From assembly GCA_961205875.1 (NCBI GenBank), contig OY540815.1:2108001-2172000 (forward strand): a stretch of DNA of 64,000 nt, read 5' to 3'. Under the pieces are notes generated by a model. It made no database searches. It was given only the letters and a program-made list of their open reading frames with translations, and had not been told where the DNA came from. Made by a program: the position numbers and the translations under genes. Source of the DNA: Sialis fuliginosa (lineage: Eukaryota; Arthropoda; Insecta; Megaloptera; Sialidae). Below are positions 1-64,000 of this stretch, in pieces (the stretch's first letter is position 1; every line of letters begins with the position of its first letter).

Positions 1-1800
1 AACTTAAACATAAACTTAATCATAAACTTAATCATAAACTTAATCATAAACTTAAACATAAAATTAAACATAAATTAAAACATAAACTTAATCATTAACT
101 TAAACATAAACTTAATCATAAACTTAATCATAAACTTAATCATAAACTTAAACATAAACTTAATCATAAACTTAATCATAAACTTAATCATAAACTTAAA
201 CATAAATTAAAACATAAACTTAATCATAAACTTAATCATAAACTTAATCATAAACTTGATCATAAACTTAATCATTAACTTAAACACAAACTTAATCATA
301 AACTTAATCATAAACTTAATCATAAACTTAATCATAAACTTAAACATAAACTTAAACATATACTTAATCATAAACTTAATCATAAACTTAATCATAAACT
401 TAATCATAAACTTAAACATAAACTTAATCATAAACTTAATCATAAACTTAATCATAAACTTAATTATAATCTTAAACATAAACTTAAACATGAACTTAAT
501 CATAAACTCAATCATAAACTTAAACATAAATTAAAACATAAACATAAACATAAACTTAAACATAAACTTAATCGTAAACTTAATCATAAACTTAATCATA
601 AACTTTATCATAAACTTAATCATAAACTTAATCATAAACTTAATCATAAACTTAAACATAAATTAAAACATAAACATAAACATAAACTTAAACATAAACT
701 TAATCATAAACTTAATCATAAACTTAATAATAAACTTAAACATAAACTTAAACATAAATTTAAACATAAATTTAAAAAAAACTTAAATATAAACATAATC
801 ATAAACTTAATCATAAACTTAAACATAAACTTAAAATCATAAACTTAATCATAAACTTAATCATAAACTTAATCATAAACTTAAACATAAACATAAACAT
901 AAACTTATTCATAAACTTAATCATAAACTTAAACATAAACAAAATCATAAACTTAATCATAAACTTAAACATAAACTTAAATATAAACCTAATCATAAAC
1001 TTAATCATAAACTTAATCATAAACTTAATCATAAACTTAAACATAAACTAAAATATATACTTAATCATAAATTTAATCATAAAGTTAGTCATTAACTTAA
1101 ACATAAATTAAAACATAAACTAAAACATAAAATTTAACATAAACTTAATGATAAACTTAATCATAAACTTAATCATAAACTTTAACATTAACTTAATCAT
1201 AAACTTAATCATAAACTTAATCATAAACTCAATCATAAACTTAATCATAAACTTAATCATAAACTTAATCATAAACTTAAACATAAACTTAAACATAAAC
1301 TTAATCATAAACTTAATCATAAACTTAAACATAAACTAAAACATATACTTAATCATAAATTTAATCATAAAGTTAATCATAAACTTAAACATAAATTAAA
1401 ACATAAACTTAAACATAAAATTAAACATAAACTTAATCATAAACTTAATCATAAACTTAATCATAAACTTAAACTTAAACTTAATTATAAACTTAATCAT
1501 AAACTTAATCATTAACTTAATCATAAACTCAATCATAAACTTAAACATAAATTAAAACATAAACTTAAACATAAAATTAAACATAAACTTAATCATAAAC
1601 TTAATCATAAACTTAATCATAAACTTAAACTTAAACTTAATTATAAACTTAATCATAAACTTAATCATTAACTTAATCATAAACTCAATCATAAACTTAA
1701 ACATAAATTAAAACATAAACATAAACATAAACATAAACATAAACATAAACATAAACATAAACATAAACTTAAACATAAACATAAACATAAACATAAACAA
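1..1800 (+). repeat. A-block 1 (left end outside window)
   Basis: The dominant 12-mer is AAACTTAATCAT, interspersed with AAACAT hexamers. Landmarks in order: TTGATCAT near 257, AAACACAAAC near 284, TTATAATCTT near 465, an A8 run near 774, AAAATCAT near 834, and CAAAATC near 939. The block ends in an AAACAT run that abuts core 1. Same length and landmarks as 17076-18875. Confidence 0.93.
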
Positions 1801-1868
1801 CACATTTCGTCTCAATTCGATTTTGAATAAAAAAATAATTATATTAAATTTTCCTCAAGACAGATTAG

Positions 1869-1891
1869 ATACAAATCGACTCGATTTGTAT
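1869..1891. other. Core palindrome (reference copy)
   Basis: A perfect inverted repeat with 11-bp arms ATACAAATCGA and TCGATTTGTAT around a single C. It lies 68 bp into the core. Type B cores keep 10-bp arms because the base after TCGATTTGTA is A. A symmetric dimeric protein site or a small cruciform is possible. Confidence 0.9.
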
Positions 1892-1950
1892 TAATTCGTT
1901 GTATTTTGTATTCATTCGTTAATAGTTGTCTTGATTCGTTTCAAACAGTC
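1891..1950 (+). promoter_or_regulatory. Three ATTCGTT iterons at 20-bp spacing (reference copy)
   Basis: ATTCGTT occurs at 1894-1900, 1914-1920 and 1934-1940, exactly 20 bp apart (about two helical turns), each preceded by TT plus one variable base. The first two units also share TTGT at the same relative position. The array directly follows the palindrome. Both truncated cores (10 and 12) keep it. In type B the third heptamer is ATTCGCT or ATTCGCG. Regulatory function is inferred. Confidence 0.6.
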
Positions 1951-2023
1951 AATTGGAACTAGTTTTTTAAATCAATTCGAAAAGTTTCAGCGCTAATCGG
2001 AAGTTTAGAGTCAAAATGTCTAG

Positions 2024-2058
2024 ATTTGACTTAATTTGATGTTATTTGAGTGATATGA
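2024..2058 (+). promoter_or_regulatory. ATTTGA array at 10-bp spacing (reference copy)
   Basis: ATTTGA starts at 2024, 2034 and 2044, followed by a variant ATATGA at 2053, just before the T-block starts. This puts the motif on one helical face. Type B cores have lost one base between the first two units, making that step 9 bp. The function is unknown. Confidence 0.55.
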
Positions 2059-2064
2059 TGCAAG

Positions 2065-3030
2065 TTTATGTTTAGGTTTATGTTTAAGTTTATGTTTAAG
2101 TTTATGTTTAAGTTTATGTTTAAGTTTAAGTTTATATTTATGTTTATGTTTATGTTTATGTTTATGTTTAAGTTTATGTTTAAGTTTATGTTTAAGTTTA
2201 TGTTTAAGTTTATGTTTATGTTTATGTTTATATTTATGTTTATGTTTATGTTTATGTTTATGTTTATGTTTATGTTTATGTTTATGTTTATGTTTATGTT
2301 TAAGTTTATGTTTAAGTTTATGTTTAAGTTAATGTTTAAGTTTATGTTTAAGTTTATGTTTATGTTTAAGTTTATGTTTAAGTTTATGTTTAAGTTTATG
2401 TTTATGTTTATGTTTATGTTTATGTTTATGTTTATGTTTATGTTTATGTTTATGTTTATGTTTATGTTTATGTTTAAGTTTATGTTTATGTTTAAGTTTA
2501 TGTTTATGTTTATGTTTATATTTATGTTTATGTTTATGTTTATGTATATGTTTATGTTTATGTTTATGTTTATGTTTATGTTTATGTTTATGTTTATGTT
2601 TATGTTTATGTTTATGTTTATGTTTATGTTTATGTTTATGTTTATGTTTATGTTTATGTTTATGTTTATGTTTATGTTTATGTTTATGTTTATGTTTATG
2701 TTTATGTTTATGTTTATGTTTATGTTTATGTTTATGTTTATGTTTATGTTTATGTTTATATTTATGTTTATGTTTATGTTTATGTTTATGTTTATGTTTA
2801 TGTTTAAGTTTATGTTTATCTTTATGTTTATGTTACTACTTATGTTTATGTTTATGTTTATGTTTATGTTTATGTTTACGTTTTAATTTATGTTTAAGTT
2901 TATGTTTATGTTTATGTTTATGTTTATGTTTAAGTTTATGTTTAAATTTATATTTAAGTTTAAGTTTATGTTTAAGCTAATGTTCAAATTTATGTTTAAA
3001 TTTATGTTTAAGTTTATGTTTAAGTTTATT
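2065..3030 (-). repeat. T-block 1
   Basis: 966 bp of TTTATG and TTTAAG hexamers, with one TTTAGG near 2074. It ends with TTTATCTTT, TTACTACTT and ACGTTTTAATT landmarks and the left half of the T-to-A junction. The 272-residue open frame it contains is only the hexamer read as Met-Phe/Lys-Phe. Confidence 0.93.
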
Positions 3031-3080
3031 TAAATATAAACTTAACATATTATTATTTAAACATAAACTTAATCATAAGC
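2944..3080. other. T-to-A junction module (reference copy)
   Basis: A conserved module in which the G-bearing strand switches to the C-bearing strand. The left part carries AAGCTAATGTTCAAATT. The centre has 8-bp arms AAGTTTAT (3022-3029) and ATAAACTT (3036-3043) around TTAAAT. The right part carries AACATATTATTATTTAAAC, then AATCATAAGC. The same module switches strands after 4810, 8487, 11450, 14527, 17016, 20099, 21879, 26276, 26950, 32142, 41900, 45559, 49170, 52559, 56356, 60003 and 63853. It is partial on its left at 27307 and altered on its right at 34108. Type B copies have TGCTAATG in place of AGCTAATG. Confidence 0.85.
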
Positions 3081-3412
3081 TTAAACATAAACTTAAACAT
3101 AAACTTAATCATAAACTTAATCATAAACTTAATCATAAACTTAAACATAAATTAAAACATAAACATAAACATAAACTTAAACATAAAATTAAACATAAAC
3201 TTAATCATAAACTTAATCATAAACTTAATCATAAACTTAAACTTAAACTTAATTATAAACTTAATCATAAACTTAATCATTAACTTAATCATAAACTCAA
3301 TCATAAACTTAAACATAAATTAAAACATAAACATAAACATAAACATAAACATAAACATAAACATAAACATAAACATAAACTTAAACATAAACATAAACAT
3401 AAACATAAACAA
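3031..3412 (+). repeat. A-block 2 (short, 382 bp)
   Basis: Junction right half, a few 12-mers, an AAACTTAAACTTAATTAT landmark, then an AAACAT run into core 2. It lacks the middle landmarks of A-block 1, so it looks like an internally deleted block. Same length as A-block 8. Confidence 0.92.
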
Positions 3413-3676
3413 CACATTTCGTCTCAATTCGATTTTGAATAAAAAAATAATTATATTAAATTTTCCTCAAGACAGATTAGATACAAATCGACTCGATTTG
3501 TATTAATTCGTTGTATTTTGTATTCATTCGTTAATAGTTGTCTTGATTCGTTTCAAACAGTCAATTGGAACTAGTTTTTTAAATCAATTCGAAAAGTTTC
3601 AGCGCTAATCGGAAGTTTAGAGTCAAAATGTCTAGATTTGACTTAATTTGATGTTATTTGAGTGATATGATGCAAG
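3413..3676 (+). other. Core 2 (type A, 264 bp)
   Basis: Matches core 1 by eye over the full length, including palindrome, iterons and the ATTTGA array. Confidence 0.9.
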
Positions 3677-4810
3677 TTTATGTTTAGGTTTATGTTTAAG
3701 TTTATGTTTAAGTTTATGTTTAAGTTTATGTTTAAGTTTAAGTTTATATTTATGTTTATGTTTATGTTTATGTTTATGTTTAAGTTTATGTTTAAGTTTA
3801 TGTTTAAGTTTATGTTTAAGTTTATGTTTATGTTTATGTTTATATTTATGTTTATGTTTATGTTTATGTTTATGTTTATGTTTATGTTTATGTTTATGTT
3901 TATGTTTATGTTTAAGTTTATGTTTAAGTTTATGTTTAAGTTAATGTTTAAGTTTATGTTTAAGTTTATGTTTATGTTTATGTTTATGTTTATGTTTATG
4001 TTTATGTTTATGTTTATGTTTATGTTTATGTTTATGTTTATGTTTATGTTTATGTTTATGTTTATGTTTATGTTTATGTTTATGTTTATGTTTATGTTTA
4101 TGTTTATGTTTATGTTTATGTTTATGTTTACGTTTTAATTTATGTTTAAGTTTATGTTTATGTTTATGTTTATGTTTAAGTTTATGTTTATGTTTATGTT
4201 TATATTTATGTTTATGTTTATGTTTATGTTTATGTTTATGTTTATGTTTATGTTTATGTTTATGTTTATGTTTAAGTTTATGTTTAAGTTTATGTTTAAG
4301 TTAATGTTTAAGTTTATGTTTAAGTTTATGTTTATGTTTATGTTTATGTTTATGTTTATGTTTATGTTTATGTTTATGTTTATGTTTATGTTTAAGTTTA
4401 TGTTTATGTTTAAGTTTATGTTTATGTTTATGTTTATATTTATGTTTATGTTTATGTTTATGTATATGTTTATGTTTATGTTTATGTTTATGTTTATGTT
4501 TATGTTTATGTTTATGTTTATGTTTATGTTTATGTTTATGTTTATGTTTATGTTTATGTTTATGTTTATGTTTATGTTTATGTTTATGTTTATGTTTATG
4601 TTTATGTTTATGTTTATGTTTATGTTTATGTTTATGTTTATGTTTATGTTTATGTTTATGTTTACGTTTTAATTTATGTTTAAGTTTATGTTTATGTTTA
4701 TGTTTATGTTTAAGTTTATGTTTAAATTTATATTTAAGTTTAAGTTTATGTTTAAGCTAATGTTCAAATTTATGTTTAAATTTATGTTTAAGTTTATGTT
4801 TAAGTTTATT
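3677..4810 (-). repeat. T-block 2
   Basis: 1134 bp. Contains two copies of the ACGTTTTAATTTATG end landmark (near 4130 and 4664), so part of the block is tandemly duplicated (about 534 bp). It lacks TTACTACTT. The length difference from T-block 1 is 168 bp, which is 28 hexamers. Confidence 0.92.
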
Positions 4811-7545
4811 TAAATATAAACTTAACATATTATTATTTAAACATAAACTTAATCATAAGCTTAAACATAAACTTAAACATAAACTTAATCATAAACTTAA
4901 TCATAAACTTAATCATAAACTTAAACATAAATTAAAACATAAACATAAACATAAACTTAAACATAAACTTAATCATAAACTTAATCATAAACTTAATCAT
5001 AAACTTAAACATAAAATTAAACATAAATTAAAACATAAACTTAATCATTAACTTAAACATAAACTTAATCATAAACTTAATCATAAACTTAATCATAAAC
5101 TTAAACATAAACTTAATCATAAACTTAATCATAAACTTAATCATAAACTTAAACATAAATTAAAACATAAACATAAACATAAACTTAAACATAAACTTAA
5201 TCATAAACTTAATCATAAACTTAATCATAAACTTAAACATAAAATTAAACATAAATTAAAACATAAACTTAATCATTAACTTAAACATAAACTTAATCTT
5301 AAACTTAATCATAAACTTAATCATAAACTTAATCATAAACTTATATATAATCTTAAACATAAACTTAAACATGAACTTAATCATAAACTTAATCATAAAC
5401 ATAATCATAAACTTAATCATAAACTTAATCATAAACTTAATCATAAACTTAATCATAAACTTGATCATAAACTTAATCATAAACTTAATCATAAACTTAA
5501 TCATAAACTTAAACATAAACTTAAACATATACTTAATCATAAATTTAATCATAAAGTTAATCATAAACTTAAACATAAATTAAAACATAAACTTAAACAT
5601 AAAATTAAACATAAACTTAATCATAAACTTAATCATAAACTTAATCATAAACTTAATCATAAACTTAAACATAAACTTAATCATAAACTTAATCATAAAC
5701 TTAATAATAAACTTAATCATAAACTTAAACATAAAATTAAACATAAATTAAAACATAAACTTAATCATTAACTTAAACATAAACTTAATCATAAACTTAA
5801 TCATAAACTTAATCATAAACTTAAACATAAACTTAATCATAAACTTAATCATAAACTTAATCATAAACTTAAACATAAATTAAAACATAAACATAAACAT
5901 AAACTTAAACATAAACTTTATCATAAACTTAATCATAAACTTAATCATAAACTTAAACATAAAATTAAACATAAATTAAAACATAAACTTAATCATTAAC
6001 TTAAACATAAACTTAATCTTAAACTTAATCATAAACTTAATCATAAACTTAATCATAAACTTATATATAATCTTAAACATAAACATAAACATGAACTTAA
6101 TCATAAACTTAATCATAAACTTGATCATAAACTTAATCATAAACTTAAACACAAACTTAATCATAAACTTAATCATAAACTTAATCATAAACTTAATCAT
6201 AAACTTAAACATAAACTTAAACATATACTTAATCATAAATTTAATCATAAAGTTAATCATAAACTTAAACATAAATTAAAACATAAACTTAAACATAAAA
6301 TTAAACATAAACTTAATCATAAACTTAATCATAAACTTAAACATAAACTTAATCATAAACTTAAACATAAACTTAATCATAAACTTAATCATAAACTTAA
6401 TCATAAACTTAATTATAATCTTAAACATAAACTTAAACATAAACTTAATCATAAACTCAATCATAAACTTAAACATAAACTTAAACATAAATTTAAACAT
6501 AAATTTAAAAAAAACTTAAATATAAACATAATCATAAACTTAATCATAAACTTAAACATAAACTTAAAATCATAAACTTAATCATAAACTTAATCATAAA
6601 CTTAATCATAAACTTAAACATAAACATAAACATAAACTTATTCATAAACTTAATCATAAACTTAAACATAAACAAAATCATAAACTTAATCATAAACTTA
6701 AACATAAACTTAAATATAAACCTAATCATAAACTTAATCATAAACTTAATCATAAACTTAATCATAAACTAAAATATATACTTAATCATAAATTTAATCA
6801 TAAAGTTAGTCATTAACTTAAACATAAATTAAAACATAAACTAAAACATAAAATTTAACATAAACTTAATGATAAACTTAATCATAAACTTAATCATAAA
6901 CTTTAACATTAACTTAATCATAAACTTAATCATAAACTTAATCATAAACTTAATCATAAACTCAATCATAAACTTAATCATAAACTTAATCATAAACTTA
7001 ATCATAAACATAAACATAAACTTAAACATAAACTTAATCATAAACTTAATCATAAACTTAAACATAAACTTAAACATATACTTAATCATAAATTTAATCA
7101 TAAAGTTAATCATAAACTTAAACATAAATTAAAACATAAACTTAAACATAAAATTAAACATAAACTTAATCATAAACTTAATCATAAACTTAATCATAAA
7201 CTTAAACTTAAACTTAATTATAAACTTAATCATAAACTTAATTATTAACTTAATCATAAACTCAATCATAAACTTAAACATAAATTAAAACATAAACTTA
7301 AACATAAAATTAAACATAAACTTAATCATAAACTTAATCATAAACTTAATCATAAACTTAAACTTAAACTTAATTATAAACTTAATCATAAACTTAATCA
7401 TTAACTTAATCATAAACTCAATCATAAACTTAAACAAAAATTAAAACATAAACATAAACATAAACATAAACATAAACATAAACATAAACATAAACATAAA
7501 CATAAACATAAACATAAACATAAACATAAACATAAACATAAACAA
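4811..7545 (+). repeat. A-block 3 (long, 2735 bp)
   Basis: The longest A-block of the first 25 kb. The section with AAAATTAAAC, AAATTAAAAC and AATCATTAAC recurs at 4920-5060, 5160-5280, 5720-5770 and 5940-6000, pointing to internal tandem amplification. The A8 run, AAAATCAT and CAAAATC landmarks follow from about 6500. Identical in length to A-block 9. Confidence 0.92.
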
Positions 7546-7809
7546 CACATTTCGTCTCAATTCGATTTTGAATAAAAAAATAATTATATTAAATTTTCCT
7601 CAAGACAGATTAGATACAAATCGACTCGATTTGTATTAATTCGTTGTATTTTGTATTCATTCGTTAATAGTTGTCTTGATTCGTTTCAAACAGTCAATTG
7701 GAACAAGTTTTTTAAATCAATTCGAAAAGTTTCAGCGCTAATCGGAAGTTTAGAGTCAAAATGTCTAGATTTGACTTAATTTGATGTTATTTGAGTGATA
7801 TGATGCAAG
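7546..7809 (+). other. Core 3 (type A, 264 bp)
   Basis: Differs from core 1 by GGAACAAG in place of GGAACTAG. Core 9 shares this change, which ties the two copies together as duplicates. Confidence 0.9.
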
Positions 7810-8487
7810 TTTATGTTTAGGTTTATGTTTAAGTTTATGTTTAAGTTTATGTTTAAGTTTATGTTTAAGTTTAAGTTTATATTTATGTTAATGTTTATGT
7901 TTATGTTTAAGTTTATGTTTAAGTTTATGTTTAAGTTTATGTTTAAGTTTATGTTTATGTTTATGTTTATGTTTATATTTATGTTTATGTTTATGTTTAT
8001 GTTTATGTTTATGTTTATGTTTATGTTTATGTTTATGTTTATGTTTATGTTTATGTTTATGTTTATGTTTATGTTTATGTTTATGTTTATGTTTATGTTT
8101 ATGTTTATGTTTATGTTTATGTTTATGTTTATGTTTATGTTTATGTTTATGTTTATGTTTATGTTTATGTTTATGTTTATGTTTATGTTTATGTTTATGT
8201 TTATGTTTATGTTTATGTTTATGTTTATGTTTATGTTTATGTTTAAGTTTATGTTTAAGTTTATGTTTAAGTTTATGTTTATCTTTATGTTTATGTTACT
8301 ACTTATGTTTATGTTTATGTTTATGTTTATGTTTATGTTTACGTTTTAATTTATGTTTAAGTTTATGTTTATGTTTATGTTTATGTTTAAGTTTATGTTT
8401 AAATTTATATTTAAGTTTAAGTTTATGTTTAAGCTAATGTTCAAATTTATGTTTAAATTTATGTTTAAGTTTATGTTTAAGTTTATT
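7810..8487 (-). repeat. T-block 3
   Basis: 678 bp, mostly an uninterrupted TTTATG run (about 7980-8245). It has a TTAATG variant near 7888, shared with T-block 9, and ends with the TTACTACTT and junction landmarks. T-block 9 has the same start but is 720 bp (120 hexamers) longer. Confidence 0.92.
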
Positions 8488-10190
8488 TAAATATAAACTT
8501 AACATATTAATATTTAAACATAAACTTAATCATAAGCTTAAACATAAACTTAAACATAAACTTAATCATAAACTTAATCATAAACTTAATCATAAACTTA
8601 AACATAAAATTAAACATAAATTAAAACATAAACTTAATCATTAACTTAAACATAAACTTAATCATAAACTTAATCATAAACTTAATCATAAACTTAAACA
8701 TAAACTTAATCATAAACTTAATCATAAACTTAATCATAAACTTAAACATAAATTAAAACATAAACTTAATCATAAACTTAATCATAAACTTAATCATAAA
8801 CTTGATCATAAACTTAATCATTAACTTAAACACAAACTTAATCATAAACTTAATCATAAACTTAATCATAAACTTAATCATAAACTTAAACATAAACTTA
8901 AACATATACTTAATCATAAACTTAATCATAAACTTAATCATAAACTTAATCATAAACTTAAACATAAACTTAATCATAAACTTAATCATAAACTTAATCA
9001 TAAACTTAATTATAATCTTAAACATAAACTTAAACATGAACTTAATCATAAACTCAATCATAAACTTAAACATAAATTAAAACATAAACATAAACATAAA
9101 CTTAAACATAAACTTAATCGTAAACTTAATCATAAACTTAATCATAAACTTTATCATAAACTTAATCATAAACTTAATCATAAACTTAATCATAAACTTA
9201 AACATAAATTAAAACATAAACATAAACATAAACTTAAACATAAACTTAATCATAAACTTAATCATAAACTTAATAATAAACTTAAACATAAACTTAAACA
9301 TAAATTTAAACATAAATTTAAAAAAAACTTAAATATAAACATAATCATAAACTTAATCATAAACTTAAACATAAACTTAAAATCATAAACTTAATCATAA
9401 ACTTAATCATAAACTTAATCATAAACTTAAACATAAACATAAACATAAACTTATTCATAAACTTAATCATAAACTTAAACATAAACAAAATCATAAACTT
9501 AATCATAAACTTAAACATAAACTTAAATATAAACCTAATCATAAACTTAATCATAAACTTAATCATAAACTTAATCATAAACTTAAACATAAACTAAAAT
9601 ATATACTTAATCATAAATTTAATCATAAAGTTAGTCATTAACTTAAACATAAATTAAAACATAAACTAAAACATAAAATTTAACATAAACTTAATGATAA
9701 ACTTAATCATAAACTTAATCATAAACTTTAACATTAACTTAATCATAAACTTAATCATAAACTTAATCATAAACTCAATCATAAACTTAATCATAAACTT
9801 AATCATAAACTTAATCATAAACTTAAACATAAACTTAAACATAAACTTAATCATAAACTTAATCATAAACTTAAACATAAACTAAAACATATACTTAATC
9901 ATAAATTTAATCATAAAGTTAATCATAAACTTAAACATAAATTAAAACATAAACTTAAACATAAAATTAAACATAAACTTAATCATAAACTTAATCATAA
10001 ACTTAATCATAAACTTAAACTTAAACTTAATTATAAACTTAATCATAAACTTAATCATTAACTTAATCATAAACTCAATCATAAACTTAAACATAAATTA
10101 AAACATAAACATAAACATAAACATAAACATAAACATAAACATAAACATAAACATAAACTTAAACATAAACATAAACATAAACATAAACAA
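8488..10190 (+). repeat. A-block 4
   Basis: 1703 bp with the same landmark order as A-block 1 (TTGATCAT, AAACACAAAC, TTATAATCTT, AATCGTAAAC, A8 run, AAAATCAT, CAAAATC). Its junction right half reads ATTAATATTT where others read ATTATTATTT. Confidence 0.92.
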
Positions 10191-10454
10191 CACATTTCGT
10201 CTCAATTCGATTTTGAATAAAAAAATAATTATATTAAATTTTCCTCAAGACAGATTAGATACAAATCGACTCGATTTGTATTAATTCGTTGTATTTTGTA
10301 TTCATTCGTTAATAGTTGTCTTGATTCGTTTCAAACAGTCAATTGGAACTAGTTTTTTAAATCAATTCGAAAAGTTTCAGCGCTAATCGGAAGTTTAGAG
10401 TCAAAATGTCTAGATTTGACTTAATTTGATGTTATTTGAGTGATATGATGCAAG
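10191..10454 (+). other. Core 4 (type A, 264 bp)
   Basis: Type A consensus, with no difference from core 1 seen by eye. Confidence 0.9.
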
Positions 10455-11450
10455 TTTATGTTTAGGTTTATGTTTAAGTTTATGTTTAAGTTTATGTTTA
10501 AGTTTATGTTTAAGTTTAAGTTTATATTTATGTTTATGTTTATGTTTATGTTTATGTTTAAGTTTATGTTTAAGTTTATGTTTAAGTTTATGTTTAAGTT
10601 TATGTTTATGTTTATGTTTATATTTATGTTTATGTTTATGTTTATGTTTATGTTTATGTTTATGTTTATGTTTATGTTTATGTTTATGTTTATGTTTAAG
10701 TTTATGTTTAAGTTTATGTTTAAGTTAATGTTTAAGTTTATGTTTAAGTTTATGTTTATGTTTAAGTTTATGTTTAAGTTTATGTTTAAGTTTATGTTTA
10801 TGTTTATGTTTATGTTTATGTTTATGTTTATGTTTATGTTTATGTTTATGTTTATGTTTATGTTTATGTTTAAGTTTATGTTTATGTTTAAGTTTATGTT
10901 TATGTTTATGTTTATATTTATGTTTATGTTTATGTTTATGTATATGTTTATGTTTATGTTTATGTTTATGTTTATGTTTATGTTTATGTTTATGTTTATG
11001 TTTATGTTTATGTTTATGTTTATGTTTATGTTTATGTTTATGTTTATGTTTATGTTTATGTTTATGTTTATGTTTATGTTTATGTTTATGTTTATGTTTA
11101 TGTTTATGTTTATGTTTATGTTTATGTTTATGTTTATGTTTATGTTTATGTTTATATTTATGTTTATGTTTATGTTTATGTTTATGTTTATGTTTATGTT
11201 TATGTTTATGTTTATGTTTAAGTTTATGTTTAAGTTTATGTTTAAGTTTATGTTTATCTTTATGTTTATGTTACTACTTATGTTTATGTTTATGTTTATG
11301 TTTACGTTTTAATTTATGTTTAAGTTTATGTTTATGTTTATGTTTATGTTTAAGTTTATGTTTAAATTTATATTTAAGTTTAAGTTTATGTTTAAGCTAA
11401 TGTTCAAATTTATGTTTAAATTTATGTTTAAGTTTATGTTTAAGTTTATT
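10455..11450 (-). repeat. T-block 4
   Basis: 996 bp, five hexamers longer than T-block 1 and otherwise with the same landmarks. It opens with TTTATG plus one TTTAGG and ends with TTACTACTT and the junction. Confidence 0.92.
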
Positions 11451-13327
11451 TAAATATAAACTTAACATATTATTATTTAAACATAAACTTAATCATAAGC
11501 TTAAACATAAACTTAAACATAAACTTAATCATAAACTTAATCATAAACTTAATCATAAACTTAAACATAAAATTAAACATAAATTAAAACATAAACTTAA
11601 TCATTAACTTAAACATAAACTTAATCATAAACTTAATCATAAACTTAATCATAAACTTAAACATAAACTTAATCATAAACTTAATCATAAACTTAATCAT
11701 AAACTTAAACATAAATTAAAACATAAACTTAATCATAAACTTAATCATAAACTTAATCATAAACTTGATCATAAACTTAATCATTAACTTAAACACAAAC
11801 TTAATCATAAACTTAATCATAAACTTAATCATAAACTTAATCATAAACTTAAACATAAACTTAAACATATACTTAATCATAAACTTAATCATAAACTTAA
11901 TCATAAACTTAATCATAAACTTAAACATAAACTTAATCATAAACTTAATCATAAACTTAATCATAAACTTAATTATAATCTTAAACATAAACTTAAACAT
12001 GAACTTAATCATAAACTCAATCATAAACTTAAACATAAATTAAAACATAAACATAAACATAAACTTAAACATAAACTTAATCGTAAACTTAATCATAAAC
12101 TTAATCATAAACTTTATCATAAACTTAATCATAAACTTAATCATAAACTTAATCATAAACTTAAACATAAATTAAAACATAAACATAAACATAAACTTAA
12201 ACATAAACTTAATCATAAACTTAATCATAAACTTAATAATAAACTTAAACATAAACTTAAACATAAATTTAAACATAAATTTAAAAAAAACTTAAATATA
12301 AACATAATCATAAACTTAATCATAAACTTAAACATAAACTTAAAATCATAAACTTAATCATAAACTTAATCATAAACTTAATCATAAACTTAAACATAAA
12401 CATAAACATAAACTTATTCATAAACTTAATCATAAACTTAAACATAAACAAAATCATAAACTTAATCATAAACTTAAACATAAACTTAAATATAAACCTA
12501 ATCATAAACTTAATCATAAACTTAATCATAAACTTAATCATAAACTTAAACATAAACTAAAATATATACTTAATCATAAATTTAATCATAAAGTTAGTCA
12601 TTAACTTAAACATAAATTAAAACATAAACTAAAACATAAAATTTAACATAAACTTAATGATAAACTTAATCATAAACTTAATCATAAACTTTAACATTAA
12701 CTTAATCATAAACTTAATCATAAACTTAATCATAAACTCAATCATAAACTTAATCATAAACTTAATCATAAACTTAATCATAAACTTAAACATAAACTTA
12801 AACATAAACTTAATCATAAACTTAATCATAAACTTAAACATAAACTAAAACATATACTTAATCATAAATTTAATCATAAAGTTAATCATAAACTTAAACA
12901 TAAATTAAAACATAAACTTAAACATAAAATTAAACATAAACTTAATCATAAACTTAATCATAAACTTAATCATAAACTTAATCATAAACTTAAACTTAAA
13001 CTTAATTATAAACTTAATCATAAACTTAATCATTAACTTAATCATAAACTCAATCATAAACTTAAACATAAATTAAAACATAAACTTAAACATAAAATTA
13101 AACATAAACTTAATCATAAACTTAATCATAAACTTAATCATAAACTTAAACTTAAACTTAATTATAAACTTAATCATTAACTTAATCATAAACTCAATCA
13201 TAAACTTAAACATAAATTAAAACATAAACATAAACATAAACATAAACATAAACATAAACATAAACATAAACATAAACATAAACATAAACATAAACATAAA
13301 CATAAACATAAACATAAACATAAACAA
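11451..13327 (+). repeat. A-block 5
   Basis: 1877 bp with A-block 1 landmark order. The terminal section with AAACTTAAACTTAATTAT is present twice (near 12990 and 13150) before the final AAACAT run. Confidence 0.92.
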
Positions 13328-13591
13328 CACATTTCGTCTCAATTCGATTTTGAATAAAAAAATAATTATATTAAATTTTCCTCAAGACAGATTAGATACA
13401 AATCGACTCGATTTGTATTAATTCGTTGTATTTTGTATTCATTCGTTAATAGTTGTCTTGATTCGTTTCAAACAGTCAATTGGAACTAGTTTTTTAAATC
13501 AATTCGAAAAGTTTCAGCGCTAATCGGAAGTTTAGAGTCAAAATGTCTAGATTTGACTTAATTTGATGTTATTTGAGTGATATGATGCAAG
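13328..13591 (+). other. Core 5 (type A, 264 bp)
   Basis: Type A consensus, with no difference from core 1 seen by eye. Confidence 0.9.
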
Positions 13592-14527
13592 TTTATGTTT
13601 AGGTTTATGTTTAAGTTTATGTTTAAGTTTATGTTTAAGTTTATGTTTAAGTTTAAGTTTATATTTATGTTTATGTTTATGTTTATGTTTATGTTTAAGT
13701 TTATGTTTATGTTTATGTTTATGTTTATGTTTATGTTTATGTTTATGTTTAAGTTTATGTTTAAGTTTATGTTTAAGTTAATGTTTAAGTTTATGTTTAA
13801 GTTTATGTTTATGTTTAAGTTTATGTTTAAGTTTATGTTTAAGTTTATGTTTATGTTTATGTTTATGTTTATGTTTATGTTTATGTTTATGTTTATGTTT
13901 ATGTTTATGTTTATGTTTATGTTTATGTTTAAGTTTATGTTTATGTTTAAGTTTATGTTTATGTTTATGTTTATATTTATGTTTATGTTTATGTTTATGT
14001 ATATGTTTATGTTTATGTTTATGTTTATGTTTATGTTTATGTTTATGTTTATGTTTATGTTTATGTTTATGTTTATGTTTATGTTTATGTTTATGTTTAT
14101 GTTTATGTTTATGTTTATGTTTATGTTTATGTTTATGTTTATGTTTATGTTTATGTTTATGTTTATGTTTATGTTTATGTTTATGTTTATGTTTATGTTT
14201 ATGTTTATGTTTATGTTTATATTTATGTTTATGTTTATGTTTATGTTTATGTTTATGTTTATGTTTATGTTTATGTTTATGTTTAAGTTTATGTTTAAGT
14301 TTATGTTTAAGTTTATGTTTATCTTTATGTTTATGTTACTACTTATGTTTATGTTTATGTTTATGTTTATGTTTATGTTTACGTTTTAATTTATGTTTAA
14401 GTTTATGTTTATGTTTATGTTTATGTTTAAGTTTATGTTTAAATTTATATTTAAGTTTAAGTTTATGTTTAAGCTAATGTTCAAATTTATGTTTAAATTT
14501 ATGTTTAAGTTTATGTTTAAGTTTATT
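13592..14527 (-). repeat. T-block 5
   Basis: 936 bp, five hexamers shorter than T-block 1. The early TTTAAG-rich stretch is reduced; the end landmarks are intact. Confidence 0.92.
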
Positions 14528-16392
14528 TAAATATAAACTTAACATATTATTATTTAAACATAAACTTAATCATAAGCTTAAACATAAACTTAAACATAAA
14601 CTAAATCATAAACTTAATCATAAACTTAATCATAAACTTAAACATAAAATTAAACATAAATTAAAACATAAACTTAATCATTAACTTAAACATAAACTTA
14701 ATCATAAACTTAATCATAAACTTAATCATAAACTTAAACATAAACTTAATCATAAACTTAATCATAAACTTAATCATAAACTTAAACATAAATTAAAACA
14801 TAAACTTAATCATAAACTTAATCATAAACTTAATCATAAACTTGATCATAAACTTAATCATTAACTTAAACACAAACTTAATCATAAACTTAATCATAAA
14901 CTTAATCATAAACTTAATCATAAACTTAAACATAAACTTAAACATATACTTAATCATAAACTTAATCATAAACTTAATCATAAACTTAATCATAAACTTA
15001 AACATAAACTTAATCATAAACTTAATCATAAACTTAATCATAAACTTAATTATAATCTTAAACATAAACTTAAACATGAACTTAATCATAAACTCAATCA
15101 TAAACTTAAACATAAATTAAAACATAAACATAAACATAAACTTAAACATAAACTTAATCGTAAACTTAATCATAAACTTAATCATAAACTTTATCATAAA
15201 CTTAATCATAAACTTAATCATAAACTTAATCATAAACTTAAACATAAATTAAAACATAAACATAAACATAAACTTAAACATAAACTTAATCATAAACTTA
15301 ATCATAAACTTAATAATAAACTAAAACATAAACTTAAACATAAATTTAAACATAAATTTAAAAAAAACTTAAATATAAACATAATCATAAACTTAATCAT
15401 AAACTTAAACATAAACTTAAAATCATAAACTTAATCATAAACTTAATCACAAACTTAATCATAAACTTAAACATAAATATAAACATAAACTTATTCATAA
15501 ACTTAATCATAAACTTAAACATAAACAAAATCATAAACTTAATCATAAACTTAAACATAAACTTAAATATAAACCTAATCATAAACTTAATCATAAACTT
15601 AATCATAAACTTAATCATAAACTTAAACATAAACTAAAATATATACTTAATCATAAATTTAATCATAAAGTTAGTCATTAACTTAAACATAAATTAAAAC
15701 ATAAACTAAAACATAAAATTTAACATAAACTTAATGATAAACTTAATCATAAACTTAATCATAAACTTTAACATTAACTTAATCATAAACTTAATCATAA
15801 ACTTAATCGTAAACTCAATCATAAACTTAATCATAAACTTAATCATAAACTTAATCATAAACTTAAACATAAACTTAAACATAAACTTAATCATAAACTT
15901 AATCATAAACTTAAACATAAACTAAAACATATACTTAATCATAAATTTAATCATAAAGTTAATCATAAACTTAAACATAAATTAAAACATAAACTTAAAC
16001 ATAAAATTAAACATAAACTTAATCATAAACTTAATCATAAACTTAATCATAAACTTAAACTTAAACTTAATTATAAACTTAATCATAAACTTAATCATTA
16101 ACTTAATCATAAACTCAATCATAAACTTAAACATAAATTAAAACATAAACTTAAACATAAAATTAAACATAAACTTAATCATAAACTTAATCATAAACTT
16201 AATCATAAACTTAAACTTAAACTTAATTATAAACTTAATCATAAACTTAATCATTAACTTAATCATAAACTCAATCATAAACTTAAACATAAATTAAAAC
16301 ATAAACATAAACATAAACATAAACATAAACATAAACATAAACATAAACATAAACATAAACTTAAACATAAACATAAACATAAACATAAACAA
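14528..16392 (+). repeat. A-block 6
   Basis: 1865 bp with A-block 1 landmark order. Private changes include AATCACAAAC near 15446 and AATCGTAAACTC near 15805. The terminal AAACTTAAACTTAATTAT section is doubled. Confidence 0.92.
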
Positions 16393-16656
16393 CACATTTC
16401 GTCTCAATTCGATTTTGAATAAAAAAATAATTATATTAAATTTTCCTCAAGACAGATTATATACAAATCGACTCGATTTGTATTAATTCGTTGTATTTTG
16501 TATTCATTCGTTAATAGTTGTCTTGATTCGTTTCAAACAGTCAATTGGAACTAGTTTTTTAAATCAATTCGAAAAGTTTCAGCGCTAATCGGAAGTTTAG
16601 AGTCAAAATGTCTAGATTTGACTTAATTTGATGTTATTTGAGTGATATGATGCAAG
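16393..16656 (+). other. Core 6 (type A, 264 bp)
   Basis: One private change: GATTATATAC in place of GATTAGATAC, just left of the palindrome. Confidence 0.9.
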
Positions 16657-17016
16657 TTTATGTTTAGGTTTATGTTTAAGTTTATGTTTAAGTTTATGTT
16701 TAAGTTTATGTTTAAGTTTAAGTTTATATTTATGTTTATGTTTATGTTTATGTTTATGTTTAAGTTTATGTTTAAGTTTATGTTTAAGTTTATGTTTAAG
16801 TTTATGTTTATGTTTATGTTTATATTTATGTTTATGTTTATGTTTATGTTTATGTTTATGTTTATGTTTATGTTTTAATTTATGTTTAAGTTTATGTTTA
16901 TGTTTATGTTTATGTTTAAGTTTATGTTTAAATTTATATTTAAGTTTAAGTTTATGTTTAAGCTAATGTTCAAATTTATGTTTAAATTTATGTTTAAGTT
17001 TATGTTTAAGTTTATT
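16657..17016 (-). repeat. T-block 6 (shortest regular T-block, 360 bp)
   Basis: Keeps the first 200 bp of the standard T-block, then jumps to the terminal TTTTAATTTATG section. The loss relative to T-block 1 is 606 bp, exactly 101 hexamers. The TTACTACTT landmark is gone and the junction is intact. Confidence 0.92.
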
Positions 17017-18875
17017 TAAATATAAACTTAACATATTATTATTTAAACATAAACTTAATCATAAGCTTAAACATAAACTTAAACATAAACTTAATCATAA
17101 ACTTAATCATAAACTTAATCATAAACTTAAACATAAAATTAAACATAAATTAAAACATAAACTTAATCATTAACTTAAACATAAACTTAATCATAAACTT
17201 AATCATAAACTTAATCATAAACTTAAACATAAACTTAATCATAAACTTAATCATAAACTTAATCATAAACTTAAACATAAATTAAAACATAAACTTAATC
17301 ATAAACTTAATCATAAACTTAATCATAAACTTGATCATAAACTTAATCATTAACTTAAACACAAACTTAATCATAAACTTAATCATAAACTTAATCATAA
17401 ACTTAATCATAAACTTAAACATAAACTTAAACATATACTTAATCATAAACTTAATCATAAACTTAATCATAAACTTAATCATAAACTTAAACATAAACTT
17501 AATCATAAACTTAATCATAAACTTAATCATAAACTTAATTATAATCTTAAACATAAACTTAAACATGAACTTAATCATAAACTCAATCATAAACTTAAAC
17601 ATAAATTAAAACATAAACATAAACATAAACTTAAACATAAACTTAATCGTAAACTTAATCATAAACTTAATCATAAACTTTATCATAAACTTAATCATAA
17701 ACTTAATCATAAACTTAATCATAAACTTAAACATAAATTAAAACATAAACATAAACATAAACTTAAACATAAACTTAATCATAAACTTAATCATAAACTT
17801 AATAATAAACTTAAACATAAACTTAAACATAAATTTAAACATAAATTTAAAAAAAACTTAAATATAAACATAATCATAAACTTAATCATAAACTTAAACA
17901 TAAACTTAAAATCATAAACTTAATCATAAACTTAATCATAAACTTAATCATAAACTTAAACATAAACATAAACATAAACTTATTCATAAACTTAATCATA
18001 AACTTAAACATAAACAAAATCATAAACTTAATCATAAACTTAAACATAAACTTAAATATAAACCTAATCATAAACTTAATCATAAACTTAATCATAAACT
18101 TAATCATAAACTTAAACATAAACTAAAATATATACTTAATCATAAATTTAATCATAAAGTTAGTCATTAACTTAAACATAAATTAAAACATAAACTAAAA
18201 CATAAAATTTAACATAAACTTAATGATAAACTTAATCATAAACTTAATCATAAACTTTAACATTAACTTAATCATAAACTTAATCATAAACTTAATCATA
18301 AACTCAATCATAAACTTAATCATAAACTTAATCATAAACTTAATCATAAACTTAAACATAAACTTAAACATAAACTTAATCATAAACTTAATCATAAACT
18401 TAAACATAAACTAAAACATATACTTAATCATAAATTTAATCATAAAGTTAATCATAAACTTAAACATAAATTAAAACATAAACTTAAACATAAAATTAAA
18501 CATAAACTTAATCATAAACTTAATCATAAACTTAATCATAAACTTAAACTTAAACTTAATTATAAACTTAATCATAAACTTAATCATTAACTTAATCATA
18601 AACTCAATCATAAACTTAAACATAAATTAAAACATAAACTTAAACATAAAATTAAACATAAACTTAATCATAAACTTAATCATAAACTTAATCATAAACT
18701 TAAACTTAAACTTAATTATAAACTTAATCATAAACTTAATCATTAACTTAATCATAAACTCAATCATAAACTTAAACATAAATTAAAACATAAACATAAA
18801 CATAAACATAAACATAAACATAAACATAAACATAAACATAAACTTAAACATAAACATAAACATAAACATAAACAA
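17017..18875 (+). repeat. A-block 7
   Basis: 1859 bp. From 17076 onward it runs base for base, as far as I can check, with 1-1800. Confidence 0.92.
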
Positions 18876-19139
18876 CACATTTCGTCTCAATTCGATTTTG
18901 AATAAAAAAATAATTATATTAAATTTTCCTCAAGACAGATTAGATACAAATCGACTCGATTTGTATTAATTCGTTGTATTTTGTATTCATTCGTTAATAG
19001 TTGTCTTGATTCGTTTCAAACAGTCAATTGGAACTAGTTTTTTAAATCAATTCGAAAAGTTTCAGCGCTAATCGGAAGTTTAGAGTCAAAATGTCTAGAT
19101 TTGACTTAATTTGATGTTATTTGAGTGATATGATGCAAG
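18876..19139 (+). other. Core 7 (type A, 264 bp)
   Basis: Type A consensus; duplicate partner of core 1. Confidence 0.9.
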
Positions 19140-20099
19140 TTTATGTTTAGGTTTATGTTTAAGTTTATGTTTAAGTTTATGTTTAAGTTTATGTTTAAGT
19201 TTAAGTTTATATTTATGTTTATGTTTATGTTTATGTTTATGTTTAAGTTTATGTTTAAGTTTATGTTTAAGTTTATGTTTAAGTTTATGTTTATGTTTAT
19301 GTTTATATTTATGTTTATGTTTATGTTTATGTTTATGTTTATGTTTATGTTTATGTTTATGTTTATGTTTATGTTTAAGTTTATGTTTAAGTTTATGTTT
19401 AAGTTAATGTTTAAGTTTATGTTTAAGTTTATGTTTATGTTTAAGTTTATGTTTAAGTTTATGTTTAAGTTTATGTTTATGTTTATGTTTATGTTTATGT
19501 TTATGTTTATGTTTATGTTTATGTTTATGTTTATGTTTATGTTTATGTTTAAGTTTATGTTTATGTTTAAGTTTATGTTTATGTTTATGTTTATATTTAT
19601 GTTTATGTTTATGTTTATGTATATGTTTATGTTTATGTTTATGTTTATGTTTATGTTTATGTTTATGTTTATGTTTATGTTTATGTTTATGTTTATGTTT
19701 ATGTTTATGTTTATGTTTATGTTTATGTTTATGTTTATGTTTATGTTTATGTTTATGTTTATGTTTATGTTTATGTTTATGTTTATGTTTATGTTTATGT
19801 TTATGTTTATGTTTATGTTTATGTTTATGTTTATATTTATGTTTATGTTTATGTTTATGTTTATGTTTATGTTTATGTTTAAGTTTATGTTTATCTTTAT
19901 GTTTATGTTACTACTTATGTTTATGTTTATGTTTATGTTTATGTTTATGTTTACGTTTTAATTTATGTTTAAGTTTATGTTTATGTTTATGTTTATGTTT
20001 AAGTTTATGTTTAAATTTATATTTAAGTTTAAGTTTATGTTTAAGCTAATGTTCAAATTTATGTTTAAATTTATGTTTAAGTTTATGTTTAAGTTTATT
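19140..20099 (-). repeat. T-block 7
   Basis: 960 bp, identical in layout to T-block 1 except for one hexamer fewer: four TTTATG units instead of five after the TTTAAG near 19970. Confidence 0.92.
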
Positions 20100-20481
20100 T
20101 AAATATAAACTTAACATATTATTATTTAAACATAAACTTAATCATAAGCTTAAACATAAACTTAAACATAAACTTAATCATAAACTTAATCATAAACTTA
20201 ATCATAAACTTAAACATAAATTAAAACATAAACATAAACATAAACTTAAACATAAAATTAAACATAAACTTAATCATAAACTTAATCATAAACTTAATCA
20301 TAAACTTAAACTTAAACTTAATTATAAACTTAATCATAAACTTAATCATTAACTTAATCATAAACTCAATCATAAACTTAAACATAAATTAAAACATAAA
20401 CATAAACATAAACATAAACATAAACATAAACATAAACATAAACATAAACTTAAACATAAACATAAACATAAACATAAACAA
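20100..20481 (+). repeat. A-block 8 (short, 382 bp)
   Basis: Duplicate partner of A-block 2, with the same length and landmarks. Confidence 0.92.
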
Positions 20482-20745
20482 CACATTTCGTCTCAATTCG
20501 ATTTTGAATAAAAAAATAATTATATTAAATTTTCCTCAAGACAGATTAGATACAAATCGACTCGATTTGTATTAATTCGTTGTATTTTGTATTCATTCGT
20601 TAATAGTTGTCTTGATTCGTTTCAAACAGTCAATTGGAACTAGTTTTTTAAATCAATTCGAAAAGTTTCAGCGCTAATCGGAAGTTTAGAGTCAAAATGT
20701 CTAGATTTGACTTAATTTGATGTTATTTGAGTGATATGATGCAAG
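20482..20745 (+). other. Core 8 (type A, 264 bp)
   Basis: Type A consensus; duplicate partner of core 2. Confidence 0.9.
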
Positions 20746-21879
20746 TTTATGTTTAGGTTTATGTTTAAGTTTATGTTTAAGTTTATGTTTAAGTTTATGT
20801 TTAAGTTTAAGTTTATATTTATGTTTATGTTTATGTTTATGTTTATGTTTAAGTTTATGTTTAAGTTTATGTTTAAGTTTATGTTTAAGTTTATGTTTAT
20901 GTTTATGTTTATATTTATGTTTATGTTTATGTTTATGTTTATGTTTATGTTTATGTTTATGTTTATGTTTATGTTTATGTTTAAGTTTATGTTTAAGTTT
21001 ATGTTTAAGTTAATGTTTAAGTTTATGTTTAAGTTTATGTTTATGTTTATGTTTATGTTTATGTTTATGTTTATGTTTATGTTTATGTTTATGTTTATGT
21101 TTATGTTTATGTTTATGTTTATGTTTATGTTTATGTTTATGTTTATGTTTATGTTTATGTTTATGTTTATGTTTATGTTTATGTTTATGTTTATGTTTAC
21201 GTTTTAATTTATGTTTAAGTTTATGTTTATGTTTATGTTTATGTTTAAGTTTATGTTTATGTTTATGTTTATATTTATGTTTATGTTTATGTTTATGTTT
21301 ATGTTTATGTTTATGTTTATGTTTATGTTTATGTTTATGTTTAAGTTTATGTTTAAGTTTATGTTTAAGTTAATGTTTAAGTTTATGTTTAAGTTTATGT
21401 TTATGTTTATGTTTATGTTTATGTTTATGTTTATGTTTATGTTTATGTTTATGTTTATGTTTAAGTTTATGTTTATGTTTAAGTTTATGTTTATGTTTAT
21501 GTTTATATTTATGTTTATGTTTATGTTTATGTATATGTTTATGTTTATGTTTATGTTTATGTTTATGTTTATGTTTATGTTTATGTTTATGTTTATGTTT
21601 ATGTTTATGTTTATGTTTATGTTTATGTTTATGTTTATGTTTATGTTTATGTTTATGTTTATGTTTATGTTTATGTTTATGTTTATGTTTATGTTTATGT
21701 TTATGTTTATGTTTATGTTTATGTTTATGTTTACGTTTTAATTTATGTTTAAGTTTATGTTTATGTTTATGTTTATGTTTAAGTTTATGTTTAAATTTAT
21801 ATTTAAGTTTAAGTTTATGTTTAAGCTAATGTTCAAATTTATGTTTAAATTTATGTTTAAGTTTATGTTTAAGTTTATT
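20746..21879 (-). repeat. T-block 8
   Basis: 1134 bp; duplicate partner of T-block 2, including its internally doubled ACGTTTTAATT section. Confidence 0.92.
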
Positions 21880-24614
21880 TAAATATAAACTTAACATATT
21901 ATTATTTAAACATAAACTTAATCATAAGCTTAAACATAAACTTAAACATAAACTTAATCATAAACTTAATCATAAACTTAATCATAAACTTAAACATAAA
22001 TTAAAACATAAACATAAACATAAACTTAAACATAAACTTAATCATAAACTTAATCATAAACTTAATCATAAACTTAAACATAAAATTAAACATAAATTAA
22101 AACATAAACTTAATCATTAACTTAAACATAAACTTAATCATAAACTTAATCATAAACTTAATCATAAACTTAAACATAAACTTAATCATAAACTTAATCA
22201 TAAACTTAATCATAAACTTAAACATAAATTAAAACATAAACATAAACATAAACTTAAACATAAACTTAATCATAAACTTAATCATAAACTTAATCATAAA
22301 CTTAAACATAAAATTAAACATAAATTAAAACATAAACTTAATCATTAACTTAAACATAAACTTAATCTTAAACTTAATCATAAACTTAATCATAAACTTA
22401 ATCATAAACTTATATATAATCTTAAACATAAACTTAAACATGAACTTAATCATAAACTTAATCATAAACATAATCATAAACTTAATCATAAACTTAATCA
22501 TAAACTTAATCATAAACTTAATCATAAACTTGATCATAAACTTAATCATAAACTTAATCATAAACTTAATCATAAACTTAAACATAAACTTAAACATATA
22601 CTTAATCATAAATTTAATCATAAAGTTAATCATAAACTTAAACATAAATTAAAACATAAACTTAAACATAAAATTAAACATAAACTTAATCATAAACTTA
22701 ATCATAAACTTAATCATAAACTTAATCATAAACTTAAACATAAACTTAATCATAAACTTAATCATAAACTTAATAATAAACTTAATCATAAACTTAAACA
22801 TAAAATTAAACATAAATTAAAACATAAACTTAATCATTAACTTAAACATAAACTTAATCATAAACTTAATCATAAACTTAATCATAAACTTAAACATAAA
22901 CTTAATCATAAACTTAATCATAAACTTAATCATAAACTTAAACATAAATTAAAACATAAACATAAACATAAACTTAAACATAAACTTTATCATAAACTTA
23001 ATCATAAACTTAATCATAAACTTAAACATAAAATTAAACATAAATTAAAACATAAACTTAATCATTAACTTAAACATAAACTTAATCTTAAACTTAATCA
23101 TAAACTTAATCATAAACTTAATCATAAACTTATATATAATCTTAAACATAAACATAAACATGAACTTAATCATAAACTTAATCATAAACTTGATCATAAA
23201 CTTAATCATAAACTTAAACACAAACTTAATCATAAACTTAATCATAAACTTAATCATAAACTTAATCATAAACTTAAACATAAACTTAAACATATACTTA
23301 ATCATAAATTTAATCATAAAGTTAATCATAAACTTAAACATAAATTAAAACATAAACTTAAACATAAAATTAAACATAAACTTAATCATAAACTTAATCA
23401 TAAACTTAAACATAAACTTAATCATAAACTTAAACATAAACTTAATCATAAACTTAATCATAAACTTAATCATAAACTTAATTATAATCTTAAACATAAA
23501 CTTAAACATAAACTTAATCATAAACTCAATCATAAACTTAAACATAAACTTAAACATAAATTTAAACATAAATTTAAAAAAAACTTAAATATAAACATAA
23601 TCATAAACTTAATCATAAACTTAAACATAAACTTAAAATCATAAACTTAATCATAAACTTAATCATAAACTTAATCATAAACTTAAACATAAACATAAAC
23701 ATAAACTTATTCATAAACTTAATCATAAACTTAAACATAAACAAAATCATAAACTTAATCATAAACTTAAACATAAACTTAAATATAAACCTAATCATAA
23801 ACTTAATCATAAACTTAATCATAAACTTAATCATAAACTAAAATATATACTTAATCATAAATTTAATCATAAAGTTAGTCATTAACTTAAACATAAATTA
23901 AAACATAAACTAAAACATAAAATTTAACATAAACTTAATGATAAACTTAATCATAAACTTAATCATAAACTTTAACATTAACTTAATCATAAACTTAATC
24001 ATAAACTTAATCATAAACTTAATCATAAACTCAATCATAAACTTAATCATAAACTTAATCATAAACTTAATCATAAACATAAACATAAACTTAAACATAA
24101 ACTTAATCATAAACTTAATCATAAACTTAAACATAAACTTAAACATATACTTAATCATAAATTTAATCATAAAGTTAATCATAAACTTAAACATAAATTA
24201 AAACATAAACTTAAACATAAAATTAAACATAAACTTAATCATAAACTTAATCATAAACTTAATCATAAACTTAAACTTAAACTTAATTATAAACTTAATC
24301 ATAAACTTAATTATTAACTTAATCATAAACTCAATCATAAACTTAAACATAAATTAAAACATAAACTTAAACATAAAATTAAACATAAACTTAATCATAA
24401 ACTTAATCATAAACTTAATCATAAACTTAAACTTAAACTTAATTATAAACTTAATCATAAACTTAATCATTAACTTAATCATAAACTCAATCATAAACTT
24501 AAACAAAAATTAAAACATAAACATAAACATAAACATAAACATAAACATAAACATAAACATAAACATAAACATAAACATAAACATAAACATAAACATAAAC
24601 ATAAACATAAACAA
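21880..24614 (+). repeat. A-block 9 (long, 2735 bp)
   Basis: Duplicate partner of A-block 3; same length, same internal amplified sections. Confidence 0.92.
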
Positions 24615-24878
24615 CACATTTCGTCTCAATTCGATTTTGAATAAAAAAATAATTATATTAAATTTTCCTCAAGACAGATTAGATACAAATCGACTCGATT
24701 TGTATTAATTCGTTGTATTTTGTATTCATTCGTTAATAGTTGTCTTGATTCGTTTCAAACAGTCAATTGGAACAAGTTTTTTAAATCAATTCGAAAAGTT
24801 TCAGCGCTAATCGGAAGTTTAGAGTCAAAATGTCTAGATTTGACTTAATTTGATGTTATTTGAGTGATATGATGCAAG
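24615..24878 (+). other. Core 9 (type A, 264 bp)
   Basis: Carries GGAACAAG, shared only with core 3. Confidence 0.9.
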
Positions 24879-26276
24879 TTTATGTTTAGGTTTATGTTTA
24901 AGTTTATGTTTAAGTTTATGTTTAAGTTTATGTTTAAGTTTAAGTTTATATTTATGTTAATGTTTATGTTTATGTTTAAGTTTATGTTTAAGTTTATGTT
25001 TAAGTTTATGTTTAAGTTTATGTTTATGTTTATGTTTATGTTTATATTTATGTTTATGTTTATGTTTATGTTTATGTTTATGTTTATGTTTATGTTTATG
25101 TTTATGTTTATGTTTATGTTTAAGTTTATGTTTAAGTTTATGTTTAAGTTAATGTTTAAGTTTATGTTTAAGTTTATGTTTATGTTTAAGTTTATGTTTA
25201 AGTTTATGTTTAAGTTTATGTTTATGTTTATGTTTATGTTTATGTTTATGTTTATGTTTATGTTTATGTTTATGTTTATGTTTAAGTTTATGTTTAAGTT
25301 TATGTTTATGTTTATGTTTATATTTATGTTTATGTTTATGTTTATGTTTATGTTTATGTTTATGTTTATGTTTATGTTTATGTTTATGTTTAAGTTTATG
25401 TTTAAGTTTATGTTTAAGTTTATGTTTAAGTTTATGTTTATGTTTATGTTTATATTTATGTTTATGTTTATGTTTATGTTTATGTTTATGTTTATGTTTA
25501 TGTTTATGTTTATGTTTATGTTTATGTTTATGTTTAAGTTTATGTTTAATTTTATGTTTAAGTTAATGTTTAAGTTTATGTTTAAGTTTATGTTTATGTT
25601 TAAGTTTATGTTTAAGTTTATGTTTAAGTTTATGTTTATGTTTATGTTTATGTTTATGTTTATGTTTATGTTTATGTTTATGTTTATGTTTATGTTTAAG
25701 TTTATGTTTAAGTTTATGTTTATGTTTATGTTTATGTTTATATTTATGTTTATGTTTATGTTTATGTTTATGTTTATGTTTATGTTTATGTTTATGTTTA
25801 TGTTTATGTTTATGTTTATGTTTATGTTTATGTTTATGTTTATGTTTATGTTTATGTTTATGTTTATGTTTTTGTTTATGTTTATGTTTATGTTTATGTT
25901 TATGTTTATGTTTATGTTTATGTTTATGTTTATGTTTATGTTTATGTTTATGTTTATGTTTATGTTTATGTTTATGTTTATGTTTATGTTTATGTTTATG
26001 TTTATGTTTATGTTTATGTTTATGTTTATGTTTATGTTTAAGTTTATGTTTAAGTTTATGTTTAAGTTTATGTTTATCTTTATGTTTATGTTACTACTTA
26101 TGTTTATGTTTATGTTTATGTTTATGTTTACGTTTTAATTTATGTTTAAGTTTATGTTTATGTTTATGTTTATGTTTAAGTTTATGTTTAAATTTATATT
26201 TAAGTTTAAGTTTATGTTTAAGCTAATGTTCAAATTTATGTTTAAATTTATGTTTAAGTTTATGTTTAAGTTTATT
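24879..26276 (-). repeat. T-block 9 (long)
   Basis: 1398 bp. It begins like T-block 3 (TTAATG variant near 24957), then diverges. A section of TTTAAG and TTTATG with an AAGTTAATG landmark occurs twice (about 25110-25330 and 25530-25750). One TTTTTG variant lies near 25870. The tail is the usual TTACTACTT and junction. Confidence 0.92.
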
Positions 26277-26510
26277 TAAATATAAACTTAACATATTATT
26301 ATTTAAACATAAACTTAATCATAAGCTTAAACATAAACTTAAACATAAACTTAATCATAAACTTAATAATAAACTTAATCATAAACTTAAACATAAAATT
26401 AAACATAAATTAAAACATAAACTTAATCATTAACTTAAACATAAACTTAATCATAAACCTAATCATAAACTTAATCATAAACTTAAACATAAACTTAATC
26501 ATAAACTTAA
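26277..26510 (+). repeat. A-block 10 (234-bp fragment)
   Basis: Starts at a normal junction and carries AATAATAAAC and AAACCTAATC variants. It ends abruptly at CTTAA, joined directly to TGTTTATG with no core. The start of A-block 12 (27308-27541) repeats this segment with the same variants. Confidence 0.88.
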
Positions 26511-26950
26511 TGTTTATGTTTATGTTTATGTTTATGTTTATGTTTATGTTTATGTTTATGTTTATGTTTATGTTTATGTTTATGTTTATGTTTATGTTTA
26601 TGTTTATGTTTATGTTTATGTTTATGTTTATGTTTATGTTTATGTTTATGTTTATGTTTATGTTTATGTTTATGTTTATGTTTATATTTATGTTTATGTT
26701 TATGTTTATGTTTATGTTTATGTTTATGTTTAAGTTTATGTTTATCTTTATGTTTATGTTACTACTTATGTTTATGTTTATGTTTATGTTTATGTTTATG
26801 TTTACGTTTTAATTTATGTTTAAGTTTATGTTTATGTTTATGTTTATGTTTAAGTTTATGTTTAAATTTATATTTAAGTTTAAGTTTATGTTTAAGCTAA
26901 TGTTCAAATTTATGTTTAAATTTATGTTTAAGTTTATGTTTAAGTTTATT
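26511..26950 (-). repeat. T-block 10 (440 bp, no core on its left)
   Basis: An uninterrupted TTTATG run, then the TTTATCTTT, TTACTACTT, ACGTTTTAATT and junction landmarks. It matches the right-hand part of a T-block such as T-block 1. Confidence 0.88.
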
Positions 26951-27244
26951 TAAATATAAACTTAACATATTATTATTTAAACATAAACTTAATCATAAGC
27001 TTAAACATAAACTTAAACATAAACTTAATCATAAACTTAATCATAAACTTAATCATAAACTTAAACATAAATTAAAACATAAACATAAACATAAACTTAA
27101 ACATAAACTTAATCATAAACTTAATCATAAACTTAATCATAAACTTAAACATAAAATTAAACATAAATTAAAACATAAACTTAATCATTAACTTAAACAT
27201 AAACTTAATCATAAACTTAATCATAAACTTAATCATAAACTTAA
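26951..27244 (+). repeat. A-block 11 (294-bp fragment)
   Basis: A normal junction right half and 12-mers, ending at CTTAA and joined directly to ATGTTTAAGCTAATG. Confidence 0.88.
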
Positions 27245-27307
27245 ATGTTTAAGCTAATGTTCAAATTTATGTTTAAATTTATGTTTAAGTTTATGTTTAA
27301 GTTTATT
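27245..27307 (-). repeat. T-block 11 (63-bp junction remnant)
   Basis: Only the last part of a T-block, from TGTTTAAGCTAATG to the switch point. It is a second copy of 26889-26950 in the same orientation. Confidence 0.85.
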
Positions 27308-30300
27308 TAAATATAAACTTAACATATTATTATTTAAACATAAACTTAATCATAAGCTTAAACATAAACTTAAACATAAACTTAATCATAAACTTAATAA
27401 TAAACTTAATCATAAACTTAAACATAAAATTAAACATAAATTAAAACATAAACTTAATCATTAACTTAAACATAAACTTAATCATAAACCTAATCATAAA
27501 CTTAATCATAAACTTAAACATAAACTTAATCATAAACTTAATCATAAACTTAATCATAAACTTAAACATAAATTAAAACATAAACATAAACATAAACTTA
27601 AACATAAACTTAATCATAAACTTAATCATAAACTTAATCATAAACTTAAACATAAAATTAAACATAAATTAAAACATAAACTTAATCATTAACTTAAACA
27701 TAAACTTAATCTTAAACTTAATCATAAACTTAATCATAAACTTAATCATAAACTTATATATAATCTTAAACATAAACTTAAACATGAACTTAATCATAAA
27801 CTTAATCATAAACTTAATCATAAACTTAATCATAAACTTAATCATAAACTTAATCATAAACTTAATCATAAACTTGATCATAAACTTAATCATAAACTTA
27901 AACACAAACTTAATCATAAACTTAATCATAAACTTAATCATAAACTTAATCATAAACTTAAACATAAACTTAAACATATACTTAATCATAAATTTAATCA
28001 TAAAGTTAATCATAAACTTAAACATAAATTAAAACATAAACTTAAACATAAAATTAAACATAAACTTAATCATAAACTTAATCATAAACTTAATCATAAA
28101 CTTAATCATAAACTTAAACATAAACTTAATCATAAACTTAATTATAAACTTAATCATAAACTTAATTATAATCTTAAACATAAACTTAAACATGAACTTA
28201 ATCATAAACTCAATCATAAACTTAAACATAAATTAAAACATAAACATAAACATAAACTTAAACATAAACTTAATCGTAAACTTAATCATAAACTTAATCA
28301 TAAACTTTATCATAAACTTAATCATAAACTTAATCATAAACTTAATCATAAACTTAAACATAAATTAAAACATAAACATAAACATAAACTTAAATATAAA
28401 CTTAATCATAAACTTAATCATAAACTTAATAATAAACTTAAACATAAACTTAAACATAAATTTAAACATAAATTTAAAAAAAACTTAAATATAAACATAA
28501 TCATAAACTTAATCATAAACTTAAACATAAACTTAAAATCATAAACTTAATCATAAACTTAATCATAAACTTAATCATAAACTTAAACATAAACATAAAC
28601 ATAAACTTATTCATAAACTTAATCATAAACTTAATCATAAACAAAATCATAAACTTAATCATAAACTTAAACATAAACTTAAATATAAACCTAATCATAA
28701 ACTTAATCATAAACTTAATCATAAACTTAATCATAAACTTAAACATAAACTAAAATATATACTTAATCATAAATTTAATCATAAAGTTAGTCATTAACTT
28801 AAACATAAATTAAAACATAAACTAAAACATAAAATTTAACATAAACTTAATGATAAACTTAATCATAAACTTAATCATAAACTTTAACATTAACTTAATC
28901 ATAAACTTAATCATAAACTTATATATAATCTTAAACATAAACTTAAACATGAACTTAATCATAAACTTAATCATAAACTTAATCATAAACTTAATCATAA
29001 ACTTAATCATAAACTTAATCATAAACTTAATCATAAACTTGATCATAAACTTAATCATAAACTTAAACACAAACTTAATCATAAACTTAATCATAAACTT
29101 AATCATAAACTTAATCATAAACTTAAACATAAACTTAAACATATACTTAATCATAAATTTAATCATAAAGTTAATCATAAACTTAAACATAAATTAAAAC
29201 ATAAACTTAAACATAAAATTAAACATAAACTTAATCATAAACTTAATCATAAACTTAATCATAAACTTAATCATAAACTTAAACATAAACTTAATCATAA
29301 ACTTAATCATAAACTTAATCATAAACTTAATTATAATCTTAAACATAAACTTAAACATGAACTTAATCATAAACTCAATCATAAACTTAAACATAAATTA
29401 AAACATAAACATAAACATAAACTTAAACATAAACGTAATCGTAAACTTAATCATAAACTTAATCATAAACTTTATCATAAACTTAATCATAAACTTAATC
29501 ATAAACTTAATCATAAACTTAAACATAAATTAAAACATAAACATAAACATAAACTTAAACATAAACTTAATCATAAACTTAATCATAAACTTAATAATAA
29601 ACTTAAACATAAACTTAAACATAAATTTAAACATAAATTTAAAAAAAACTTAAATATAAACATAATCATAAACTTAATCATAAACTTAAACATAAACTTA
29701 AAATCATAAACTTAATCATAAACTTAATCATAAACTTAATCATAAACTTAAACATAAACATAAACATAAACTTATTCATAAACTTAATCATAAACTTAAA
29801 CATAAACAAAATCATAAACTTAATCATAAACTTAAACATAAACTTAAATATAAACCTAATCATAAACTTAATCATTAACTTAATCATAAACTTAATCATA
29901 AACTTAAACATAAACTAAAATATATACTTAATCATAAATTTAATCATAAAGTTAGTCATTAACTTAAACATAAATTAAAACATAAACTAAAACATAAAAT
30001 TTAACATAAACTTAATGATAAACTTAATCATAAACTTAATCATAAACTTTAACATTAACTTAATCATAAACTTAATCATAAACTTAATCATAAACTCAAT
30101 CATAAACTTAATCATAAACTTAATCATAAACTTAATCATAAACTTAAACATAAACTTAAACATAAACTTAATCATAAACTTAATCATAAACTTAAACATA
30201 AACTTAAACATATACTTAATCATAAATTTAATCATAAAGTTAATCATAAACTTAAACATAAATTAAAACATAAACTTAAACATAAAATTAAACATAAACT

Positions 30301-30597
30301 TAATCATAAACTTAATCATAAACTTAATCATAAACTTAAACTTAAACTTAATCATAAACTTAATCATTAACTTAATCATTAACTTAATCATAAACTCAAT
30401 CATAAACTTAAACATAAATTAAAACATAAACTTAAACATAAAATTAAACATAAACTTAATCATAAACTTAATCATAAACTTAATCATAAACTTAAACTTA
30501 AACTTAATTATAAACTTAATCATAAACTTAATCATTAACTTAATCATAAACTCAATCATAAACTTAAACATAAATTAAAACATAAACATAAACATTT
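27308..30597 (+). repeat. A-block 12 (longest A-block, about 3.3 kb)
   Basis: Its start repeats A-block 10. It then holds a 1165-bp tandem duplication (near 27753-28917 and 28918-30082), so the TTGATCAT, A8, AAAATCAT and CAAAATC landmarks each occur twice. It ends AAACATTT at the truncated core 10. Confidence 0.9.
27753..30082 (+). repeat. 1165-bp tandem duplication in A-block 12
   Basis: The landmark CTTATATATAATCTT occurs at 27753 and 28918. All later landmarks (A8 run, AAAATCAT, CTTATTC) repeat at the same 1165-bp offset. The copies differ at a few sites, such as AATTATAAAC near 28140 in the first and AAACGTAATCG near 29432 in the second. Confidence 0.85.
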
Positions 30598-30798
30598 AAT
30601 TAATACAAATCGACTCGATTTGTATTAATTCGTTGTATTTTGTATTCATTCGTTAATAGTTGTCTTGATTCGTTTCAAACAGTCAATTGGAACTAGTTTT
30701 TTGAATCAATTCGAAAAGTTTCAGCGCTAATCGGAAGTTTAGAGTCAAAATGTCTAGATTTGACTTAATTTGATGTTATTTGAGTGATATGATGCAAG
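30598..30798 (+). other. Core 10 (type A, left part missing)
   Basis: The first 60-odd bases of the core are absent. The remainder begins inside the palindrome, whose left arm is extended to 16 bp (30598-30613) and matches the right arm 30615-30630. All three ATTCGTT iterons and the right half are kept. A private change reads TTTTTTGAATC in place of TTTTTTAAATC. Confidence 0.88.
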
Positions 30799-32142
30799 TT
30801 TATGTTTAAGTTTAAACTTATGTTTATGTTTAAGTTTATGTTTAAGTTTATGTTTAAGTTTATGTTTAAGTTTATGTTTATGTTTATGTTTATGTTTATG
30901 TTTATGTTTATGTTTATGTTTATGTTTATGTTTATGTTTATGTTTATGTTTATGTTTATGTTTATGTTTATGTTTATGTTTATGTTTATGTTTATGTTTA
31001 TGTTTATGTTTATGTTTATGTTTATGTTTATGTTTATGTTTATGTTTATGTTTATGTTTATATTTATGTTTATGTTTATGTTTATGTTTATGTTTATGTT
31101 TATGTTTATGTTTATGTTTATGTTTATGTTTAAGTTTATGTTTAAGTTTATGTTTATGTTTATGTTTATATTTATGTTTATGTTTATGTTTATGTTTATG
31201 TTTATGTTTAAGTTTATGTTTAAGTTTATGTTTAAGTTAATGTTTAAGTTTATGTTTAAGTTTATGTTTATGTTTAAGTTTATGTTTAAGTTTATGTTTA
31301 AGTTTATGTTTAAGTTTATGTTTATGTTTATGTTTATGTTTATGTTTATGTTTATGTTTATGTTTAAGTTTATGTTTAAGTTTATGTTTAAGTTTATGTT
31401 TATGTTTATGTTTATGTTTGTGTTTGTGTTTATGTTTATGTTTATGTTTATGTTTATGTTTATGTTTATGTTTATGTTTATGTTTATGTTTATGTTTGTG
31501 TTTATGTTTTAATTTATGTTTAAGTTTTTGATTATGTTTATGTTTATGTTTATGTTTATGTTTATGTTTATGTTTATGTTTATGTTTATGTTTATGTTTA
31601 TGTTTATGTTTATGTTTATGTTTATGTTTATGTTTATGTTTATGTTTATGTTTATATTTATGTTTATGTTTATGTTTAAGTTTATGTTTACGTTTATGTT
31701 TATGATTAAGTTTATGTTTAAGTTTATGTTTAAGTTTATGTTTAAGTTTATGTTTAAGTTTATGTTTAAGTTTATGTTTATGTTTATGTTTATGTTTATG
31801 TTTATGTTTATGTTTATGTTTATGTTTATGTTTATGTTTATGTTTATGTTTATGTTTATGTTTATGTTTAAGTTTATGTTTTAATTTATGTTTAAGTTTA
31901 TGTTTATGTTTATGTTTAAGTTTATGTTTAAGTTTATGTTTAAGTTTATGTTTATCTTTATGTTTATGTTTATACTTATGTTTATGTTTATGTTTATGTG
32001 TACGTTTTAATTTATGTTTAAGTTTATGTTTATGTTTATGTTAAAGTTTATGTTTAAATTTATATTTAAGTTTAAGTTTATGTTTATGCTAATGTTCAAA
32101 TTTATGTTTAAATTTATGTTTAAGTTTATGTTTAAGTTTATT
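30799..32142 (-). repeat. T-block 12 (mixed type)
   Basis: 1344 bp. It opens with a perfect 14-bp palindrome (TAAGTTTAAACTTA, 30807-30820), where an arm hexamer is flipped. It has TTTGTG variants near 31418 and 31496 and a TTTATGATTAAG section (near 31703). The tail reads TTTATACTTATG and GTGTACGTTTTAATT, as in type B, so it is intermediate between the two types. Confidence 0.9.
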
Positions 32143-32998
32143 TAAATATAAACTTAACATATTATTAATTAAACATAAACTTAATCATAAGCTTAAACAT
32201 AAACTTAAACATAAAATTAAACATAAATTAAAACATAAACTTAATCATTAACTTAAACATAAAATTAATCATAAACTTAATCATAAACTTAATCATAAAC
32301 TTAAACATAAACTTAATCATAAACTTAATCATAAACTTAATCATAAACTTAAACATAAATTAAAACATAAACATAAACATAAACTTAAACATAAACTTAA
32401 TCATAAACTTAATCATTAACTTAATCATAAACTTAATCATAAACTTAAACATAAAATTAAACATAAATTAAAACATAAACTTAATCATTAACTTAAACAT
32501 AAACTTAATCATAAACTTAATCATAAACTTAATCATAAACTTATATTTAATCTTAAACATAAACTTAAACATGAACTTAATCATAAACTTAATCATAAAC
32601 TTAATCATAAACTTAATCATAAACTTAATCATAAACTTGATCATAAACTTAATCATAAACTTAAACACAAACTTAATCATAAACTTAATCATAAACTTAA
32701 TCATAAACTTAATCATAAACTTAAACATAAACTTAAACATATACCTAATCATAAATTTAATCATAAAGTTAATCATAAACTTTAACATAAATTAAAACAT
32801 AAACTTAAACATAAAATTAAACATAAACTTAATCATAAACTTAATCATAAACTTAATCATAAACTTAAACTTAAACTTAATTATAAACTTAATCATAAAC
32901 TCAATCATAAACTTAAACATAAATTAAAACATAAACATAAACATAAACATAAACATAAACATAAACATAAACATAAACATAAACATAAACATAAACAA
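32143..32998 (+). repeat. A-block 13
   Basis: 856 bp. A normal junction with ATTATTAATTAAAC. Includes TTATATTTAATC (near 32541), which recurs in type B A-blocks, plus TTGATCAT and AAACACAAAC. It lacks the A8 and CAAAATC sections. Confidence 0.9.
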
Positions 32999-33262
32999 CA
33001 CATTTCGTCTCAATTCGATTTTGAATAAAAAAATAATTATATTAAATTTTCCTCAAGACAGATTAGATACAAATCGACTCGATTTGTATTAATTCGTTGT
33101 ATTTTGTATTCATTCGTTAATAGTTGTCTTGATTCGTTTCAAACAGTCAATTGGAACTAGTTTTTTAAATCAATTCGAAAAGTTTCAGCGCTAATCGGAA
33201 GTTTAGAGTCAAAATGTCTAGATTTGACTTAATTTGATGTTATTTGAGTGATATGATGCAAG
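32999..33262 (+). other. Core 11 (type A, 264 bp)
   Basis: Type A consensus at all sites that distinguish the types, although the neighbouring blocks already carry type B features. Confidence 0.9.
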
Positions 33263-34108
33263 TTTATGTTTAAGTTTATGTTTAAGTTTATGTTTAAGTT
33301 TATGTTTAAGTTTATGTTTATGTTTATGTTTATATTTATGTTTATGTTTATGTTTATGTTTATGTTTATGTTCATGTTTATGTTTATGTTTAAGTTTATG
33401 TTTAAGTTTATGTTTAAGTTAATGTTTAAGTTTATGTTTAAGTTTATGTTTATGTTTAAGTTTATGTTTAAGTTTATGTTTATGTTTATGTTTATGTTTA
33501 AGTTTATGTTTATGTTTATGTTTATGTTTATATTTATGTTTATGTTTATGTTTATGTTTATGTTTATGTTTATGTTTAAGTTTATGTTTATGTTTATGTT
33601 TATATTTATGTTTAAGTTTATGTTTTAATTTATGTTTAAGTTTATGTTTAAGTTTATGTTTAAGTTTATGTTTTAATTTATGTTTAAGTTTATGTTTATG
33701 TTTATGTTTATGTTTATGTTTATGTTTATGTTTATGTTTATGTTTATGTTTAAGCTTATGTTTATCTTTATGTTTATGTTTATACTTATGTTTATGTTTA
33801 TGTTTATGTTTATGTTTACGTTTTAATTTATGTTTATGTTTTAATTTATGTTTAAGTTTATGTTTATGTTTATGTTTAAGTTTATGTTTAAGTTTATGTT
33901 TAAGTTTATGTTTATCTTTATGTTTATGTTTATACTTATGTTTATGTTTATGTTTATGTTTATGTTTACGTTTAAATTTATGTTTAAGTTTATGTTTATG
34001 TTTATGTTTAAGTTTATGTTTAAATTTATATTTAAGTTTAAGTTTATGTTTAAGCTAATGTTCAAATTTAAGTTTAAATTTATGTTTAAGTTGATGTTTA
34101 AGTTTATT
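33263..34108 (-). repeat. T-block 13
   Basis: 846 bp with four or more TTTTAATTTATG sections close together (33623, 33672, 33822, 33840 region) and two TTTATCTTT/TATACTTATG sections, so the tail module was re-duplicated. It ends at an altered junction. Confidence 0.9.
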
Positions 34109-34130
34109 TAAATATAAATATAATCATAAA
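34080..34130. other. Altered T-to-A junction
   Basis: The left half is normal up to TTTATTTAAATATAAA. It then runs directly into TATAATCATAAAC, which is the interior of an A-block (compare 784-805, TTAAATATAAACATAATC). The AACATATTATTATTTAAAC part is missing. AAATATAAA is present in both parents, so the join sits at a 9-bp shared sequence. Confidence 0.7.
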
Positions 34131-35185
34131 CTTAATCATAAACTTAAACATAAACTTAAAATCATAAACTTAATCATAAACTTAATCATAAACTTAATCA
34201 TAAACTTAAACATAAACATAAACATAAACTTATTCATAAACTTAATCATAAACTTAAACAAAAACTAAATCATAAACTTAATCATAAACTTAAACATAAA
34301 CATAAATATAAACCTAATCATAAACTTAATCATAAACTTAATCATAAAATTAATCATAAACTTAAACATAAACTGAAATATATACTTAATTATAAATTTA
34401 ATCATAAAGTTAGTCATTAACTTAAACATAAATTAAAACATAAACTAAAACATAAATTTTAACATAAACTTAATCATAAACTTAATCATAAACATTAACA
34501 TTAACTTAATCATAAACTTAATCATAAACTTAATCATAAACTTAATCATAAACACAATCATAAACTTAATCATAAACTTAAACATAAACTTAAATATAAA
34601 CCTAATCATAAACTTAATCATAAACTTAATCATAAACTTAATCATAAACTTAATCATAAACTTAAACATAAACTGAAATATATACTTAATCATAAATTTA
34701 ATCATAAAGTTAGTCATTAACTTAAACATAAATTAAAACATAAACTAAAACATAAAATTTAACATAAAATTAATCATAAACTTAATCATAAACTTAATCA
34801 TAAACTTTAACATTAACTTAATCATAAACTTAATCATAAACTTAATCATAAACTTAAACATAAACTTAAACATAAACTTAATCATAAACTTAATCATAAA
34901 CTTAAACATAAACTTAAACATATACTTAATCATAAATTTAATCATAAAATTAATCATAAACTTAAACATAAATTAAAACATAAACTTAAACATAAAATTA
35001 AACATAAACTTAATCATAAACTTAATCATAAACTTAATCATAAACTTAAACTTATACTTAATTATAAACTTAATCATAAACTTAATCATTAACTTAATCA
35101 TAAACTCAATCATAAACTTAAACATAAATTAAAACATAAACATAAACATAAACATAAACATAAACATAAACATAAACATAAACAT
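34109..35185 (+). repeat. A-block 14
   Basis: 1077 bp, starting in mid-block because of the altered junction. It carries a 300-bp tandem duplication (landmark AACTGAAATATATAC at 34371 and 34671). It ends in an AAACAT run at truncated core 12. Confidence 0.9.
34200..34800 (+). repeat. 300-bp tandem duplication in A-block 14
   Basis: AACTGAAATATATAC at 34371 and 34671, and AAACTAAAACATAAA at 34442 and 34742, are both offset by 300 bp. 300 is a whole number of hexamers. The ends are approximate. Confidence 0.75.
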
Positions 35186-35356
35186 ATTCGTTGTATTTTG
35201 TATTCATTCGTTAATAGTTGTCTTGATTCGTTTCAAACAGTCAATTGGAACTAGTTTTTTAAATCAATTCGAAAAGTTTCAGCGCTAATCGGAAGTTTAG
35301 AGTCAAAATGTCTAGATTTGACTTAATTTGATGTTATTTGAGTGATATGATGCAAG
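35186..35356 (+). other. Core 12 (type A, left 93 bp missing)
   Basis: 171 bp. The break lies exactly at the first ATTCGTT heptamer, so the palindrome is lost but all three iterons, the inverted repeat and the ATTTGA array remain. It keeps type A bases at the sites that distinguish the types. Confidence 0.88.
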
Positions 35357-38300
35357 TTTATGTTTAAGTTTATGTTTAAGTTTATGTTTAAGTTTATGTT
35401 TATGTTTATGTTTATGTTTATGTTTATGTTTATGTTTATGTTTATGTTTATGTTTGTGTTTGTGTTTGTGTTTATGTTTATGTTTATGTTTATGTTTATG
35501 TTTATGTTTTTGTTTATGTTTATGTTTATGTTTATGTTTATGTTTATGTTTATGTTTATGTTTATGTTTATGTTTAAGTTTATGTTAATGTTTATGTTTA
35601 TGTTTATGTTTAAGTTTATGTTTAAGTTTATGTTTAAGTTTATGTTTATGTTTATGTTTATATTTATGTTTATGTTTATGTTTAAATTTATGTTTATGTT
35701 TATGTTTAAGATTATGTTTAAGTTTATGTTTAAGTTTAAGTTTAAGTTTATGTTTATGTTTATGTTTATGTTTATGTTTATGTTTATGTTTATGTTTATG
35801 TTTATGTTTATGTTTATGTTTATGTTTATGTTTATGTTTATGTTTATGTTTATGTTTATGTTTATGTTTATGTTTATGTTTATGTTTATGTTTATGTTTA
35901 TGTTTATGTTTATGTTTATGTTTATGTTTATGTTTATGTTTATGTTTATGTTTATGTTTATGTTTATGTTTATGTTTATGTTTATGTTTATGTTTATGTT
36001 TATGTTTATGTTTATGTTTATGTTTATGTTTATGTTTATGTTTATGTTTATGTTTATGTTTATGTTTATGTTTATGTTTATGTTTATGTTTATGTTTATG
36101 TTTATGTTTATGTTTATGTTTATGTTTATGTTTATGTTTATGTTTATGTTTATGTTTATGTTTATGTTTATATTTATGTTTATGTTTATGTTTAAGTTTA
36201 TGTTTAAGTTTATGTTTATATTTACGTTTATGTTTATGATTAAGTTTATGTTTAAGTTTATGTTTAAGTTTATGTTTATGTTTATGTTTATATTTATGTT
36301 TATGTTTATGTTTATGTTTATGTTTATGTTTATGTTTATGTTTATGTTTATGTTTATGTTTATGTTTATGTTTATGTTTATGTTTATGTTTATGTTTATA
36401 TTTATGTTTATGTTTATGTTTAAGTTTATGTTTAAGTTTATGTTTATATTTACGTTTATGTTTATGATTAAGTTTATGTTTAAGTTTATGTTTAAGTTTA
36501 TGTTTAAGTTTATGTTTATGTTTATGTTTATGTTTATGTTTATGTTTATGATTATGTTTATGTTTATGTTTATGTTTATGTTTATGTTTATGTTTATGTT
36601 TATGTTTATGTTTATGTTTTAATTTATGTTTAAGTTTATGATTATGTTTATGTTTATGTTTATGTTTATGTTTATGTTTTAATTTATGTTTAAGTATATG
36701 ATTATGTTTATGTTTATGTTTATGTTTATGTTTATGTTTATGTTTATGTTTATGTTTATGTTTATGTTTATGTTTATGTTTATGTTTATGTTTATGTTTA
36801 TGTTTATATTTATGTTTATGTTTATGTTTAAGTTTATGTTTACGTTTATGTTTATGATTAAGTTTATGTTTAAGTTTATGTTTAAGTTTATGTTTAAGTT
36901 TATGTTTAAGTTTATGTTTATGTTTACGTTTTAATTTATGTTTAAGTTTATGTTTATGTTTATGTTTAAGTTTATGTTTTAATTTATGTTTAAGTGTATG
37001 TTTATGTTTATGTTTAAGTTTATGTTTAAGTTTATGTTTAAGTTTATGTTTAAGTTTATGTTTATCTTTATGTTTATGTTTATACTTTAAGTTTATGTTT
37101 ATGTTTAAGTTTATGTATAAGTTTATGTTTAAGTTTATGTTTACGTTTATGTTTATGATTAAGTTTATGTTTATGTTTATGTTTAAGTTTATGTTTATGT
37201 TTATGTTTATGTTTATGTTTATGTTTATGTTTATGTTTATGTTTATGTTTATGTTTATGTTTATGTTTATGTTTATGTTTATGTTTATGTTTATGTTTAT
37301 GTTTATGTTTAAGTTTATGTTTAAGTTTATGTTTAAGTTTATGTTTAAGTTTATGTTTATGTTTATGTTTATATTTATGTTTATGTTTATGTTTATGTTT
37401 ATGTTTATGTTTATGTTTATGTTTATGTTTAAGTTTATGTTTAAGTTTATGTTTAAGTTAATGTTTAAGTTTATGTTTAAGTTTATGTTTATGTTTAAGT
37501 TTATGTTTAAGTTTATGTTTAAGTTTATGTTTATGTTTATGTTTATGTTTATGTTTATGTTTATGTTTATGTTTATGTTTAAGTTTATGTTTAAGTTTAT
37601 GTTTATGTTTATGTTTATATTTATGTTTATGTTTATGTTTATGTTTATGTTTATGTTTATGTTTATGTTTATGTTTATGTTTATGTTTATGTTTATGTTT
37701 ATGTTTATATTTATGTTTATGTTTATGTTTAAGTTTATGTTTAAGTTTATGTTTATGTTTACGTTTATGTTTATGATTAAGTTTATGTTTAAGTTTATGT
37801 TTAAGTTTATGTTTAAGTTTATGTTTATGTTTATGTTTATGTTTATGTTTATGTTTATGTTTATGATTATGTTTATGTTTATGTTTATGTTTATGTTTAT
37901 GTTTATGTTTATGTTTATGTTTATGTTTATGTTTTAATTTATGTTTAAGTTTATGATTATGTTTATGTTTATGTTTATGTTTATGTTTATGTTTTAATTT
38001 ATGTTTAAGTTTATGATTATGTTTATGTTTATGTTTATGTTTATGTTTATGTTTATGTTTATGTTTATGTTTATGTTTATGTTTATGTTTATGTTTATGT
38101 TTATGTTTATATTTATGTTAATGTTTATGTTTAAGTTTATGTTTACGTTTATGTTTATGATTAAGTTTATGTTTAAGTTTATGTTTAAGTTTATGTTTAA
38201 GTTTATGTTTAAGTTTATGTTTAAGTTTATGTTTAAGTTTATGTTTAAGTTTATGTTTAAGTTTATGTTTATGTTTATGTTTATGTTTATGTTTATGTTT

Positions 38301-41300
38301 AAGTTTATGTTTAAGTTTATGTTTAAGTTAATGTTTAAGTTTATGTTTAAGTTTATGTTTATGTTTAAGTTTATGTTTAAGTTTATGTTTATGTTTAAGT
38401 TTATGTTTAAGTTTATGTTTAAGTTTATGTTTATGTTTATGTTTATGTTTATGTTTATGTTTATGTTTATGTTTAAGTTTATGTTTAAGTTTATGTTTAT
38501 GTTTATGTTTATATTTATGTTTATGTTTATGTTTATGTTTATGTTTATGTTTATGTTTATGTTTATGTTTATGTTTATGTTTATGTTTATGTTTATGTTT
38601 ATGTTTATGTTTATGTTTATATTTATGTTTATGTTTATGTTTAAGTTTATGTTTAAGTTTATGTTTATATTTACGTTTATGTTTATGATTATGTTTATGT
38701 TTATATTTATGTTTATGTTTATGTTTAAGTTTATGTTTAAGTTTATGTTTATATTTACGTTTATGTTTATGATTAAGTTTATGTTTAAGTTTATGTTTAA
38801 GTTTATGTTTAAGTTTATGTTTATGTTTATGTTTATGTTTATGTTTATGTTTATGATTATGTTTATGTTTATGTTTATGTTTATGTTTATGTTTATGTTT
38901 ATGTTTATGTTTATGTTTATGTTTTAATTTATGTTTAAGTTTATGATTATGTTTATGTTTATGTTTATGTTTATGTTTATGTTTATGTTTTAATTTATGT
39001 TTAAGTTTATGATTATGTTTATGTTTATGTTTATGTTTATGTTTATGTTTATGTTTATGTTTATGTTTATGTTTATGTTTATGTTTATGTTTATGTTTAT
39101 GTTTATGTTTATATTTATGTTTATGTTTATGTTTAAGTTTATGTTTACGTTTATGTTTATGATTAAGTTTATGTTTAAGTTTATGTTTAAGTTTATGTTT
39201 AAGTTTATGTTTATGTTTACGTTTTAATTTATGTTTAAGTTTATGTTTATGTTTATGTTTAAGTTTATGTTTTAATTTATGTTTAAGTGTATGTTTATGT
39301 TTATGTTTAAGTTTATGTTTAAGTTTATGTTTAAGTTTATGTTTAAGTTTATGTTTATCTTTATGTTTATGTTTATACTTTAAGTTTATGTTTATGTTTA
39401 AGTTTATGTATAAGTTTATGTTTAAGTTTATGTTTACGTTTATGTTTATGATTAAGTTTATGTTTAAGTTTATGTTTAAGTTTATGTTTATGTTTATGTT
39501 TATGTTTATGTTTATGTTTATGTTTATGTTTATGTTTATGTTTATGTTTATGTTTATGTTTATGTTTATGTTTATGTTTATGTTTATGTTTATGTTTATG
39601 TTTATGTTTATGTTTATGTTTATGTTTATGTTTATGTTTATGTTTATGTTTATGTTTATGTTTAAGTTTATGTTTAAGTTTATGTTTAAGTTTATGTTTA
39701 AGTTTATGTTTATGTTTATGTTTATATTTATGTTTATGTTTATGTTTATGTTTATGTTTATGTTTATGTTTATGTTTAAGTTTATGTTTAAGTTTATGTT
39801 TAAGTTAATGTTTAAGTTTATGTTTAAGTTTATGTTTATGTTGAAGTTTATGTTTAAGTTTATGTTTAAGTTTATGTTTATGTTTATGTTTATGTTTATG
39901 TTTATGTTTATGTTTATGTTTATGTTTAAGTTTATGTTTAAGTTTATGTTTATGTTTACGTTTTAATTTATGTTTAAGTTTATGTTTATGTTTATGTTTA
40001 AGTTTATGTTTTAATTTATGTTTAAGTGTATGTTTATGTTTATGTTTAAGTTTATGTTTAAGTTTATGTTTAAGTTTATGTTTAAGTTTATGTTTATCTT
40101 TATGTTTATGTTTATACTTTAAGTTTATGTTTATGTTTAAGTTTATGTATAAGTTTATGTTTAAGTTTATGTTTACGTTTATGTTTATGATTAAGTTTAT
40201 GTTTAAGTTTATGTTTAAGTTTATGTTTATGTTTATGTTTATGTTTATGTTTATGTTTATGTTTATGTTTATGTTTATGTTTATGTTTATGTTTATGTTT
40301 ATGTTTATGTTTATGTTTATGTTTATGTTTATGTTTATGTTTATGTTTATGTTTATGTTTATGTTTATGTTTATGTTTATGTTTAAGTTTATGTTTAAGT
40401 TTATGTTTAAGTTTATGTTTAAGTTTATGTTTATGTTTATGTTTATATTTATGTTTATGTTTATGTTTATGTTTATGTTTATGTTTATGTTTATGTTTAA
40501 GTTTATGTTTAAGTTTATGTTTAAGTTAATGTTTAAGTTTATGTTTAAGTTTATGTTTATGTTGAAGTTTATGTTTAAGTTTATGTTTAAGTTTATGTTT
40601 ATGTTTATGTTTATGTTTATGTTTATGTTTATGTTTATGTTTATGTTTAAGTTTATGTTTAAGTTTATGTTTATGTTTATGTTTATATTTATGTTTATGT
40701 TTATGTTTATGTTTATGTTTATGTTTATGTTTATGTTTATGTTTATGTTTATGTTTATGTTTATGTTTATGTTTATGTTTATGTTTATGTTTATATTTAT
40801 GTTTATGTTTATGTTTAAGTTTATGTTTAAGTTTATGTTTATGTTTACGTTTATGTTTATGATTAAGTTTATGTTTAAGTTTATGTTTAAGTTTATGTTT
40901 AAGTTTATGTTTATGTTTATGTTTATGTTTATGTTTATGTTTATGTTTATGTTTATGATTATGTTTATGTTTATGTTTATGTTTATGTTTATGTTTATGT
41001 TTATGTTTATGTTTATGTTTATGTTTTAATTTATGTTTAAGTTTATGATTATGTTTATGTTTATGTTTATGTTTATGTTTATGTTTTAATTTATGTTTAA
41101 GTTTATGATTATGTTTATGTTTATGTTTATGTTTATGTTTATGTTTATGTTTATGTTTATGTTTATGTTTATGTTTATGTTTATGTTTATGTTTATGTTT
41201 ATATTTATGTTTATGTTTATGTTTAAGTTTATGTTTACGTTTATGTTTATAATTAAGTTTATGTTTAAGTTTATGTTTAAGTTTATGTTTAAGTTTATGT

Positions 41301-41900
41301 TTAAGTTTATGTTTAAGTTTATGTTTAAGTTTATGTTTAAGTTTATGTTTATGTTTATGTTTATGTTTATGTTTATGTTTAAGTTTATGTTTAAGTTTAT
41401 GTTTAAGTTAATGTTTAAGTTTATGTTTAAGTTTATGTTTATGTTTAAGTTTATGTTTAAGTTTATGTTTAAGTTTATGTTTATGTTTATGTTTATGTTT
41501 ATGTTTATTTTTATGTTTATGTTTATGTTTATGTTTATGTTTAAGTTTATGTTTAAGTTTATGTTTATGTTTACGTTTTAATTTATGTTTAAGTTTATGT
41601 TTATGTTTATGTTTAAGTTTATGTTTTAATTTATGTTTAAGTGTATGTTTATGTTTATGTTTAAGTTTATGTTTAAGTTTATGTTTAAGTTTATGTTTAA
41701 GTTTATGTTTATCTTTATGTTTATGTTTATACTTTAAGTTTATGTTTATGTTTATGTGTACGTTTTAATTTATGTTTAAGCTTATGTTTATGTTTATGTT
41801 TAAGTTTATGTTTAAATTTATATTTAAGTTTAAGTTTATGTTTATGCTAATGTTCAAATTTATGTTTAAATTTATGTTTAAGTTTATGTTTAAGTTTATT
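35357..41900 (-). repeat. T-block 14 (giant, 6.5 kb)
   Basis: The longest single-orientation block in the window, three to seven times the usual size. It has TTTGTG variants near 35453, a TTTATG run of roughly 400 bp (about 35750-36170), and many TTTATGATTAAG sections. A doubled TTTTAATTTATGTTTAAG-TTTATGATTATG module occurs near 36620, 37930, 38930 and 41030, and a 739-bp tandem duplication lies near 39228-40705. Core-less and uninterrupted, it separates type A from type B. Confidence 0.92.
39228..40705 (-). repeat. 739-bp tandem duplication in T-block 14
   Basis: ACGTTTTAATTTATG, TTAAGTGTATG, TATACTTTAAG and TTATGTATAAG landmarks repeat at a 739-bp offset. Both copies share the unusual GTTGAAG (39841 and 40562). 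A third, older copy of the left part begins near 36930. Confidence 0.8.
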
Positions 41901-43417
41901 TAAATATAAACTTAACATATTATTATTTAAACATAAACTTAATCATAAGCTTAAACATAAACTTAAACATAAACTTAATCATAAACTTAATCATAAACTT
42001 AATCATAAACTTAAACATAAAATTAAACATAAATTAAAACATAAACTTAATCATTAACTTAAACATAAACTTAATCATAAACTTAATCATAAACTTAGTC
42101 ATAAACTTAAACATAAACTTAATCATAAACTTAATCATAAACTTAATCATAAACTTAAACATAAATTAAAACATAAACATAAACATAAACTTAAACATAA
42201 ACTTAATCATAAACTTAATCATAAACTTAATCATAAACTTAATCATAAACTTAAACATAAAATTAAACATAAATTAAAAAATAAACTTAATCATTAACTT
42301 AAACATAAACTTAATCTTAAACTTAATCATTAACCTAATCATAAACTTAAACATAAACTTAATCATAAACTTAATCATAAACTTAATCATAAACTTATAT
42401 TTAATCTTAAACATAAACTTAAACATGAACTTAATCATAAACTTAATCATATACTTAATCATAAACTTAATCATAAACTTAATCATAAACTTGATCATAA
42501 ACTTAATCATAAACTTAAACACAAACTTAATCATAAACTTAAACATAAACTTAATCATAAACTTAATCATAAACTTAAACATAAACATAAACATATACTT
42601 AATCATAAATTTAATCATAAAGTTAATCATAAACTTTAACATAAATTAAAACATAAACTTAAACATAAAATTAAACATAAACTTAATTATAAACTTAATC
42701 ATAAACTTAATCATAAACTTAATCATAAACTTAAACATAAACTTAATCATAAACTTAATCATAAACTTAATCATAAACTTAATTATAATCTTAAACATAA
42801 ACTTAAACATGAACTTAATCATAAACTCAATCATAAACTTAAACATAAATTAAAACATAAACATAAACATAAACTTAAACATAAACTTAATCATAAACTT
42901 AATCATAAACTTAATAATAAACTTAAACATAAACTTAAACATAAATTTAAACATAAATTTAAAAAAAACTTAAATATAAACATAATCATAAACTTAATCA
43001 TAAACTTAAACATAAACTTAAAATCATAAACTTAATCATAAACTTAATCATTAACTTAATCATAAACTTAAACATAAACTTAAACATATACTTAGTCATA
43101 AATTTAATCATAAAGTTAATCATAAACTTAAACATAAATTAAAACATAAACTTAAACATAAAATTAAACATAAACTTAATCATAAACTTAATCATAAACT
43201 TAATCATAAACTTAAACTTAAACTTAATTATAAACTTAATCATAAACTTAATCATTAACTTAATCATAAACTCAATCATAAACTTAAACATAAATTAAAA
43301 CATAAACATAAACATAAACATAAACATAAACATAAACATAAACATAAACATAAACATAAACATAAACATAAACATAAACATAAACATAAACATAAACATA
43401 AACATAAACATAAACAA
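41901..43417 (+). repeat. A-block 15 (type B)
   Basis: 1517 bp. Type B landmarks: AAACTTAGTC near 42092, TTAAAAAATAAAC near 42276, TTATATTTAATC near 42397, A8 run near 42961, AAAATCAT near 43020, and TATACTTAGTC near 43087. It lacks the CAAAATC and CCTAATC middle section of type A. It ends in a long AAACAT run (about 43300-43415). Confidence 0.92.
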
Positions 43418-43680
43418 CACATTTCGTCTCAATTCGATTTTGAATAAAAAAATAATTATATTAAATTTTCCTCAAGACAGATTAGATACAAATCGACTCG
43501 ATTTGTAATAATTCGTTGTATTTTGTATTCATTCGTTAATAGTAGTCTTGATTCGCTTCAAACAGTCAATTGGAACTAGTTTTTTAAATCAATTCGAAAA
43601 GTTTCAGCGCTAATCGGAAGTTAAGAGTCAAAATGTCTAGATTTGACTTATTTGATGTTATTTGAGTGATATGATGCAAG
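43418..43680 (+). other. Core 13 (type B, reference copy, 263 bp)
   Basis: Type B differences from core 1: GTAATAATTCG (shortens the palindrome arms to 10 bp), TAGTAGTC, GATTCGCTTC (third iteron altered), GTTAAGAG, and a 1-bp deletion giving GACTTATTTGATG. ATTCG repeats lie at 43511, 43531 and 43551, still 20 bp apart. Confidence 0.9.
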
Positions 43681-45559
43681 TTTATGTTTAAGTTTATGTT
43701 TAAGTTTATGTTAAAGTTTATGTTTAAGTTTATGTTTATGTTTATGTTTATGTTTATGTTTATGTTTATGTTTATGTTTATGTTTATGTTTATGTTTATG
43801 TTTATGTTTATGTTTATGTTTATGTTTATGTTTATGTTTATGTTTATGTTTATGTTTGTGTTTGTGTTTGTGTTTATGTTTATGTTTATGTTTATGTTTA
43901 TGTTTATGTTTATGTTTATGTTTATGTTTATGTTTATGTTTATGTTTATGTTTATGTTTTAATTTATGTTTAAGTTTATGATTATGTTTATGTTTATGTT
44001 TATGTTTATGTTTATGTTTATGTTTATGTTTATGTTTATGTTTATGTTTATGTTTATGTTTATGTTTATATTTATGTTTATGTTTATGTTTAAGTTTATG
44101 TTTACGTTTATGTTTATGATTAAGTTTATGTTTAAGTTTATGTTTAAGTTTATGTTTAAGTTTATGTTTAAGTTTATGTTTAAGTTTATGTTTAAGTTTA
44201 TGTTTAAGTTTATGTTTATGTTTATGTTTATGTTTATGTTTATGTTTATGTTTATGTTTATGTTTATGTTTAAGTTTTTGTTTAAGTTTATGTTTAAGTT
44301 AATGTTTAAGTTTATGTTTAAGTTTATGTTTATGTTTAAGTTAATGTTTAAGTTTATGTTTAAGTTTATGTTTACGTTTATGTTTATGATTAAGTTTATG
44401 TTTAAGTTTATGTTTAAGTTTATGTTTATGTTTATGTTTATGTTTATGTTTATGTTTATGTTTATGTTTATGTTTATGTTTATGTTTATGTTTATGTTTA
44501 TGTTTATGTTTATGTTTATGTTTATGTTTATGTTTATGTTTATGTTTATGTTTATGTTTATGTTTATGTTTATGTTTATGTTTATGTTTATGTTTATGTT
44601 TAAGTTTATGTTTAAGTTTATGTTTAAGTTTATGTTTAAGTTTATGTTTATGTTTATGTTTATGTTTATATTTATGTTTATGTTTATGTTTATGTTTATG
44701 TTTATGTTTATGTTTATGTTTAAGTTTATGTTTAAGTTTATGTTTAAGTTAATGTTTAAGTTTATGTTTAAGTTTATGTTTATGTTAAAGTTTATGTTTA
44801 AGTTTATGTTTAAGTTTATGTTTATGTTTATGTTTATGTTTATGTTTATGTTTATATTTAAGTTTATGTTTATGTTTATGTTTATATTTAAGTTTATGTT
44901 TATGTTTATGTTTATATTTATGTTTATGTTTATGTTTATGTTTATGTTTATGTTTATGTTTATGTTTATGTTTATGTTTATGTTTATGTTTATGTTTATG
45001 TTTATGTTTATGTTTATGTTTATGTTTATGTTTATATTTATGTTTATGTTTATGTTTAAGTTTATGTTTAAGTTTATGTTTATGTTTACGTTTATGTTTA
45101 TGATTAAGTTTATGTTTAAGTTTATGTTTAAGTTTATGTTTAAGTTTATGTTTATGTTTATGTTTATGATTATGTTTATGTTTATGTTTATGTTTATGTT
45201 TATGTTTATGTTTATGTTTATGTTTATGTTTATGTTTTAATTTATGTTTAAGTTTATGTTTATGTTTATGTTTAAGTTTATGTTTTAATTTATGTTTAAG
45301 TGTATGTTTATGTTTATGTTTAAGTTTATGTTTAAGTTTATGTTTAAGTTTATGTTTAAGTTTATGTTTATCTTTATGTTTATGTTTATACTTTAAGTTT
45401 ATGTTTATGTTTATGTGTACGTTTTAATTTATGTTTAAGCTTATGTTTATGTTTATGTTTAAGTTTATGTTTAAATTTATATTTAAGTTTAAGTTTATGT
45501 TTATGCTAATGTTCAAATTTATGTTTAAATTTATGTTTAAGTTTATGTTTAAGTTTATT
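43681..45559 (-). repeat. T-block 15 (type B)
   Basis: 1879 bp. TTTGTG triplet near 43855, a TTTTAATTTATG section with TTTATGATTATG near 43958, TTTATGATTAAG sections, and TTTATATTTAAG repeated twice near 44850-44890. Tail with TATACTTTAAG and GTGTACGTTTTAATT, then the junction. Confidence 0.92.
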
Positions 45560-47040
45560 TAAATATAAACTTAACATATTATTATTTAAACATAAACTTA
45601 ATCATAAGCTTAAACATAAACTTAAACATAAACTTAATCATAAACTTAATCATAAACTTAATCATAAACTTAAACATAAAATTAAACATAAATTAAAACA
45701 TAAACTTAATCATTAACTTAAACATAAACTTAATCATAAACTTAATCATAAACTTAGTCATAAACTTAAACATAAACTTAATCATAAACTTAATCATAAA
45801 CTTAATCATAAACTTAAACATAAATTAAAACATAAACATAAACATAAACTTAAACATAAACTTAATCATAAACTTAATCATAAACTTAATCATAAACTTA
45901 ATCATAAACTTAAACATAAAATTAAACATAAATTAAAAAATAAACTTAATCATTAACTTAAACATAAACTTAATCTTAAACTTAATCATTAACCTAATCA
46001 TAAACTTAAACATAAACTTAATCATAAACTTAATCATAAACTTAATCATAAACTTATATTTAATCTTAAACATAAACTTAAACATGAACTTAATCATAAA
46101 CTTAATCATATACTTAATCATAAACTTAATCATAAACTTAATCATAAACTTGATCATAAACTTAATCATAAACTTAAACACAAACTTAATCATAAACTTA
46201 AACATAAACTTAATCATAAACTTAATCATAAACTTAAACATAAACATAAACATATACTTAATCATAAATTTAATCATAAAGTTAATCATAAACTTTAACA
46301 TAAATTAAAACATAAACTTAAACATAAAATTAAACATAAACTTAATTATAAACTTAATCATAAACTTAATCATAAACTTAATCATAAACTTAAACATAAA
46401 CTTAATCATAAACTTAATCATAAACTTAATCATAAACTTAATTATAATCTTAAACATAAACTTAAACATGAACTTAATCATAAACTCAATCATAAACTTA
46501 AACATAAATTAAAACATAAACATAAACATAAACTTAAACATAAACTTAATCATAAACTTAATCATAAACTTAATAATAAACTTAAACATAAACTTAAACA
46601 TAAATTTAAACATAAATTTAAAAAAAACTTAAATATAAACATAATCATAAACTTAATCATAAACTTAAACATAAACTTAAAATCATAAACTTAATCATAA
46701 ACTTAATCATTAACTTAATCATAAACTTAAACATAAACTTAAACATATACTTAGTCATAAATTTAATCATAAAGTTAATCATAAACTTAAACATAAATTA
46801 AAACATAAACTTAAACATAAAATTAAACATAAACTTAATCATAAACTTAATCATAAACTTAATCATAAACTTAAACTTAAACTTAATTATAAACTTAATC
46901 ATAAACTTAATCATTAACTTAATCATAAACTCAATCATAAACTTAAACATAAATTAAAACATAAACATAAACATAAACATAAACATAAACATAAACATAA
47001 ACATAAACATAAACATAAACATAAACATAAACATAAACAA
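45560..47040 (+). repeat. A-block 16 (type B)
   Basis: 1481 bp. Same landmarks as A-block 15; shorter by six hexamers in the terminal AAACAT run. Confidence 0.92.
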
Positions 47041-47303
47041 CACATTTCGTCTCAATTCGATTTTGAATAAAAAAATAATTATATTAAATTTTCCTCAAGA
47101 CAGAATAGATACAAATCGACTCGATTTGTAATAATTCGTTGTATTTTGTATTCATTCGTTAATAGTAGTCTTGATTCGCTTCAAACAGTCAATTGGAACT
47201 AGTTTTTTAAATCAATTCGAAAAGTTTCAGCGCTAATCGGAAGTTAAGAGTCAAAATGTCTAGATTTGACTTATTTGATGTTATTTGAGTGATATGATGC
47301 AAG
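47041..47303 (+). other. Core 14 (type B, 263 bp)
   Basis: Type B with one private change, CAGAATAGATAC in place of CAGATTAGATAC. Confidence 0.9.
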
Positions 47304-49170
47304 TTTATGTTTAAGTTTATGTTTAAGTTTATGTTAAAGTTTATGTTTAAGTTTATGTTTATGTTTATGTTTATGTTTATGTTTATGTTTATGTTTATGT
47401 TTATGTTTATGTTTATGTTTATGTTTATGTTTATGTTTATGTTTATGTTTATGTTTATGTTTGTGTTTGTGTTTGTGTTTGTGTTTATGTTTATGTTTAT
47501 GTTTATGTTTATGTTTATGTTTATGTTTATGTTTATGTTTATGTTTATGTTTATGTTTTAATTTATGTTTAAGTTTATGATTATGTTTATGTTTATGTTT
47601 ATGTTTATGTTTATGTTTATGTTTATGTTTATGTTTATGTTTATGTTTATGTTTATGTTTATGTTTATGTTTATGTTTATGTTTATGTTTATATTTATGT
47701 TTATGTTTATGTTTAAGTTTATGTTTACGTTTATGTTTATGATTAAGTTTATGTTTAAGTTTATGTTTAAGTTTATGTTTAAGTTTATGTTTAAGTTTAT
47801 GTTTAAGTTTATGTTTAAGTTTATGTTTATGTTTATGTTTATGTTTATGTTTATGTTTATGTTTATGTTTATGTTTATGTTTATGTTTAAGTTTTTGTTT
47901 AAGTTTATGTTTAAGTTAATGTTTAAGTTTATGTTTAAGTTTATGTTTATGTTTAAGTTAATGTTTAAGTTTATGTTTAAGTTTATGTTTACGTTTATGT
48001 TTATGATTAAGTTTATGTTTAAGTTTATGTTTAAGTTTATGTTTATGTTTATGTTTATGTTTATGTTTATGTTTATGTTTATGTTTATGTTTATGTTTAT
48101 GTTTATGTTTATGTTTATGTTTATGTTTATGTTTATGTTTATGTTTATGTTTATGTTTATGTTTATGTTTATGTTTATGTTTATGTTTATGTTTATGTTT
48201 ATGTTTATGTTTATGTTTATGTTTATGTTTAAGTTTATGTTTAAGTTTATGTTTAAGTTTATGTTTAAGTTTATGTTTATGTTTATGTTTATATTTATGT
48301 TTATGTTTATGTTTATGTTTATGTTTATGTTTATGTTTAAGTTTATGTTTAAGTTTATGTTTAAGTTAATGTTTAAGTTTATGTTTAAGTTTATGTTTAT
48401 GTTAAAGTTTATGTTTAAGTTTATGTTTAAGTTTATGTTTATGTTTATGTTTATGTTTATGTTTATGTTTATGTTTATGTTTAAGTTTATATTTAAGTTT
48501 ATGTTTATGTTTATGTTTATATTTATGTTTATGTTTATGTTTATGTTTATGTTTATGTTTATGTTTATGTTTATGTTTATGTTTATGTTTATGTTTATGT
48601 TTATGTTTATGTTTATGTTTATGTTTATGTTTATGTTTATGTTTATATTTATGCTTATGTTTATGTTTAAGTTTATGTTTAAGTTTATGTTTATGTTTAC
48701 GTTTATGTTTATGATTAAGTTTATGTTTAAGTTTATGTTTAAGTTTATGTTTAAGTTTATGTTTATGTTTATGTTTATGATTATGTTTATGTTTATGTTT
48801 ATGTTTATGTTTATGTTTATGTTTATGTTTATGTTTATGTTTATGTTTTAATTTATGTTTAAGTTTATGTTTATGTTTATGTTTAAGTTTATGTTTTAAT
48901 TTATGTTTAAGTGTATGTTTATGTTTATGTTTAAGTTTATGTTTAAGTTTATGTTTAAGTTTATGTTTAAGTTTATGTTTATCTTTATGTTTATGTTTAT
49001 ACTTTAAGTTTATGTTTATGTTTATGTGTACGTTTTAATTTATGTTTAAGCTTATGTTTATGTTTATGTTTAAGTTTATGTTTAAATTTATATTTAAGTT
49101 TAAGTTTATGTTTATGCTAATGTTCAAATTTATGTTTAAATTTATGTTTAAGTTTATGTTTAAGTTTATT
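47304..49170 (-). repeat. T-block 16 (type B)
   Basis: 1867 bp, two hexamers shorter than T-block 15. It has four TTTGTG units near 47460 instead of three, and a TTTATGCTTATG variant near 48652. Confidence 0.92.
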
Positions 49171-50669
49171 TAAATATAAACTTAACATATTATTATTTAA
49201 ACATAAACTTAATCATAAGCTTAAACATAAACTTAAACATAAACTTAATCATAAACTTAATCATAAACTTAATCATGAACTTAAACATAAAATTAAACAT
49301 AAATTAAAACATAAACTTAATCATTAACTTAAACATAAACTTAATCATAAACTTAATCATAAACTTAGTCATAAACTTAAACATAAACTTAATCATAAAC
49401 TTAATCATAAACTTAATCATAAACTTAAACATAAATTAAAACATAAACATAAACATAAACTTAAACATAAACTTAATCATAAACTTAATCATAAACTTAA
49501 TCATAAACTTAATCATAAACTTAAACATAAAATTAAACATAAATTAAAAAATAAACTTAATCATTAACTTAAACATAAACTTAATCTTAAACTTAATCAT
49601 TAACCTAATCATAAACTTAAACATAAACTTAATCATAAACTTAATCATAAACTTAATCATAAACTTATATTTAATCTTAAACATAAACTTAAACATGAAC
49701 TTAATCATAAACTTAATCATATACTTAATCATAAACTTAATCATAAACTTAATCATAAACTTATTCATAAACTTAATCATAAACTTAAACACAAACTTAA
49801 TCATAAACTTAAACATAAACTTAATCATAAACTTAATCATAAACTTAAACATAAACATAAACATATACTTAATCATAAATTTAATCATAAAGTTAATCAT
49901 AAACTTTAACATAAATTAAAACATAAACTTAAACATAAAATTAAACATAAACTTAATTATAAACTTAATCATAAACTTAATCATAAACTTAATCATAAAC
50001 TTAAACATAAACTTAATCATAAACTTAATCATAAACTTAATCATAAACTTAATTATAATCTTAAACATAAACTTAAACATGAACTTAATCATAAACTCAA
50101 TCATAAACTTAAACATAAATTAAAACATAAACATAAACATAAACTTAAACATAAACTTAATCATAAACTTAATCATAAACTTAATAATAAACTTAAACAT
50201 AAACTTAAACATAAATTTAAACATAAATTTAAAAAAAACTTAAATATAAACATAATCATAAACTTAATCATAAACTTAAACATAAACTTAAAATCATAAA
50301 CTTAATCATAAACTTAATCATTAACTTAATCATAAACTTAAACATAAACTTAAACATATACTTAGTCATAAATTTAATCATAAAGTTAATCATAAACTTA
50401 AACATAAATTAAAACATAAACTTAAACATAAAATTAAACATAAACTTAATCATAAACTTAATCATAAACTTAATCATAAACTTAAACTTAAACTTAATTA
50501 TAAACTTAATCATAAACTTAATCATTAACTTAATCATAAACTCAATCATAAACTTAAACATAAATTAAAACATAAACATAAACATAAACATAAACATAAA
50601 CATAAACATAAACATAAACATAAACATAAACATAAACATAAACATAAACATAAACATAAACATAAACAA
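49171..50669 (+). repeat. A-block 17 (type B)
   Basis: 1499 bp. Private changes AATCATGAAC near 49271 and CTTATTCATAAAC near 49760, where the sister blocks have TTGATCAT. Confidence 0.92.
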
Positions 50670-50932
50670 CACATTTCGTCTCAATTCGATTTTGAATAAA
50701 AAAATAATTATATTAAATTTTCCTCAAGACAGATTAGATACAAATCGACTCGATTTGTAATAATTCGTTGTATTTTGTATTCATTCGTTAATAGTAGTCT
50801 TGATTCGCGTCAAACAGTCAATTGGAACTAGTTTTTTAAATCAATTCGAAAAGTTTCAGCGCTAATCGGAAGTTAAGAGTCAAAATGTCTAGATTTGACT
50901 TATTTGATGTTATTTGAGTGATATGATGCAAG
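50670..50932 (+). other. Core 15 (type B, 263 bp)
   Basis: Type B with GATTCGCGTC, shared only with core 16. Confidence 0.9.
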
Positions 50933-52559
50933 TTTATGTTTAAGTTTATGTTTAAGTTTATGTTAAAGTTTATGTTTAAGTTTATGTTTATGTTTATGTT
51001 TATGTTTATGTTTATGTTTATGTTTATGTTTATGTTTATGTTTATGTTTATGTTTATGTTTATGTTTATGTTTATGTTTATGTTTATGTTTATGTTTATG
51101 TTTATGTTTATATTTATGTTTATGTTTATGTTTAAGTTTATGTTTACGTTTATGTTTATGATTAAGTTTATGTTTAAGTTTATGTTTAAGTTTATGTTTA
51201 AGTTTATGTTTAAGTTTATGTTTATGTTTATGTTTATGTTTATGTTTATGTTTATGTTTATGTTTATGTTTATGTTTAAGTTTTTGTTTAAGTTTATGTT
51301 TAAGTTAATGTTTAAGTTTATGTTTAAGTTTATGTTTATGTTTAAGTTAATGTTTAAGTTTATGTTTAAGTTTATGTTTACGTTTATGTTTATGATTAAG
51401 TTTATGTTTAAGTTTATGTTTAAGTTTATGTTTATGTTTATGTTTATGTTTATGTTTATGTTTATGTTTATGTTTATGTTTATGTTTATGTTTATGTTTA
51501 TGTTTATGTTTATGTTTATGTTTATGTTTATGTTTATGTTTATGTTTATGTTTATGTTTATGTTTATGTTTATGTTTATGTTTATGTTTATGTTTATGTT
51601 TATGTTTATGTTTAAGTTTATGTTTAAGTTTATGTTTAAGTTTATGTTTAAGTTTATGTTTATGTTTATGTTTATATTTATGTTTATGTTTATGTTTATG
51701 TTTATGTTTATGTTTATGTTTATGTTTATGTTTATGTTTAAGTTTATGTTTAAGTTTATGTTTAAGTTAATGTTTAAGTTTATGTTTAAGTTTATGTTTA
51801 TGTTAAAGTTTATGTTTAAGTTTATGTTTAAGTTTATGTTTATGTTTATGTTTATGTTTATGTTTATGTTTATGTTTATGTTTAAGTTTATATTTAAGTT
51901 TATGTTTATGTTTATGTTTATATTTATGTTTATGTTTATGTTTATGTTTATGTTTATGTTTATGTTTATGTTTATGTTTATGTTTATGTTTATGTTTATG
52001 TTTATGTTTATGTTTATGTTTATGTTTATGTTTATATTTATGTTTATGTTTATGTTTAAGTTTATGTTTAAGTTTATGTTTATGTTTACGTTTATGTTTA
52101 TGATTAAGTTTATGTTTAAGTTTATGTTTAAGTTTATGTTTAAGTTTATGTTTATGTTTATGTTTATGATTATGTTTATGTTTATGTTTATGTTTATGTT
52201 TATGTTTATGTTTATGTTTATGTTTATGTTTATGTTTTAATTTATGTTTAAGTTTATGTTTATGTTTATGTTTAAGTTTATGTTTTAATTTATGTTTAAG
52301 TGTATGTTTATGTTTATGTTTAAGTTTATGTTTAAGTTTATGTTTAAGTTTATGTTTAAGTTTATGTTTATCTTTATGTTTATGTTTATACTTTAAGTTT
52401 ATGTTTATGTTTATGTGTACGTTTTAATTTATGTTTAAGCTTATGTTTATGTTTATGTTTAAGTTTATGTTTAAATTTATATTTAAGTTTAAGTTTATGT
52501 TTATGCTAATGTTCAAATTTATGTTTAAATTTATGTTTAAGTTTATGTTTAAGTTTATT
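50933..52559 (-). repeat. T-block 17 (type B, shortened)
   Basis: 1627 bp, 240 bp (40 hexamers) shorter than T-block 16. The TTTGTG cluster and the TTTTAATTTATG/TTTATGATTATG section at the start are missing, so the long TTTATG run joins straight to the TTTATATTTATG section near 51110. Confidence 0.92.
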
Positions 52560-54196
52560 TAAATATAAACTTAACATATTATTATTTAAACATAAACTTA
52601 ATCATAAGCTTAAACATAAACTTAAACATAAACTTAATCATAAACTTAATCATAAACTTAATCATAAACTTAAACATAAAATTAAACATAAATTAAAACA
52701 TAAACTTAATCATTAACTTAAACATAAACTTAATCATAAACTTAATCATAAACTTAGTCATAAACTTAAACATAAACTTAATCATAAACTTAATCATAAA
52801 CTTAATCATAAACTTAAACATAAATTAAAACATAAACATAAACATAAACTTAAACATAAACTTAATCATAAACTTAATCATAAACTTAATCATAAACTTA
52901 ATCATAAACTTAAACATAAAATTAAACATATATTAAAAAATAAACTTAATCATTAACTTAAACATAAACTTAATCTTAAACTTAATCATTAACCTAATCA
53001 TAAACTTAAACATAAACTTAATCATAAACTTAATCATAAACTTAATCATAAACTTATATTTAATCTTAAACATAAACTTAAACATGAACTTAATCATAAA
53101 CTTAATCATATACTTAATCATAAACTTAATCATAAACTTAATCATAAACTTGATCATAAACTTAATCATAAACTTAAACACAAACTTAATCATAAACTTA
53201 AACATAAACTTAATCATAAACTTAATCATAAACTTAAACATAAACATAAACATATACTTAATCATAAACTTAATCATAAACTTAATCATAAACTTGATCA
53301 TAAACTTAATCATAAACTTAAACACAAACTTAATCATAAACTTAAACATAAACTTAATCATAAACTTAATCATAAACTTAAACATAAACATAAACATATA
53401 CTTAATCATAAATTTAATCATAAAGTTAATCATAAACTTTAACATAAATTAAAACATAAACTTAAACATAAAATTAAACATAAACTTAATTATAAACTTA
53501 ATCATAAACTTAATCATAAACTTAATCATAAACTTAAACATAAACTTAATCATAAACTTAATCATAAACTTAATCATAAACTTAATTATAATCTTAAACA
53601 TAAACTTAAACATGAACTTAATCATAAACTCAATCATAAACTTAAACATAAATTAAAACATAAACATAAACATAAACTTAAACATAAACTTAATCATAAA
53701 CTTAATCATAAACTTAATAATAAACTTAAACATAAACTTAAACATAAATTTAAACATAAATTTAAAAAAAACTTAAATATAAACATAATCATAAACTTAA
53801 TCATAAACTTAAACATAAACTTAAAATCATAAACTTAATCATAAACTTAATCATTAACTTAATCATAAACTTAAACATAAACTTAAACATATACTTAGTC
53901 ATAAATTTAATCATAAAGTTAATCATAAACTTAAACATAAATTAAAACATAAACTTAAACATAAAATTAAACATAAACTTAATCATAAACTTAATCATAA
54001 ACTTAATCATAAACTTAAACTTAAACTTAATTATAAACTTAATCATAAACTTAATCATTAACTTAATCATAAACTCAATCATAAACTTAAACATAAATTA
54101 AAACATAAACATAAACATAAACATAAACATAAACATAAACATAAACATAAACATAAACATAAACATAAACATAAACATAAACATAAACATAAACAA
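52560..54196 (+). repeat. A-block 18 (type B, with 144-bp duplication)
   Basis: 1637 bp, which is 1493 bp without its tandem duplication at 53107-53394. A private change ATATATTAAAAAATAAAC lies near 52928. Confidence 0.92.
53107..53394 (+). repeat. 144-bp tandem duplication in A-block 18
   Basis: CATATACTTA occurs at 53107, 53251 and 53395. The two 144-bp units between them carry the same TTGATCAT and AAACACAAAC variants. 144 bp is 24 hexamers. Confidence 0.9.
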
Positions 54197-54459
54197 CACA
54201 TTTCGTCTCAATTCGATTTTGAATAAAAAAATAATTATATTAAATTTTCCTCAAGACAGATTAGATACAAATCGACTCGATTTGTAATAATTCGTTGTAT
54301 TTTGTATTCATTCGTTAATAGTAGTCTTGATTCGCGTCAAACAGTCAATTGGAACTAGTTTTTTAAATCAATTCGAAAAGTTTCAGCGCTAATCGGAAGT
54401 TAAGAGTCAAAATGTCTAGATTTGACTTATTTGATGTTATTTGAGTGATATGATGCAAG
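54197..54459 (+). other. Core 16 (type B, 263 bp)
   Basis: Carries GATTCGCGTC, so it is the sister of core 15. Confidence 0.9.
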
Positions 54460-56356
54460 TTTATGTTTAAGTTTATGTTTAAGTTTATGTTAAAGTTTAT
54501 GTTTAAGTTTATGTTTATGTTTATGTTTATGTTTATGTTTATGTTTATGTTTATGTTTATGTTTATGTTTATGTTTATGTTTATGTTTATGTTTATGTTT
54601 ATGTTTATGTTTATGTTTATGTTTATGTTTATGTTTATGTTTGTGTTTGTGTTTGTGTTTATGTTTATGTTTATGTTTATGTTTATGTTTATGTTTATGT
54701 TTATGTTTATGTTTATGTTTATGTTTATGTTTATGTTTTAATTTATGTTTAAGTTTATGATTATGTTTATGTTTATGTTTATGTTTATGTTTATGTTTAT
54801 GTTTATGTTTATGTTTATGTTTATGTTTATGTTTATGTTTATGTTTATGTTTATGTTTATGTTTATGTTTATATTTATGTTTATGTTTATGTTTAAGTTT
54901 ATGTTTACGTTTATGTTTATGATTAAGTTTATGTTTAAGTTTATGTTTAAGTTTATGTTTAAGTTTATGTTTAAGTTTATGTTTAAGTTTATGTTTAAGT
55001 TTATGTTTAAGTTTATGTTTATGTTTATGTTTATGTTTATGTTTATGTTTATGTTTATGTTTATGTTTATGTTTAAGTTTTTGTTTAAGTTTATGTTTAA
55101 GTTAATGTTTAAGTTTATGTTTAAGTTTATGTTTATGTTTAAGTTAATGTTTAAGTTTATGTTTAAGTTTATGTTTACGTTTATGTTTATGATTAAGTTT
55201 ATGTTTAAGTTTATGTTTAAGTTTATGTTTATGTTTATGTTTATGTTTATGTTTATGTTTATGTTTATGTTTATGTTTATGTTTATGTTTATGTTTATGT
55301 TTATGTTTATGTTTATGTTTATGTTTATGTTTATGTTTATGTTTATGTTTATGTTTATGTTTATGTTTATGTTTATGTTTATGTTTATGTTTATGTTTAT
55401 GTTTAAGTTTATGTTTAAGTTTATGTTTAAGTTTATGTTTAAGTTTATGTTTATGTTTATGTTTATATTTATGTTTATGTTTATGTTTATGTTTATGTTT
55501 ATGTTTATGTTTATGTTTAAGTTTATGTTTAAGTTTATGTTTAAGTTAATGTTTAAGTTTATGTTTAAGTTTATGTTTATGTTAAAGTTTATGTTTAAGT
55601 TTATGTTTAAGTTTATGTTTATGTTTATGTTTATGTTTATGTTTATGTTTATGTTTATGTTTATGTTTATATTTAAGTTTATGTTTATGTTTATGTTTAT
55701 ATTTATGTTTATGTTTATGTTTATGTTTATGTTTATGTTTATGTTTATGTTTATGTTTATGTTTATGTTTATGTTTATGTTTATGTTTATGTTTATGTTT
55801 ATGTTTATGTTTATGTTTATGTTTATGTTTATATTTATGTTTATGTTTATGTTTAAGTTTATGTTTAAGTTTATGTTTATGTTTACGTTTATGTTTATGA
55901 TTAAGTTTATGTTTAAGTTTATGTTTAAGTTTATGTTTAAGTTTATGTTTATGTTTATGTTTATGATTATGTTTATGTTTATGTTTATGTTTATGTTTAT
56001 GTTTATGTTTATGTTTATGTTTATGTTTATGTTTTAATTTATGTTTAAGTTTATGTTTATGTTTATGTTTAAGTTTATGTTTTAATTTATGTTTAAGTGT
56101 ATGTTTATGTTTATGTTTAAGTTTATGTTTAAGTTTATGTTTAAGTTTATGTTTAAGTTTATGTTTATCTTTATGTTTATGTTTATACTTTAAGTTTATG
56201 TTTATGTTTATGTGTACGTTTTAATTTATGTTTAAGCTTATGTTTATGTTTATGTTTAAGTTTATGTTTAAATTTATATTTAAGTTTAAGTTTATGTTTA
56301 TGCTAATGTTCAAATTTATGTTTAAATTTATGTTTAAGTTTATGTTTAAGTTTATT
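54460..56356 (-). repeat. T-block 18 (type B)
   Basis: 1897 bp, five hexamers longer than T-block 16. It keeps the TTTGTG triplet (near 54641), which its core sister's T-block 17 lacks. Confidence 0.92.
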
Positions 56357-57873
56357 TAAATATAAACTTAACATATTATTATTTAAACATAAACTTAATC
56401 ATAAGCTTAAACATAAACTTAAACATAAACTTAATCATAAACTTAATCATAAACTTAATCATAAACTTAAACATAAAATTAAACATAAATTAAAACATAA
56501 ACTTAATCATTAACTTAAACATAAACTTAATCATAAACTTAATCATAAACTTAGTCATAAACTTAAACATAAACATAATCATAAACTTAATCATAAACTT
56601 AATCATAAACTTAAACATAAATTAAAACATAAACATAAACATAAACTTAAACATAAACTTAATCATAAACTTAATCATAAACTTAATCATAAACTTAATC
56701 ATAAACTTAAACATAAAATTAAACATAAATTAAAAAATAAACTTAATCATTAACTTAAACATAAACTTAATCTTAAACTTAATCATTAACCTAATCATAA
56801 ACTTAAACATAAACTTAATCATAAACTTAATCATAAACTTAATCATAAACTTATATTTAATCTTAAACATAAACTTAAACATGAACTTAATCATTAACTT
56901 AATCATATACTTAATCATAAACTTAATCATAAACTTAATCATAAACTTGATCATAAACTTAATCATAAACTTAAACACAAACTTAATCATAAACTTAAAC
57001 ATAAACTTAATCATAAACTTAATCATAAACTTAAACATAAACATAAACATATACTTAATCATAAATTTAATCATAAAGTTAATCATAAACTTTAACATAA
57101 ATTAAAACATAAACTTAAACATAAAATTAAACATAAACTTAATTATAAACTTAATCATAAACTTAATCATAAACTTAATCATAAACTTAAACATAAACTT
57201 AATCATAAACTTAATCATAAACTTAATCATAAACTTAATTATAATCTTAAACATAAACTTAAACATGAACTTAATCATAAACTCAATCATAAACTTAAAC
57301 ATAAATTAAAACATAAACATAAACATAAACTTAAACATAAACTTAATCATAAACTTAATCATAAACTTAATAATAAACTTAAACATAAACTTAAACATAA
57401 ATTTAAACATAAATTTAAAAAAAACTTAAATATAAACATAATCATAAACTTAATCATAAACTTAAACATAAACTTAAAATCATAAACTTAATCATAAACT
57501 TAATCATTAACTTAATCATAAACTTAAACATAAACTTAAACATATACTTAGTCATAAATTTAATCATAAAGTTAATCATAAACTTAAACATAAATTAAAA
57601 CATAAACTTAAACATAAAATTAAACATAAACTTAATCATAAACTTAATCATAAACTTAATCATAAACTTAAACTTAAACTTAATTATAAACTTAATCATA
57701 AACTTAATCATTAACTTAATCATAAACTCAATCATAAACTTAAACATAAATTAAAACATAAACATAAACATAAACATAAACATAAACATAAACATAAACA
57801 TAAACATAAACATAAACATAAACATAAACATAAACATAAACATAAACATAAACATAAACATAAACATAAACAA
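56357..57873 (+). repeat. A-block 19 (type B)
   Basis: 1517 bp. Private changes include AAACATAATC near 56572 and AATCATTAAC near 56890. Confidence 0.92.
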
Positions 57874-58136
57874 CACATTTCGTCTCAATTCGATTTTGAA
57901 TAAAAAAATAATTATATTAAATTTTCCTCAAGACAGATTAGATACAAATCGACTCGATTTGTAATAATTCGTTGTATTTTGTATTCATTCGTTAATAGTA
58001 GTCTTGATTCGCTTCAAACAGTCAATTGGAACTAGTTTTTTAAATCAATTCGAAAAGTTTCAGCGCTAATCGGAAGTTAAGAGTCAAAATGTCTAGATTT
58101 GACTTATTTGATGTTATTTGAGTGATATGATGCAAG
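57874..58136 (+). other. Core 17 (type B, 263 bp)
   Basis: Type B with GATTCGCTTC; no private change seen. Confidence 0.9.
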
Positions 58137-60003
58137 TTTATGTTTAAGTTTATGTTTAAGTTTATGTTAAAGTTTATGTTTAAGTTTATGTTTATGTTTA
58201 TGTTTATGTTTATGTTTATGTTTATGTTTATGTTTATGTTTATGTTTATGTTTATGTTTATGTTTATGTTTATGTTTATGTTTATGTTTATGTTTGTGTT
58301 TGTGTTTGTGTTTATGTTTATGTTTATGTTTATGTTTATGTTTATGTTTATGTTTATGTTTATGTTTATGTTTATGTTTATGTTTATGTTTATGTTTATG
58401 TTTATGTTTTAATTTATGTTTAAGTTTATGATTATGTTTATGTTTATGTTTATGTTTATGTTTATGTTTATGTTTATGTTTATGTTTATGTTTATGTTTA
58501 TGTTTATGTTTATGTTTATATTTATGTTTATGTTTATGTTTACGTTTATGTTTATGATTAAGTTTATGTTTAAGTTTATGTTTAAGTTTATGTTTAAGTT
58601 TATGTTTAAGTTTATGTTTAAGTTTATGTTTAAGTTTATGTTTAAGTTTATGTTTATGTTTATGTTTATGTTTATGTTTATGTTTATGTTTATGTTTATG
58701 TTTATGTTCAAGTTTTTGTTTAAGTTTATGTTTAAGTTAATGTTTAAGTTTATGTTTAAGTTTATGTTTATGTTTAAGTTAATGTTTAAGTTTATGTTTA
58801 AGTTTATGTTTACGTTTATGTTTATGATTAAGTTTATGTTTAAGTTTATGTTTAAGTTTATGTTTATGTTTATGTTTATGTTTATGTTTATGTTTATGTT
58901 TATGTTTATGTTTATGTTTATGTTTATGTTTATGTTTATGTTTATGTTTATGTTTATGTTTATGTTTATGTTTATGTTTATGTTTATGTTTATGTTTATG
59001 TTTATGTTTATGTTTATGTTTATGTTTATGTTTAAGTTTATGTTTATGTTTATGTTTTAATTTATGTTTAAGTTTATGATTATGTTTATGTTTATGTTTA
59101 TGTTTATGTTTATGTTTATGTTTATGTTTATGTTTATGTTTATGTTTATGTTTATGTTTATGTTTATGTTTATGTTTATGTTTATGTTTATATTTATGTT
59201 TATGTTTATGTTTAAGTTTATGTTTACGTTTATGTTTATGATTAAGTTTATGTTTAAGTTTATGTTTAAGTTTATGTTTAAGTTTATGTTTAAGTTTATG
59301 TTTAAGTTTATGTTTAAGTTTATGTTTAAGTTTATGTTTATGTTTATGTTTATGTTTATGTTTATGTTTATGTTTATGTTTATGTTTATGTTTAAGTTTT
59401 TGTTTAAGTTTATGTTTAAGTTAATGTTTAAGTTTATGTTTAAGTTTATGTTTATGTTTAAGTTAATGTTTAAGTTTATGTTTAAGTTTATGTTTACGTT
59501 TATGTTTACGTTTATGTTTATGATTAAGTTTATGTTTAAGTTTATGTTTAAGTTTATGTTTATGTTTATGTTTATGTTTATGTTTATGTTTATGTTTATG
59601 TTTATGTTTATGTTTATGTTTATGTTTATGTTTATGTTTATGTTTATGTTTATGTTTATGTTTATGTTTATGTTTATGTTTATGTTTATGTTTATGTTTA
59701 TGTTTATGTTTATGTTTATGTTTATGTTTATGTTTATGTTTAAGTTTATGTTTAAGTTTATGTTTAAGTTTATGTTTAAGTTTATGTTTAAGTTTATGTT
59801 TAAGTTTATGTTTATCTTTATGTTTATGTTTATACTTTAAGTTTATGTTTATGTTTATGTGTACGTTTTAATTTATGTTTAAGCTTATGTTTATGTTTAT
59901 GTTTAAGTTTATGTTTAAATTTATATTTAAGTTTAAGTTTATGTTTATGCTAATGTTCAAATTTATGTTTAAATTTATGTTTAAGTTTATGTTTAAGTTT
60001 ATT
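58137..60003 (-). repeat. T-block 19 (type B, rearranged inside)
   Basis: 1867 bp, but not the standard content. The section starting TTTAATTTATGTTTAAG-TTTATGATTATG occurs at 58416 and again at 59064 (648-bp period). The usual right-middle part with TTTATATTTAAG is missing. Gain and loss leave the total length normal. Confidence 0.9.
58416..59711 (-). repeat. 648-bp tandem duplication in T-block 19
   Basis: The TTTAAGTTTATGATTATG start and the following TTTATATTTATG, TTTACGTTTATGATTAAG and AAGTTTTTG landmarks occur twice at a 648-bp offset (108 hexamers). The first copy lacks one TTTAAG near 58540 and reads TTCAAG near 58708. Confidence 0.8.
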
Positions 60004-61502
60004 TAAATATAAACTTAACATATTATTATTTAAACATAAACTTAATCATAAGCTTAAACATAAACTTAAACATAAACTTAATCATAAACTTAATCATAAA
60101 CTTAATCATAAACTTAAACATAAAATTAAACATAAATTAAAACATAAACTTAATCATTAACTTAAACATAAACTTAATCATAAACTTAATCATAAACTTA
60201 GTCATAAACTTAAACATAAACTTAATCATAAACTTAATCATAAACTTAATCATAAACTTAAACATAAATTAAAACATAAACATAAACATAAACTTAAACA
60301 TAAACTTAATCATAAACTTAATCATAAACTTAATCATAAACTTAATCATAAACTTAAACATAAAATTAAACATAAATTAAAAAATAAACTTAATCATTAA
60401 CTTAAACATAAACTTAATCTTAAACTTAATCATTAACCTAATCATAAACTTAAACATAAACTTAATCATAAACTTAATCATAAACTTAATCATAAACTTA
60501 TATTTAATCTTAAACATAAACTTAAACATGAACTTAATCATAAACTTAATCATATACTTAATCATAAACTTAATCATAAACTTAATCATAAACTTGATCA
60601 TAAACTTAATCATAAACTTAAACACAAACTTAATCATAAACTTAAACATAAACTTAATCATAAACTTAATCATAAACTTAAACATAAACATAAACATATA
60701 CTTAATCATAAATTTAATCATAAAGTTAATCATAAACTTTAACATAAATTAAAACATAAACTTAAACATAAAATTAAACATAAACTTAATTATAAACTTA
60801 ATCATAAACTTAATCATAAACTTAATCATAAACTTAAACATAAACTTAATCATAAACTTAATCATAAACTTAATCATAAACTTAATTATAATCTTAAACA
60901 TAAACTTAAACATGAACTTAATCATAAACTCAATCATAAACTTAAACATAAATTAAAACATAAACATAAACATAAACTTAAACATAAACTTAATCATAAA
61001 CTTAATCATAAACTTAATAATAAACTTAAACATAAACTTAAACATAAATTTAAACATAAATTTAAAAAAAACTTAAATATAAACATAATCATAAACTTAA
61101 TCATAAACTTAAACATAAACTTAAAATCATAAACTTAATCATAAACTTAATCATTAACTTAATCATAAACTTAAACATAAACTTAAACATATACTTAGTC
61201 ATAAATTTAATCATAAAGTTAATCATAAACTTAAACATAAATTAAAACATAAACTTAAACATAAAATTAAACATAAACTTAATCATAAACTTAATCATAA
61301 ACTTAATCATAAACTTAAACTTAAACTTAATTATAAACTTAATCATAAACTTAATCATTAACTTAATCATAAACTCAATCATAAACTTAAACATAAATTA
61401 AAACATAAACATAAACATAAACATAAACATAAACATAAACATAAACATAAACATAAACATAAACATAAACATAAACATAAACATAAACATAAACATAAAC
61501 AA
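60004..61502 (+). repeat. A-block 20 (type B)
   Basis: 1499 bp with the standard type B landmarks and no private rearrangement seen. Confidence 0.92.
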
Positions 61503-61765
61503 CACATTTCGTCTCAATTCGATTTTGAATAAAAAAATAATTATATTAAATTTTCCTCAAGACAGATTAGATACAAATCGACTCGATTTGTAATAATTCG
61601 TTGTATTTTGTATTCATTCGTTAATAGTAGTCTTGATTCGCTTCAAACAGTCAATTGGAACTAGTTTTTTAAATCAATTCGAAAAGTTTCAGCGCTAATC
61701 GGAAGTTAAGAGTCAAAATGTCTAGATTTGACTTATTTGATGTTATTTGAGTGATATGATGCAAG
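61503..61765 (+). other. Core 18 (type B, 263 bp)
   Basis: Type B with GATTCGCTTC; no private change seen. Confidence 0.9.
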
Positions 61766-63853
61766 TTTATGTTTAAGTTTATGTTTAAGTTTATGTTTAA
61801 GTTTATGTTTAAGTTTATGTTTATGTTTATGTTTATGTTTATGTTTATGTTTATGTTTATGTTTATGTTTATGTTTATGTTTATGTTTATGTTTGTGTTT
61901 GTGTTTATGTTTATGTTTATGTTTATGTTTATGTTTATGTTTATGTTTATGTTTATGTTTATGTTTATGTTTATGTTTATGTTTATGTTTATGTTTATGT
62001 TTATGTTTTAATTTATGTTTAAGTTTATGATTATGTTTATGTTTATGTTTATGTTTATGTTTATGTTTATGTTTATGTTTATGTTTATGTTTATGTTTAT
62101 GTTTATGTTTATGTTTATGTTTATGTTTATGTTTATGTTTATGTTTATGTTTATGTTTAAGTTTATGTTTACGTTTATGTTTATGATTAAGTTTATGTTT
62201 AAGTTTATGTTTAAGTTTATGTTTAAGTTTTTGTTTAAGTTTATGTTTAAGTTAATGTTTAAGTTTATGTTTAAGTTTATGTTTATGTTTATGTTTATGT
62301 TTATGTTTATGTTTATGTTTATGTTTATGTTTATGTTTATGTTTAAGTTTTTGTTTAAGTTTATGTTTAAGTTAATGTTTAAGTTTATGTTTAAGTTTAT
62401 GTTTATGTTTAAGTTAATGTTTAAGTTTATGTTTAAGTTTATGTTTACGTTTATGTTTATGATTAAGTTTATGTTTAAGTTTATGTTTAAGTTTATGTTT
62501 ATGTTTATGTTTAAGTTTATGTTTAAGTTTATGTTTATGTTTATGTTTATGATTAAGTTTATGTTTAAGTTTATGTTTAAGTTTATGTTTAAGTTTTTGT
62601 TTAAGTTTATGTTTAAGTTAATGTTTAAGTTTATGTTTAAGTTTATGTTTATGTTTATGTTTATGTTTATGTTTATGTTTATGTTTATGTTTATGTTTAT
62701 GTTTATGTTTATGTTTATGTTTATGTTTATGTTTAAGTTTTTGTTTAAGTTTATGTTTAAGTTAATGTTTAAGTTTATGTTTAAGTTTATGTTTATGTTT
62801 AAGTTAATGTTTAAGTTTATGTTTAAGTTTATGTTTACGTTTATGTTTATGATTAAGTTTATGTTTAAGTTTATGTTTAAGTTTATGTTTATGTTTATGT
62901 TTAAGTTTATGTTTAAGTTTATGTTTATGTTTAAGTTAATGTTTAAGTTTATGTTTAAGTTTATGTTTACGTTTATGTTTATGTTTATGTTTATGTTTAT
63001 GTTTATGTTTATGTTTATGTTTATGTTTATGTTTATGTTTATGTTTATGTTTATGTTTATGTTTATGTTTATGTTTATGTTTATGTTTATGTTTATGTTT
63101 ATGTTTATGTTTATGTTTATGTTTATGTTTATGTTTAAGTTTATGTTTAAGTTTATGTTTAAGTTTATGTTTAAGTTTATGTTTATGTTTATGTTTATAT
63201 TTATGTTTATGTTTATGTTTATGTTTATGTTTATGTTTATGTTTAAGTTTATGTTTAAGTTTATGTTTAAGTTAATGTTTAAGTTTATGTTTATGTTTAA
63301 GTTTATGTTTAAGTTTATGTTTATGTTTATGTTTATGTTTAAGTTTATGTTTAAGTTTATGTTTAAGTTAATGTTTAAGTTTATGTTTATGTTTAAGTTT
63401 ATGTTTAAGTTTATGTTTAAGTTTATGTTTATGTTTATGTTTATGTTTATGTTTATGTTTATGTTTATGTTTATGTTTATGTTTATGTTTATGTTTAAGT
63501 TTATGTTTAAGTTTATGTTTATGTTTACGTTTTAATTTATGTTTAAGTTTATGTTTATGTTTATGTTTAAGTTTATGTTTTAATTTATGTTTAAGTGTAT
63601 GTTTATGTTTATATTTAAGTTTATGTTTAAGTTTATGTTTAAGTTTATGTTTAAGTTTATGTTTATCTTTATGTTTATGTTTATACTTATGTTTATGTTT
63701 ATGTTTATGTGTACGTTTTAATTTATGTTTAAGTTTATGTTTATGTTTATGTTTAAGTTTATGTTTAAATTTATATTTAAGTTTAAGTTTATGTTTATGC
63801 TAATGTTCAAATTTATGTTTAAATTTATGTTTAAGCTTATGTTTAAGTTTATT
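61766..63853 (-). repeat. T-block 20 (type B, longest of its array)
   Basis: 2088 bp. Two TTTGTG units near 61891. It has an internal tandem duplication near 62185-62940 and a doubled AAGTTAATG section near 63270 and 63367. The tail reads TATACTTATG, not TATACTTTAAG, and the A-block after its junction opens with AAACATTAAC. Confidence 0.92.
62185..62940 (-). repeat. Tandem duplication of about 366-390 bp in T-block 20
   Basis: GATTAAG landmarks at 62185 and 62461 recur at 62551 and 62851 (offsets 366 and 390). The 24-bp difference is four extra TTTATG hexamers in the second copy. Confidence 0.75.
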
Positions 63854-64000
63854 TAAATATAAACTTAACATATTATTATTTAAACATAAACTTAATCATA
63901 AGCTTAAACATAAACTTAAACATTAACTTAATCATAAACTTAATCATAAACTTAATCATAAACTTAAACATAAAATTAAACATAAATTAAAACATAAACT
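63854..64000 (+). repeat. A-block 21 (cut by window end)
   Basis: Junction right half followed by 12-mers and AAAATTAAAC. It continues past the window. Confidence 0.92.

What the first reader, a model, noticed from the sequence alone, without database searches (positions are those of the whole stretch)
1..64000. Satellite that flips strand about every 0.4-3 kb: a chain of giant inverted repeats
Most simple-sequence satellites keep one orientation for long distances. Here the + strand alternates between C-only A-blocks and G-only T-blocks some 40 times. One dedicated sequence sits at most A-to-T switches and another at T-to-A switches. The reproducible switch points suggest a selected or mechanistically maintained architecture, not random inversions. 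Each T-block/A-block pair could fold into a long hairpin or cruciform.
Basis: seen in the sequence. Interest (0 to 1): 0.8.

Follow-up and report, generated by a model that had tools for sequence, protein, structure and literature searches.

The report
Head-to-tail satellite with opposed arms
The apparent strand flips in this alderfly satellite come from one repeating unit, made of two hexamer-repeat arms pointing in opposite directions around a short unique core, copied head to tail many times rather than flipped many times.

Summary
The alternation is real: 40 switches between C-rich A-blocks and G-rich T-blocks. The window lies on chromosome 7 of the alderfly Sialis fuliginosa (C7:2,108,001-2,172,000). 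But the satellite does not flip 40 times. All 18 cores (16 full, 2 truncated; ~264 bp) at A-to-T switches are on the + strand, and so are all 20 T-to-A junctions (19 full, 1 partial). Two A-to-T switches lack the core. The unit is [A-arm - core - T-arm - junction], copied head to tail. Exact direct repeats reach 5,150 bp, exact inverted ones 131 bp. The two arms use different hexamer dialects and match at about 86% near the core, no better within a unit than between units; same-side arms match at 95-97% there. The same architecture occurs on C4 and, with older cores, on C5. True inversions of whole units exist outside the window; two breakpoints read out lie in pure (ATGTTT)n. Best reading: a composite-unit satellite amplified by direct unequal exchange, possibly born from a foldback-like element. 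Facing arms can fold in silico, but I found no sign that this is maintained by selection.

The parts
1..64000 (+). Part of a composite-unit satellite array (C7:2,108,001-2,172,000; array seen from about 2.083 to 2.61 Mb in the stretches sampled), no N in the window
1..1800 (+). A-arm (AAACTT/AATCAT/AAACAT hexamers) of the first unit shown
1801..2064 (+). core, full copy
2065..3024 (+). T-arm (GTTTAT/GTTTAAG hexamers) of the first unit shown
3025..3062 (+). T-to-A junction; 10-bp palindrome arms TTAAGTTTAT/ATAAACTTAA begin just upstream of it
3413..3676 (+). core, full copy
4805..4842 (+). T-to-A junction
7546..7809 (+). core, full copy
8482..8519 (+). T-to-A junction
10191..10454 (+). core, full copy
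11445..11482 (+). T-to-A junction
13328..13591 (+). core, full copy
14522..14559 (+). T-to-A junction
16393..16656 (+). core, full copy
17011..17048 (+). T-to-A junction
18876..19139 (+). core, full copy
20094..20131 (+). T-to-A junction
20482..20745 (+). core, full copy
21874..21911 (+). T-to-A junction
24615..24878 (+). core, full copy
26271..26308 (+). T-to-A junction
26500..26515 (+). A-to-T switch without core (read as a deletion)
26945..26982 (+). T-to-A junction
27236..27250 (+). A-to-T switch without core (read as a deletion that leaves a 55-bp T stub)
27302..27339 (+). T-to-A junction
30599..30798 (+). core, 5'-truncated (core positions 64-264)
32137..32174 (+). T-to-A junction
32999..33262 (+). 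core, full copy
34103..34131 (+). T-to-A junction, partial
35186..35356 (+). core, 5'-truncated (core positions 94-264)
35357..41894 (+). longest T-arm, about 6.5 kb
41895..41932 (+). T-to-A junction
43418..43680 (+). core, full copy (second sequence variant)
45554..45591 (+). T-to-A junction
47041..47303 (+). core, full copy (second variant)
49165..49202 (+). T-to-A junction
50670..50932 (+). core, full copy (second variant)
52554..52591 (+). T-to-A junction
54197..54459 (+). core, full copy (second variant)
56351..56388 (+). T-to-A junction
57874..58136 (+). core, full copy (second variant)
59998..60035 (+). T-to-A junction
61503..61765 (+). core, full copy (second variant)
63848..63885 (+). 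T-to-A junction

Best explanation
This is a composite-unit satellite array in Sialis fuliginosa. Its unit is [A-arm of hexamers - ~264-bp core - T-arm of hexamers in the opposite sense - short T-to-A junction], repeated head to tail with a core-to-core distance of 1.6-8.2 kb. SHOWN: one unit orientation throughout the window; copies related by long direct, not inverted, identity; arm lengths that vary from unit to unit; two A-to-T switches without a core; the same architecture on C4 and C5; whole-unit inversions elsewhere in the array, with two breakpoints read out inside a pure (ATGTTT)n tract that both arms share. INFERRED: arms change length by slippage and unequal exchange; blocks of one to several units spread by unequal crossing-over or segmental duplication; because the two arms share (AAACAT)n in inverted sense, rare recombination or template switching between arms inverts units or drops the core. 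INFERRED, weaker (about 0.4): the unit descends from a foldback-like element (inverted arms of tandem repeats round a core), later amplified. No host function is needed to explain it.
For: Core 18 of 18 and junction 20 of 20 on + in the window. Longest exact direct repeats are 5,150 bp (2,904/19,973), 2,926 and 1,806 bp; longest exact inverted repeat 131 bp. AATCAT is 22-36% of the three counted hexamers in A-blocks and 0-2% in reverse-complemented T-blocks (36 of the 41 blocks measured). One neighbouring pair of units: A-A 1.000 and T-T 0.986, against A-rcT 0.864 and 0.855; for one distant pair A-A 0.913 and T-T 0.935. From 43.4 kb on the spacing is 3,527-3,677 bp (5 intervals). Nearby C7 cores are somewhat more alike (0.991 under 5 kb, 0.976 at 60-200 kb, but 0.982 beyond 200 kb; Spearman -0.12, 1 of 300 permutations as low). 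C4 and C5 arrays have the same order. Genome-wide the AATCAT 36-mer is 3,367 forward to 306 reverse. Inversion breakpoints; the sequence there matches the reverse complement of the window exactly for 282 (L021, from a point in the (ATGTTT)n tract) and 100 bases (L025).
Against: Unit orientation is not uniform outside the window: 53 plus (the window's 18 included) and 7 minus among the C7 cores that I fetched, 8 plus and 3 minus on C4; 196 forward and 30 reverse genome-wide for one core pattern. Inverted exact matches of 60 bases or more are numerous (33,642 listings, all but 512 pure (AAACAT)n). The A-rcT alignment score exceeds its order-shuffled control (1,030 against 770), so a common origin of the two arms is possible, but the shuffle also breaks register; even shuffled arms are 0.84 alike. 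At the left edge of the array (C7 about 2,084,201-2,084,820) one palindromic unit core-loop-inverted core occurs, so inverted structure did form there. The foldback origin has no target-site duplication or dispersed solo copy behind it.
Confidence: 0.85

Rival explanations
1. One reading: a chain of giant inverted repeats kept by selection or by a mechanism, for hairpin or cruciform formation (for example a centromeric or replication role).
For: Facing arms fold strongly in silico (-224.1 kcal/mol, z -36 against 20 shuffles; -253.8, z -27). The core holds a 23-base stretch, mostly an inverted repeat, that is identical in the C7, C4, newer C5 and older C5 majority rows although C5 to C7 cores average 0.816. 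The architecture is kept on three chromosomes.
Against: No partner-specific matching of arms (0.864 within, 0.863 between units). The arms have drifted to different dialects. The core alone does not fold better than shuffles (z -1.1, 25 of 200 shuffles as good). The fold z-scores follow from any C-rich block facing a G-rich block. The 23-base stretch is exact in only 47 of 60 C7, 8 of 11 C4 and 4 of 6 C5 cores.
Confidence: 0.07
2. Assembly or read artefact: foldback chimeras or false joins created the alternation.
For: Highly repetitive region; a 200-N gap lies at the left edge of the array (C7:2,084,001-2,084,200). Reads could not be inspected.
Against: Foldback chimeras would give near-perfect inverted copies with both core orientations; here arms match at about 86% and cores face one way. 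There are no N in the window. The same order recurs on C4 and C5 with diverged sequence. The assembly is from 65-fold HiFi reads with QV 63.7 (PMC11549539, section 5 read); HiFi reads usually exceed 10 kb (recalled), several units long.
Confidence: 0.04
3. Many independent local inversions of one hexamer satellite.
For: Whole-unit inversions exist elsewhere in the array (L021, L025, L026, L033).
Against: In the window 38 of 40 switches reuse one core or one junction, in one orientation, and dialect does not invert with strand. Real inversions leave the A/T skew pattern of a unit unchanged and show up only in dialect and core direction.
Confidence: 0.02

Closest known systems
Tetris foldback transposon and its TIR-220 satellite, Drosophila virilis (PMC4079207; passages and section 20 seen)
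   Same: Inverted arms made of tandem repeats, and satellite-like arrays derived from such a structure.
   Different: In Tetris the ~220-bp repeats inside the arms were amplified into the satellite; here the whole arm-core-arm unit is repeated, arms are hexamers, and mobility was not shown (no search for target-site duplications could be completed).
Foldback (FB) elements of Drosophila (structure recalled; only titles in the reference list of PMC4079207 seen)
   Same: Long inverted arms of short tandem repeats, variable arm length, zones of different repeat dialect from core outward.
   Different: FB elements are dispersed and mobile; the copies found here lie in arrays on three chromosomes and mobility is untested.
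Higher-order-repeat satellites such as human alpha satellite (recalled)
   Same: Complex unit repeated head to tail with near identity between neighbours.
   Different: The unit contains two opposed simple-sequence arms, so base skew alternates inside each unit, and unit length varies over the first 43 kb.
Human satellite arrays with strand inversions (recalled; one search gave a listing only, none of it read)
   Same: Occasional orientation breakpoints inside simple satellites, as seen here outside the window.
   Different: In the window the alternation is not produced by such inversions.

Membership tests
Satellite (tandem array) with a composite unit | unit repeated head to tail | tested here: met
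   18 of 18 cores and 20 of 20 junctions + in the window; outside it 7 of 60 C7 cores fetched are reversed (the 60 include the window's 18)
Satellite (tandem array) with a composite unit | near identity between units in direct orientation | tested here: met
   direct exact repeats to 5,150 bp; A-A 1.000 and T-T 0.986 for one neighbouring pair, 0.913 and 0.935 for one distant pair
Higher-order repeat in the strict sense | fixed multimer period | tested here: not met
   core to core 1,606-8,232 bp over the window; near constant (3,527-3,677) only from 43.4 kb on. Not filed as a strict higher-order repeat
Foldback (FB) transposon | long inverted arms built of tandem repeats round a middle | tested here: inconclusive
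   arms inverted and tandem, but about 86% complementary near the core, 0.836 (0.607-0.881, n=19) near the junction, and in different dialects on C7; one C5 pair 0.879, with three shuffled controls at 0.847-0.903 but lower scores (198-206 against 229)
Foldback (FB) transposon | dispersed copies flanked by target-site duplications | not tested
   whole-genome searches for diverged copies did not complete (call numbers in Tried and rejected)
Foldback (FB) transposon | mobilised by a transposase | not tested
   no transposase search was made
Satellite with independent strand inversions | units facing both ways with breakpoints at the switches | tested here: not met
   not met in the window; units facing both ways do occur elsewhere on C7 (53 plus, 7 minus)
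Centromeric satellite | present at the centromere of every chromosome or bound by centromeric histone | not testable with these tools
   no chromatin data; the capped list (100 of 3,673 places) starts on C4, which hints at absence from C1-C3 but does not prove it

The most novel reading that the evidence does not exclude
The unit is a foldback-like element whose arms are simple-sequence hexamer tracts and which turned itself into a satellite. Its ancestor was the palindrome [A-arm - core - loop - inverted core - T-arm] still seen at the array's left edge. The (AAACAT)n tracts shared by its opposed arms promote both head-to-tail amplification and whole-unit inversion, giving a satellite whose alternating skew is built in and blind to unit orientation.
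Probability: 0.3. Interest if true: 0.6.

Novelty: new variant of a known kind. Interest (0 to 1): 0.4.

Why it matters
It shows that alternating base skew in a satellite need not mean repeated inversion: a unit with opposed arms, tandemly copied, gives the same picture and hides the true inversions. The array also offers readable breakpoints where inverted simple-sequence tracts recombined, and three chromosomal loci of different age for following how such a unit spreads. If a foldback origin is proved, it would add a second route, next to Tetris, from foldback elements to satellites.

Tried and rejected
Rejected: independent inversions (core and junction strand constant in the window); selected hairpin (arms not co-evolving, core fold ordinary); RNA family (0 Rfam hits in window 1-12,000; the rest was not scanned); presence in prokaryote or viral collections (0 exact matches: two patterns in viral contigs, one in genome contigs).

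The order-shuffle control for arm similarity is imperfect because it breaks hexamer register, so I rely on the within-unit (16 units) against between-unit (40 random pairs) comparison. My first loose motif search allowed up to 5 edits and was replaced by BLAST of the core; its minus-strand hits in L021, L025 and L026 were confirmed by it. One search counted core matches aligned over 150 or more positions, one per place; the 78% fragment at L014:3337, a 52-base minus piece in L025 and loci without cores are not in it. The place list is incomplete beyond its stated cap: it omits exact matches in L001 and L002 and two exact minus matches in L021, so I use only its whole counts and I do not read absence from it or from the similar list. 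Searches for the satellite in print; no listing describes a Sialis satellite. Searches are the only ones that ask for its sequence or its genus. The Sialis lutaria genome note (passages only) holds neither 'satellite' nor 'repeat'.

Not answered: dispersed or diverged copies of the core, so solo copies and target-site duplications remain untested.
Full report
WHERE IT IS. The window is C7:2,108,001-2,172,000 of a 392,097,322-base genome in 20 contigs. C7 begins with a CCTAA telomere tract, C20 is a 15,590-base contig with mitochondrial genes, recognised by eye, and C1 is 47,092,443 bases. A genome note for the alderfly Sialis fuliginosa gives 392.1 Mb, a longest scaffold of 47,092,443 bp, chromosome 7 of 24.93 Mb and a 15.59-kb mitochondrion (PMC11549539, outline and section 5 read), so the source is ikSiaFuli1.1, chromosome 7.

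THE OBSERVATION. Segmentation by C and G gives 40 switches between 21 A-blocks and 20 T-blocks. A-blocks hold 4,669 C to 145 G, T-blocks 178 C to 4,743 G. The core sits at 18 of 20 A-to-T switches (16 full, 2 truncated) and the junction at 20 of 20 T-to-A switches (19 full, 1 partial).

NOT FLIPS BUT UNITS. All cores and junctions in the window are on the + strand; the only minus match, 33 bases at 30,598, is the core's own inverted repeat. Exact direct repeats reach 5,150 bp (2,904 against 19,973), exact inverted ones 131 bp, although shorter inverted matches are many, nearly all pure (AAACAT)n. The hexamer AATCAT makes up 22-36% of the three counted hexamers in A-blocks but 0-2% in T-blocks read as reverse complement (36 of 41 blocks measured). 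A-arms of one neighbouring pair are identical over 1,455 bases and T-arms 0.986, while A against reversed T is 0.864; a distant pair gives A-A 0.913 and T-T 0.935. Over the 300 bases next to the core, A against reversed T of the same unit is 0.864 (16 units) and of another unit 0.863 (40 pairs), against 0.972 and 0.953 for same-side arms; round the T-to-A junction it is 0.836 (19 junctions). The unit is therefore [A-arm - core - T-arm - junction], head to tail, and the alternation is copied with it. From 43.4 to 61.5 kb the spacing is 3,527-3,677 bp; before that it varies.

THE WIDER ARRAY AND REAL INVERSIONS. A core pattern with up to 2 mismatches has 196 forward and 30 reverse matches in the genome; the 100 places listed lie on C4, C5 and C7 (the list is incomplete). 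A C4-type core pattern with up to 1 mismatch has 79 forward and 7 reverse places, all listed: one on C5, the others on C4. The AATCAT 36-mer has 3,367 forward and 306 reverse matches; the 100 listed all lie on C4. Among the cores that I fetched, C7 has 53 plus (18 of them in the window) and 7 minus, C4 8 plus and 3 minus, C5 6 plus. In the minus units of L021, L025, L026 and L033 the dialect is inverted as well; in the C4 minus units of L031 no AATCAT-type dialect shows, so there it cannot be judged. Because a unit has opposed arms, turning it round leaves the A/T skew unchanged; only core direction and dialect show it. Two breakpoints read out, near C7:2,446,640 and 2,586,300, run from a T-arm straight into a reversed A-arm within pure (ATGTTT)n, without a core; sequence there matches the reverse complement of the window exactly for 282 and 100 bases. 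That is direct sequence evidence for rearrangement through a tract that both arms share; the mechanism, recombination or template switching, is inferred.

OLDER RELATIVES. C4 carries cores between 33,685,786 and 34,126,025 of both orientations. C5 has at least six units in 32,852,001-32,862,250: one core is 93% like the window's, five are 73-75% and show no match to its first ~70 bases, yet all have the same A-arm, core, T-arm order. On C5 both arms use an AAATTT/AAACAT dialect, which fits arms that were once alike. C4 junctions (12 rows, 8 distinct places by my count) and the C5 junctions read by eye lack a 27-base stretch present on C7. At the left end of the C7 array a palindrome of core, short loop and inverted core occurs (about 2,084,201-2,084,820; 263 of 270 aligned bases identical, one 3-base gap), next to a 200-N gap. 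It may be a remnant of an ancestral palindromic unit, but it is a single case at a contig end. The C4 left edge has 3 kb of one-sense hexamers without a core.

FOLDING. Facing arms fold at -224.1 kcal/mol (z -36) and -253.8 (z -27), each against 20 shuffles; these shuffles scatter the strand-specific blocks, so the z-scores show only that opposite blocks can pair. The core alone is ordinary (z -1.1). A 23-base stretch CAAATCGACTCGATTTGTATTAA is identical in the four majority rows compared, but exact in only 47 of 60 C7, 8 of 11 C4 and 4 of 6 C5 copies; I cannot say whether that is selection.

KNOWN KINDS. It works like a satellite with a composite unit and meets the head-to-tail and near-identity features; it lacks the fixed period of a strict higher-order repeat. 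It resembles a foldback element in its arms; the nearest printed case found is Tetris of Drosophila virilis (PMC4079207, passages and section 20), where repeats inside foldback arms seeded a satellite. Target-site duplications, dispersed copies and a transposase were not tested, so it is not filed as a foldback element. No paper describing this satellite appeared.

VERDICT.

Noticed in passing
C7:2,598,740-2,605,000 approx. (L033 from 8,740; L026 1-5,020): The array is interrupted by GC-rich DNA with an open frame of 332 codons that holds a CCHC-like zinc knuckle near its end, resembling a retrotransposon gag (judged by eye, no family search), and by GC-rich short repeats.
   Followed up: partly
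L014 4,201-4,820 (C7 about 2,084,201-2,084,820): Palindromic pair of cores; the sequence after the core's 3' end resembles the core's own 5' start (about 260 bases apart), as if the core were one monomer of an older tandem repeat.
   Followed up: partly
L031 881, 4,916, 8,951 (C4): Three minus-strand units spaced exactly 4,035 bp apart, a very regular stretch.
   Followed up: no
L032 about 1,350-1,410 and 1,755-2,210 (C5): Local runs of other hexamer variants, (AAACGT)n left and (GCTTAT)n right of one core, showing that each arm expands its own variants.
   Followed up: no
L043 (C4:33,681,301-33,684,300): 3 kb of one-sense hexamers (ATGTTTAAATTT dialect) without core or flip at the edge of the C4 array.
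   Followed up: no
window 3,025-3,062 and other junctions: C7 junctions carry a 27-base stretch absent from C4 and C5 junctions seen, flanked by TATTTAAA on both sides.
   Followed up: partly
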